A DNA stretch of 64,000 nucleotides from Brachionus plicatilis (lineage: Eukaryota; Rotifera; Eurotatoria; Ploima; Brachionidae). The position numbers and the translations under genes were made by a program. The stretch is from contig QEOQ01000092.1 of the NCBI GenBank assembly GCA_010279815.1, positions 739,801 to 803,800 on the forward strand. Reading direction: 5' to 3'. The notes under the pieces were generated by a model. The model saw nothing but the letters and a program-made list of their open reading frames with translations, ran no database searches and was not told where the DNA came from. Below are positions 1 through 64,000 of this stretch, piece by piece; the stretch's first letter is position 1, and each line of letters starts with the position of its first letter.

Positions 1-851
1 AGAGCTAGTCTTTATCTTGTTTAATCATATAACTAGTTTATAATTTATAATTTATATTTTTGTAGCAATTGACGATATGTCTGACAATTCTTACTTTATA
101 TTTTAATAACAATTATTGTACAATTAGATTTAATTCTCAAATCAATAATTTTTAATCAATAAAACGTTTGAAACTCATATAGAAAAGATAGTCTACGTCT
201 ATATTATGATTTTCTATATTATGATATAGTGCCCGGCAAAGAACAGTTACTAGAATGTGTGATGATTAAAAAAATTTAATAATATTTTAATTGAATAAAA
301 ACTTGCTTATTTGTTTATCTGTATCGAGCTAAAGCTATTTTAGATTCAAAAAAATCAATATATTATTAAATATATATAATGAAAATTTTAAAATTTAGAT
401 CAATTTTTTTAATAAAAATAAATGACTTAACTTTATTAAAAATAATTTGTTTGATTTTTAAATAGATATAAAATTATATGAATTTTTATCCGAAGCAAAA
501 ATTAAATATTAATTAAAACTTTGAAAATTTGCAATTTAAAATTTTACTTTTTTTCGCTGTAATTTAATGCAATAATTTATTAATTGATCCCCTTTATTAT
601 TATTTATTTGTTTTATCCGTGCCGTGCTAAAGCTCCTTTAGATTTAAAAAAAATAAAACAAAATACAAACCGTTTTTTTTATCTTTTTTTAAATAAGAAA
701 TATATCCCGATTTTGTTTATAAGAAATGAATGCCAAAAAAAAATTAATTCTAAAAATTAAGATTAGAAGTTAAACATGTCAATGATAAACCGGCTCAGTT
801 AAATAAAATATTGAGTATTATAATAAATTTGAGAACAAATTAATTAATTAG
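1..851. other. A+T-rich intergenic or intronic sequence
   Basis: No coding exon, RNA gene or clear repeat was recognised. The sequence is homopolymer-rich. If the candidate terminal exon at 852-995 is real, this stretch may be intron or upstream exon sequence of that gene. Confidence 0.5.
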
Positions 852-995
852 TTATCAAATAATTTGACTAATACTCAATCACGATTAGATCGCGATGCAG
901 CTCGATTGCGTTTAAAAGAAAAAATCAGGGACGAGGAAAACAAAAAAAAAGATTTGAACTTCTTAAACCGATACAAGGAAAATCCAACATATTAA
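852..995 (+). CDS. Possible 3'-terminal exon of a gene entering from the left, unrecognised
   Basis: An open stretch starts directly after an AG (850-851) and runs to TAA at 993-995. It has noticeably less A+T-driven codon use than its surroundings and is rich in Arg, Lys, Glu and Asp: an NTQSRLDRDAARLRLKEKI core followed by a charged, probably helical tail ending KENPTY. An AATAAA-like signal lies about 60 nt downstream. I do not recognise the family and could not connect it convincingly to an upstream exon in phase. It could also be a fragment carried by a repeat. Confidence 0.3.
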   Translation, partial: LSNNLTNTQSRLDRDAARLRLKEKIRDEENKKKDLNFLNRYKENPTY

Positions 996-2299
996 TCAAT
1001 TTTTTTTAATAATATTTTGTAATATATTTTAATCAATTCAACTTTCTTTATACCAATAAAAACTTTAAAATAATTTACTTTTTTTATTATGTTTTAATTT
1101 TGGCATTAATCTTTAATACTTACGGGATATAAAATTTTCGGGATAAAATAAATCGGGATAAGATATTTTCGGGATAAACTTTCCTATTACTATAATAATT
1201 TTTTCGTTTATGTAGACAACTTTTTTTTTAAATTAAAATTTTTTTTGATTTTCAGTATTTTTTCAATAAATTAATAAAGTACTGATACTTAACATTAAAA
1301 TTTAGAGAAAAAAAATTCAAATTTTTTTATTTCTTTATTAAAATGCTTAAAAAATTAACTAAATATTAAATTTTTAATTTGAGAATATAAAAAAAATACT
1401 ATGAGTATCACTCTTTCAATTCAATATCCCGGTTAAAATAAATTAAAAATATGCTACTGATATATTTCTATTTTCTATATGTTTAATATGGCAAAATTTT
1501 TTTTTTATTTAACATTAAAAAAATTCCAAAAAAGAAAGGATTTTATAATCAAAAAAATCTCTTTTTATAAAATTAAATCGTTTATTTGAGCCGTAATTTG
1601 GACAACTCAATGTCCAATTTATATTTGCTTTTAAACTTTTTAAATGAAGATTTTGGAAGAATCAAATTAAGACCAATTACAAAATAATATATTTTTTTTA
1701 TTTAAGATTCTTATGTTTAATTGAAAAAGAAAAAAAAACATTATTTTATCATTTTTATTGAGACTTAAAATCAAAATTAATGAAAATAAAATGCTATTTA
1801 AATATAATCTCAAAGAAAATTAAAATAGACAAATTTAGAAATTAATGAAGGTGCAGTATGTTTAAGCATTGAATAGTCCAGGAAAGAAACTTGAAACGGT
1901 AAAGTAGCAAAACAAATGCTCAAATGATTTCAATCTTGTGATTTTTAGCCATAATTTGACTTATTTATTTATTATTTTTTAAGTAAAATTAATAAAAATC
2001 CAAATAATACGTCATTTACTCAATTTTAAAAATCAAGTTTTAATAAAAAAAAAGATAAAAAAAAATTAAATTTAAGCATTAAATTTAAATTTAAACGATG
2101 TTGATATTAAAATATTGAAACTTTTTAGCCTTATTTTTTAAAAATAACACAATAGAGATGAGGAGTAATAAAAAATAAGGCAAAATAAAGGTTTTGTTAT
2201 ACCGCTTTGAAACACCGATGTTGAGAGATTGAAGAATCTATTTTTCTTTAAAAAATTTTATTACGATTGAAATCAACGGCAAAATTTTAATTTAATTTA
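996..2299. other. Intergenic stretch without recognised gene
   Basis: Low-complexity A+T-rich DNA. I see no exon with coding character, no RNA gene and no TIR pair. Confidence 0.5.
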
Positions 2300-2456
2300 G
2301 TCAATGATTTAATAAATCCATATTTGGTACCAATAAAGTAGTTGCTTCCAAATTCCTGGCTGTTAATCTTGACCCATGTGGTCTGTTAATGTAACCAAAT
2401 TATGAAAAAATCTTTCAACTGGTCCAAATGAAGCAGATATTGATAAAAATTTTTGT
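2300..2456 (-). pseudogene. hAT-family transposase relic (C-terminal dimerisation region)
   Basis: On the minus strand the reading LSISASFGPVERFF, followed by TDHMGQD, a stop, then RNLEATTLL, matches the layout of the hAT transposase C-terminal dimerisation domain: an S-A-x-x-x-x-x-E-R-x-F core, a T-D-x-R/H turn and an N-L-E-x-L-L helix. In-frame stops and the short length show a dead fragment. The match is by remembered motif only. Confidence 0.55.
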
Positions 2457-2857
2457 GCAAGTCATGACTTAAATTTTTGTGACTTAGTCTTAAAATTGTG
2501 ATTTAAAAACAAGTCTGACAGTACTGTATTTATGGACATGAAAAAAAACTCTGATTTTTTCAGATAAGCTCCAAATGTTCAAAACAATACAAATAGAGAA
2601 AACAAAATGAAGCTCAGCACTCATTTTATATTTAAAATTCTTAGAGAATTAAAAGGAAGCTCGAATCAAATTTTCAAAATTGAATCAAAAATTAATTTTA
2701 TTAAAAAATTTAATTCTAATTTTTTGCTATTAATGTTACGTAAAACTTTAAGAAATAAACCCATAATTAAATTTCATTTTTTACAAATTAATAAATTTTC
2801 ATGAGTGTTTGATTTAAGATAAAAAGAAAAGTGAAATGCTTAAAAAATTTGTAAACT
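2457..2857. other. Short intergenic stretch downstream of CHAF1A
   Basis: Contains AAGTC/GACTT-rich short repeats around 2460-2520 similar to the MITE at 55851-56110. A 65-codon open frame at 2607-2804 has no recognisable content. The CHAF1A 3' UTR should begin here. Confidence 0.4.
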
Positions 2858-5800
2858 TTAATCAATAGTTATAATCTTCAAAGAATTTTCCTTATTATCT
2901 TTTTTGATTGTATCGGGCTCTTCAATTTCCATCTTGTTCGGCTCACTGTCGTTCGCCGGTTGAGTCATTTTCAGCGAGTTCTTGCAGCATTCTGACTTTT
3001 TGAACATATTTTTGATTGAATTAGGAGTACTTGGAGTCTTTTGTTCATTTGAAATGGACTGATTTTCGTCAAGCTTAAGTCTTTTGACTGCACTTTCACC
3101 ATTACCACTACACACTTAAACAAAAATAAAATTCAAATAGTATTTCTTTTTTTTTAAATAAAATAATAATTAAAATAAATCAAAAACCTCTTTTTTCTGC
3201 TGTCGAACCACTTGTGGTCATTTTAGGGCTGTTCGGAGTTACTGGCGTAGCAAGATTGATTGCTTTTTTGGAAGGCACTGGTGACACAGGCACCGTTGAA
3301 TGCTGATTAGACCCATTGACCGCTTCAAATTTGCAAATAACATCTTTTTTCGACATTTTGCTAATGAATTTTATGATGGATGGTGTGGCGCTTGGCGATG
3401 CCGATATTTGAGTCTGATTCTGGTTCAATGGCATCGGTGATTGTGGATTCAATTGTTGCTTTGATTTCTGGTTCTTTGCTTTTGGTGCTGAGGGTGAAGC
3501 TTCTAGTTTGGAAGCCTTGCTAGACTTGGAATCGTCCGATTTTTGCACCGGATCGAACGCATTTATTGGAACATTAGTGTTCAAAAGAACGCATTTAAGG
3601 CGTTCAAACATTTTGATTTGGTTGATGATTTTGGAATCGTCATCATAATTACTGTTACTATTCCAATAGTCTGAAACCATAAAAAACTTTGGTATAAGTA
3701 CTTTTGAGCCTTTTCTTCGCTCCAACTCCCATTGTTCTCTTTTGTTCTCCTCTCTGGCCATTTTCACCTCTGGATCCAGCTTTTAATAAACAAAAAAAAG
3801 TAAAAAAAATTCAAAAAACCTTTTATTCAGAGTTGTTTAAAAGTCTAAAGTCTCAAGTCCAAGTTCGGACTTTAAAATTTTGAATACCTAAGAAGAATTG
3901 TGAAGGCTTTTATGCTAAAATTGCAAGAAAATTCTGAAATAAGGCAAATCTATTGCACATAAAGCCTGATAAAGCAAATTAAAAAAAAAAGTTCGGACCT
4001 GGACTTTCGAAAAAAAGGCATCGTGAAATTTCATAAATAACTTCCAATACAAAAATAAAAAAATTTTATAACTTTTTTCTAAATGTCAAAAACTTGTTCT
4101 GTAAATGAAACAAAGCGAAACAAATGTTGTTTCACCTTATGTGGAAGTCTGCAAAATATCTGCAAATAAATTCCACTTCATTTTTAATAGTTTTAAATTG
4201 GGTGCAATTTTGCAGAATTTGCACAGATATTGTAGACTTCCACATAAGGTGAAACAACACTTGTTTCGCTTTGTTTCATTTACAGAACAAGTTTTTTACA
4301 TTTAGAAAAAAGTTATAAAATTTTTTTATTTTTGTATTGGAAGTTTTGTATGAAATTTCACAATGGCCGAAAAAATTTTTAAAAAAAGGGTCTACCTAAT
4401 TCCCACCAACAAAAAACTGTCATCCACAAATCAAAAAATGCTCTCCAAAAATAAAAAACTTTTAAACTCTAATTTTTTCATAAATTTTCAAAACTGTTCC
4501 ACACAAAAAAAAACTTCTAAGAAAAAATTTTTTAATATCTATTAAAAACTGCCACTGCCACAAACATATTAGAAAATAAAATGCCTATGATTTTACGTAA
4601 TAAAAAAAAATTTCCGAATTTTAGGAGATTAAAAAATCCAACAAAAAATAAAAGAGAAAAGAAAAAAGAATTACAATTCATTGAATTATGCATGGCCATT
4701 ATTATATGAGAATCGAACGAATTTGTTAATAAACTTAAAAAATGTTGAAAATTAGCTGGAAATTGGGTTTTCATAAAATAGATTTTAATTTAATTATCTT
4801 ATTAATTTTATAAAATTTTATATACACTATCTGAATAAGTTATGTAACAAATTTATTAAATTTTTTTTCACCTCAAAAAATTTGTGTTAACCAGTTATTT
4901 GGTTAAATGTGTAAAAATTTTTTTTTTATGAATTCAGTACAAAAAAATTATGTTTTTTAGTGATTTGTGTTTAAATTTTTTTTTGAGTGGTGAAAAGGTT
5001 TTTAATTGTGGGGAACCATTTATCTCAAAAAAAAGTCAGGACTTGGACTTTATTTTGGGACTTTTAAATAACTCTAATTTAATTACTGTTTGTTCTTCTT
5101 CATCAATTTCATCATCTGATAAGTGACCGTGTGGGACAAAAAAGCCGTCATCATCGTCTTCATCAATAACTTCCTCATCCTCGTCTTTCTCTGAATCACA
5201 AATACTCTCTCCATCGGGTTCTTGTTCCCATTCATCATCCGAATCAAATTCGTAGTCAAAAGTCTTGTCATCTTTGGCAAACGGTCGTCTAGGACCAACA
5301 ATGGTAGACTTTTTGCGCCAGGTTCCAAAATATGGCGGCCTTTTGTACACCTTTGGATTGAAGTGTAAATATTTCACCCTGAATCTTGAATGAATGGGAT
5401 CATGAACAGTGATTATTTCTTTACTTGCCTTGGTTGGTGATTCACTATAAACGTGATCTCTTGGATAAATTTTAGAATTTTGTTTTTTCTGATAAACAAA
5501 ATTTACTTTCTACGACTGCGGATCTCTCTTTTTCTAATCAGACTTGGATTTTGGCGTATTTCTTGGATATAGTTGACAAATTTTAAATTTTCCTAAATGT
5601 CAATTAAAATTTTATTGAAATTGTTTTCTATGAAAAATTTACATCAGACTGTAGAATAATTTTGTCCAAATTTCTAAAAAAAAATTCTCGTTGCTCATCA
5701 TTCATGTCTGCCAAATCATTTCGTCTAGTACTTGGGGCAACAGTCATATTTTCTTTCAGCTGAAATGGCATAAATCTCAAATTTCTAGTATCTTCACTCT

Positions 5801-6538
5801 ATAAAAATAATAAATAAAAAAAAAATTTCAATGTTTTTTCAAACCAACCTTCTCATTAGCTGGAGTTTCTTTTTTAATAAAAAAACTTATAAACTGATTT
5901 TTGACTTTTTCTTCCTTTTGTTTTTTTTCCTCTTCTTCTCGTAGTTTTTCTTCTTCTTTTTTGCGCTTTTCTTCCTCCTTCTGTTTTCTCTCTTCTTCCT
6001 TTAATCTTTTTTCTTCCTCGCGTTTTCTTAACCAAGGATCGATTAGATCAATCTAAATCTATTTGTAAATCTACAATCAGACTTTACTTTAAAGCTTCTT
6101 GTTTCAATCGTTCCTTTTCAGCTTGTTCAGCTGCCTTTCTCTCTTTTTCACGTTCTTTTTCTTCCAGTCTCTTCTGTTTGAGTCGTTCTTCTTCTTCTTT
6201 TTTTCTCTTTATTTCCTCTTCACGTTTCAATCTAGCCTCTTCTCGTTCCTTTTTTTCCCTTTCTTTTCTTTCCTAAAATAAAAAATGTCAACCAAATTTC
6301 AAGCAAGCAGCTTTACCTTTTCTTCTTGACGTTTCTTGGCATTTTCCTGTTTTGTCTGAAGCTTGGAATTTTTATTTAGTTTTTCATCCGAATTGCTTGA
6401 TTTTCCCTGAAATTTTCTATCACTGGTTGGAGTTGTGGGCGTCGATTTGGATTCAATAAGGTCAACAAACAAAACTTCATCCTCAATCTCGTTTTTATCT
6501 ACTGCAACCTCCATATTTTGCTCAGCCTCGTTGGACAT
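2858..6538 (-). CDS. CHAF1A: Chromatin assembly factor 1 subunit A (CAF-1 p150), complete, 8 exons
   Basis: The large CAF-1 subunit deposits H3-H4 on newly replicated DNA in the nucleus. Exons (minus): 6317-6538, 6088-6272, 5849-6026, 5643-5798, 5507-5592, 5087-5459, 3188-3779, 2858-3114; all phases agree and give 682 residues. Family landmarks in order: a Lys/Glu/Arg-rich KER-type coiled region (about 70-178); a PIP-like QFISFF at 180-185 next to the family's usual FF-K motif; a PFQLKENMTVAP segment near 205; then RPPYFGTW (316-323), an FDYEFDSDDEWE acidic domain and FFVPHGHLSDDE. The second half is Ser/Pro-rich. Human CHAF1A is longer (956 aa), mostly by its N-terminus. The exon 2/3 and 5/6 junctions are less certain than the others because alternative AGs occur nearby. 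The acidic domain is diagnostic. Confidence 0.93.
3829..5076. mobile_element. MITE-like element filling CHAF1A intron 6, with a nested second element
   Basis: The left end AGAGTTGTTTAAAAGTC (from 3829) and the right end (5030-5076, inverse complement AGAGTTATTTAAAAGTCCC) form terminal inverted repeats. The left 190 bp also matches, in inverse orientation, the core of the element at 55851-56110. A second palindromic element (4017-4367) sits inside. The element occupies nearly all of the 1307-nt intron. Ends were placed by eye and may be off by a few bases. Confidence 0.6.
4017..4367. mobile_element. Nearly perfect palindromic MITE (GGCATTGTGAAATTTCAT family)
   Basis: The left arm begins GGCATCGTGAAATTTCAT at 4017. 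The right arm ends with the complement at about 4367. Inner arms also pair: the left GAAACAAAGCGAAACAA and the CCTTATGTGGAAGTCTGCA region recur inverted on the right. The arms could fold into a hairpin of about 350 nt. The same ends recur at 42141 and 43645. Confidence 0.85.
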
Positions 6539-8031
6539 TTTTGCAGATATTATTTTTAAATTAAAATGTTTAAATTCATTCAGAATAAAGCTTCAAAAAT
6601 CACTCTCAAGTTGTATTTTATTTTTCAAATTTAGCCGCACAAATTGCTTGTATCATTTAATCAAAATGTCAGATAAAAGTTTAATTTTTTGCACTTTAAG
6701 CATATTAAAAATCTAGATAAAAAAATCCGGGTTTATAATATTATACACGAGGCAAGGAGGCAGGTTTTTTTGGTTGATTTGTTTTTTATAATTAAAAAAA
6801 TTTCTAAATATATCAAAAAATGGCTTTTTTGTGACGAAATTCAGCTCTAAAAATTCAAAAATTAAATTTGAAAGAAAATTAATTAATAAAAATGGTTTTT
6901 TAATTCCAGTTAATTTTTTTAACATCATCAGCTTTTATAGATGCTATGCCTATTAGTATTTTTGATACCACATATATTATTTTTATTCAGAAAACTTAAA
7001 TTGCTTATAAAAAAAAAATATTTTTTTTTCTTTCATAAAAAAAATTTAATTTCATATTTTGATCTAGCTCTCAAACTTCTATTTGCCATTAAGACATATT
7101 TTTAAATAATCTTAATTTCACTTATTAAAATGATAATATATAAAAAAACGATTTGAATTTTTTATAGCTTGTAATTTTGAATAATTCCAGAAAAAATTTT
7201 TTTTCAAGATTTATTTATTTTTAATTTTACACTTATTACTTTAATGATATTTTCATCATTTAAAAAAACAATTAAATTTTCACACTTTTTGGATAAAAAT
7301 TCAAAATTTCATAAATTTATTTTTTCAGATCAAGCACTGAAATTAAATTTTCTGGTTCATTTTTTATCAATATTAGGCCAAACATGTATGCTGTAGAGTT
7401 TTGACAAAGTGGTTTAGTGCCGCTTTGGAAAAAGCACAAAAGAATCACATGGAACAGAAAAGATACTTAAAAAATAGTTTGTTAAATGTTCTATATTAAA
7501 ATAATTGAGAATGTTTGATAAAAATGTAGACTCTCTGTTTAAATGAACAGTCCTAGAGCACAAATGAAAACAAAAAAGACTAAAAGAGCTTTTTGTAAAA
7601 TGTTTGAAAAAAATGAATTTTTTATTTCAAAAATGCTGAATAATTGTTTTTTTAAATTGATTTTGTTTGATAACTGACTGTCAAACGCTAACAAACTTTA
7701 AAAGAATAAATCTTTCTTAATCTTTATTGAAATTTTTGACTTATGAATTATTCCTCGCCAGCTTTGCTACATCATAAATAAATTTTCACCTGTAATTAAA
7801 AGCTTATGATTGAAACATGCTCAAAAATTTATTTGTTGAACACATTTTTTCAAGAATAGACAAAATTAACTCGCTTTGATAACGACTGATTAGATAACAA
7901 TTTTTTTTAATTAAGTAGAATTGAAAATATGAAAAATTAATTAAAATAAAAACCAGTGAATGTCAGAACACTTAAACGGATCCTTATTATTTTATTATTT
8001 AAACAATTTTTTTTAATTTTTTTTTTAAATC
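6539..8031. other. Intergenic region between CHAF1A and Hv1-A
   Basis: CHAF1A (minus) and Hv1-A (plus) diverge from here, so it should hold both promoters; no motif is strong enough to mark. A dispersed short repeat occurs at about 7061-7092 (CTCAAACTTCTATTTGCCA). No gene recognised. Confidence 0.5.
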
Positions 8032-10989
8032 ATGAACACAAATAATCAAGTATCAGATATAAAAATTTTAATCGATCAAATAGATACTATCCAAAATGAA
8101 TCGGACCAAGTGACTGACACTTTTCGGTTCAAAACTAAATGTGACCAAAGAGTTATTGAAGATTGTATCAAGCGGTCAAAAAAATCCAAACGCAACTCCA
8201 AAATTCATTTTGGACTAAGGAAATTTCACGATACCAAAAAGCATAAAACCACTTATCAAAAAATAAAATATGAATTGGAAAAGATGCAATTGAATGCAAA
8301 GTACCATTGGATGATAATTTTTTTGGTAGCACTAGATTGCTTCTGTATTAGTATTGAATTGTTGGTTCAGTTTGTTGAATTATCTCTGATTTACAAAGAA
8401 TTTCATTTGACCAAAGAAGAATTGTTCCGCGATGCCGTACAATTGAATGGGTCACATTTATTGATCAAACAAAATTCGTCTTTTATGAGCCATTTAGTTG
8501 AAGAATCTAGTCTGAGAATCCGTTTAATTTACCTTGAGACAATTTTCAAGTGTCTCGGAACTTTTATACTTGGAGTCTTTATTATTGATTTTATTTTCAA
8601 GGCAATTTTTATACCTATGAATTTTTTTGTCAAGGTATGGGAATTTATTGATGCCATTATTGTGATCTTTAGCTTTATTTTGAATATTTATTTATTTCAA
8701 CGAAAGCACACTGTTCATTCCATCCTCGGACTGATCACTCTTTTGAGACTGTGGCGTATCACTGAAATTATTAATGGTAAGCATTAAAAAAAAGTTTTTT
8801 TTTTAGTTTTAATTTTATGTTTAAAAAAAATGAAATTTTTGGATCAATCTGATAAAAGTCTTAAAAATTAGAGAAAATATTCAATGTTTAGATGCAGATT
8901 TTTTACTTTAAAAAAATTAAAATATCAATTATAAAAATTTTAAAAATTATTCAGATAAAATAAAGTTTGTTTAAAAGCCGAAGTAAGAGTTGGATTCTAT
9001 TTTGAATTAATATTTATAAATTCAAATATTTGAATCTCAAAAAATGATTGTTTCAATTTTCACAAATTCTAGAAAGATTTTCAATTTTCAATTTTCAGAA
9101 GTTCTAGAATATTTTAAACTAAATGGTAAAAAAACATAAAATTTGTATTTTATTAATCATAAATAACAATTTTCTAAAATCTATTAAAAAATTTAAAAAA
9201 ATAATAGCCTGAGTATTTTATTTATTTTTTTATTGATGAATTAACCTCCTATAAGAAGAAAAAATTAAATATCAAAAAAAAGAAAAAAAAATTTATATGA
9301 AAAAAATAAAAATTAAAAGAAAAGAAAAAATAAATAAAGAAGAATAAAGACAGATTTTGAAAGTTAGAAGGCAAGAGAATTTTATCAAAAAGCTTAAGCT
9401 AATTGTAAATTCAATTTGAAATTAATTTGATTTTAAAGTTAATCTATCATTATTCAAAAGATTGACGCAGTTATTTTGCCAACTCTAATAAATTACACAT
9501 TAATAACTTGATAAGTGAATTTTTCATAAATAAACCAATTTACGAATTTAAAAATTTAATTTATTGTAAAATTAAAGTTAAAAAAGATAATGAAATGATC
9601 GAAATATATCTAAATATACAAGCGTAATTTTGTGTAATTTTTTTACTCATAAAAATTCTTCCTCGTAAAAATGTTCACTATTCACATTCACAAAACGAAG
9701 ATTAACAAATCGTTGGTAATATTGAGAGAATATGAATTGATTGAATCAATAAGGTTTTGTTTAAACTCAACCATGTCCCAGAAATAAAAAAACATATTTT
9801 TTAAAAAATATATGCTAAGCATTACTTATTAATATGTCTAATAATGGTTCTTTATCAAATTAACATCAAAATGATTAGCCTTTAATTTATTTAATTAAAT
9901 AATTCAGAATAAGTTAATTCAGAGATTCAAATTCATTAATTTTATATCCTTTCGTTCAAACTAAAATAATTCTTTTGTTCAACTTAAAAAATCATAATTT
10001 TTGAAAAATCAAATTTTTTTGTCTTTTAAGGTTTTTATTTAAATCAATTAAAAAATCAATTAAAAGATAAAAAATTTTATAAATGAAAATAAACTTGGCA
10101 TAACATGTCAAGTAAATGCTTTGGAAAAATAACATTTTTTCTCTATCATCAAATAAAATATTACATTTTATATTTCGATATTTTCGATAGATTAATCTTG
10201 ATCTCAAACTTCAATTTGCCACTTTTTATCTTTTTTTATAAATTTGTAAATCAATTCAAATTTTTTTTATTTTTAATATCATCTTTATTCAACTTTGCGA
10301 TAGAACATGTGATGGTGAATTTCTTTTTTTCTGACAAAATACACTTTTTGATACTAATACATGTTAGTTGATATTCCAGATCTTTGACGATCTTTATACA
10401 ATTGAGTCTGATTTTATTTGTCAACAATATTTATCAGCTTTTTGTTAAGTCACAAATTTTGACTATTTTATAAAAAGATTTTAATCTATAAAAACTATAT
10501 GACAAAATTTTTCAAAATCATAAATAGCATTCAAAATCTAACCAAAAATATTTTTTTAGATCTAAATTTTTTGAATTAAATTTTTTTGTCTGAAATTAAT
10601 CATTGAGAAAAATTCAAAATAAATAAAAGTAAATTTAAATTAAAAAACAGACGAATCTTAATTTTATTTTAAGAATTATTTTAATTAATTATAATTTTCT
10701 AAAAAGAAAATGATTCATTAATTTTTCAGATATTCGCTGTTCCATCTTTAACATTAATTTCATTTTTTTATTGTTTAAAAACAATCATTATATAAATTAA
10801 TTTAAATTTTTTTTAGCAATTGTAGTTATGATAGAGACCCATAACGAAAACAAAGTAGAAAATTTGTACAAAACAATAAAGTTTTTGGACCATGAAAATT
10901 ACAAGCTTGCTCAAAATATAGTGATAATCAAACAAAAGCAATATGATCAGTCTGAATATAACACTGAACATCCACAGCATATTAATTAA
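8032..10989 (+). CDS. Hv1-A: voltage-gated proton channel paralogue, third S4 Arg replaced by Glu
   Basis: Exons 8032-8776 and 10817-10989 join in phase 1 to give 305 residues. The layout is that of HVCN1: a charged cytosolic N-terminus (1-90), S1 with LVALDCF (Asp102, matching human D112) and Glu109 (E119), a long S1-S2 loop, S2 FIIDFIFK where Asp186 replaces E153 and Lys190 matches K157, S3 FIDAIIV (Asp207, matching D174), then S4 LLRLWRITEIING. R239 and R242 match R205 and R208, but Glu245 stands where R211 should be. Exon 2 gives a short helical cytosolic tail. The intron is about 2 kb and repeat-bearing. Voltage-gated H+ conduction is expected for the family; with a charge reversal in S4, gating or even function is uncertain. 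Confidence 0.88.
8777..10816 (+). other. Hv1-A intron (no gene inside)
   Basis: GT at 8777 and AG at 10815-10816. A+T-rich, with a dispersed repeat TTGATCTCAAACTTCAATTTGCCAC near 10197. Open frames on both strands (for example 9992-10207 minus and 10105-10371 plus) lack coding character. Confidence 0.6.
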
Positions 10990-11120
10990 ACGCAAAAAAG
11001 AGATAAAATTAGATTTTTTTTAAATTTCATTGTATTACTTGGCAGAAAATTTTAATCCAAAAATAAATATTTTTTTTATTAATAAAACAATGATAAAGTC
11101 TTTTTTAATTTTAATTTGAA

Positions 11121-11880
11121 ATGAAGAATAGCTACAAAAAAATCTCGGACTATGCCAAACATTTTTTCGAGTCAAACTACTTCCATCATGCGGTCAATAT
11201 TTTGACTATAATTAATTGCATCGCTATATTGATCATCTTGGTTATAGAAATCACAGAGCTTTCGATTATAGATCGTGAGTTTATTAAATTATCAGAAGAA
11301 TTTTTGGAAGAAAAAAAGCATCAAAAAATCGAAAACATTATCATGTATTTTGAAATGAAGCACCCAAAACTTATTGATTTTGCAATCGTCTATAAGACAC
11401 TTTCGATTCTTATTTTATCAATACTTGGAATTTTTATTATCGAAATTATTTTAAAAATCATATTTGTGCCTAAAATTTTCGCCCAGCGACAATTCGAGGT
11501 TGTTGAAGCTCTAATAGTAGTCATCAGTTTTATGCTAAATCTAAGTCTTTTATTCGAAAAATCCCAAGTTCTATCTGTAATTAGTTTAATTACATTGATA
11601 AGGTTTTTATTTTTAAAGAGTTAAATAAAATTAGTTTTTTAAAAAATTTAACTTTTTTAGACTATGGAGGATCGGAATTGTTGCGGAAAGTACGATCAGA
11701 TTTCTAATATAAAAAACCACTTAATTTAACCATGAATAAATTTAAGTTCTCTTCAAAGAAGAACATGCTATTGTCAAACGGGAGATTGCTGAAATGGAAG
11801 ATAAAAACAAATGCATGATCGATGAGATTGATAAACTACGTACCAAACTCAACCTCAACACCAAACAGACAAAAATTTAA
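11121..11880 (+). CDS. Hv1-B: divergent Hv1-like protein lacking selectivity Asp and third S4 Arg
   Basis: Exons 11121-11602, 11661-11689 and 11747-11880 join in phases 2 and 1 to give about 214 residues. An alternative AG for exon 3 at 11757-11758 also keeps frame. Only about 20 residues precede S1. S1 reads ILTIINCIAILII: Asn32 lies where human D112 is, and Ile39 where E119 is. S2 FIIEIILKIIF keeps the Glu (108) and Lys. S3 FEVVEALIVV has Glu129 for D174, and Asn140 for D185. S4 IRLWRIGIVA keeps two Arg; the third is lost, apparently by a one-codon deletion plus Arg to Gly, and the S4 Asn is also gone. A Lys/Glu-rich helical tail follows. No stop or frameshift. Clearly homologous, but a canonical proton-selective channel is doubtful. 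Confidence 0.8.
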
Positions 11881-12103
11881 ATTTTTCAAAAGCTAATACA
11901 ATTCGAAATCTGAAAATTGTAAATCGAAATTAATTCTTAAAAATAAAAATTTGCCTTGATATTGAAAATTTAGAAATAAAACCGACTGACTCTTGGTCAC
12001 ACCACTGGTCAGCCAACATTTATAATACCGTAACCTCGTGTTAACCACTCTAAGAGTAAAGCCCAAAAACAACCTTTTTTCTTTTAGAGTTAATTATAAG
12101 GTA

Positions 12104-12735
12104 TAGTAGATACCCGTTGCTTCGCTGCCGGGGGAATTTAAATAAAATTAAGAAAAAAAATTGCAGAACACACTAAAAAATTTATTGAATAACCTTAGTA
12201 TAAACTATGTTTTTTGTTAAGTTATTTGGATGATTCATGCAAATCTTGAGATTTTTTTTATTTGTCACTCTTGAAAAGGCTACATATAATTGCCCATGAG
12301 TAAAAACAGGTTCGTTTAAGTAAACCCCTACGTGTTCTAAAGTTTGTCCTTGAGATTTATTTATACTCATTGCAAACGCTGGTCGTATAGGAAATTGAAG
12401 CCTTTTTAATTCGAAAGGTAAACTTGCATCAGTTGAAATCAATGGCATTCTCGGTATGTAAACTATTTTTTTAGCATTAGATCCAACAGCTATTTGACAT
12501 TCAATTATTTTACTGTAAAAATTTCTACAAATAAGCCTGGTACCGTTACACAATTCATCCGAAGCTGAGACATTTCTAAGTAAAATAATAGGTTGGCCTT
12601 TTTTAAGAACTAATTTATGAGGTGGCATTCCTGATAAATTTAAGCTATTTAAAAATTCTGTCGGGTATAAAGCTGTATGTGCGTCATTCAAAACAGCATC
12701 AGCTGATAAATATTTGTTCTCTTCACCTTTAATTC
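12104..12735 (-). mobile_element. 3' end of a Helitron with PIF1-type helicase C-terminus
   Basis: The open frame 12735-12182 (minus) encodes the end of a Helitron Rep/helicase: LSADAV, YPTEFLNSLNLSGMPPHKL, GQPIILLRN, NGTRLI, then helicase motif AMSINKSQGQTL and YVAFSRVTN. About 60 nt downstream on the same strand lies GGCAGCGAAGCAACGGGTAT followed by CTACTA, the GC-rich hairpin and near-CTRR end usual for Helitrons. Everything upstream of about 12735 (endonuclease and most of the helicase) is missing, so it cannot move by itself. Helicase motif V/VI residues look intact. Confidence 0.85.
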
Positions 12736-12946
12736 AATTAAAAGGTAATTTATATAAAGAATTTTTTAAAGATTTATAGAAGATTATTTTTACCTGGAAA
12801 TGTTAGATATATATATATATTTAATATATATCAATACTTAATTGATGATTGGTAATCAATCAATTATCTATTCTCTCTCACTATTCAACCTTGACATCGA
12901 TAACTCGCTAACTTGCTAACTCGCTAACTTTGTGAAATTTTAAATA

Positions 12947-14002
12947 CAGTCAATAACCGGTTATCCGGAATGAGATTCGAGTTTTTTTTTTCAAAGTCGT
13001 CCGGATAATAAATTTTCCGGATAACACGATTTGCTAACGAAAAGAGGGGTAAACACAGTGATAATTGATTTAGAGTGTTTATTTAGAACAAAGAAACAAT
13101 TAACGAATAAAAACAACAATTGCTGAGTTTGTTCGCCTTTCTTCTAGAGTTGTAAGTGTGGTGTTTGGTAGACTTTTGAAGACTAGACCACTCTCATCGG
13201 CATTGTAAATTTGGTCTAGAGAGTATTCTTTTTGAATCTCTTCCATCTTGATGAGGAATGGTTCAAAGGCGTCAAAGTCTGCTGATTTCTTTTCCCCATG
13301 AAGCTTGATGGTTTTGATGTTGTGTCGTTTGCAGAATCTCTGGATGTAGCCTGAAGATGGACTGAAGTTTTCGGCGGCTGGATAGAACTCTCTTTGAAAT
13401 ATCTTTGCTTGAAAGGCAATTGTCTCGTAGTTGATTGGCACTTTGCTGCTTCGAACTTGGTAAAACCATAAGTTGAGTGCTTCGTCTAATAGCGGATAGT
13501 TTGAAGGCTTAAATGTGCATCTGATCGCACTGTCTAGATTATCTGTTCTGAATTTGCTAAGTTCTGCTGAACCTTTGGCGATAATGTCGTAAATCGTACT
13601 CAAGCCAACCATATAATCTAGCGCAAGTTTTTTTGGGCAGTACCCATTCTTTTTCTTAGTGATAATCTCCTCCCGCTGAACAAAGTTAAGAACAACCTTC
13701 TTGCGTTTTGCAATCGGAGTATCGATAACTTTTTTACTAGCGTTCTTGCGAGGCTTAGGGACTTGATACATAGGTCTTGTCATTTTTAATGAGAATAACA
13801 TAATGACTCACATCGTTTATGTTTATATATTAAGGTTTAACAGGAAGTAATAAGGAAGCAATGCTGTTCTAATTAGCTCAAAGCCTAAAAAGTAGGAAGT
13901 TAAAAAGTTCAAAGTAAAAAATCAAAAAGTGCTGGTCCGAAAATTGATTCCGGATAATCGAAAATTCCGGATAAAAAATTACGGATAACCGGTTATTGAC
14001 TG
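12947..14002 (-). mobile_element. pogo/Tigger-like DNA transposon, internally deleted, with TIRs and TA duplication
   Basis: A 1056-bp element. Both ends read CAGTCAATAACCGGTTATCC inward, flanked by TA (12945-12946 and 14003-14004), the IS630/Tc1/mariner/pogo target duplication. Subterminal TCCGGATAA repeats occur at both ends. It carries one minus-strand transposase frame (13100-13801) cut off within the catalytic domain. TIRs and duplication are nearly perfect, which suggests fairly recent movement by a transposase supplied elsewhere. Confidence 0.93.
13100..13801 (-). pseudogene. Truncated pogo/Tigger (CENP-B-like) transposase
   Basis: A 233-residue frame. A Lys/Arg-rich N-terminus leads to a psq/CENP-B-type helix-turn-helix (KKLALDYMVGLSTIYDIIAK, about 58-77), then a Tc5/CENP-B second DNA-binding domain with LDEALNLWFYQVR and IQRFCKRHNIK. 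YNADESGL (about 200) is the first catalytic Asp of the DDE domain. The frame ends about 30 residues later, so the second Asp and third acidic residue are absent; the last 17 residues probably come from sequence joined by an internal deletion. Full-length relatives are about twice as long. It could still bind TIRs. Confidence 0.85.
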
Positions 14003-14848
14003 TAATTAGATTCTATGTTGTTGAGCCAACTTCTAAAGCAAGACTTATTTTGTAGAAAGAGAAACGGTCTTAAAGAACAGATACCTGAGTTAAATCAATA
14101 TCTAGGCAGGTTATAGATTAAACATTTAGTCCAGAGTTTCCAATCTTTTTTACATCAAAAATGCTTAGTAACAATAAATTTAAAGAAAATAATAAAAACA
14201 AACATCGAATTTAATCAATTTTTTAATTTTTTTTTAATAATTTCTTCAAAATAGATGTGTTTTATAAAAGTGAGATTTTTTAAAAAATTGATTGCAAAAA
14301 AGATTGATAATTAATTTTTATTATTTTGTATTAAAAAACATAGAAATATAGAGGAAGGATATTAATAAATATTCGGTCGATAAGAGAAATCGCTTAATGT
14401 TTTAGCTAATTTATTTAAAAATGATTTATTTTTTTTCAACAAATAAAAATAATTACCGAAAACTCGGTACCACTCCTCTTGGAACAATGTCAAAATTTGG
14501 GTTAATTCTATATAAACCCATATAATACCTTCGAAGCCATGCAGTAAAATTATTTCATTTTTTTTTAGAATAAACCTTGAAACCTGACTTTAAACTAAGA
14601 GTAAGCGCAAAAACTTGCTTTTATTCTTAGAATAATTTCTAATTTCTTCTGGAATAAACTTGTAAAATTGTGGAGTCAAATTAAAAATTAAAAATTAACT
14701 TTTTTTTTAAATATTGTCTTTATTTAGAGTAAAAGTTAAATGAAAAATCAATTGACACCGAATTCTGATTTTTTGAAAATTATCTGATTGGAATAATTAT
14801 CGGTCCATATTAACGAACCCATTTCTGATCATATAGATCATATATACT

Positions 14849-15077
14849 TATCTCCCCCATTAAAACTATGCCATTTATCCCCCACCATTTTTCTAGTACA
14901 AAATTTTACCAGCTTTCACGCAAGACCAAAATCTAAGCTCTAGCACATTTGGTTCGTCCTTCATTTTGATTTTAAATCAAAAAATCTTTATTCAAATCTA
15001 CGGACCCATAATTATCTCCCCCATTAAAACTATGCCATTTATCCCCCACCATTTTTCTAGTACAAAATTTTACCAGC
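14849..15077. repeat. Direct repeat of about 65 bp, two copies 164 bp apart
   Basis: TTATCTCCCCCATTAAAACT and the following 45 bases are present at 14849-14913 and again, apparently identical, at 15013-15077. The C-runs stand out in this A+T-rich region. The unit is unrelated to the nearby TIR elements. Confidence 0.85.
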
Positions 15078-15169
15078 ATCCAATCAAATAAATAATTACG
15101 TGCTTATTTTTGTATTTCTAATTTTAATCTAAAATTTAAATTTTGTAATATGTAGAAAATGTATAAATT

Positions 15170-15432
15170 AATGGGCTACTTGTAGTTCATGATCATGATC
15201 AAATGATCAAAAATTAATTGGATTGCAAAATTTCGAAATATTGATTTAGATTTTGTTTATAATTCAGATTAAAATTCATATAATTTTATATCTAATTAAA
15301 GATTAAACAAATTATGTTAAAAATTTTCAGTCATTTTTTATTAAAAAATTGAATAAAAAATATCTTTTTTTTCAATCAAATACTAAAAATTTTGTTTTGA
15401 AATTCACATTTGATCATGAACTTCAATTTGCC
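15170..15432. mobile_element. Hairpin MITE-like repeat
   Basis: The left end has TAGTTCATGATCATGATCAA near 15183. The right end has TTTGATCATGAACTTCAATT near 15413, so AAGTTCATGATCAAA is inverted across about 240 bp. A half copy of the right end occurs at 62640-62685 in the same orientation. Confidence 0.5.
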
Positions 15433-16035
15433 AAATTAATGTTTAAGAAATTAAGAAAGGTAAATATGTAGAAATTAAATTCCTACTAATTTAAGTTTTA
15501 TAAAACAATCCATTAGTCTGAAAAAATGTTGATCACACAATTTGCACTTAAAGAATTTTCGAAAAAGTGTTGTGCTTACTTAAGCTAATTAATTTTTAAG
15601 CAGACTTGCGCAAAAGTCAGAAAAATGTCTTGATTTGACTTGAAGTTTAATTTTTTTAAAAATAAGTCACCTAAAATGACATAATTACTGTAAAGGATCA
15701 ATTAACTAAAAAATTTAATTTCTTATTAAAATATTATTATAGTATTTATATTTCAAGTTTAAAAATTCAAGTTTTATTTTTTTTAAGCAATTTACTAAAA
15801 AATGCTTTGCTAAATAGAGAGGATTTTCCTTTAGTCCTTTTTGCTCACATACAGGAACCCTTAACCTATGTTCCGTGCTTTTAAATTTTTAAATTGAAAT
15901 TTTATTGATTTTTTAATATTTGGTATTATTTTTTTTATTTAATTATCACAGTCCCGATGAAAAAAGAACTTGTCAATATTCTTTTAATATTTGTTTCATT
16001 AGTTTTATGAATAAATTTGAAAAAAAAAACTTATA

Positions 16036-17626
16036 GTGCTGATTTTTTACGATGATTATACAAGAATTTACCAAAATTTCTAAAATTTGTTTCAAAATTA
16101 ATAAAAAATTTTAAAAAAATTCATTTTTTCGCACAAATTTTTTTGATTTCAATAAAAACAGGAGAAAAAAAAAAAAAGAATATTTAAAATTAGGCTTTTT
16201 TAATATCGAAATTATTATGCTGATAAATTTTATTAATTTGACCAGTCTCTTTTTTTCTAAATAACTTTTTAAATTACCTAATAAAAATGTTTAAATTATT
16301 TAGAGGCAAAAACTTCAAATTGAAATTTCAACCTTTTTCAAATGATAAATATAAAGTCATAGCCTGACTTTGACTGACACTTTGACAATGATCCATTTTA
16401 TCAATATTTTGGATTCTTTTGGTCCTTTTTGCTTTTATGAGAATTTACAAAAATTTGCATCTATTGACAATAAAAAAAAAGAATCCTTTTAAAAACTTTT
16501 TATCCTTTAAAAACTTAAAAACCATAAAGAGTCTTAAAAAAAAGAATGTACTATTTGTACTTTTTGACAAAAAAACACCATAAAGGACGTACTTTTTGTA
16601 CTTTTTATATTAAGTCAAAGTTAGTTTCTACCCAAAAAAGGATGTACATTTTGTACTTTTTTTTTAAGTCAAAGTCAAAGTTAGGTTCTACCCAAAAAAA
16701 GATGTACTTTTTGTACTTTTTTTTTAAGTCAAAGTTAAAGTTAGGTTCTACCCAAAAAAGGATGTACTTTATGTATTTTAAAGAATTGATCTTAAGCCTT
16801 GGTTTAGAAAGGACGTACTTTTTATCCTTTTTGATTTTCTCTAATCAAAAAGTATGTTCTTTCTGTACTTTTTAAAAATTTTATTTTAGCTTTTGTCTTT
16901 AAAGGACGTTCTCTCAACTTTAGCTAAGTTAAAGGAAAATAACCCTTTAATTAACCATATTTTGACTGAGCGATTGACGTTGTAAGACGTCAAGAGCTTT
17001 GTCAAATTAGGGTTAATTAAAAAGTTATTTTCGTTTAAACAAAATAAAAATAAAAGGAGCTTTAGGGAATTCGGATTTTTTGAATATAGGGAAAGATACA
17101 ATAGAATAAAAATTACGTATTTTCTATACCAAGAACTTAATAAAATTTTTTAATCAAAATTTAAAAAAGGATTTCTATTTAAACCAAGGCTAAATATAAA
17201 TTTTAAAAAGTAGAAACAAACTTTGACTTAAAAAAAAAAGTACAAAAAGTACATCTTTTTTTGGGTAGAACCTAACTTTAACTTTGACTTAAAAAAAAAA
17301 GTACAAAAAGTACATCCTTTTTTGGGTTGAAACTAACTTTGACTTTGACTTAAAAAAAAAGTACAAAAAGTACATCCTTTTTTGGGTAGAACCTTACTTT
17401 AACTTTGACTTAAAAAAAAAAGTACAAAAAGTACATCCTTTTTTGGGTTGAAACTAACTTTGACTTTGACTTAAAATAAAAAGTACAAAAAGTATAAAAA
17501 GAATGTAACTACATCTATTGTCAATAGCTCAAAATTTGGTAAATATACTGGAATATACTGGTCGATTTTTCTTTTTTTGCAATTTTTCGTAAATTCTAGT
17601 AAAATCATCATAACAAATCAGCACTG
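16036..17626. mobile_element. 1.6-kb palindromic element with mirrored tandem repeats
   Basis: Outer ends AGTGCTGATTTTTTACGATG (16036) and, inverted, CAGTGCTGATTTGTTATGAT (ending 17626) form imperfect TIRs. Inside, a unit of about 75 bp with GATGTACTTTTTGTACTTTT and AGTTAGGTTCTACCCAAAAA is repeated in tandem at 16546-16780, then again in inverted order at 17216-17500, about 430 bp away. The 109-codon frame at 16546-16875 is a product of these repeats (KSKLGSTQK units), not a gene. The ends resemble the CAGT/TA elements elsewhere in the window. Confidence 0.8.
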
Positions 17627-18259
17627 TTAGTTATTTAAAATTTTATTTTGTTTCTCTGGATGTGAGGAAAGATTTTTATTATCCACGTATTATTTTATTT
17701 CTCAGAGCCATTTGGAAAAAATGAGCACAAAAAATTTAGAAGAGTTTGATACAGATTTATTGTTAAAAAAAAAATTTTGTTTAATTCCAATGGCCTTAAA
17801 ATAAAATAAATGATAAAAATAAACACAAGTTTATTAGAATATAAAAATGTTGCTGTTTAATTTCATGATCAAAAATACATAAACTTTGCATTATTTTTGG
17901 TGCTTATAATCCCTTAATGCATTTGCTAGGCGGCTAAATTTATAAAATAATTAAACAAAAAAGAAAAAACAGGCGCCAAAATTATTGATCAATTTTATGA
18001 ATAATAAAACCTTGGTTTTGTTTACTAATTGAATTCTTATTTGGCAAATAATTGGAATTATTTCGATCTGAAATTCTCTATTTTGTTATTTCGCTCGATG
18101 CTCAAGCCTAATTAAAAGCTTAGATGCAGAGATATATTAAAAGATTGGAATTTTAGAAATTAAGATCAAATTATTTAAATATTCCTAATTAATTTCTATT
18201 ATATAAAATTGAATAACAGGTCACAAAATTGTCTAAAAATGGTATAAAAATATTTAAAA

Positions 18260-21200
18260 ATGACCAAAGAAAGCAACGACAGCAGACAGAGTTACGAGCT
18301 TGAGTCATGTCTGAATCAAGACGAATTGGCCGACTGCGCCAGTGAGCTCGAAGCCGACCACAAAAGCTCTAGTTTATACATGAATCTAAAACAGCATTTT
18401 TTTACCAAAGATGGCATCAAACAAATACTAAACTCAAACAAACTTCACATATTCGTAATTTTGCTGGTCATAATGGACTGTACCTGCATATCTGTTGAAT
18501 TAATGCTTGACTTTGTCATTAGCTATAACCAAGAACACTGGAACTCGGTTATTATCAGCAATAAAAGTTCTTCTTCAGAACTGGACTTGTTCGATGCTTT
18601 AAAAGGGCTGAATTCAAGGGATATTTCAATTTTATCCTCAATAGAACATACGCTTCGTTTTGTCAGCATTGCCATCCTCACATTTTTTGTTCTCGAAATT
18701 GTTCTAAAGCTCATATTTATACCTTACCATGTGATCAAATCAATTTGGAGTATGCTCGATGCAATTGTAGTTTTTGTGAGCTTTGTACTCGATATTATAT
18801 TGCTGAAAAATAAACAAATTCTTCACACAGTTACTGGTCTTTTGACATTATTCAGGTAATTCTTATTAATTTTTAGCTTATAGGTCTTTTGGCTCATAGA
18901 AATGAGGAAATTTAAATAAACTTGTCAAAAAATAACCTATGTTGAAATTATTGCCATTGTAAATTTTAGTACAAAAATCAAAAACAAAATATTACAAATG
19001 CCAAAGCTTAAGCTCTGAAGGAGCAAAACATGTTCTGTAAATTGCAGCAACTGATATATCCCTTGTACCACCAATATACTGATTCTGCAAAACTCAAAAT
19101 TGTAATTGTAAATTTGGGATATTGTCTTATATTAAAAATCCGACTCAACTTTAAGTGGATGTATCAGTTGCTACAATTTACAGAACATGTTTTAGTCGGT
19201 CCAGATTAAAGCTCTGGGGTTTTTTATATTTTGTTTTTGTTTTTTTTTGTTCTAAAATTCACAATGTTCTGAATTTTGCAGAGTTTTGCAGAATCAGTAT
19301 ATTGCTAGTACAAAGGATATATTAGTTGCTACAATTTACAGAGTATGTTTAGGTCCATCGTAACTTAAGCTTTGGCATTTTTAATATTTTGTACCAAAAT
19401 TTTCAACGCAAATATTTTTGATATTATACCAAAAAATCTGAATATCTTTTTCACTATTATTGAAATTTTTTACTGTTTGTGTTTAATTTTCTCAACTCAA
19501 CTCTCTATTTATTTTTCTAGAGTTTGAATAAAAAATTTCTCAAATCAAAAATTTCTATTCTATAAATCAATATATTAACTTAAATGATCCTGAAGAATTT
19601 AGCGAATCCGATAACTATGAAGATGAAAAAAGATCACTAAATTTATTTAATAAACTAAATTTATTTATGCTATAAAATTAGATTTTTTTGATGATCTGCA
19701 GAAACAGATTAGAACTTCACCATTTATTTATTTCTTTAAATATTTTTTTTGGTCAAATGCCAAAAAGGTCTATTATTATTATTTTCAATTATGAGAATTT
19801 AACTTAATCTGAAATTTTGAGTTGGATTAAAGAATTAAAAAAAACAGGAACTCTTAAAATAGCCTATATTTTATCATTATTTATATTATATTTTAATCAT
19901 TAATTTAACTAAACCTGTAAAAATTTACTTATATAAAAGATTTAGTTAAGATTAGAATACTTTTTATATTTAAAAGACTTTTTCAATGTAAAAGTACTTT
20001 TTTTTTGTTTGAAAAAAAAAACTAAAATACCTCAAAATGACTTTTGGAAATAACTCTCATACGGTGCTTTTACAATTGAATGAAAATTACGTAATTTTGC
20101 GTAAATTTAATTAAGCTTACCGAATCTTACGTGAATATTAAATGGTAAGAATTTGTAATTTGACCAAAAATTCCATTTTATAAATTATTAAAAAAATTCA
20201 ATTTTTCAAAAAATTTTTCTATTTAACTTAAAAATTTAGCTTAAATGTATTTAAGGATTTTTTTATTGATCCCGCAAGATTTTGAAAAATCGTAAAATTG
20301 TCTATCTTTTAAAATTTTGATAATATTCAATTAATTCAAGTGGAATAGTTTGCCCTCAGAAATAATCAACGCATCATCTAAGAACAACTTTAAGAACAAG
20401 CTGGATAGCTATTTAAAACAGAAATAAATAATTAATTAATTTTTTTAGCGCAAAACATTATCTACATAAACTTCATTATTATTATACTGTATGTAAAACC
20501 AGACAGCTACCATAGTGAGGCTATGTCTAGCCTTGCTCCGCAGTTATCCTGCTGTAGCTTATATTATTTTTATTATTAATTCATCATTTTGTTTTGGACC
20601 TAAAATTTGTTACTCTCAAATCTCAAAATAAAAATTATTTTTTAAATCTTGCGGGATCAATAAAAATATCAAAATATCGTACTTTAAAGGCATTTTTTAC
20701 ATTAAAAGAAAAAAAATTTTCTAAATTTTTTTAACATGAAAAATTTAAGATGATTTTTATATGGAACGAAAAAAAAATCGAGTTTTTTTGGTGATTTCAG
20801 AAACAATTAAAGTTCAATTTAAATTAATATTAAAATAAATAAAATTGTTATTTATTTAATTAAATAGAATAAGAACTTTGAGGTTATTCTTGTTTATTTA
20901 ATCAATAAATCAAATCATAAAGAAAAATATAATTTGTTGGTTTAATAATTTATTATCAGACTTAAAAGTAAGAAAAATTTCAAATGGGGATGAATTTATT
21001 GGGAAAATCGTAACAGAGTCATAAATAAAAAGAATACCCAGTTAACGAAAAGTTAAAGTTTTTTTGAACTATTTAAAAAGATCGTTAGAAATTCTTCATA
21101 AAAGAAAATTTCCTTATTTTCCTTCAAAATTCAAATTTTGGACAATTATATAAAAAAGTTTTCAAAAATTGAAACAAGCAATAAAATCGTATTTACTTTA

Positions 21201-22101
21201 AGAAAATTTTACTAATTAAAATTAAAATACTTGGTTAATTCATCCAAAAATAAACAACACTGAAACTTTGTTTCTATTGAATCTCTGGTTATTTTTTGAT
21301 AAAAAAATTTCTATAGACCTGAATAAAGAAAAAAAAAAGGTTTAAACAAAAAAATTTTTAAAAAATTTCTGATGATTATCGAAATAATTTTTCCAAACCC
21401 TACTTTCAATTTTTATTTAACTTCTAATTTAGTGATTTTTTAAAGGTTTCAAATTTACTTAGCCATTTTAATTCATAATCTAAAAAGATTGAAATTATTA
21501 AATCTTCTTTTGATATATACCTTGATGTAAAATTTCTAGGCTTCAACTTTTAAGAACAGACTATGTCTAGGAAAATCTTTTTTTATCAAGATCTTAAGCA
21601 CAAAAAGTTTCTCAGGTAGAAAAAAGATTATGTTTCAGATTAGCTAAAGAAAATTGTAAAATTATTTCTCTTTATTTAAATAATTTTTTCCTAGAATCGT
21701 GTTATTTTTTGGGATAAACATCGATAAGATTCGTAAACGAAAAAGGTATTTTTTAATCCAAAATTAAAAAAATAGCCAAAGTATTTTTATTTTAAAAAAA
21801 TGTTTCTACAACGAACTAAGTTGAATATTTTCATAGTATTTTGAGTCAACTGTGCCTTTTTCTAAAAAATTTTTTAAGTAAACGATAATTTATTTTAAGA
21901 TTGTGGAGAATTGCTAGAATACTGAGTGGAATACTCGTAACTATGGAAAAAAAATCTGCCAAAAAAATTGTAAAATTGACAAGAAGAATTGAATTTTTAG
22001 CCAAAGAGAATAAAGAGCTACGAGAAGAGTTAGAACAAAATAAATTACTTTTAGAAAAATATATGACAAATACTGACAAAAACTCTGATTCTATTTCCTG
22101 A
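18260..22101 (+). CDS. Hv1-C: voltage-gated proton channel, full canonical charge set
   Basis: Exons 18260-18855 and 21900-22101 join in phase 2 to give 265 residues. S1 LLVIMDCTCISVEL has Asp73 (D112) and Glu80 (E119), with Asp84 further on (D123). A Ser-rich S1-S2 loop follows. S2 FFVLEIVLKLIF has Phe143, Glu146 and Lys150. S3 MLDAIVVFVSFVLD has Asp167 and Asp178. S4 LFRLWRIARILSG has all three Arg (199, 202, 205); the usual Asn is Ser208. Exon 2 encodes S4's end and a long Leu-heptad coiled coil (KIVKLTRRIEFLAKENKEL onward), the dimerisation region of HVCN1. The N-terminus is acidic. The S4 Gly-Asn intron of A, D, E and F is absent. The 3-kb intron holds a MITE and LINE debris. Probably a working proton channel. 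Confidence 0.92.
18998..19378. mobile_element. Palindromic MITE in Hv1-C intron
   Basis: Left end AATGCCAAAGCTTAAG (18998); right end CTTAAGCTTTGGCATT (to 19378). Further inverted pairs flank the centre (GTTCTGTAAATTGCAGCAAC and GTTGCTACAATTTACAGA). A similar segment occurs at about 43000-43200 inside the element in MYO1D intron 5. Confidence 0.8.
20341..20570 (+). mobile_element. 3' end of a non-LTR retrotransposon (LINE)
   Basis: The frame 20341-20427 reads WNSLPSEIINASSKNNFKNK and on to LKQK and a stop, the usual C-terminus of CR1/Jockey-like reverse transcriptase proteins. A GC-richer 3' UTR follows (GTGAGGCTATGTCTAGCC, then GCAGTTATCCTGCTGTAGC hairpins). 5'-truncated insertion inside the Hv1-C intron. 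Confidence 0.8.
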
Positions 22102-24635
22102 AGTTGTATCAATTGTGTAAACAGCAAAAAAGCTATTCAAATTATTCCAATAGCTATATTTTAAAGTTTTTTGTACAAATAATGATAATAAAATTGAATT
22201 TTTTCACTTTGATTGCATTTGGTTTAAATAATCAATTCAAGATTTTATGATAAGAAGATTATTTTATTTTGAATCTAATTTTTTACTGTATTATTTGAAT
22301 TCTTTGAATAAAGTAAAGAATCCATTTTATGAACTTTTAATTAAAAATATTATATGAACATTATTATGTGAGATTAAATAAAAAAAATGAAGACAATTTT
22401 TGTTGATATTGTTTGAATTTGTTTAATTATGTGTTCATCATTAAACGAACAATTTTTCATATATTTAAAAAAAATCAAATTTTTAAATTTTCATATTTTT
22501 TTATTTAAGTGGTCAATCAGTAAATGTGGATTTATTTTTAGTTGATTAAATTTTTTATCAAAAATTTTTTGCACTTCTTAATTAATTTCCGAAGGCTGAC
22601 TATTTTTTCAAATAATTAGAAAATTTAAGTCAGAAAAGCAAAATAACAAATTTTATATTAAATTTTTTTTATCAGACATATTCTGGTTTTCGCATGCTTT
22701 TTATCGTACTTTTGGAACCAAATTAAATATTAACTGAATTTGTAATTCTTTGGAGTATAAGTTTTTTTAATTAGTTAAGTTTATTTTTGCTCTCTAATTT
22801 TTTTAATAAAATTTGAGTGCAAAAATAAGCTTAATAATAAAATTTGAATTATCATTTATTTTTTTAAAGAAAAAAAGAGATAAAAAAAATACATTAAATA
22901 AATAAATAAAAATAAATGAATTAAAAGAATTAATGGGATTCAGCAAATTCGAATTTTTAATTAATTTTATTTTATTCAGTTATTAATTTTTTTCAATTTA
23001 ACGATATCATCATGTTTAATCTAAAATGTATGAAACAGGAAAGGTATTCTATATAAATAGATTTTTTGTTAATTTCGGTAAAATTTTTTTAAAAGTTGTT
23101 TGGAAGGAATTTTTTTTCAAAATATCAAAATCAAACTAATTTTTTTAAATAAAAAAATTACTACAAATCTAAATACCAACTAAATAAATACATTTTTAAC
23201 AAGTCTTGATTCATCAGAGTCATCAAATATTTTTTGACTAACATTTTTTAAAACTGAAATTTTTCATTTAGAAAATATTAAGTTTTAGAATTCTATTGCA
23301 TATCTAAGAATACTATTCCATACTTTATGTCTCCGCTAGGGAAAAATGAAATTTTTGTTTGAAATATCGATTTTCAGAAATATCAAAAAATCATTATATA
23401 ATTTACTTTCCTTAAATTGTCTAAAAAGATATTATTAGTTTTTCAAATTTATTTGAGTAATCGTCTAAATTACTAAATAGAATCTACAAATAAATTGACA
23501 AAAACTGTCTATTTGGAAATATTATTGATTAATGACTGAATATTTTTGAATAAAGAGATTTTGAATTTTTTTCAATTTTTCTCAATTTAATATTTTTTTA
23601 ATTTGAACTTTAAGAAAGCTAAAATGAAATACTTTTTCTCAAAAAAAATAATTAAATAAAAATTAATTTATTTGATTCAATTTAAAATAGCAGCAAGTTC
23701 TATTTTAACAAAACCAATTATAATTTAAACCATGAATGCTTGTTTAAAGTAAAATAAAAGTAGGAAATTTTTTTTTAACAATAAAAAAACTTTTTTTTAT
23801 ATTTTTAAATTCAGTAGAATAAGATATTGTTGAAAACTTTAAATCAGTGACTTTTAAACAATCTACAAATTCACTGATTTTTCTTATTCTTTAAATCATT
23901 ATTCCAAAAATTCGACAATAATTTTTAATTGCTGTTTATAAGCGTTTACATTTTTTTTAACCCTTCACCAAAATTACCTTTTTAAGTATCCAATTTAACA
24001 AATACTTCACTCTTTTTTACTTTCATTAGGAAGCTTTGAGCTAAACCTAGAAAAAAAGCATCTATCACTTAAATAATTATTCATAAAAATATGTTCGAAT
24101 TAACAATTGACATTTTGTCTTTTAAAAAATTAATGATTTTTTTTCAATTTTTCTTTTAAAATTGGGCTGTATTTCCTTGTGTTTTTAAATGATATGTAAT
24201 TTTCATTTTTGGATCAAATTCTAGATCAAATTTTCATTTAAAGCCCAACGATTGATCGCAGCCTCAGTTATTTTTCTAAACCATCTTGGATAGATACTTA
24301 AAAATTAAATTTTATCAAATGATGAGTATTACGCAAAAAAAGAGTTTATGAAAAAATATAATGAAGAATAAAATTTTAATTTTCTATCTAAAAATGTTTA
24401 GCAAATAGCTTTAAATTTTAACTTTTTTAATTTTAATTTTTTTTTAATTTTTAATCTTAAAGAGCTTCATCTCAAAATAGTTTTAGATTTAAAATTTTTT
24501 TTAAGCAGCTTAATTAGCGTTTGGCCAGGCTATACCATCTTGACTTTCCATAAATTTTAAAGCATATTAATAAATTTTTATAGTATTTGGCATCATTCGA
24601 ATGTCAACTGGCATTTGAACCATATTTTTCTAAAA
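22102..24635. other. Intergenic stretch between Hv1-C and Hv1-D
   Basis: Homopolymer-rich A+T sequence. No exon, RNA gene or clear TIR pair recognised. The Hv1-D promoter should lie at its right end. Confidence 0.5.
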
Positions 24636-25612
24636 ATGCATGACCAAAAGGCCAGAGAAAATCTTCTCAGTCGAGAAACTGCTGAAAAAGCTGCAACAGA
24701 GTCGCTAGGACACTTGCAAATTCCGATGCAAAGAATGGCGGCCCGCAATTCAACCGTATCTCGGCTATCCATTCAAAACTTCATCGAAACATTTCCTCAT
24801 GACGAGAACGAGTTCACAAACAAGGAAATTTTGAGCACCGTTCACGACATGATGTGGTCCAGCATAGGTATAAATTCCAAGATGCATTTTTTGGAAAAAG
24901 TTCGCCTTGTGATCCAATCAAGCAAGTATCATGCCTTTATGATTGCCTTTGTGGTAATGGACTGTATTTGTGTGATAATGCAAATAGTTTTGGACATCTT
25001 GTTCAAAGAAGAAAGTGGAAAAAATTTTAATAAAGCTGAAAAAATAGTGGAAATCTTAAGCCTTTGCATTTTGTCTTCATTTTTGTTGTCTATTTTTTTA
25101 CATCTAGTTCTCATTCCTAAGTTGTTCTTCAAAAGTAAACTGGAAATTTTCGACTCAATTATTGTTTTGATCAGCTTTGGTCTCGAGGTTGTTTCTGTCA
25201 CAGTAAGAGAAAGTGTGAAAGAAATTGAGGCTGCAGTGATCACTTTTAGGCAAGTGAGATAAAATTTACCATCTATTTAAATTAATATAGTTTATTTTTA
25301 GATTTTGGAGAATAATTAGAATTGTGAATGGTAAAAAAAGATTTATTTAAAAATAATAATTAATTAAAATATTTTTTAGCGATTGTAATTACGGTTGAAA
25401 AACGAGTTTTTCAAAAATTAGATAGTTTGAAGAAAGACATGAAATGTTTGTTGGACGAGAATAAGCAGATGGAAGAAGAGATAGAGGAGAAAAAACGAGA
25501 ACTTGGTAGCTTGAGGATCGCACTGGAGCAAAAGAATACTGAATGCGACGAGATCAAGTCTATTTTGGCCAAAATTCATAATAGGAATAAAATTCAAAAA
25601 TCACTAGATTAA
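24636..25612 (+). CDS. Hv1-D: Hv1 paralogue with altered S1/S2 acidic residues and a GC-AG intron
   Basis: Exons 24636-25249, 25302-25330 and 25380-25612 give 291 residues. I start at the ATG at 24636; the frame is open for seven more codons upstream, without another ATG. The N-terminus of about 97 residues is the longest after F. S1 FVVMDCICVIMQ keeps Asp109 (D112) but has Gln116 for E119. S2 SSFLLSIFLHLVLIP has Ser152 where human E153 lies and His156 for K157; Phe149 is kept. S3 IFDSIIVLISFGLE keeps Asp173. S4 TFRFWRIIRIVNA has three Arg and the Asn. Exon 3 is a strong coiled coil (EEEIEEKKRELG). The first intron must use AG|GCAAGT to keep frame. Likely expressed; S2 lacks the charge that normally pairs with S4. 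Confidence 0.88.
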
Positions 25613-25868
25613 GTTGCGTCACATGAAAAAAACAAGATGCTTGCAGAAAACTCCGATTAGAAAGCTGAAAAATACAATTTTAAATAAAGAAAATAGGCAA
25701 TTTAAAAAGCATAAAAAGTTGAGTGTTTAATCTTTGTGCTTAGATTGTTTTTAAAGTCCAAAATTAAATTGAAAAGGTGCTTTAAAAAATTTGAGTAATA
25801 AAGTAATTTTTTTCTTGTTTAAATTTTGAGTGATTCCTCAAATAAAAGTTGATTGAATTTTTCTAAGC

Positions 25869-26557
25869 ATGTCCAAAAAAAATTTATTATTAAGAATTTT
25901 TGGCCCAGTCTTCCATATCGATGACCAAAATGTTTCAATAAAGGAAAAAATTCGAAAAGTTCTCCTGTCTAATTATTTGCATGTGGCAATTGTGGTTCTG
26001 GTCATTTTGGATAGTTTATGTGTTACCATTGAGTTAATTATTGAGGCAGAAAACAAGAACAACAGCCATGCACTTCATGTCGCTGAAGAGGTTTTTAAAT
26101 ATCTTGGATTTGGGATTTTGTGCATTTTCATGGTCGAAATAGCTTTAAAGATAATTTTTGTTTTCAATGAATTTCGGCATTCAAAGCTGGAAATTTTAGA
26201 CGCCATTGTTGTAGTTATTAGTTTCATTGCTGAAATAGTGGTTCTAAAGCATGATGATGCCATTTCAGCAATAGGTAATTTTTTGCCAAATTTTAATTTA
26301 TTTAATTCTTTTATTTATTTTAGTCGGCTTAATCGCTATTTTACGGCTATGGAGGGTTATCAGAATTGTCAATGGTAAATTTTATATTTTGAAAAATATT
26401 TTGAATAATAAAAATTCTTTATCCAGGCTTTGTTTTGGTTGTTGAAGATCAATGTGAATCAAAAATTTCAAAACTTAATCAGAATATAGAGATTTTAAAC
26501 AATCGCATAGCGGTTTTAGAAGAAGAATTGAAAAATAAAGGAAAAATTTCCTCCTAA
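25869..26557 (+). CDS. Hv1-E: voltage-gated proton channel, compact, canonical charges
   Basis: Exons 25869-26274, 26324-26374 and 26427-26557 join in phase 1 at both junctions to give 195 residues, shorter than human HVCN1 (273). It begins about 257 bp after Hv1-D ends. The N-terminus is only about 35 residues. S1 VILDSLCVTIEL has Asp48 and Glu55. S2 FMVEIALKIIF has Phe87, Glu90 and Lys94. S3 ILDAIVVVISF has Asp111. S4 ILRLWRVIRIVNG has Arg143, 146 and 149 and Asn152. A short heptad tail follows (LNNRIAVLEEELKNK). Exon 1 from 25921 is almost identical to Hv1-F. The start Met aligns with an internal Met (62) of F, so an upstream exon may be missing. Confidence 0.92.
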
Positions 26558-26876
26558 ATTATCTTAAACAATCATATATCAAGCCAAAAACTATTTACAT
26601 TTTAAGAACCAATTTAGAAATTTTTATACTTCGAAGTATGATAATTTTGTTTAGACAATTAAAATTGACCAAATCTTAGCAAAAAATATCAGTTATGAAA
26701 AAATGGGTTCAAAAAAAGTTTTAAATAAAATTTCTAAAAAACAACTTTTATTTATTTATAAAATTGCTTTTCTCTCTTATAACATTTTAACTTCATTATT
26801 TCTTTTTTGTTTTTTCTTTAAGATGTTAGTTATCCAGGCTTTTAAACATATCCTAAATTATTCGTCAAACTTACTA

Positions 26877-27256
26877 CAGTGCCAGAAATTAACTTGTCAT
26901 ATCATATCATATGATTTTTTTTTTCTAAAGATTTATTTATTTAAATTTAATAAAAAATTTAAAATGGCTTCGAGCTCACTAATTGAGTGTTACCTCTTTC
27001 AGCTCGCTCCTTCAGCCTAAATAAAATAAAATAAATAACAATTAAATAAAATTATTGTTTTACAATAAACGAAAAAAAAAAAAAAAACAGGATATCATTA
27101 CATATTTTTACATATAGAAATTCAAATTTTAATTCATCTGATATTATCTGATATCAAATGATAATTGCTAATATCAGCTGATATGAGGAAAGTTTAAAAA
27201 AAATGATATTAAATGATATCAGATAATATGATGTGACAAGTTAATGTCCGACACTG
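26877..27256. mobile_element. 380-bp MITE with TIRs and TA duplication
   Basis: Ends CAGTGCCAGAAATTAACTTG and, inverted, CAGTGTCGGACATTAACTTG, flanked by TA at 26875-26876 and 27257-27258. Subterminal ATATCA/TGATAT repeats are frequent (ATCATATCATATGAT on the left, GATATCAGATAATATGATG on the right). IS630/Tc1/mariner type by ends and target site. Confidence 0.88.
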
Positions 27257-27389
27257 TAATTTTAATTGATTTTTTTCTTGTAATGTTTTTTCGATCTAGA
27301 ATCCTCAAAACAATCTTCTAATGTGCATCAATTTGACCTCTAGGATAAAACAAGAGGTATCTCTTGTTAACTACTAAATAAAAATGTTT

Positions 27390-27670
27390 GTATCTACGTC
27401 AATAGTTGTGTCAAAGCGTTTGCAGTATCCAATGAGTCATTTCTCGGCACCGACTGTGAACAAATTTGGGTGACCATCAGTTTGAACGAAGATAAACCTT
27501 TTCTAGTTGGTTGCATCTATAGACCACCACCGCAGAGCAAGACCAATGATCCGAGTTGTATCGATATTGGTATTGTACGTTCACTTGAAACAGCTAAACG
27601 TCTACTTAATAGCAAGGATATCTCGAGTGTCATTTTGATGGGCGATTTCAACCTGCCGGACATCGAATGA
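27390..27670 (+). mobile_element. LINE endonuclease fragment
   Basis: The frame encodes part of an apurinic-like (EEP) endonuclease of a non-LTR retrotransposon: CIYVNSCVKAF, EQIWVTISLN, VGCIYRPPPQS and MGDFNLPDIE, ending in a stop where the family continues. 5' and 3' truncated relic. Confidence 0.85.
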
Positions 27671-28742
27671 TTCACCGGGTTAGGGTTATATTTAATTTTA
27701 GTTTTTTTTTCTAATTTAAAATAAAAAGATAAAGTAAAAAACAACTAATTCCAACAATTAACTAAAATAATTATTTTTCAAATAATCATAAATTTATAAA
27801 ATTAATAAAGCAAATTATAAATTTCTTAATTAAATTCTTTACTTCTTTTTCCGATTAATAATTTGTTTATACAAATTACAGGTTCATAATTTGACTATCA
27901 TAAGTTCATTGAATGATCTTGGTAAAATTGTCCAAAATATTCTAAATAATGTATCTAAAAATTTTTTTGAGAAATTTTTGCAGTCAATGCTTGAAAAATA
28001 TGGGGAGCACTATTCACCCGTTTACTGTCTCTTGAAATGCTTTTGAAAAAAGTTTATCTTAGATCGTTTTTTACATATATTTTGTTTTGCATTTTTTTAA
28101 AGATTAATTGGTTTCAACAATAGAAAACGCTCAGATAAAAATGGTCCAAAAAACGCTCAGGTTTTTATGTAAACTAATTTTTTGGACGTTGATTTACAGC
28201 GATTTTAAGATAATAAACATGATTAAATTATTATTTAAGTTTGAAATTAAAAGAGCAAAGTTTTTTTAAGTCTTTTTCAACAGAATTTTTAAGAAAAAAA
28301 TGTGTTCAAAAACTACTAGATCCAACAGTGTTTAACAATTTTTTTTAGATTTATTTTTTTTACATAAATTGACATCTTATTAATAGCTGTATTTAAAATC
28401 ATGCTTTTGTTTTTCAAATTTTTTAAATTTATTGAATTTGATGCATAGAAAAATTTAAAAAATCTAGCAATTTTTTTATAAAATTTTCACAACATTTTCT
28501 TTGACTTTTAAATTTTCAAAAATTTATTTAGATTTCCGGAATTTAAAACCGTTTTGTTTAATATTTATTTTTTCTATTTGCTTGAGACAAATATTAATGT
28601 ATTACTGTTTTGCTACTAGAAATTTAAAACAATTTAAACTTCTTTGTTTTTTTTTAATTTACCAGTGATCTCTCATCAATACTTTAAAATCAAAGTTAAA
28701 AATGTTTCATTTTAGAAATATTTTTATTAAATAAAAAATTCA

Positions 28743-29684
28743 ATGAAAGAAAATACTGTTATAAAAATTTACTTTTATTTTTCTGTTATCGTTGTTCCAA
28801 TAGGTACAATACTCAACATACTGTCTTTAATTATATTTCTAAGAAAAAGGTTCAATAGAACAAATTATGGGTTTTTATCAGCAATACTGGCCTTCTTCAA
28901 TACTTTTGCCCTCATATGGTCCTATTCTATTTACAAATATCTAAAGCTTACTGTGAACAATTTCAATTCTGGATCGAGCATATCATGTCATTTATTTCAT
29001 TATTTTGGCCGTCTGGTTCAACAAATACCAATTTTTGTACAAGTTTTTTTGACAATTAATTTATTTTTGGAAATTAAATATCCAGTAAGATCGGTGGTGT
29101 TAGCAATTAAAAAGAAAAAAAATACAATTTTATTTCTTGCCGGGATGTCATTTTTAATCGCGATTTTAAATATACCATTGACTCTAGAATACCTAAAAAT
29201 TGACAATTTAAACTCTACTTCAAATGGAAGTTTGCCCGTCATAAAACGAAATTGTGTCCGAAGTAAAACTGTCAAAATTGTATCTGATACAATTACAGCT
29301 TTGCTAAGATCAATAATTCCTTTAGTTTTATTTCTTATCTTCAATTTTTTGATGCTAAAAACTCTGATAGATTCAAAGAGAAAAATAGCTAGAAATATCA
29401 AAATAAAGCGTGAAATTCAGTTTGGTCTGAGTTTATTTTTGACAAATACAGTCTTTTTGGTGTTGAATTTGCCATTGGCAATTATATATTTGGTAGAAAA
29501 TTTTGCCAATCTGTCTGCAATACAATATGAAGAAATTGTTTTTGCACACTTTATAGCTGATGCAATCGCTTATTTCAACTTTGGTGTATATTTTTTCCTG
29601 AATGCAATTTTCAACTATTCATTTCGAAAAGAATTTGTTGTTTTATCCAAAACTAATCTGAATCTGGTGAAAAAAATTTTTTGA
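28743..29684 (+). CDS. Rhodopsin-class GPCR, intronless, orphan
   Basis: A 313-residue single-exon receptor with seven hydrophobic segments. TM1 carries Asn25 of the GxxxN pattern. TM2 has Asn53 at the usual Asp position. Cys82 (top of TM3) and Cys171 (loop 2) can form the conserved disulfide. The DRY triplet at the end of TM3 is Asn106-Leu-Phe, with the following Pro114 kept. Loop 3 is Lys/Arg-rich (SKRKIARNIKIKRE). TM6 has NLP (242-244) in place of CWxP. TM7 has NFGVY (279-283), the NPxxY variant common in invertebrate peptide receptors, followed by SFRKEF of helix 8. Resembles peptide (FMRFamide-like) or chemoreceptor-type expansions; the ligand cannot be read from sequence. Confidence 0.85.
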   Translation: MKENTVIKIYFYFSVIVVPIGTILNILSLIIFLRKRFNRTNYGFLSAILAFFNTFALIWSYSIYKYLKLTVNNFNSGSSISCHLFHYFGRLVQQIPIFVQVFLTINLFLEIKYPVRSVVLAIKKKKNTILFLAGMSFLIAILNIPLTLEYLKIDNLNSTSNGSLPVIKRNCVRSKTVKIVSDTITALLRSIIPLVLFLIFNFLMLKTLIDSKRKIARNIKIKREIQFGLSLFLTNTVFLVLNLPLAIIYLVENFANLSAIQYEEIVFAHFIADAIAYFNFGVYFFLNAIFNYSFRKEFVVLSKTNLNLVKKIF

Positions 29685-31487
29685 ATTTCGATATCCTTTA
29701 TCAGATGAATTAATCAAGTTGTGCCCAATCGCTTGACATAGCGTGGTGAAATTTATATTGAACAAAAATATTTTCTTTAATAATATTTTTCTCAATTTGT
29801 AATAAATTTCAAAAGCCACTTGAAATTTTATTTTTTCTAAATAAATTTTTATTTTGTTTAAAAATTATTTTTGAATAAATTTAATTTTTTAAATAATTTT
29901 TTTGATTTATTTTGAAATTATCTGTTTCATAGGTGTATGCTGGACAGATGAATTTAAATAGATTACAATTCTTACATTTATTCTTTGATTGTCAAAACAA
30001 AATACAATTGATGTATTTTAAAGTCCTTTAATAAAAATTTTCATAAGATTTTAAAAAGCATCAAAAAATTGCGATGTTTAAAATTTATTTTTTAACAAAT
30101 AAAACAATTTTAAGTCCGGGCTTGACTTGAGACTTATAATTCTTAAACAGCTTTTTTTTCAAAAATTATTTTTTTGAAAAGCTTTAAGAATTAAATTTTT
30201 GTTAAAATGATTTAAAAAAATATTTGACAAATTTTTTGATCAACTTGAATCAATAGAACTTTTTTGACTTCGCAAATTAGTTGATATTTTTATAATAATA
30301 TAATAATATAAATTCCTTATATAAGCTAAGCATCTGTTACATTATAATCATTTATGGTGATTCAGTAGGAAATTCTAAATCTTTTTTAACTGTTTTAAAC
30401 ATATTTAAATTGCATGAGAAATGAAAAAAAGGGTAAGGGTTAAGTTTTTAGATAATTTTGAACTTCCCAAGGGTCACGGCTCTTAAATTATAATTTAAAT
30501 AAAAAAAAATTTAAAATATAAAATTTTTTAATTTTCTAATTTTTAATAACAATACTACTAAATATAATTTTCACATTGTTAGTCTTTTTTGCTTTTTCAA
30601 AATTGTATAAAAATTTTATTAAAAGAGGAAAATTTATTTTTATCAATTATTAAAAAATTTATATAAGTGCTATTGATGAACTTTAAAGGACTTATTGTGG
30701 GACGTATTATGGTAATATTAATCAACAACAACTCATGACCACTTGATGCTTTGGGAAAGAAAGAAGATCAAACTGGAATCAGGTTGAAATTAGAGAATCG
30801 AAAGGTACCAGTTGTTTATCTACTTATCATTTCTAAGAGGAATCAAATATAGAAGATCATCAAAAGAGTTTGGATGTAAATTTTGAGACAAAATTGTCCA
30901 ATTTCTGCTGAAATGGCGTCCTTAATTTAGCTTGTTTTATTTTTTAAACTTGATTAAGAGTGTGATTCAAAGAATTGCTCATTCAATTTTTCAAAATAAT
31001 TATTTATTTAAAAAAATGAAAAATACTAGTTTGGAAAAAGCGCTCTAATTAAATTAGATATCAAGCAAATATAATTGATCATCTTAAGTGGCTATTAAAG
31101 AATAATAATTTCTTTTGATGACTGTCAACCCCAAAAGCTCACTGTATGTATTCACAATTTATTTTCTTAATTAAATTTTTAAAAAAATGACAAGTGCTTG
31201 ATGTTTGATTTTTTGATCTGCTAGCACTTTCGATTTCTGCATTTACCAGAATAACAAAAAAATGGGATCCTAATGGATTTGGCAACTAAAATTTAAGAAA
31301 AAAATTTCTTTGCAAAGAAAATTCATTTGAATCCCATCTATTTTAGTTTTTATACCGTCCAAAATTAATTTTTGTTTAAAAAAAAAATTGTGCATTTATT
31401 TTATTTTAAAAAATAAAAAAAATAGATAAGTCTGTCATATGAATTATATTTACCTTTCAGCGTCTTAAAATTGTCAAAAATATTTAA
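29685..31487. other. Intergenic stretch before Hv1-F
   Basis: No gene recognised. A short AAGTC-rich repeat lies near 30114-30140. The last few hundred bases should contain the Hv1-F promoter. Confidence 0.5.
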
Positions 31488-32366
31488 ATGAGCAGGGGAT
31501 CGTCAATCGAAAATCGTAGTAGATTTACCGACAGTCTGGTAAACGTTTTCGATTCACGCAAAAAATCAGATTTGGATTCAGTAACAACAGATTCTTTCAA
31601 CATGCAATCTTTAAATGACACAATCGAAGAAGAAAATCTTCAGAAGAATAAAGATAATATCATTCTGAATATGTCGAAGGAAGAATTTTTGGAAAGTATT
31701 TTTGGACCATCATTGCATCTCAATGACCAAAATGTTTCAATAAAGGAAAAAATTCGAAAAGTTCTCCTGTCCAATTATTTGCATGTGGCAATTGTGGTTC
31801 TGGTCATTTTGGATAGTTTATGTGTTACCATTGAGTTAATTATTGAGGCAGAAAACAAGAACAACAGCCATGCACTTCATGTCGCTGAAGAGGTTTTTAA
31901 ATATCTTGGATTTGGGATTTTGTGCATTTTCATGGTCGAAATAGCTTTAAAGATAATTTTTGTTTTCAATGAATTTCGGCATTCAAAGCTGGAAATTTTA
32001 GACGCCATTGTTGTAGTTATTAGTTTCATTGCTGAAATAGTGGTTCTAAAGCATGATGATGCCATTTCAGCAATAGGTAATTTTTTGCCAAGTTTTAATC
32101 AATTTTATTCTTTTATTTATTTAAGTCGGCTTAATCGCCATTTTTCGTTTTTGGAGGATAATCAGAATTGTCAATGGTATCTCAAATTTATTTTTATTTT
32201 TTATATTAATTAATTTATATTTTGTTTAGGTTTTACAATGACTGTTGAGAGACGATATGAAGGAAAAATAGACAAGCTAAAACAAGGAATGAATGCTTTG
32301 ATAAAAGAGATTGAGAATTTAAAAGAGGAGCTGAGCAAAAAAGAAGATTTATTAAAAGATGTTTAA
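31488..32366 (+). CDS. Hv1-F: voltage-gated proton channel, canonical charges, long N-terminus
   Basis: Exons 31488-32076, 32126-32176 and 32230-32366 join in phase 1 twice to give 258 residues, the length most like HVCN1. A Ser/Asp/Asn-rich N-terminus of about 95 residues could hold phosphorylation sites. S1 has Asp109 and Glu116, S2 Glu151, S3 Asp172. S4 IFRFWRIIRIVNG has Arg204, 207, 210 and Asn213. The tail is a Leu/Lys/Glu heptad helix (IENLKEELSKKEDLLKD). S1 to S3 are identical in protein to Hv1-E. S4 and the coiled coil differ, so the shared block is not a whole-gene duplicate. Likely a functional channel. Confidence 0.93.
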
Positions 32367-32496
32367 ATTTTCAATGATTAATAGATTTTATTCAATAAAT
32401 TGTTTAAATTTTTAATTTAGATTTTAGTCTGTGATATTTTTTCTCCTGGTTTTCTTTTTCCTTTAGATGAAGTTAAAATAATGGCTAAGGTTTTCT

Positions 32497-32939
32497 TTAA
32501 ATTACTTTTTGTTCAATGTCAGTCAAAATTTTGTCAACCAAAGTCTTGAAGTCTTGAGCTGAAAAATTTTTTTTACAAATACATACTAGGTTATTAATAA
32601 AGCTACTTAATGAATTAATTTTGGATTGGATTTGATTTCCAGACAAAAGATTGATTACATTCGGTATGCGGTTTTGATTCAAGTCCTTAAGAAGATCGTC
32701 AACATGAGCCAAACTTGGTTCCATGTCAAAACTTGCAGGGCTCTCCTTAAATAGTGATCAATTTGAAAAAATTTAAAATATTTTAAAAGCAACTTCATGA
32801 GCTTTGACAAATGACTCGATTTCTTTTTGAATTGCTTCATGATCAAAATAAATATTTAATAGTTGACTTGAAACTTTTACAAAAATTTTAAAATGATAAT
32901 TAATTTAAATAATTAAGTTATGTTCTAACTTGTGTTCAT
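32497..32939 (-). CDS. Small helical protein, unrecognised, 3 exons
   Basis: Exons (minus) 32930-32939 (10 nt), 32794-32873 and 32497-32745 join in phases 1 and 0 to give 112 residues; introns are 56 and 48 nt. The protein is mostly helical: FDHEAIQKEIESFVKAHEES, then HVDDLLKDLNQNRIPNVINL and KTLVDKILTDIEQK. No signal peptide, membrane segment or metal motif is visible. It ends about 130 bp from the converging Hv1-F gene. I do not recognise it; size and helix content recall subunits of small helical-bundle complexes, which is only a guess. The tiny first exon is the weakest part of the model. Confidence 0.6.
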
Positions 32940-33435
32940 TTTTGCTTCTTTGATTAACTAAAATAAATTTTTCGAATTTTCGGTTGCAAATGATAAAAAT
33001 TCATGTGATTAATTATTTTTTAAGTTTAAGTACTCTCTCATCATATTTAGAATTCATAGAAAAAATTTAGATTGAGCTAATATTTTATGAAGCGTCAAAA
33101 ATATTTTTTTCAGTATTAGTAAGACTCAAATGACAAGCTGCCGAAGCTAGACCAAAGGGTTATTAAAAGTTGTTTTAAGCATTTTTTTTGGAAGATATTA
33201 AGCATTAGCATTCAGACAAAATAAAACAAAATAATAGCAAAATCAAAAAAAAGGGTCTTGTGGAGAATGTGAACAGAAGTTCACCTAAAAATGTGATCAT
33301 GAGTATCTTGCCTAAAATGTGAACTTTATGTTCACCAAATTTCTGTCCACAAATTTTGTGACCAAAGTAGTTCACATAAAATAAAAAATGTTCACCAAAG
33401 AAGAATGTAACATTTAGGCCTATTTTCGCCCCCAT

Positions 33436-33884
33436 ACTTTCCGCTATGGTAGAGAAAAGTTTGGAGCTAATTTTATAGAGAATTTTCTCCGCTTTAAAAC
33501 TAGCTTATTGCGGTAAAAAACAAACCATGGTAACCGACCCATTTGAGGCTTCTAAGTTAATGAAAGCAAACTTTTGCCAAATCATGTAAAACTTGGCTCC
33601 AGATTATTCAAATGGTTAAGATTTTTTTTTATTTTGTAAAGAATTAAAATATCTATAAAAAAAACTTATGGTCGATCTACTTGATTCTGAAAACAATTGG
33701 TAAAAGTTGTTCCAAAGCTAAAAACATAAAAAATCAAGTTTATAATCCATGGATTGAGTAACTTTCCGGTATGGTAGAGAAAAGTTTGGAGCTAATTTTA
33801 TAGAGAATTTTCTCCGCTTTAAAACTAGCTTATTGCGGTAAAAAACAAACCATGGTAACCGGTCCATTTGAGGCTTCTAAGTTA
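33436..33884. repeat. Two direct copies of a 124-bp repeat
   Basis: Copies at 33436-33559 and 33761-33884 both begin ACTTTCCG and contain AAAACTAGCTTATTGCGGTA and CATGGTAACCG; only a few bases differ. The 200 bp between them is unrelated. No coding content. Confidence 0.9.
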
Positions 33885-34386
33885 CTGAGTTGGTTTTGCT
33901 GTCTGAAAAAAATATTATTAAATAATGTTGTTATATAAGACAAAGGAATTAAATCATTAATTAAGTACATTCAATTTGAAAAATTGTATACTCGAAGGGA
34001 ATAATATACTCTAAAAATTGTTTAGGACAATAATACATAATTATCACCGTTAATTATTATTTTAATTTTTAATTTGGAGCCAAATATTTTTCTAAATTCG
34101 AGATATTGTTTGCCACTAGAGAAAGAGGATTTTGATTTTGATTTAAGAACTGTGCAATCTCAATTTTTTTTTAATCTCACTATTTTGTTTATTCATTCAT
34201 TTCTTTTAAAAGAATTACAACCAAGACACTTTGGGACAAAATACTCAGTTAAGTTTTTTCAATCATCAATTCTATTATCGAGTTTGAAATGAGCTTTAAT
34301 TGCTTCTAGATTTAGACCTTTCAAAGTCAAAATAAATAAATAGCTTAAGATTGTGATTTTTTTCGTATTGTAGAATCTTTCATTTC

Positions 34387-35414
34387 TCAAAGCTGTTCGT
34401 TTATCATTTCATATTCTTTTTTGAAAAAGCCAGTGGTTTCTTTACATTTATCATCATCTATTGAATTAAAGTCACCAAATTCATCAAACAAACTATTTCT
34501 TTTGGAAGCCTCAATTAAACTTTCAATAAGATCTTTGTTCATTTCGACTTCGCGTTTAATAGATAGAATTAAATCAATTTCTTCTTTCTTAAAACGATTT
34601 CTTTGCAAATGAGAAAAACAAGTTCTATATTGATTAGGTATAAAAATATTCTAATCAATCATTGCTTGTACTCTCGCTTCGGGGGGGGGGGACAACATAA
34701 GGTTTTTGGTATGAATTGCTTTTGAAACTTACAATACAAAGCTTATGAGAGCTATAAGATTTTGGTAAATCGACTAAAATAAATTCAGATCTGTTTGTAC
34801 CATTTTGTCTACTTTGACATTTTGATTTGAATATTCAATTTCTACATTTTGATTTGTTTCAGTCATAGGAGTAATGATAATCTCATTTTGAATAGTTGTC
34901 ACATCATTAATTATATATAAAACAGGATGATTTTGGAGGGCCTGGTTTTCGAAAGCAATTAAGGTTTCTTGTGTTCTTTTACCCTTTCGATTGCAAAAAA
35001 CACAAATAAAATCACTTAACTCTATTTCGATTTCAGGTTTAAATCAATTTGCCGTTTAAAGAACCTCAATACTTTGAATGGAAAAAAAATAATTTTTTCG
35101 GAGGCCGGTATTGTAAATTCAAATACAAATTGAACAAAAATTCTTCCTTTTTGATGAATTAAGAATCAAAGTTAGTAAATTAAACTTAAAAAAATACTGC
35201 AACAAAGTGCAACTTACTTTATTTCACCTTTTTTTTAAAAAATACTTTTTTTCTGTGTTTAAATAAGACTTTGATTTTAACTTTGATTTTAATTCATCTA
35301 AAAAGGAAGAATATTTGTACAATTTGTATTTGAATTTCACAATACCTCGAGGTCTTACAATCGTTTTCCACATTTTGGATATTTAGCATTGTTTTGGTTC
35401 GAACTGTCTGACAT
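34387..35414 (-). pseudogene. Remnant of a Cys-containing (zinc-finger-like) gene, interrupted by a MITE
   Basis: Three minus-strand pieces look coding. An ATG exon 35414-35359 (MSDSSNQNNAKYPKCGKR) ends in a good GTAAGA donor. A middle frame around 35040-34795 has FICVFCNRKGKRTQE and ends VDKMVQTDLNLF-stop. A last frame at about 34665-34387 has TCFSHLQRNRF, then an acidic helix and a stop. CxxC followed by CxxH suggests a zinc finger. I could not join the pieces in one open phase; a MITE (35099-35354) and an 11-G run interrupt. Might be a transposon gene or a decayed host gene. Confidence 0.35.
35099..35354. mobile_element. 256-bp MITE
   Basis: The left end GTATTGTAAATTCAAATACA (about 35106) and the right end, inverted GTATTGTGAAATTCAAATAC, pair for about 55 bp; both run on through a TTCTTCCTTTTT block and ATGAATTAA. 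Interior A+T-rich without a frame. Confidence 0.85.
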
Positions 35415-37118
35415 TTTTAAGCACGGTTTTTATATTTTCAGTTTTATTTTCGAAAAAAAATAAAAGAAGTTCAAATAATTTTCAATTATTGTAAGTCATG
35501 TGATCATTGATTCAATTTTTTAAAATGTTTTATTTGCACTTTTTATATTAGAATATGCTTTTTTGACATTTAAAGAAATAATAATGAAGAAATTTTTTTT
35601 TGTCAAAAACCTCTCACTGAGCTAACTTTTTATCCCATTTATTAAAATATCAAAAGATAATTTGAAAAAATTGAGTATTGTCTGAGAAAATTGGGGGCGG
35701 AGTTAACATACAAATGTAACAGTATCCTTTAAAATTAAAATTTAGACAAAATTAAAAATCTTTACTATGTTATGCTTTTTGAAATTTGCAACTATTTTTT
35801 TTTATTAAGCTAAAAAGTGAAGAGTGAAGATGATAAGACTGATTCGGTTACTTTGGTTAAATCAAAATCTAATGATTTGCAACAAAATGACCAGGATAGC
35901 GATGCTGAGTCAAGTTTTGGTGAACTTCTGTTCACATTCTCCGCAAGACCCAAAAAAAAAGCTTTTGAATTATTTCCAAAACTTAGCTGGTCTATTTGTG
36001 GAGAAGTTGTGTCGTGCAGAGTTTGTCTTAACAATTATTCTTTAGTTTTCTTTTTGATTTCTAAATATGTTGTTAATAGTTTATTTAATATTTCAAAAGA
36101 AATAAAGGCTTTGAGTAATGAAACTCCTTTCGCCATTGGTATTTAAAATTTTAAAAAAGTGTCCATATAAAAAGTTGTGTTGAATTAATTAAATTAATAA
36201 AATGACATTAGAAGTTGAAAAAGGAATAGATCTGGATCTGGATAGATCAATATGAAATAGATCTGGAGAGCATGGAAATATATATAGACTTGGTAATTGG
36301 GTGAAACAAATCAATCTTATTTAATCTTTTTTTTAAGTATGAAAAATAATATTTTTAACCAATTTTCAGTTTCCCGAGAGCAAAATTTGTTATGTTAAAT
36401 GAATTATTTAAGTTATATGTGAAAACTTAGTACAAAATTTATAAATTTTTCAATTTTCAAAAGTTAAAAATTAACTTTTGAACATATATTAAAATTTTAA
36501 ATTATAATATGTGAAGTTCATTTGATCCATTTGATCATAATATACGCTTCAATATTTTATTGCCCCCTCCGTACCTCCCCAGCTTTGAAATTTTAAAATA
36601 TATTTTACAGATACTTAATTTAACAATTGAGGTTTTTTGACATTGAAATGTTGTCTTCTTTAGGAAATTTTTTTTTAAAAAAATATATTTATATATGCAT
36701 GAATGTTTAGTTTATAATAAATAATAATTATTCACGGGTTTAAATTCTAGTTTTTTAAAGTGGTGGGGAATAACTCAGTGTAGTGTTAATTTGCTTCGTA
36801 GAACCAAATTTAAAGGAGACTGTGAATTTTTATATTTAGAGATTTACAATAACGCTAACCTATTATATTGAATACATCTATTAAGGTTGTTTATTTGTGG
36901 AGAAATAGTGTTTATTTCCGCGAAAACAATTACCGGTTTATTTCTTTGAAACGCTATGCTACAGGTTCGACAAAACGAATCCTTCTTTGTTGAGGTGAAA
37001 ACACTGATGAGATTTGAGCATTTGATCCATTTGATCATAATTTTTTTAAATTATAAATACTATAATTTGCTTCAAAACAATCATTAAAATACTGAAAAGT
37101 GTTTTTTAAATATAGTGG
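35355..37118. other. Intergenic stretch, no supported gene
   Basis: Contains the right copy of the 33245 repeat, and a short direct repeat CATTTGATCCATTTGATCAT at about 36519 and 37020. The plus frame 35817-36146 overlaps the repeat and is not supported. The extreme left of the stretch holds the first exon of the remnant gene above. Confidence 0.4.
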
Positions 37119-37709
37119 AGGGCATTAGAACGTTTCATAGCAAGAAAAATCATAGCAAAGTGAAATTTTTGATAGCAAGGTTAATTTTTTCATAGCAAGG
37201 TAAATCTCATAGCAAGCAAACAATTTAATTAAGTTTATTAGAAATCAATTAGAAATAAAAAAGGAAATGATTTTTGATTTTTATTATTATTATTTTTTTT
37301 TGAAAAAGCACAACCGGATGATGAAAAAAAACTAATCCAGACTTGTTTATAAGTCATAGTTTTAAGTATAAGTCACAAAAATTAAAGTCATGACTTGGAC
37401 TTTAATTTAATTAATTAATTTTAGTGTCTTATCTTCAAAATTTAAATTTAAATTCTCAATTTATTGACACAATTATACTCTATTGTACAACTTACATACG
37501 CTTAGTAAATGTCTACTAAAAAATTCTCATATTCTATCGGTAAATAGAAAAAAAAACTTGCAATGTAATCTTGTTGCAATGAAACAGGTACCTGCAATGA
37601 AAGATAATTAGCTGCTATGAAATAAATAGTGATGCAATGAAAAAAATAGTGATGCGATGAATTTTGTCTTTCAATGAAAAATAACTTGCTATGAAACGTT
37701 ACAGAGCCT
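37119..37709. mobile_element. TIR element with CATAGCAAG/CTTGCTATG repeats
   Basis: Left GCATTAGAACGTTTCATAGC and right (inverted) CTCTGTAACGTTTCATAGCA form TIRs. Left subterminal copies of CATAGCAAG occur several times; the right side has CAATGAAA/GCAATGA variants. No coding frame. Target duplication not resolved. Confidence 0.65.
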
Positions 37710-39179
37710 AGTGGAGAACCCTTCTATATTCGGACCAAAGTTGAAATATATCTAGAATTTTTGTTTGTTAATTATTTATTTTTATTTCAAAAAAAAAATC
37801 CTGCTTGAAGAGTGGATTTTTTCCGATCTTATTAAAAAAGTTTAGACAATTTTTATTCCAATTTTTTTATTAAATTGCTTAAATTTTATCAGTATTAATT
37901 TATTAATTTATCAGTTTAAATAATAATCTTTCTAAAGTGCTTGAGAATTTAATATTGATTTCTTGCTAATATTTTATAATGTTAAAATATTTCTTCAACT
38001 TTCTTGTTTGTTATTTCTTTCTTTAGTTAAGCTTACCACACTAATGACTTTTTTAAGAGATGTGCTTCCAAAGTTGTTCCGATATAAACCTTTGATTATT
38101 TAATTTTTTTTTCTTTTTTTTAGAAACAAATTAAAATAAGTTAATTAAGTTGAGGTCACGAGAGAATGGAATAATTAAGCAATAAATTAATGGTTAATAG
38201 AATATGGACAGTTATTTGATAAGAGAACTTTAAAGGGTACCATTTGGAGTAGGCAAGTTTTTTGCATTTTCATGAAGAGTATCTAGAATAAATTTGGTAA
38301 GCAATTGACAATTTGAGAGGTGAAAAGAAATTATTGAGTTGTTCTAAGAGCGTTTCTTTGCGTTTACTCAATAAATATAATATCAATCTAATTTATATTA
38401 CCCTTAATATTGTGCGCTTTTTAATAAAAAATTTTTAAAAAATTAATCAAATTAAATTCGCACTTTTTTTAATTAATTAACTACTAAGCAATAGATTAAT
38501 TTTAAATAATTCGACAATAAAACACAGAAACTCCTCCCAACCTCGTATACAAATCTTATAACATGGCGAAGATTTTAACTCCAATACAACCATTAAAAAA
38601 CTGAAAAATATTTTTTAAATATAGTTGTGAATAAAATTTATAATATTACTGAATAATTTTTGAAGACTTGACTTCTTTTTTTTTTAACTTTCGTAGACTT
38701 ACAGTGTTTTACCTTAAAACAGAGAACGGGTACTACTACATCATTTTACGTAATTTTACATCAATAAATGTAACATTACATAAAATAATCATCAAATTTA
38801 GAATGTATTTAAATGTTAGCTTACGTAAAATGATGTAATATTACGTAAAATCACGTCATTTCAAGTAAAATACAACAATTTAATATTTGAATTGACCGTC
38901 TTTAGCGTTATAAAAAGCCATAAATCTTTTTGTTTATCAGACTCCATCAAATTGTGTCTGAACAATATAAAGTCTACGATCTTTAAAAATCTCCTTAAAA
39001 ACCTTATCAGGTCTTCCTGATTGAAGATTTGGTTTATTTCTTTTTGGTTCTCTGTTCACGATTAAGCATACTTTGAAGAATCTTCTTTTCTGATATTTTT
39101 TTTTTTTTCTATTATGGTATCTTTAATTTTTTACTTCTCCTTAATGGAGGTTAATTATAAATATAAAAAATAAATCTTT
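37710..39179. other. Intergenic stretch with a small palindromic repeat
   Basis: At 38735-38870 ACATCATTTTACGTAATTTT faces its inverse AAAATGATGTAATATTACGT about 80 bp away, a MITE-like hairpin. A minus-strand QSGRPDKVFKEIFKD near 39000-39060 recalls a Tc1 N-terminus but is too weak to call. No gene otherwise. Confidence 0.4.
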
Positions 39180-39372
39180 TTGGCATAGATTCAATCAATT
39201 TGTGTACGTAATTAGTCGGAATCTTTAACTACTCTTTGTGTAAAACCTTTTTTAAATGCTCAATAGAGTTTACTTACTGTCTACCAATCTGGCATTCATG
39301 TATGACCATAAGTTCTCAATTGAGTTGAGACCTGGTGAATGGGCACACCATGGCAGAACCTCAATTTTTTGA
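39180..39372 (-). pseudogene. Tc1/mariner transposase relic
   Basis: Minus-strand WCAHSPGLNSIENLWSYMNA matches the DDE/D signature of Tc1-like transposases (W-P-x-x-S-P-D-L-N-P-I-E-x-L-W), with Gly and Ser at two normally conserved positions. After a stop and frame change, YVHKLIESMPKRF matches the C-terminal S-M/V-P-x-R region. Clearly dead. Confidence 0.8.
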
Positions 39373-39579
39373 TTTTTTTATCTTTTGCACTCATTTTTTT
39401 TCAATTAATTTCTAAATTTTTGCAACATACTGTACAATGTAATTTTTTTTTAATTATTATTATAGACTTTTTAAAAACTGAGCACACCCATGATCATTAT
39501 TAATTGGGTACATAAAAATAATATATGAGTAAATAAAAATTAATTAAAAGAGCAATATTAAAATAAAATTGTGCATATA

Positions 39580-40366
39580 CAGTACTGACACGGCAAGTGG
39601 AATTTACGTAAAATTACGTAAATTTTCGTAAATTTAACTTATTTTACTTTGGCCAAAAAATGGCCGAATTTTTGTAAATTTTGGTAAATTTTCACTCAAA
39701 AAAAAAATTTCAGAGATTCTATTGCTTTTTTTGATAAAAAGAAAATTAGCGAAAATTTACGTAAATTTACGTAAATTTTGACTTTTTTTTTTGTAAAAAA
39801 TGGTAAAATTTTGTAAATTAATTTTATTTAATGAAAAAATGCTTTTTAAAGACATTTTTTGACCTAGCAGTTTGTAATATTTCTTACATTTTTCATTCAT
39901 TGGTCAAATATTAATACATATTTCTTTAATTTTCCTTAAATCCAAGTTTTATTGGTAATTGATATAGTGTTAGACAAAAATGGCGGATGATCGGATTGCT
40001 AGTTTATTAGAAAAATTAAAAATTTCATAATTTTCTTTCAAAAGTTTTTTTTTACCATATTTTGCCTTTTTTTACATGAATTTACGCAAAAATTAGTAAA
40101 AAAAAGTTATAAAAAGTAACTTTTGGTAAAATATAATCAAATAAATAGAATCTGCTTTTTACAAATTTATTAGAATATAATAAAAAATTTGAGCATTTTT
40201 TTGCTCAAATTTTTTATTATATCCTAATAAAATTTTTTATTATAATAAAATTTTTTATTTTTTTTTTATTATATTCTAATAAAAAAAAATGAGCATTTTT
40301 TTGCATTTTCATTTTTACCAATTTTTACGAAAAATTACCAGAAATCCACTTGTCAAATCGGCACTG
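39580..40366. mobile_element. 787-bp MITE with CAGT ends and TA duplication
   Basis: Ends CAGTACTGACACGGCAAGTG and inverted CAGTGCCGATTTGACAAGTG, flanked by TA (39578-39579 and 40367-40368). Both subterminal regions are full of TTTACGTAAATTT-like motifs; the interior has an imperfect TTTTTTATTATA palindrome. Non-coding. Confidence 0.85.
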
Positions 40367-41003
40367 TAGATATATATATTCCTTCAAATAAACGTTTTAT
40401 TTTCCAAAAATCAAGCAGCTTTTTTTGCTTTGTTTTTTAAAATAAATGAGATTTGCGGTAATTTTACGTAAATACTTGTAAATTTGGTTAATCTTCAATT
40501 TTTACTATGGCAATTTTTCCAGTATTTACTTTTTGAGGTTCCAACCCACTCCTAATAAAGAAGGAAATAAACCAAACGACAGTGCTTTAATTAATTCGAA
40601 AAGAAATAAGAAAAGCAATGAATAAATTTAGCTTAGATTGACAGAAATAAACATATCACTCGAACATAACTTCATGATGCATCTTAGATTGTAACATTAA
40701 AATAAATTTGATTTTCTAATAAATATTTTTAATTCTTGGACCAAAAAAATTATTTGTAAAACTTTTTTTTTAAATTGAAATAAAATTAAACTGGTACAAT
40801 ACGGTGTTTAAAAAAGTTCAAAAATTGAAAATAATTATATCAAAAATTTATTTAAAATATTCAAAAATTTTTTTAGAATTGTTACTATATTGATAAAAAT
40901 CCTGCTAAATATTAATACAAAATATTCTAAAAACTCATTGAATTTAAATTGGTAAAACAAAATTAAAAAATGAAATTAAAAATGCTTAATTAGTCGATTT
41001 GAT

Positions 41004-44000
41004 TTACGATACTGGCAGTAAAAGGTTTATTGAATCACCCGATTTTTCAAATTTAATAGCTTTTCCATTTTTTCTAATCATTATAGATTTAGACTTGTTC
41101 TCAACTAAACATCTTGGTATCTTGAGAACGTTCACTGACAACTTTTCGCAATCACTTAAATAATTTTTTAAAAAAAAAAAAAAAAAATTTTTAAATTTCT
41201 ACTTTATTTGTGCTCTGTAAATGTTCGATAATAACTCAGGTACTTTATCGATTGCTGGGTCCGATGACTGCAAATAAAAGACTAAATCACTTCCGAAATT
41301 GGCAATGCTAAGTACAACCAATTGAAATTCTGGATCATCAGTTATTGTTGCCGATCTAATGTCTGTGACCAAAATAGGATCTTTTTTAGCCTTGAATTTA
41401 TCATCTGGACTAAGTCGATACATGTACCTGTCCGTAATGACAACTGCTCTTGATTGGCACTTAATGTGTCTATTCATCTTTTTTTAAAACATTTAAAAAA
41501 AAATCAAATTTTATTTTAAAAAAATTACCTTATGAATAAAAGAAGAGAACACAACTTTTCCAAATTTGTCACGCTCTTTTAACTCTGCTATTGAATTTTG
41601 ATAGCTGATCGCTTTTAAATTTTCTTTGGCCTAAACAAAAATTTCTAGAAATTATCTTAAAATTTTTTTTTTACATCAGCTAAATAGTCGCCCTTCCACT
41701 TTTGTGCTTGATTACTTGAAATTGGTCTGTTTTTGATCAACTCATAAGAAAGAGATAGCAAATAAATTTCGGATCTAATATGAGGTGGATACGGCTTAAG
41801 AATCATGTAACTTCGCCATCTGATGTAAACTTTCTTGATTGTTTGATCAACTTTTTTCAGTGAATTTTGACACTGCGGCCATTTGATCGACTTACCATAG
41901 TCTTTTTTTGATTTTACATTTCTAAAAATACAAAACAAATATTTGTATTTTTATTTTTTTCTAAATTTTTTTCACAATTTACCCATAAACTTTGCTTAGA
42001 TTATTTATGTAATTTCTGTATTTATATTTTTTATAGTATTGGCAAATTTTGCTTGCTGCTTTTAATCGAGCAAAATATTTTCTAGCAAGAGCACCTCGCC
42101 AAAACTTAAAAAATATTTTTTTTTAATTTACTTATTTCAAGGCATTGTGAAATTTCATGCAAAACTTCCAATACAAAAAGAAAAAAATCTTTTAACTTTT
42201 ATTCTAATTATCTAAAACTTGTTCTGCAGATTAAAGAACTGTGGCAATTAATTGTATTTTATTTCGACTATAGGAGTAAAGTCCAAATTTAACCTTTTTT
42301 TTTAGAGCTAGATAATACCCTAAATATGGGATATTTTTCAAATATAAAGCCAAAATTTTTTTTTAAGAAATTTGAGTTTAAACTCTAGCTAACAAAAATT
42401 AAATGTAATAATTTAAAAAGCTTATTAAGAAAACAATTGAATTAGATGCTTTAATTGGTTTTAAACTTTTGAATAATGATCAAGAATGTGGATCAAGATC
42501 AAAAAGTGGTGAAAAAACTTTTAAATATGTTTATTCAAGATTATCTAACAAATTCATTGTTGATAAATTGGTATTAAAGTTTAGTACATTTAAACTGTCA
42601 ATGTTTAACAATATTAACTTGATTTATGACAAATCAATTAAGTCTTTTGATAATTTAAATTTGAATTTTAAAAGTTATTTTTTTTGAATATTTTTTTTTT
42701 TTTTTTTGTTTTTTTTTTATATCAAACATTTTGATATATTGTATTTTAATGAATTCATATTTTAATTGAAATAAATGAAGAGTTAATCAGTCTATTCAAT
42801 AGATAAGGGCACTAGCCTGTTGATTAACCTTGAAACTTAAAAACTTAAAGAAATGTTTAATTTTATTCCGTGTGATAATTTCTCCATTTTCATCACATGG
42901 AATCTTTTTCCTTCCCTTTTCTTTGGACTTGTTTCACTATTTTTATGACATTGTGTAATTAAGTACTAAAAGCAAAACACAAAATATAAAAAAAGTTCTG
43001 AAGGACCAAAAAATGCTCTGTAAATTAAAGTTACTGATAATCCGTTGTACCATCAATTTACTGATTCTGCAAAACTCTCCAATAATTCTGTAAAATTCAG
43101 AAAATGGTGATTTTGAGATACAATATTTTTTTAAACGTCCATCTCAACTTTAAGTTGTGGTTACAGAGGATGTACCAGTTGCTACAATTTACAAAACATA
43201 TTTAATATTACAATTAATTTTTGTTAGCTAGTGTTTAAACTCAAATTTAATAAAAAAAATTTCAAATTTTACCTTTAATCTTACAAAAAATTCTCTTAGA
43301 GAAAGGTTCAAAAATAGAAAAAAGCCTAAATTTGACTTATTTCCTATTTCGAAATTAACTCTATTATTATTTTAATTTTTTATTTTTTTTATGAGAGTAA
43401 AGACAATTTTTTTGTTAGAGTTAAAGTTAAAATTTGGTCAATTTTTGGAAAATATCCCATATTCAGGGTATTTTCTAGCTAATTAAATTTTAATTATTTT
43501 AATTTAAATTTTGCAGACTTTTACAGTAGGGGAAACAAAAGTTGTTTCACTTTGTTTCATCTGTAGAACAAGTTTTAGTCTATTAGAATAAAAGTTATAG
43601 GATTTTTTTTTCTATTGCAAGTTTTTTATGAAATTTCACAATGCCAATTTTTAATAAAATATTACTTTTTGTAAAAAAATCACAATTTTTGGTATTTTCT
43701 CAGCACGTTTGCTCTCAAGCTCGAAAACAGTTTTAGGAGATTTGATGAAAATTTTTGTAATTCCATTTTTTACATCATTCTCAAACTTGAGCTCTCTGAT
43801 CACTACATTTACATTGTCCTTAGAAGAGCCGTGTTTGGGATTAGGCCATGTTTTTGGCGAAATGCATTTGTATCTTTGCAGAAATTTTTCATAAGTCAGC
43901 CGATAGGCAAAACCAGCTCGGCGAACTCTGACATTCTCGATCAAGCCAAGGTAGAATACTTGAGTTTTGACCTTTTCGTAATCGAAATTCTGGGCTGATT

Positions 44001-47000
44001 TAAGCTCATTGGGTTTGATGCAGCGCACATAAAATGGATCTTTGGTGCTCAAATTTTGAACAAGTCCGATTATGGAATTTTTGAAGCGAGTGGCTACTGT
44101 AATCGGTCTTTTGGTGATTTCGTGCTGGCTTTGAGCGCCCTCGGGCCACATTTGCTTCAAATATGGGTTTTTGCTGTTGTACAAAAGCCGCTTAAAATCT
44201 TGATACAAGGAATCCTTGTTTTTGTCTATGAATCCTTTGATGCAGTATTTTACATCTCCAGCGTAATGGCTTATTCTAAACTCTGTCTTGTGTGCCAAAG
44301 TTTTATCACTTAGATTTGCCTTTTTAAAAAATTTGATTTAAGGATTTAATTTGGATTGAAAAAATATAAATGATGAATTTTGTGAAATTCAGTACAAGAA
44401 AACGGAAAAAAATTATAAAAAATCAGATTTTTTCTCTATTAATAAAAAAAAATATTATATCATTCATTTCTATTGACTTTTGAATTTAAGAATGGCTGCA
44501 TATTAAATCGATATTTATTTTGATTAAAAGTCAATTGAAAAAATGCTCTTTAATGCATCTATAATTATTAATTGTCATTATATTTAAATCACAATTATTT
44601 ATTTATTTCAATGAACGCCTTTGAGGCGATGTTAATAAGAATTTAAAAAATAAAATGTAATAAATAAGACAAAGTTTAAATGTTTTCTAAAAAATTTAAA
44701 TAAAAATTGAATAAAATATTTAATTTAAATGTTAGTTTTGTTTTTTTTTTCTCCTTTTTTAATTTCAATAATTATTATTCATTTTGTACTCTCTTTTATT
44801 TTTATTTTTTGTCTCTTTCTTCAACTTTGCAAGGAGAACCAGCATCAAATCGACTAAGGAGTCTAGAACCACATTACAACAGCGATGGAAATCCACACTC
44901 AGTTAAAGAAAAAATTTCTTTTTTTTTTTCCTCTTCCCTGTATTGATTTCCAGTGCTAAAAGGCCCATTTATATTACATAAAACTGAAAAGTTTTCAAGT
45001 ATTTTTTAATTTAACTTTTAACTGTCAATAAAAATAATTAAAAGGGATAATTTTCAATTGATTGTATTTTGAAAAGATGAGGTCTTGGTTCACTTAATTT
45101 TACAATTGTTAACCTATTTTGAAATTTTTTAATCTTTTTTGAAAAAAGCTAAAGGTAATACACAACTATAAATAAACTGAAGGTATAAGTGTAAAAATTG
45201 ACTGTTTTTCCAAAATTTTGAGATAAATTTTTTTGTAAAAAAAAAAAGCTCAATATTTCGTACCGTTTAAAGCAAAAAAAATTTTTTCAAATTTTGGAAA
45301 TAGTCAATTTTTACAGTTTCCTACCAAAAACCTAATTTTTTTTGGCTGTTAGTCGATTCTGGACCTTTTATAAAAGCACTGTACCAAAAAATAAATATCG
45401 AATAGAGGCAAAATTTAATAACATTTATTTTAAGTGAAGGGGAGATTGAAAACGATGATTTTGTGTGCCAAAAAGAAGAAGATAAATCATTGAGTAAATC
45501 AACTGATGATTGTTATTAAACAATCTTCGTGAAAATTGGATACTAACAATGATACAAGTAACACTAGTTTGGAGGAAACTGTTTCTAGTTCTCATAAATA
45601 TTAATTAAATTATTTATTTATTAAAAATTTTTAAAATCATTGTACCATATAAATTTATTTAATTTTTAACCCAGCTAAAGCTCAATCAAATTAAAATTTA
45701 AAAAAAAATTAATTAATAAAAACTTCGATTGTTTATTTTTCTATCAGTCCCGAGCATTAAACATATCATCAAACAATTTGTTCATAGAATTTCTTTTTTT
45801 GTAGAATAATTACAGTACTGCTGCGCAATGATGATTTTAGGTGAATTTCCGCAAATTAACGATAATTGACGAATATTTAAGTAAAAAAAAATAGTTTTGT
45901 TAATTAACGTTTATTAACGCAATTATAAGATAATTCCCGTACTTTTACTGTAAATGTTTATTTTATTTTATATTTCGTTTAATTTTTTTTGGGATTAGAC
46001 CAATCTCCATATTTTCAATTTCTATTTTGATTACCTTTTTTTGAATATTTAAATTTTAATGAGGAATAGTATTTTATAAAACTCTTTTAAAGGCAAATTG
46101 AAGTTTGAGATCAAATTTTAAGATCAAAAAGATAATTTAAAATTTTAAAACTTAATTAATCTAATGCTTTTGATAATTTTGAAAAATAAATACTAAACAT
46201 TACTAGAAATGTTATGTCTAATAAGAGTTCAGTATCAAATAAGCAACAAAATCATTGATCTCTTAATTTTTTAATAAAAACATAAATAATTTAAAAAATT
46301 CACGTAAAATCATCATGGTGTAGCAGGACTGTATTTCAAAGAATCATTTTTATAGAATTACTATCTAATAGATTCATTTTCATAGAAGTTTTTAAGAGAT
46401 TAAATATAGAGAAATAATTCAAAAAAATAGAGAATATATAGAGAAATAATTCAAAAAAATACATGATTTTTTATCAGGATGATAATCTCTCTTAATTTTC
46501 ATTGACAAAAAATTGAAAAAATATTTAAAATTTTCCTTTAATATACAAAAAACAAAAATTTTAATTGAAAAAAATAATTTTAAGAGTTTTTAAAATGTAA
46601 ATACATTTAAAATTTGTTCGTTAAAAAATAATTTAATTAATTTAATCTTTAAATTTTTCGATTAATTAATACATCATCTAAAAAATTAGTAAAGTAAAAG
46701 AAATAAATTTTTTATTGTGATAATTATTTAAATAATTGATTTCCTAATTATGTTTTAACTGATAAATTTTTTTTTAATTAATGATGTTACTTGACTTTGT
46801 TAAATATGTTAAATGATATTTAGCTAAATTTTTTGATAACTAATGTTTTTTAAGGACAACCAATACTTTTAATTTACAAGTAGAACATTAAATTGGCTTT
46901 TATTTTATTTTTAGTATATTTTTATTATTATTGATATTTATTTCAGCAAACACCACATGGTCAATTATAAAATAAGTTTAAAAATAAAAAAAATTGACCA

Positions 47001-50000
47001 AAAAATTTAATTGACGAATAAATACAACTAATTGGCGATTTGAATTTTTTTTCGATTGACGTCAATCAACATAAATTACGCTTTGATATTAACTCTTTAA
47101 GAATTTTATTAAAGCATATTTTGAATTTAGCAAAAGTTTTTAAAATTTTGAATACTTAATATTTTAAATATTTAGGTTTATATTTTGAAAATTTTTCATT
47201 CAGTAATAATTATTTTCACCTAAGGGCTGTAAATTTTTACATAAATGTAAATAATGTTCAAAGGAAAATATTTAAGATTTAATGATTAATAAAATTCAGC
47301 TTACAGTTCGACTGCTAAAATGTTTATGTTCTTTTAGCTGTTTGCTCATGTGTTCTAATAAGAGCTCGTCGTCGACCTTTCCGACATTAAAGCTGGCTTC
47401 ATCCAATAGTGATATGATTCCTTTGTGTGGTAACTCGACTAAATCACATATTATCTTGTTGTTGAAGTAATCAATGTGTTGCCAATTTATGTTCTCGCGC
47501 TGGTATTCCTCTTGCTCTTGTTTGAGAACAAGTTCGATAAATAGCTGTTGGAGCTTTTCATTGCAATAGTTAATACAAAATTGTTCAAATCTTGAAAATT
47601 AAAATTAAAGAAAAAATCAAAAAATTCCCCTTTTTGTCAAGAATATTGTAAAATTAATTATTAAAAAATAATTCAAATTCTAGCTTGTATAAAAATATGA
47701 ATAATAAGTTATAAAGAATCCATTTAAGGACTTAAAGTAAAAGGTTTTTAAAATGTTAAAAATCAGAGTTAAAATTTCTACAAATTTTCTTTAAATTATT
47801 TAATGTAATAATCTTTTTTAAATTTCATTAATTTTTTTTTAATTGATTTTAAATAAATTTTTATTTCTTTTCTCTGAAATTTTCTTATTATAATACTGAT
47901 AAATGAACAAATTTGTCTATTTTAAAGAATAAATTCTGAAATTCTAAAAACCAAAGCCAAAACTAAAAACCATTATTTTTAGAATGGTTAATAAAGGTTA
48001 ATTCTAAACACCATTCTAAAAATTAATTTTTAATTTTTAATTTTTTTTAAAGAATTAAAGAAAAAAATGTCCGAAACTTTTAAAGAAACTTGAAAAAAAT
48101 CTTTAATTTCTTTGAATCGATGAAACTTAATATTGAGTCTAAGAAAACTTTTTTTATTTTTAATTTTTGCTACATTTTAAAGTTGAAAATACATATGATA
48201 CATAAGCAAAGCTTTTTAATAGTGAGTAACGAACCGTTCGTTAATTTAGTTATATTTTTTTTATTCTCAATAAATCATTTAGAAATAAAATTAAAGGATA
48301 AATTTTGAAAATTTCTAAATTTAGAATAGACACCTCGGAATTTTTTTTTTAAAAAGAGTTTTTTATTTTTTTATTTATTTCGTTCTATTATTATGAAAAT
48401 ATTGAAATATAAATAATGAAAATTTTAATAGCTACAAAAATTTTAAAAAAGCCCTATCGAACACAAATCAAAATCTTTATTTAATTCAATTAAAAACGTA
48501 ATTTTAACCATTTTTTTTCTAATACTTAGTATTGAATTACCTAAAGTTAAATAATTTTATTGTTTGTTTAAATATTAATTTGGAATTTAGAATTCAAAAT
48601 TATCTAATAATTGAAGCAATTTTTCTTTTCCATTTAAGAGTTAATTTTTCATATTGTTATATTGTTAAATTTAAATTACGCTTGCATTTAATGCCAAAAA
48701 AAAATTTAACATAAGTCCAGGTTACATATTTTGACTTTTTAAAATTAAAATATCATAAACTGAATTTTTTCAATCAAGGTTCAACATAATTTACATTAAA
48801 AAAATTTATTTTGGAAGAAATTTTTTTTTCTCATAACTAGAGCTGATTTTAAAAATGGGTTTTTTAAAACCTATTGTAATTTTGACAATTAACTTTAGAC
48901 TTTAACAGTTTAAAAAAATTAGAGTTTCCTAGAGACAAATAATTTTATAGTCAATTTTTTTTTTAGTGTTTAACATTTTATTTCGAACACCCTTCAGAAA
49001 TGAGAAATCAGCTGTGCAAAAATTCTGCAAAATAATTTCAATGTGAATTTAAGTTATGAGAATTTTTAATCACATAGTTTTTTTTAAAATTATTTTTGTA
49101 TTAACCTTGGTCTAAATGCCACAGGGTCTTAAAAAGCATTAGATTTTAAAAATTGATCAACTTTATCTTTTTCCAAAACCATTATTTATTGTTACGATTA
49201 AATTTAATTCATTAGCATCTAATATTTTTGAGTGCATTAAACAAAACGTAACTATCTTATCAATTGTTTTATACATCATGGAATTCATTATATAAAAAAG
49301 AAATTGCTGAGCCAAATTTATAACTTATAAGAAAGAATTCTTCTTTTCATAGTTTTAAATTAATGTAGATTTCCCTAAAATGCGGAAAATCGGAAGGGAA
49401 TTCAGGAGCCTAAAATGCAGAAGCGGAAGATTTTTTTATTTATTTTATTAATTAAAAAAATCTAAATTATTAATTACAAAAACAAGTAAATCTAATCGAC
49501 GGTAAAATTTTAATTTAAAAAAAATTATTTTGTGCACAATTTCGAACAGAACCATAAACCAAGTTGACTTAAAATTTTTTTACACTTGGCTTAAGGCAGG
49601 TAATAAATTTTAAATAAGTAAAATTATGTTTTTCCGCTTCCGCATCTTAGGGACAACCATTAATGGAAGATCACCCATATGTGCTAAGGGTTCTTCCAAA
49701 ACAGATGGTCATGCGTAAAATGTGATCAGATTTTCACATATTTTGTGATCAGTGGTATAATCATGTGGTCTAGTAAAAAATTATTGGTTACCCAGAAAAA
49801 ATTTTTTGTGATCAAATCAGTATAATTGAAAAATTAAAAAAAAAATTGACAATATACTTAAATTTTTTAAAAGTCTTTGAAAAATTTTTATTTATTTTTA
49901 TGCTTCTTTGAAATAAGTGACTTTACACCCTTTTCATTCATCAAAAATACATTACAAATCGAAGAAGTGCTATCTCTTTTACGAGTTTTCAATTCCATAT

Positions 50001-53000
50001 TCTGGCCTTTTTTTTACAACTTTCCTTTAAGCAAACTTGTTCATTAAAAAATAAGCCAAAATCTCGAATTTTGAAGAAAAGCTTAGCTTCGTCATTATTT
50101 TCGATTTTTTAAAATTTTCAAAATCTTTTCAAAATACAAATGGATTTTTTTTAATAAAAAACATGATGTTTTAAAAAGTTAAATTATTTTCTTTTTTTTC
50201 AATTTAATGATCATTAATTTAGACTTCAACTTTAAGAAGCTTTATTAGAAAATCAAAAATTCAAGTGATCATGAAAAAAGTTTTTGTGAACATTGAAATT
50301 ATTTATGTGATCATTTTTGATCACAAGTTATATGATCAACGATTTGGTGATCAGTAATCTTCACAAAGTCCGCAAAATACCATTGATCACAAAATATGTG
50401 AACATCTGATCACATTTTACACATGACCCAAAATAGTAAAATCAGATAGATTATAAATATCATATAAGGGCAAAATTAATATTTTTCTGACAAAATTCTT
50501 TTAAAGCAGAATTTTGGCTAAACCAGCATGTATCTTAATTGATTTTTGATATTATTTTGCAAAAGTTTATAAAAAAAATTTTTAATTAATTGTTTAGTAG
50601 TAATAATTGAATTTTTCACAAAAATATTTTTGGATAAATAAAATAAAAATTTTACTTTTTTGTGTTTAAAAATCACCTTCCTTTTTGCAAAAGTAAAATT
50701 CACGAAAAAATTTTTTTTTTAATTTCCTAGCAAACTGTTTATATTTGGCCCATTAAAATCGGTTACACAATTTTTTAATAGAATACCACAATTTTTTAAA
50801 ATGATACCACAATTATTTAATAAATGCACACAATTTTTAAAATAATCCATAAAAATAAAGATTAACGCTTAATTAAATAAAAAAACACTTATTATATAAA
50901 ATTGACACTTATTTGATTAAGAAGACCATTAATTAATTAAAAAAATCATTCTTTTAAATTTTTTACCCTATTTACAAGTGTTAAAATTACTCAAAATAAA
51001 AAGTGGAAGTAAAATAGAAATAATTATATTACATGAAAATTAAAAAAAATTTAAAATGTGCAAGCATTTTAGAAAATAACTTTAACGACACAGTCGAAGA
51101 TGCTGAACCTTTAACAAAAAACAAAAGAAGCACAGGTATGACTTTTGATTTTTTGCATGATTGCGAATCGTTAGATGAATTCGTACAATCAAGCGTTAAA
51201 TGGCAAAAAGTGGTCGAATTTCGACGAGAAAGGGAATTGAATCTGACGAAGATTCAGAAGATGAAGTATTGTCAAAAAGACCAAGAATTTGACAGCGAGT
51301 CAAAATCATGCGAAAACTGTGGCAGTAAAATGACGAAAAGAAGGTACTGGGCTTGTCGGAATAAATGTGGTAAAATAAATTTTTTTTGAGTTTTTTGTGT
51401 GGTTAAAAAATTTTTTTGTGAAATAAAAAAAAATTATATAGCTTTTTTTTAATATTTGTGTTTTTTTTAATAAATTTGTGTTGAAATATAAAAAAAAAAG
51501 GTTTTTCTTAATTTTAATGGATATTTTTATTAATTGTGGTTTTTTTAATAAAATTGTGGTATTTTATTAAAAAATTGTGGTATCAAAAATGATTTCGCGT
51601 TTATATTTTCATTTTTAAAAATTTACCAACGCCAGATTTAAGTAAAAAAATTAATCACAAGTTTTTTTGTTTACAACTTTAATTTGACTACTAAAAATTT
51701 AGGCCACTGATTATAAATATTTAACTTTATTTTTTTTCGTTTAATTATGCTAAATTTAAAGGTAATCAAAAAACAAGACATAAATTTTTCTAATCAAAAA
51801 TACCATTAAAATACTAACATTAAAAAGCTTTAATAAATTATTTTGGCATTTTATTCAAACAAAAATTCATAAAATTCAATATTTACTTCTCTTCAAATTT
51901 AATTTTACAATAATTTATTTTTAGAATTTACACTCCACAGTCTCAAATAAATTAAAAACCTTAAAATAAGAAAACTAAACAAATAAATGATTAACTAAAA
52001 TCATGCCACATTTAAAAACCTCGATTCTTGCTAACAAATTTTTTTAAGATTTTTCAAAATTAAAAAAATATTTTGAAAAAAAAGTCAATTTACTTAAAAA
52101 ATTTTACTGTCAAAAAAAAAGATAAAAAATATTTACCCATTGGTGTCGAATATTTCGAAGCCGTAAATATCAAGAATGCCAATGACTGTTTCCTTAGAGC
52201 CTAGGTCAGCATTGACTGTATTTTTTACGTCTAATATTTCATTAATTTTTTTGAAAATAAAAGAAAATAGCTGTTCATAAATGGCTTTGGCTAAGGCATC
52301 TCTGGCATAGCTGGCCTCCAAAACCGAATGATTTGTAGTGACTAGATCTCTTGAACCACTTGCTATTAAACGAGTTGTGAGAGCTTTGGTCAAATCGTTC
52401 TCATCTAACTTTAAAAGCTTGGACACAATTCGAATTTCTTTCAGACATTCACTGCTCACTTTGGCCTGAGAATGGTGCGCAAATTTTCCACTGACCGGAT
52501 TATTGTTCACATCTTTTTCATTTGATTCAAATTTTAAATTTCCCAAGTGAATTACCGAGGCTACTATGCTCCAAATGGTCTTTATTAAATCTTTGTCAAA
52601 ATTGGATATTTTCATGGCCTCAGTGACTAATTTATAATTTTGTTTGTCGTCCATTCCTTGGGACACATTGTCGCCGCCTTGGTTGATGTAACAGTACTTT
52701 TTGTAGTCCGAAGCCCTGAGGTTGTATTCGGACAGCTCTGAGTCTGACGCTCCGTACAAAAGACTGTAAAAAGAATGAAAATTTCTCTCTCCTTTTTGCT
52801 GATAGACAACGCGAGACTTTTCTAGCAAATAGTTGACCAATTTTCCTCCTACTGGGTCGCCCTTGAAGTCAAAAGCAATGTCCATGTACTTGCCGAATCG
52901 GCTTGAGTTGTCATTTCGGTTTGTCCTTGCATTACCGAAACACTCTAGGATATTGTTTGATTGAAGAAGGATATTTTTGACTCTAAAATAAATGTTTATA

Positions 53001-53475
53001 AAAAAATTTTTTTTTTTAAATTTTATTACTTTTCAATATCTTTTTTTCCGCTGGCATTAGTTACCTCGGATATGTATTTTAGAATGATTTTGGAAGCTTC
53101 AGTTTTGCCACTGCCCGATTCGCCTGATATCACAATGCAGCTGTCTTTTACCTGCCGCTTCATGACTTTGTATGCGGACTCGGCAATGGCAAAAATGTGA
53201 GGTGGCCGCTCGAATATCTCCCTGCCCTTGTATTGTCGCACATGATCATTGCCAAAAATGTCCAATTGTTTGTACGGGTTTACCGACACTACCACTTCGC
53301 CAATGTAAGTGTAAATCTTGTTTTTTTCATATCTTGAAAAAAAATTTTTTTAGTCTCAGAGCAGCCTTGCAGGCTCCTACCTTAGCTTTAAGTTTTTCAT
53401 AAACTCGTCTATGTTTATGCTGTCCAGGAGGACGAAGTCGCCCACGCCATACTCCGGTCCTTCGAACGAATTCAT
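41004..53475 (-). CDS. MYO1D: Unconventional myosin ID, complete, 10 exons
   Basis: Single-headed class I motor that moves membranes on actin; in flies and vertebrates Myo1D also sets left-right chirality (family knowledge). Exons (minus): 53381-53475, 53030-53332, 52137-52982, 47305-47590, 43666-44319, 41983-42104, 41675-41921, 41529-41630, 41203-41477, 41004-41154; phases agree throughout and give 1026 residues (human 1006). Motor: P-loop GESGSGKT (102-109), switch [16 protein letters not shown] (150-164), switch II DIYGFE (404-409), actin-binding YVRCIKP and [13 protein letters not shown]. Neck: [19 protein letters not shown] and a second basic IQ-like stretch (729-768). Tail: TH1 domain with [10 protein letters not shown] and [18 protein letters not shown] strands, ending LLLPVS. 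No SH3 or proline-rich tail, as expected for short-tailed class I. Introns 3 (4.5 kb), 4 (3 kb) and 5 (1.6 kb) hold repeats. Confidence 0.96.
42141..43645. mobile_element. 1.5-kb element filling MYO1D intron 5 (GGCATTGTGAAATTTCAT family)
   Basis: Left GGCATTGTGAAATTTCATGC (42141) and right inverted GGCATTGTGAAATTTCATAA (to 43645) are the ends of the 4017-4367 family; inside them AACTTGTTCTGCAGAT/ATCTGTAGAACAAGTT also pair. A longer inverted pair follows inward (AACTCTAGCTAACAAAAATT/AATTTTTGTTAGCTAGTG). The core has a 72-codon plus frame (42469-42687), probably a captured or decayed fragment, and a segment like the MITE at 18998-19378. It covers almost the whole 1561-nt intron. Confidence 0.75.
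44607..44660 (+). mobile_element. LINE-type 3' tail hairpin
   Basis: CGCCTTTGAGGCG hairpin followed by an A-rich tail with AATAAA-like units. Similar hairpin-plus-AATAAATA tails lie at 57929 and 63470 (GCCTATGAGGC). Probably the very 3' end of a retroelement inside MYO1D intron 4. Confidence 0.5.
44661..47304 (-). other. Rest of MYO1D intron 4
   Basis: Includes a MITE (45813-46331). A short frame at about 44830-44920 (plus) with [19 protein letters not shown] has non-A+T-driven codons and may be a captured coding fragment. Another decayed fragment on the plus strand near 45440-45590 has [16 protein letters not shown]. Confidence 0.4.
45813..46331. mobile_element. 519-bp MITE with CAGT ends and TA duplication
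   Basis: Ends CAGTACTGCTGCGCAATGAT and inverted CAGTCCTGCTACACCATGAT, flanked by TA (45811-45812 and 46332-46333). Contains the dispersed GGCAAATTGAAGTTTGAGAT motif at about 46092. Confidence 0.85.
49374..49652. mobile_element. Short TIR element (CCCTAAAATGCGGAA)
   Basis: Left CCCTAAAATGCGGAAAATCGG with a second nearby copy CCTAAAATGCAGAAGCGGAAG; right end inverted CCCTAAGATGCGGAAGCGG. Non-coding, unusually GC-rich ends for this locus. Confidence 0.75.
49706..50431. mobile_element. TIR element rich in TGATCA palindromes
   Basis: Ends GGTCATGCGTAAAATGTGATC (left) and, inverted, GGTCATGTGTAAAATGTGATC (right), then TTCACATATTTTGTGATCA on both sides. TGATCA or GTGATCA occurs many times across both arms. 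Non-coding. Confidence 0.85.
50766..51590. mobile_element. Element with mirrored ACCACAATTTTTTAAT repeats around a short gene
   Basis: The left arm has CACAATTTTTTAATAGAATACC and two further CCACAATT copies; the right arm has several inverted copies (AAAAAATTGTGGTAT). The open frame 51033-51389 lies between. No exact TIR end or target duplication was fixed. Confidence 0.6.
51033..51389 (+). CDS. Short transposon-borne protein with a CxxC...CxxxC cluster, unrecognised
   Basis: 118 codons from an ATG. The body is charged ([32 protein letters not shown]) and ends in [20 protein letters not shown], four Cys spaced like a zinc ribbon. A GTAAAA donor right after KCG could lead to a lost 3' exon. 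It sits in MYO1D intron 3 on the opposite strand and between inverted repeats, so an element gene is likelier than a host gene. Confidence 0.4.
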   Translation: MKIKKNLKCASILENNFNDTVEDAEPLTKNKRSTGMTFDFLHDCESLDEFVQSSVKWQKVVEFRRERELNLTKIQKMKYCQKDQEFDSESKSCENCGSKMTKRRYWACRNKCGKINFF

Positions 53476-54988
53476 TTCTAAATTGAAAAAAAAATTAATT
53501 CTATTTTTTTTTTCATACTAATAAAGTAATATCTCAATTTTCAGTTTTAAATTTTAATAAATTATTTTTGAAATATTTATGATCAACCGATAAAGGTAAA
53601 TTTGAGCTATTTCTCATGTTAACTGAAAATGGAGGCTTTGTGACAGCAACTGAATCTAGTTACTTAGAATTACTAACAACCATTATTCACTTTTAATTTT
53701 TCGAGAAGACTTCTTACGTGTTTTTCCAAATGTAAATGCCTACGGATCTTTGATATTTAAATACATGAAAGTTATTTAAGGGACCTAGAAAAAAATATGC
53801 TAATGAAACTTTTAAAGTCAATTTAATATCTTATCTTTTTCTAAATTTTTAGTCTAAATGGATGCTTAGAATAACAGATTGAGTATGAATAAACTTTACT
53901 CTAAAATTTTTTTAATCTAATACCACACAGGAAAAAGAATGGTAGTATTTTATAAAATCAGTGTGCCGGTTCTAACCATGAGAAATTTTACATTTAATAA
54001 TGGAAGATGATGCATCCTTAAGAATTACGATAAAATGAGTAACTAGATTATTTTATTAGTTTCTTAATCCTTGGAACCTGAGATCCAAAAGAAAAAGATT
54101 ACATTTAACAATGATTTATTTTTGCATTTTTCGAAAGATCCCATTAACAAAAAGTCACTTGAATATTTTAAAAATTTTTATTATTATTATTAGATTTTAG
54201 GAAATTCGTCATGACATTTTGATCAAAAAATTATTTTTATTTTAATTCGAGAATTGCTTGAAATAATGACAAATAGATATGGATACATTTTAATTTCTTA
54301 ATTAAAAAATTAATTTTTTTAATTTCGTGTATTTTAAAGAATTTTAAGTTATTTTTTTAATAAAAATATTTTGACTTTTAAAATTAAAAAAATATTTTTA
54401 ACTGAATAAAAGATATCAAATCCAGATTTTTTTAAGATAAAATATTCATTGTTAAGCTTAAAAAAAACAAGACCACCTGTTAACTGAATGCTCAGACATC
54501 AATAGGATTTTACAAAAATTAAATGAATTTAAGAAAATTGAAAAATTAAGCTGTTTTCTTTTAAAAAACTATGTTTTGCTAGTGATCTTTAGACAATTAG
54601 AGATCAAATTTAATAGCAAGTGAACGTGTAAATATTAGGTGTCCAACTTCTTTGTCTAATTATCTTAAATCGTTGTAACCCGATAGCGGTCAAATTAAAA
54701 TTTTACCAAAAATTTTTTGTTTTTAATTTAAGAACAAAAATTTTTTAGTCATGTTTGGTACATTCAAAGTTCATAATCTATAAGCAAAAAGACCTGAATT
54801 GAATGAGAAAAAGCATACAGAAATTAAATCCTAGTCAAATATACACTTAGTATTTAAACATATATTTTTCGTACCCCATTTGAACAAATAGACGAATGTT
54901 TTATCCATGGGTTTAAGTAGGAAAATTACCAATTAATAATGGGCTAAAATAAAACTGATTTAGGTGTTTACAAAAGTTTTAGAAAAAT
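53476..54988. other. Intergenic stretch upstream of MYO1D
   Basis: MYO1D and the Ly6-type gene are both on the minus strand, so this should hold the MYO1D promoter and the Ly6 3' UTR. No repeat or frame recognised. Confidence 0.5.
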
Positions 54989-55550
54989 TTATTTAAAAAA
55001 AAAACACTTAATGAACACACTTAAAAAAGGTATTAATGACAAAAAATGGTGTATTTTATTTGCTGAGTTGCAATAGTCTGAAACACAGCAAATATTGGAA
55101 GCGAATATGGTAACATTAGAGTAATCATCAACAGGTATGCAAAGACGAGAAGCACAGCCTTTGTATTCGCCTTCGATTGTTTTGCCCTTCCAGCATATTT
55201 GACTCGGCCTACAGTCAATTTTAGTCTGAGTGCACGATGGAGATGAACACTTGTAGCAGGACATGGTTGCATTTGGCTCAAGATTTTTCACTTTAAAAAT
55301 AAAATTTAACAAAAATAATAATTTATTTTAGGGAAAGTACGATCTTCGGTAATGTCCTCCTCTTCTTTGTCTTTCTCTTCCTCTGATTCTTCTTTTTTTT
55401 CTTTTTTTTCCTTCCGATTTTTCCGACGAGGGCGCGAATCGACAGGCTCTAAAATTAAAAGACATAACTATTGTCACCATGCTTAACAAAATTACCTATC
55501 AGATATTCAACTAGGATCAGACAAACAATGAGTAAAATTATTTTTTTCAT
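54989..55550 (-). CDS. Ly6/uPAR (three-finger) surface protein with a Lys/Glu-rich linker, probably GPI-anchored
   Basis: Exons (minus) 55496-55550, 55341-55448 and 54989-55290 join in phase 1 twice to give 154 residues; introns are 47 and 50 nt. Residues 1-18 (KKIILLIVCLILVEYLI) form a signal peptide. Exon 2 gives a very charged linker (RRKNRKEKKEKKEESEEE). Exon 3 has ten Cys in the three-finger pattern: CYKC, then single Cys, closing with CCVSDYCN, the family signature. The end (FLSLIPFLSVFIKCFFF) is hydrophobic, fitting a GPI signal. The family includes Ly6, CD59 and lynx-type modulators; the ligand is unknown. The charged linker before the finger domain is unusual. Confidence 0.88.
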
Positions 55551-57928
55551 TTTATAAAAAATCTATCTTTAAATAAAGTAATTAGATATACTTTTGGAAG
55601 AATATCTCAGGTTTTTGCTTTATTTTTAAATTAACATAAAAAAGTAAATTATTAATTTTTAAATGTTTGCTTAGTACAACTTTACCTGAAAAATGGAAAA
55701 CTAAACAGCCTAAAGACAAGAACTGGATATTGTGTATACTTTTAAGATAAGAAATTGAATATTTAAATTAAAGAAAATCTTAAAGCCAAACACAATTATC
55801 AGTTTTAAGTTTAAGATTCTAAAGATGAAAAAAATAAGACTAAGCTCGATCCAGAGTTGTTTAAAAGTCCCAAAAAATTTAAAATTTAAAATGCTTTAAA
55901 ATTTTTTAAAAAAAGTCCAAGTCAAGACTTTTTTTAAATTTGCTAGATCAGGCTTCATATCAAAAAATTAATATACTTGGGTTGTCTAATGCAATAGATC
56001 TGCCATATATCAGAATTTTCTTGGAATTTTAGCATTAATGTCTTCACAATTCTTCTTCAGTATTCAAAATTTTAAAGCCTGGACTTGGACTTGACTTGTG
56101 ACTTTTCTGGCTCGACCTTTTAATTTTAAAACTAAATTTTATCTTAAATGGCTGAATGATTGCTAATCGAGTTTTAAATTGAATAAATTATTCATCAATA
56201 TTATAAATCATTAAAATCATATAAATTTTAAATATAAATTTTAAATCTTCGGCCAATGATTTTAATTCTGTAAAGAGAAACATTAATAAACTGTAGATTA
56301 TTCTTACAGTTCGTATTAAAAATAACTTCATCAATTTATTTTTCTTTCCTCTTCTTTTCTGAAGAGAAAAATAAAAGGAAAGGAAGAAGATAGGAAAGAA
56401 AAAGTTGAAGGTAGAACTGTAGTTAGAAAAGTTAATCGAATATAAAAAAAATAAAATGTATTCATTTATTTAATTGAATTAGTCTCCTATTTGAAGAAGT
56501 AAATTTAAAAAGAATTTGAAAAAAAATAGTGTAAGATAAATCTTAAAAAAATTAGAAAATTAAAAAAATATGCTAAATTGCAACACATAAAAAAGTTATA
56601 TAAAAAGAAAAAGGAATAAGGAAATAAAGAAAAGATCAAACAAATATAAAATGATTAAACTCATTGAAGAATTGCGTAATTTTTTTTATTTTTAAGCTAT
56701 TTAAAATTAGATTTAAAGAACTTTAAATTAAAGAATGCTTGATTTTTCAACTAAATGTGTTTGAAATTGAAAATGTTCAGCAAAAACGGATGATTAATGA
56801 ACAAAATGCTTTATCAAATTTTGATAAAACTAAGCCATGAATTTCCAGGAGATTATTTCAGGTGAATATAAGCAAGATAATTTAAAAAATCAAAAAAAAT
56901 ATGAATATTTTATTAAAATTTTTATGTAATTTTCTTGAAATAAAATTCAAAACTTATTTTTTGATAAATCGAATATTGACTGCTTTATATTTAGGTTCTA
57001 TTTTATTTGTATCAGTGTCTAATTTAATAAAAGAAAATACATAAAAAAGTACAAAAATAATTACAAAAATAAATAAATCTTTGATTTAATTCAAATAATT
57101 TTTAATGTAACATAATTAACATGTTATGTAGATTACAAAAATAAAAAAAATTGAAAAAAAATTTTCGCAATCAATTGATAATATCGATTTTTAATTTATC
57201 TAACTTAATTTTTGTAAAGTTTATTTTCATTTAATTACTTATTTGGAATTTATTAGTTGAACTTCTTTTTTTTTAATTTAATTTTGAATGCTAGCTACAA
57301 ATACTTTAAAATAAAAAAAAAATAAAATTTACTTTACAAAAAATCAATTTGAACATTTAAATATAAAAATCGATCTAAACAATGGACTGAGAAAATGTTT
57401 TATCAAATTTTTTTTGTTAAATCTATATAACATGTTAATCATGCTACATTAAAAATTATTAAACTTAAACTAAAGATTTATTTTAATATCTAAAGATAAA
57501 CTTTTTGAATTGAAATGATATTTTGAACTGATCATCAACTTCAAGCTGTCTTTTTTACTAGCATTTATTTCTGGCTAGTAATTAGATGGGTATTAATCAA
57601 TAAAATTGAGTAACAAGCAAAAATTTAATTCGGGTATTAAAAACAAAATTCACTGTTCAAAATATTAAATGAGTGTTGAATACAATTATTACGGACTTAT
57701 CTATTTAGTATATCTATTTATTTTTGGTTGATTCTAATGAATAGGTTGTTTCAATCATTAGTTATAATATGTCACAAAAACAAAACTTTTTCCATTATTT
57801 TAATATTTTAAATGACTTACTATAAGTCGATTTTTCTAGATAATTCTATTTTATATGTAATTTTTATGTAATTATGTAATTAATTATACCTTAGATATTT
57901 TTTTGTACTTTTTTTCTATAAACTTGCC
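55551..57928. other. Intergenic stretch with one MITE
   Basis: Contains the MITE 55851-56110. A purine-rich block (56340-56420, GGAAAGGAAGAAGATAGGAAAG) and long A+T runs follow. No gene recognised. Confidence 0.5.
55851..56110. mobile_element. MITE of the CAGAGTTGTTTAAAAGTC family
   Basis: The left end CCAGAGTTGTTTAAAAGTCC and the right end, inverted CCAGAAAAGTCACAAGTCAA, are imperfect TIRs. The core matches 3850-4000 in opposite orientation (ATTTTGAATAC...AAGAAGAATTGTGAAG). Confidence 0.75.
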
Positions 57929-57965
57929 TATGAGGCTTTATTAAAAGAATAAATAAATATTAAAA
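57929..57965 (+). mobile_element. LINE-type 3' tail hairpin
   Basis: GCCTATGAGGC hairpin followed by AATAAATAAATA and poly(A), ending at the point where the minus-strand LINE fragment begins. Same tail as 63470. Confidence 0.5.
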
Positions 57966-57977
57966 AAAAATGACTGT

Positions 57978-58370
57978 TCAAAATAATATAGTAGTAGTAG
58001 TAGTGATATTTAAAGCAGTGACCTCTTCCTTGGTTTTTTGTGAAATAAAATTGTTGCTTTTTTCAACAAATTCTATTCCATGCATGAACTTGTATAATTG
58101 AATTAGATCACCTCTTTTTCTTCTTTCCACCAGGTTTGGAATGCTCAAAACCTTAAATCTGCTTTCATACGGTTTGTATCTTATTGAAGAAACAAATTTC
58201 GTAGCTCTGCGTTGAATACTTTCAACATTCTCACCGTCAGACTTAAGCATTGGAGACCATACAGGCACCGCAAATTCCAAAAGAGGACAAAAAAAAGTTA
58301 AATACAATGATTTAAATAACTTATAATCAAAACTAGCGAATGATTTCCTGATAACACCTAACATTTGATT
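57978..58370 (-). mobile_element. 5'-truncated LINE, reverse transcriptase C-terminus
   Basis: A 128-residue frame: FCPLLEFAVPVWSP, VESIQRRATKFV, RKRGDLIQLYKFMHG, the thumb and C-terminal region of CR1/Jockey-like ORF2 proteins. The 3' end runs into an (ACT)n microsatellite, a usual end for such elements. Frame intact over what remains; upstream RT missing. Confidence 0.88.
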
Positions 58371-59000
58371 TGCTTGATAAGGAAGTTAAGTACTCATCAA
58401 AGCTAACTTTTACAAAATCATTAGTTTTTTTTTTAAAAAAACCTTTAAGTGCTCATAACTTTACCAAAAAAATATTTTTTTTGAATTGTGTAAAAAGCAC
58501 CGTGTTCATTTTTATCTCAGCTTTAATTTGGTACCATTTTCATTCCATTGGAAGTAAAAAAAGGTTTAAACAAAATATTAAATAAAAAAATCTATACCGA
58601 AATTATTATTTGATATTAATTTGTATTACTTTTATTGAATTTAAATAAAGAATTTTTTGATTTTACAAATAATTTTTTTTTAATTTTTCTGATACTCGAT
58701 ATTAATTTTTTAAAATAATTTTGATAAAAAAAATACCCAAATCATTATTTTATTGGCAATCCAAATGATCACTATAAATACTGATTTAATAATAATCCTT
58801 TATTTATTAATTTCTCTTATTAATTAAAGTTAAAAATGGAAAATTTTTAACATTAGATGATGGATCAAAATCGGTTCGGTATACTTTTGTCACGGAACGA
58901 AAATTATCAACGTGATAAAATTATTTTTTTAAAAAGCCAAAAAATATCACGAAAATTACAAAATGTAACGAAAATACTCTTTTGAAAATAAGAATTTTAT
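58371..59000. other. Intergenic stretch
   Basis: No gene recognised. At 58876-58910 there is an outer copy of the CTTTTGTCACG motif found at the ends of the neighbouring 59001-59735 element, so that element may extend or be nested. Confidence 0.4.
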
Positions 59001-59735
59001 TGGCTTCGAATACTTTTGTTACACTTTTTAAAAATATAAATTTATTACGAATTGTAACAAAAATACTCTTTTGATAATAAAAATTTTATTATAAATTATA
59101 AAGTTTAATTCATCTAAATAAGTTCAAGTTCAATTATCTGACAATTCATCAACAAACACATCATCATCCTCACCATCTGAACTTGAATCTGAACAGTCGC
59201 TTATGCTCTCAGCGTCTGATTCTACTAAACTTTTAGAATCTTTAAGTTTTTTTTCCAATTTGCTAAAATCAAAGCATTTAATCGAGTATTTCAAATAAGT
59301 TTCCAAAGATATGTCGTTATCTATCAACATTTGTTTGTTCTGTAATAAAATTGTATCTTTTATAACAAATTCATTTTTATGACAAATTCGTGTTCAATGT
59401 AGCGCTCAACGTTATCAGTTTTTTTGGATAACGTAACAGAACCGGAACAATTTGTACTTTTGCAAAGCCAATTTATGCTTTTTTTATTAATTCTATGGCG
59501 TTTAAATAAATAACCATTTAAACACAAATCATGGGCATCGTAATTTGGATTTTCTAATTCAATAATTGATTTTTTAAACCAATTATTTGGTATATATTTG
59601 ATGTTAAAATCCATTTGAAAATTAAATTACAAACAACTTCAAATTTTAACACTTTAAGAAAAATTTCATAATTCGTAATAAATTTATATTTTTAAAAAGT
59701 GTAACAAAATTATCGTGACAAAAGTATTCAAAGCC
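59001..59735. mobile_element. 735-bp TIR element carrying a FLYWCH-like gene
   Basis: Left GGCTTCGAATACTTTTGTTAC and right, inverted GGCTTTGAATACTTTTGTCAC, pair; further in, CACTTTTTAAAAATATAAAT and TTATTACGAATT pair for about 50 bp. The whole interior is one two-exon gene on the minus strand. Confidence 0.8.
59130..59614 (-). CDS. FLYWCH-like zinc-finger protein with acidic tail, inside a TIR element
   Basis: Exons (minus) 59384-59614 and 59130-59339, joined in phase 0 over a 44-nt intron, give 146 residues. The first half has YLFKRHRINKKSINWLCKS followed by TNCSGSVTL and EHEF: the Leu, Trp, two Cys and His of a FLYWCH finger (the second ligand His is not obvious). The second half is amphipathic, then Ser/Asp/Glu-rich (SDCSDSSSDGEDDD). 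FLYWCH domains often accompany MULE transposases; here no transposase is present. Could be a DNA-binding factor of a non-autonomous element or a captured host gene. Confidence 0.6.
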
Positions 59736-60182
59736 TTAAAATCTATATCTAAAATTTAAGAAAAAAAATCAAATATACATTTTTGACATGTTCAATTAAA
59801 AAAAGGGTGAACCGATGAAAATAGCTCATCTTAACCACCAACATTTTTTTGCTCTTGGGAATCAACAAATTTCATTTTGACAATTAATTTTTTTTATAGA
59901 TATAACAAGTCATGAAAATTTAATGATTTTATTTTTTATTGAGTAAATTTAAAATTTCTGGACTGCAGTAAATTTAATTTATTTTTGTCAAAATCAAGCA
60001 CATTCGCTTTTATTTTGATACCATACTTTTTATTCGTTATAATCAAAATCAAAAATGATATAAAATTAATGTAAAAATTTGTACACAAAAATGTAAAATT
60101 AACTTTTATATAAAAAAATAATTAAAAACCCTTGAGTCAAAAAAAAAGTAGAGTAAATTTAAAGTCAATACATTGATCACTT

Positions 60183-60759
60183 TCAAATTGGGGTGATCGG
60201 AACGGAAAGTTTAACATGTTGAGCTCCTTTGATCGGCACCTCCACTCTGCCATAGTGTTCGATCATCTTGACTATAGAGCTAAACGGCTGGCTACACTGT
60301 CCAAGTATGAACTCGCCATTTTTCATGCAGATTCGCATGTGAACGCACCCACTTCCACTTCTAATTAAATTTTAGCAAAAGCTTGTTAAATTTATTTTTT
60401 AAAAGCTTACACTAAAGAAAGACTGTAGTCATTTGAATTACCACTTTCACTTTGTCTGACTAAAAAACTTCCAATGGGTTTGTTATACAGCATATTCTCG
60501 GCATGTTTTCGAGTAATACGTCCATGAAACCAAGGCTGTCTCTCGAGGTCGTACCGGCTTGGGGACGGCATTTGACTCACTATTTGACTTTGGTTTGGAT
60601 GAACAGTAAGAGGTAGCACACTATTCGGCAACGAACCTGTCTGTGAAAAAACCAATGCTGTTATCGGCAAACCATCTGCGGAAATTGTTTGAAATTGCTG
60701 TGGATATGAAAAATGATGATTACTTCCTGCACGATTTTGCCGCACAAAATGCTTTGAAT
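60183..60759 (-). CDS. SH2 adaptor of the SHB/SHD/SHE/SHF family, 3' part
   Basis: Adaptor that binds phosphotyrosine through a C-terminal SH2 domain. Exons (minus) 60411-60759 and 60183-60360, joined in phase 2, give about 174 residues; the reading is open at the 5' AG, so earlier exons exist but were not found in the window. N-terminal part Gln/Ser/Pro-rich. SH2: WFHGRITRKHAENML, GSFLVRQSES (FLVR Arg present), DYSLSLV, HMRICMKNGEFILGQ, and VPIKGAQHVKLSVPI at the end. The KGA(E/Q)H block after the domain is what separates SHB-family SH2 from Grb2 or Shc. The protein ends with the domain, as in that family. Confidence 0.88.
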
Positions 60760-60904
60760 CTTTAAAATTAAATAATGTTCATTCAATTAAAAATAAAATT
60801 TTTTTGAAAAATTTAAAAATTTAACTTTTTTTTTCTTATTAATATTGGTAAATAAAAATTGATAATTTAGAGATTTGATTTGTTTCTAACTAGTTATCAT
60901 ATTT

Positions 60905-61048
60905 TCGTCAAATGGAAATTTGAAAGCTAAAGTTTATGAGGGTGATTGCCTGAGCAATATGGATCTAAAGGTTGTACAAGACCATGCCAAGAGTGTTCGC
61001 TCTAGGCTCGATATCATACGTCGTCATGGAGTTCAATACCTTAACTGA
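60905..61048 (+). pseudogene. Coding-like fragment, unrecognised
   Basis: An open run on the plus strand, to TGA at 61046-61048, reads AKVYEGDCLSNMDLKVVQDH followed by AKSVRSRLDIIRRHGVQYLN. Codon use differs from the surrounding A+T noise. No start Met or splice context found; either a fragment of a transposon protein or an isolated terminal exon. Confidence 0.3.
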
Positions 61049-61253
61049 TATTATTTTTTCAAAATAGGAGGGTTCAGTTATAATTTTAAAAAAAATTAAA
61101 AGCCTTTGTAAAATAAAAAATTTTGAATGATAAAATTAATTTTGTGACATTTTTTACTCTACACCTGTTATTTGACATTTTGTTCAAATTGTCCATTTCT
61201 CTTAAGAGATTAGAAAAAATATTTTAGTTTTATCTTTTTTTGTTATATACGTA

Positions 61254-61804
61254 GTAAGACGGCCTAACCGGGTCACCTATTTTTTTGATAATTTTTCTAA
61301 AGACTCAGTAACGATAGAAAACACGAAATTTAATCACCCATTTAGTCCGAAATTTTTGGGTCACCCGGTTAGCTGCTGGGGTTAATGGGGTGAGGGGTAA
61401 TTCGGCTAATCCTGTTAACCGAATTGTCCCAAAAATTCACCCCTTTAAGAAGTCCGTCTAAAAAAAAAATGTAAAAATTTTTTTCTTTAGCAAATTCGTT
61501 GAATATTTTTAGATTAAATGGCAAAAAAGGTGATTTAAATAAAATTAAAATATCTGGGATTTAAATCCTAAACCAAATACATAATTTGATAAAAAATCAC
61601 CCATTTTGGCCAATTTTTTTTTTTACTCAAAAAAAATTAGAAGAAATTTTTTTTTTTCTACAATCTGTATTTTTATTTAAATTCTCTGGACACTCAATTA
61701 CTTATTTTTAGAAAAAAAATCCCAATGCCAGAAAATTAACAATTTTCCAAGCTAATTTAAAAGTTGTCACCCCGTTCACACATAAAATAATTAGGCTGTC
61801 TTAC
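61254..61804. mobile_element. 551-bp MITE with GTAAGAC ends and TA duplication
   Basis: Ends GTAAGACGGCCTAACCGGGT and inverted GTAAGACAGCCTAATTATTT, flanked by TA (61252-61253 and 61805-61806). The left part holds several GGGTCACCCGGTTAG/CCTGTTAACCGAATT-like inner palindromes. Non-coding. Confidence 0.85.
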
Positions 61805-63469
61805 TATAATGGAATTTTTCTTCAGGAAAATTGATCAAATAGAAGAGATCAATAGAAGGTTATATTGGATTTTTTTCGATCATTTTGAAGAATCAAAAAC
61901 TTTCCAACTTTTCAATTATTTTTTCATTCAAATAGAAAAAAGTTTAAATTTTTTTTTTTAATTTTTTACAACTCACAAATATTAGATACAAAAAAGAATT
62001 TTTTATTTTTACAACGAAAAATTATGACGATATTTAATACTAATTTTCCTCTTTTATTTTTTGACGAAATATGATCCAAAAAAAATATTTAAACAAAATC
62101 AACAAAAATATATCACCAAAAGTATTGTGAAATTTTACATATCAAACTTTCAACTATTTAATTAATTACAATTTATTTAAATGTTTATCTTAACTTTTTT
62201 GATTTAAGCTTAAAAGAAAATCATTGAATTCATAAGAATTATTTATTAATTGTATTAATAATGATCTAAGGTGAGACATCAACAACTTCTATACTAGTTC
62301 AAGTTTATCAAGCAACTCTAGGTCAATTATTTTCGAATATTTTTTATTTATTTTTTGATACTATAACAATAAATAATATATTAATAAAATAAATTAGATT
62401 CTCTAATAATTTTTTTTATTTTTTATTTTTTAGATTAAAATCATTTATTTAGTTACAAAATTAATTTGTAACCTTTTGTTTTGTGTCAAAGGACTTTTCC
62501 CCTATTGTTCCAAAATCTTATTTATATAGAAGCAAAATAAATTTTGATATTAATTAAAATAAATAACAGTCAAATAAAGTTCATTTATTATTAAAATATT
62601 GAATAAAAAATACCTTTTATTTTAATCAAAAACCAAAAATTTTGATTTGAAATCTAGATTTGATCATGAACTTCAATTAGCCGTAATTTTTCGTAAATTC
62701 ATATTTTTTCCTCAGTCAAAAATGATAAAAAAAGGTGAAAATAGGCAAAAATGGTGAAACATAAAGCTGATTAAAATTTAATTATTTTCAAAAAAAAGAT
62801 AATTTTTGTCCCTTTTACGATTGGCGTAAAAAAGCAGAAATTAAGGTAATTAATGTAAATTTTCCCCATGAATTAGGTAAAATTTCTTTTGTTGATTTAC
62901 GTAAAATTAGATATTTTAGGTAATTTTCCGTAAAAATTACCAAAAACATCATGTCAAATCAATACTGTATTGATCTTAAACCTCAATTTTCCAAATTAGA
63001 TAAAAAAAAACTATTACCTAAATTTTCATTTGGTGTAAAACTTCAATTTGCCATAGACTATTCTATCTCAAATGATAGGAATCAACTGGAGGCCACCCAA
63101 GACGCAGAAAAAAAAAGTAGAAGCGATAATTGGTAGAAAAAAACAATGTAGATAATTGATAACTTAAAAAATAAAAAAGTAGAATTCATAATTGATATAA
63201 AAAAGTGACAATCAATGATTAATTTTTCGAAAGCTATTTATTTAAAATAAATTTTTTGTCAATTAAATTTTTGTTGTAAATATTGAATTAATTAACTAGT
63301 GCTCATCTAAAATCAAAGCGAGTCCATCTAAAAAAAATTCAAGCAATTCACTATTAAATTACAAGCATTATCAAACTTATTAAAATATTAATTATCAAAT
63401 TAATTATTAATTTTTTTTATTTTATTCTTAATAATTATAAATATTTTTAATCTAGATTTATTTTTACAT
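61805..63469. other. Intergenic, with one unpaired MITE end
   Basis: 62640-62967 carries a right MITE end (inverted CAGTATTGATTTGACATGAT, then TA at 62968-62969) and TTACG-rich subterminal DNA like that of 39580-40366; its left end was not found. The frame 62951-63136 overlaps this end and is not supported. No gene recognised. Confidence 0.45.
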
Positions 63470-63510
63470 TTAATGCCTATGAGGCCATCTTTTGAATAAA
63501 TATAATATAT
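63470..63510 (+). mobile_element. LINE-type 3' tail hairpin
   Basis: TGCCTATGAGGCC followed by GAATAAATATAATATATT. Same structure as 57929-57965. Confidence 0.5.
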
Positions 63511-63599
63511 TATACACATTTATTAAATTATTTATCTTATTGTTACGTTCAGCCATATTTTTGCTCGATCTCAATTTCAAAAAATTAATGGAGAATTTT

Positions 63600-64000
63600 G
63601 ACTCATTTTTAAAAAGATAAAAATATTTATTTAGATTGTTTAGACTATAGTAAAAATATTGCTTTAGAATTGATTGACAACGTGTTTAAATGTGATAATC
63701 AAGGGCTAATTGACTCGATTAAATTCATAATGACTTTGGTAAACTATGGAGGGATGGGATGCTTTATAAACTTATTCCAAGGTTAAAAAAGTCCTATTGA
63801 ATACTTCTTTAAAAATACTATGACTCAGCTTCAGCTATAATTTGTCTACCTAATGGAAATATTTCTGACCTTTTTCCGATTGAAAGTGGCGTGAAACAAG
63901 GGGGTATACTTTTCACCATTTCTTTTCAACATTTTTATCAATGACTTGACAGAGGAATTGTTAGAAAAAAACCTAGGGGCCATTTTTAACAACTTAAATG
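63600..64000 (+). mobile_element. Non-LTR reverse transcriptase fragment, frameshifted, continues past the window
   Basis: Plus-strand pieces in different frames: SKNIALELIDNVFKC and CFINLFQG (finger region), then LPNGNISDLFPIESGVKQGG and, one frame over, SPFLFNIFINDLTEELLEKN. G-V-x-Q-G-G followed by S-P-x-L-F-N-x-F-I-N-D is RT motif B of non-LTR elements. At least two frame changes and stops show decay. The YADD motif would lie beyond 64000. Confidence 0.85.

Follow-up and report, generated by a model that had tools for sequence, protein, structure and literature searches.

A 64-kb window of Brachionus plicatilis DNA, the whole stretch analysed here, contains six Hv-type genes arranged head-to-tail on the plus strand between positions 8032 and 32366, a span of about 24 kb (Table 1). 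A sequence-only reading had placed six plus-strand genes in this interval, each splicing into an intact frame, and both points are borne out by our predicted models, all six of which run in an open frame from ATG to stop, and by tblastn of the six proteins against the window, which gave no match outside the six loci at E<=1. Introns are GT-AG throughout, the sole exception being one GC-AG intron in g4. Genome searches revealed one further intact Hv gene (g7) and one truncated copy, both outside the array (these counts are lower bounds), and a phase-1 intron directly 3' of S4 is common to g7 and five of the six window genes (it is absent from g3). The truncated copy, on contig 15, is a 5'-truncated version of g7 that is 99.87% identical over 778 bp; at its 5' edge, on the minus strand, is a frame that by eye has the look of a reverse transcriptase.

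Table 1. Hv-type genes of the array and the tract shared by g5 and g6 (positions in the window)
Feature	Position	Strand	Length (aa)	Exons	Remark
g1	8032..10989	+	305	8032-8776, 10817-10989	Hv paralogue
g2	11121..11880	+	214	11121-11602, 11661-11689, 11747-11880	Hv paralogue
g3	18260..22101	+	265	18260-18855, 21900-22101	Hv paralogue
g4	24636..25612	+	291	24636-25249, 25302-25330, 25380-25612	Hv paralogue; GC donor after first exon
g5	25869..26557	+	195	25869-26274, 26324-26374, 26427-26557	Hv paralogue
g6	31488..32366	+	258	31488-32076, 32126-32176, 32230-32366	Hv paralogue
S1-S3 tract, g5 copy	25929..26289	+			near-identical to g6 copy; probable gene-conversion tract
S1-S3 tract, g6 copy	31731..32091	+			near-identical to g5 copy

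NCBI records of B. plicatilis correspond to several of these models. P0009 matches g2 at 97.7% and uses another last acceptor, which leaves it 4 aa shorter at the last exon join and still in frame; another record matches g3 at 98.7% over 159 aa; and P0001 fuses g4 and g5 into one model, the second half of which is 94.8% identical to g5. The array also holds other material. The g2-g3 interval contains helicase and Tc5-transposase fragments, and between g5 and g6 there are a weak endonuclease-reverse transcriptase match and a 317-codon open frame (28731-29684) that by eye has the look of a seven-helix receptor.

Membership of all six genes in the Hv1 family, which had been proposed with a profile search as the check, is supported by sequence. 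In phmmer searches of the PDB with one protein at a time, Hv1 chains (5oqk and 3wkv, the latter a mouse Hv1 chimera; PMC4429351) were the top matches for g1-g6, with E-values for the top Hv1 chain from 6e-9 (g2) to 1.8e-23 (g5), and an Hv1 chain was likewise top for g7. In the profile search Hv1 chains scored 1.4e-34 and 9.1e-31, ahead of the next family, a voltage-sensing phosphatase, at 2.4e-7. Pfam Ion_trans was detected in five of the six members at E<=1, with g1 just below the curated cut-off (24 versus 25 bits). The product of each of the six genes is a voltage-sensor domain on its own with a short tail behind it: the models have four transmembrane helices and no pore domain, stopping after S4 and the tail, and in the predicted structures of P0009 (g2) and P0002 (a g1 orthologue) S1-S4 are followed by a long helix. 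A Foldseek search with the g2 model returned no match at E<=0.001, the best rows being voltage-sensor channels, and the Hv1 chain 3wkv was absent among the 50 VIA rows listed. We also considered an identity of the Ci-VSP or TPTE2 type. Those voltage-sensing phosphatases have a phosphatase domain after S4, whereas g1-g6 end 38-73 aa beyond the post-S4 point, too short for such a domain, and no phosphatase is present among the 13 Pfam families listed for them; with Hv1 also nearer in sequence, this identity is not supported. The rotifer proteins resemble human, mouse and Ciona HVCN1/Hv1 in having a lone four-helix voltage sensor, an R-x-W-R motif in S4 and a helical tail, but at least seven intact genes are present in the rotifer as opposed to one.

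The canonical Hv1 residue layout had been claimed for every member, and this holds only in part. R-x-W-R in S4 is present in all six window genes (as R-F-W-R in g6), as is the S3 acid at the D174 position (Asp in five, Glu in g2). The S1 Asp at the D112 filter position, part of the Asp-Arg selectivity filter of Hv1 (PMC4429351), is found in g7 and five of the six window genes, but g2 has Asn; and at the S2 positions E153/K157 an acid plus Lys occurs in five genes (the acid being Asp in g1), but g4 has Ser/His. Further departures from Hv1 involve the third S4 Arg, which is retained in g3, g4, g5 and g6 and replaced by Glu (g1) or Ile (g2), g7 being without it as well. The D185 position in S3 is Asn in g1 and g2 and Glu in g5 and g6. 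Filter, S2 and the three S4 arginines are canonical in g5 and g6 and, together with S3, in g3, which has Ser at N214. A long S1-S2 loop is found in g1; His is missing from the human H140 position in all seven genes and is present at H193 in g1 alone.

Several of these unusual residues recur in relatives of 50-75% identity, in which the S1-S3 frames are open. Glu replaces the third S4 Arg in all three g1 orthologues (P0003, P0004 and P0002, the last from Brachionus calyciflorus and 59% identical) and also in the more distant P0005. The sole g4 orthologue covering the S2 segment, P0006 (64%), has Ser/His as in g4. Asn at D112 was found in four of five g2-type sequences outside B. plicatilis (P0011, P0013, P0014 and P0016), all of which end at an intron and leave S4 uncovered, the fifth, P0015, having Asp. 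Because P0015 groups near the g2 line and P0016 falls outside the g2 group in our trees, the filter Asn may have evolved on two occasions or have been lost. Loss of the third Arg (R3) could be a candidate single event for g1 and g2/g7; this grouping had support only in trees that included P0005 (98/95, and 90/93 in a second tree), for which the program warned of long branches meeting, and was not recovered once P0005 and P0034 were omitted. The Glu at R3 in P0034 probably has a separate origin, because P0034 joins P0033 and P0035 (98/91), although its branch is the longest in that tree.

The sequence-only reading had proposed repeated local duplication with specialisation. Sequence and tree evidence support the former, and the latter is supported more strongly than it was put, given that relatives share several of the deviations from the Hv1 consensus. 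A recent burst of duplication is rejected for g1, g2, g3 and g4, since in the trees each groups with its own relatives outside B. plicatilis, those of g3 being P0012 (B. calyciflorus), P0017 and P0018. In B. calyciflorus, P0002 (g1), P0016 (g2-type) and P0012 are all listed with a longest contig of 26,845 bp; P0014 (g2), P0017 and P0006 (g4) all with one of 124,681 bp; and the B. plicatilis records P0019 (g3) and P0001 (g4 and g5) both with one of 16,928 bp. If equal-sized contigs are assumed to be one contig each, this suggests conserved linkage of the relatives, and given the B. calyciflorus contigs carrying relatives of g1, g2 and g3, the cluster and most of its duplications are probably older than the split between the two species.

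What might the individual members do? Our reasoning here is from key residues. Having kept the filter Asp and three S4 arginines, g3, g5 and g6 would probably carry an outward proton current opened by depolarisation. The g1 product, with the filter Asp in place, Glu at R3 and Asn at D185, would probably gate with less charge; and since g4 retains filter and arginines and has lost the S2 Glu/Lys charge pair, its gating would probably be shifted in voltage. By analogy with published mutants, g2 would probably sense voltage while passing little proton current: D112N and D160N mutants give tiny or no current while gating currents remain, and in Ciona Hv1 D160N stopped conduction in the full channel and left gating currents in a monomeric construct (PMC10779229).

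A further step would be that g2, and perhaps g7, has ceased to be a channel and serves as a voltage-sensing subunit or regulator that pairs with conducting members through a coiled coil. We regard this as a possibility worth keeping, short of a likely one. In its favor are the recurrent filter Asn, the Ciona precedent, the S4 and tail that form one continuous helix in the predicted models (P0009 and P0002), and the g2 tail, whose heptad pattern was equalled by only 4 of 1,000 shuffles. Heptad patterns in the tails of g1, g2, g4, g5 and g6 were in fact better than at least 989 of 1,000 shuffles, and pairing of members as heterodimers through these tails is possible; the pattern was weaker in g3 (60 of 1,000 shuffles as good). 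Against the subunit reading, P0015 retains the Asp, and so does g7, which also has a weak heptad (81 of 1,000 shuffles as good). More tentatively still, g2-type proteins could be natural near-non-conducting Hv sensors and g1-type proteins reduced-charge sensors (R3 replaced by Glu and the S3 countercharge D185 neutralised), both acting as subunits that tune the conducting members of the same cluster. If this is true, Hv would be a heteromeric channel system. It is unlikely that g2 is instead a natural anion-permeable channel, as currents of the Asn mutants are very small or absent (PMC10779229) and g2 also lacks R3.

We think it slightly less likely again that this is an ordinary tandem family under neutral decay, in which g1, g2 and g4 are degrading and their odd residues reflect lost function. 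There are indeed decaying copies in this genome, the truncated g7 copy being an example, and Hv relatives that have lost key residues have been described (PMC10377628). However, all six frames are open, and the retention of both open S1-S3 frames and odd residues in the relatives (P0015 being the exception) would be unexpected under decay. Rather, the locus is very probably a cluster of locally duplicated Hv proton-channel genes in a monogonont rotifer, probably formed for the most part before the split from B. calyciflorus, with members that, as judged from their sequences, have diverged in function.

The g5/g6 pair is a special case. Over the S1-S3 tract the two genes are identical at 360 of 361 nt, compared with 43 of 60 in the left flank and 73 of 85 in the right, and the longest identical run, 319 nt, was not equalled in any of 20,000 permutations. 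This tract is best read as probable gene conversion, which we prefer over recent duplication because the flanks and the third exon differ. The same near-identity could be taken as a sign that fewer genes were multiplied by misassembly, but assembly artefact or haplotype copies are very improbable because each gene has one full-length genome match (the tool's counts being lower bounds) and other B. plicatilis records, apart from this contig, contain g2, g3, g4, g5 and g7; furthermore, the g5/g6 likeness ends sharply on both sides and the other five members are only 27-33% identical to g1.

There is precedent for multi-gene Hv families. The sequence-only reading had set the array against the single vertebrate gene and known of no such cluster; the comparison proves too narrow, as lophotrochozoan phyla have 2-11 Hv genes per species (PMC10377628). 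The excerpted text of PMC10377628 describes neighbouring pairs, two genes less than 10 kb apart in Trichoplax and two about 270 kb apart in Schistosoma, as against six in 24 kb here, and contains no cluster as large as the rotifer array. Among the open-licence matches listed, no title concerned rotifer Hv channels or Hv gene clusters, PMC10377628 being the sole lead on clusters; this does not in itself establish that either is absent from the literature. Molluscs (Aplysia AcHv1-3, and up to eleven genes in scallop) likewise have many Hv genes, among them members with an extended S1-S2 loop and a modified S4 (PMC10377628). In mollusc Hv3 it is the first S4 Arg that is changed (xPWRxxR), and the Aplysia channel, in which that arginine is absent, still conducts (PMC10377628, PMC11853527), whereas in the rotifer the change affects the third Arg and the genes form a cluster. 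In a Saccoglossus Hv-like sequence the filter Asp is replaced by Gln, an amide as in g2, but the S4 Trp is missing (PMC10377628); g2 keeps the Trp, and its Asn recurs in several relatives.

As multi-gene Hv families are already known, what is new at the level of sequence is the altered third S4 Arg, and the filter Asn with the S4 Trp kept, each retained in related sequences. Some rotifer Hv genes have conserved changes at residues on which channel function is thought to depend, and they look like natural variants that merit recording. With them, the roles of the third Arg and the filter Asp could be tested in natural proteins, as could the mixing of Hv subunits.

All six Hv-type genes (g1 to g6), which lie on the plus strand between 8032 and 32366, splice into open frames (lengths in the table), as the sequence-only reading had claimed, with a GC donor in one g4 intron. 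A phase 1 intron just after S4 is common to g1, g2, g4, g5, g6 and g7, a further Hv gene of this genome, and is missing from g3. In g2, g3 and g4 a phase 2 intron interrupts the codon for the first S4 arginine; its counterpart in g5 and g6 is a phase 1 intron approximately seven codons upstream, and g1 has none there. Identity to NCBI B. plicatilis proteins was 97.7% for g2, 98.7% for g3 (159 aa), 94.8% for g5 and 97.2% for g7, which points to B. plicatilis or a close sibling as the source. The NCBI model of g2 (P0009) has four residues fewer at the last exon join, and a 440-aa NCBI protein (P0001) fuses g4 to g5 with the g4 S2 segment skipped, so that two genes are hidden in the public annotation.

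A profile search had been proposed as a check on Hv1 membership; a six-row profile placed Hv1 chains (1.4e-34 and 9.1e-31) ahead of the next family, voltage-sensing phosphatase (2.4e-7). Hv1 also came first in every single-protein search, with E from 6e-9 (g2) to 1.8e-23 (g5) and 6.7e-9 for g7. The predicted structures of P0009 and of P0002, the B. calyciflorus g1 orthologue (mean pLDDT 87.4 and 78.0), contain S1-S4, with S4 continuous with a long tail helix. Foldseek returned no match for the g2 model at E<=0.001, and second-look structure alignments had voltage sensors in their top rows, Ci-VSP first. Taking this comparison together with the sequence ranking, the predicted fold is that of a voltage sensor and it is sequence similarity that identifies these proteins as Hv1.

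Six-frame searches of the genome (102.9 Mb, 173 contigs) with g5, g3, g7, the proteins P0005 and P0007 and a piece of a human voltage sensor gave no match at E < 0.01 outside the six genes of the array and two contig 15 places, counts that are lower bounds; a further eight rows, with E values between 0.012 and 0.15, fell on contigs 1, 4, 14, 38, 49 and 54. The total found is at least seven intact Hv genes and one truncated copy, the latter being without the region for the first 52 residues. A minus-strand frame at the 5' edge of this copy looks reverse transcriptase-like by eye. Within the array, 28743-29681 matched no Pfam family at E<=0.01.

Hv genes and other features in and around the array (window positions unless contig 15 is named)
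Feature	Position	Strand	Location
g1, 305 aa	8032-10989	plus	array
g2, 214 aa	11121-11880	plus	array
g3, 265 aa	18260-22101	plus	array
g4, 291 aa	24636-25612	plus	array
g5, 195 aa	25869-26557	plus	array
g6, 258 aa	31488-32366	plus	array
g7, intact, 214 aa	exons 839096-839612 + 839659-839786		contig 15
5'-truncated g7 copy, 99.87% identical over 778 bp	846430-847207		contig 15
CAF-1 subunit A domain	5036-5509	minus	left flank
Pif1-type helicase fragment, perhaps Helitron	12182-12733	minus	between g2 and g3
Tc5-type transposase fragment	13100-13807	minus	between g2 and g3
Weak endonuclease/reverse-transcriptase match (Exo_endo_phos_2, E 0.0088, under curated cut-off)	27371-27670		between g5 and g6
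317-codon open frame, seven-helix receptor-like by eye	28731-29684		between g5 and g6
Two myosin-head stretches and SH2 stretch	43651-44337, 52133-53032, 60407-60778	minus	right flank

Key residues were read from an alignment of 45 rows in human numbering. The sequence-only reading had credited all six genes with the S1 Asp and the S2 acidic-K pair. The former (D112, the filter Asp) is present in g1, g3, g4, g5 and g6, and also in g7, but g2 has Asn, as do P0009 and the related P0011, P0013, P0014 and P0016; the latter fails in g4, where E153/K157 are Ser/His, as in its relative P0006. P0015, like the g7-type P0008 and P0010, has the filter Asp. Trees place P0015 (Asp) and P0016 (Asn) at the base of the g2 plus g7 group and not within the g2 group itself, so there may have been two origins of Asn or a single reversion.

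The R211 position is Arg in g3, g4, g5 and g6, and Glu in g1, its relatives P0002, P0003 and P0004 and the more distant P0005. In g2 and P0009 it is Ile, and in g7, P0008 and P0010 Leu. Counted by eye, and as an association since the rows are related, Arg at 211 accompanied Asp or Glu at 185 in 20/20 rows, and its absence accompanied Asn or Gly in 8/11, the three exceptions being g7 and its kin (P0031, its S4 read through an intron, was left out). D185 is an S3 countercharge, and in simulations described in PMC11853527 it meets R1 and R2 while D174 meets R3, so a joint 185/211 change would be no simple one-salt-bridge swap. In P0034, a bdelloid Hv-like protein that NCBI names Rotaria socialis, Glu likewise replaces the third S4 arginine, and residue 185 is Gly. 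Its place in the tree is with P0033 and P0035, apart from g1, which suggests a second origin of this Glu. His at 140 and 193 is tied to the zinc block of human Hv1; a similar block is unlikely in the window members, where position 140 is never His and position 193 is His in g1 alone.

Protons leave the cell via the sensor itself as depolarisation drives S4 outward (PMC5938591), and for g3, g5 and g6 we would expect such outward flux. As reported in PMC10779229, human D112N gives very small currents and D160N, its Ciona equivalent, stops conduction, a monomeric D160N construct showing gating currents while its proton current, with a steep pH gradient imposed, is only very small. In light of these mutants, g2 is most likely a sensor passing little proton current. 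Ala or His at the filter Asp turns the human channel anion-selective (PMC4429351). For g1, we would guess that loss of R3 gives a smaller gating charge or changed open-state stability.

There is precedent for multiple Hv genes: PMC10377628 describes many per species in lophotrochozoan phyla, and close pairs in Trichoplax and Schistosoma, the word rotifer being absent from the main text of this review. What is added here, as read from sequence, is a cluster of six genes, together with two residue changes that recur in related sequences: replacement of the filter Asp in a protein that has its S4 Trp intact, and alteration of the third arginine.

Relatives outside B. plicatilis include P0002 (59% to g1) and P0012 (61% to g3), both from B. 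calyciflorus, P0011, P0013 and P0014 (70-75% to g2) and P0006 (64% to g4). In a 40-row tree g1, g2, g3 and g4 each cluster with their own such relatives in starred groups, and a 100/99 branch parts Brachionus-type rows from vertebrate, crinoid, spider, Trichoplax, two bdelloid-like and one other row; g5 and g6 are joined only by the distant P0031 (85/79; 43% to g6). B. calyciflorus P0002, P0016 (g2-type) and P0012 are all listed on a 26,845-bp contig, P0014, P0017 (g3) and P0006 each have a longest contig of 124,681 bp, and B. plicatilis P0019 (g3) and P0001 each have one of 16,928 bp. Given the equal sizes, each set is likely, though not certainly, on one contig, in which case the cluster would be older than the B. 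plicatilis / B. calyciflorus split.

Finally, g5 and g6 are identical at 360/361 positions from 25929 to 26289 (g5 positions), compared with 43/60 just upstream and 73/85 just downstream, and their third exons show 80 identities, 43 mismatches and 16 gap positions. The 319-base identical run was reached in 0/20000 permutations of 30 mismatches over 506 positions. A gene-conversion tract over S1 to S3, sparing the N-terminus, S4 and tail, fits these data best; such conversion would hold S1-S3 alike in g5 and g6 while S4 and the tail diverge.
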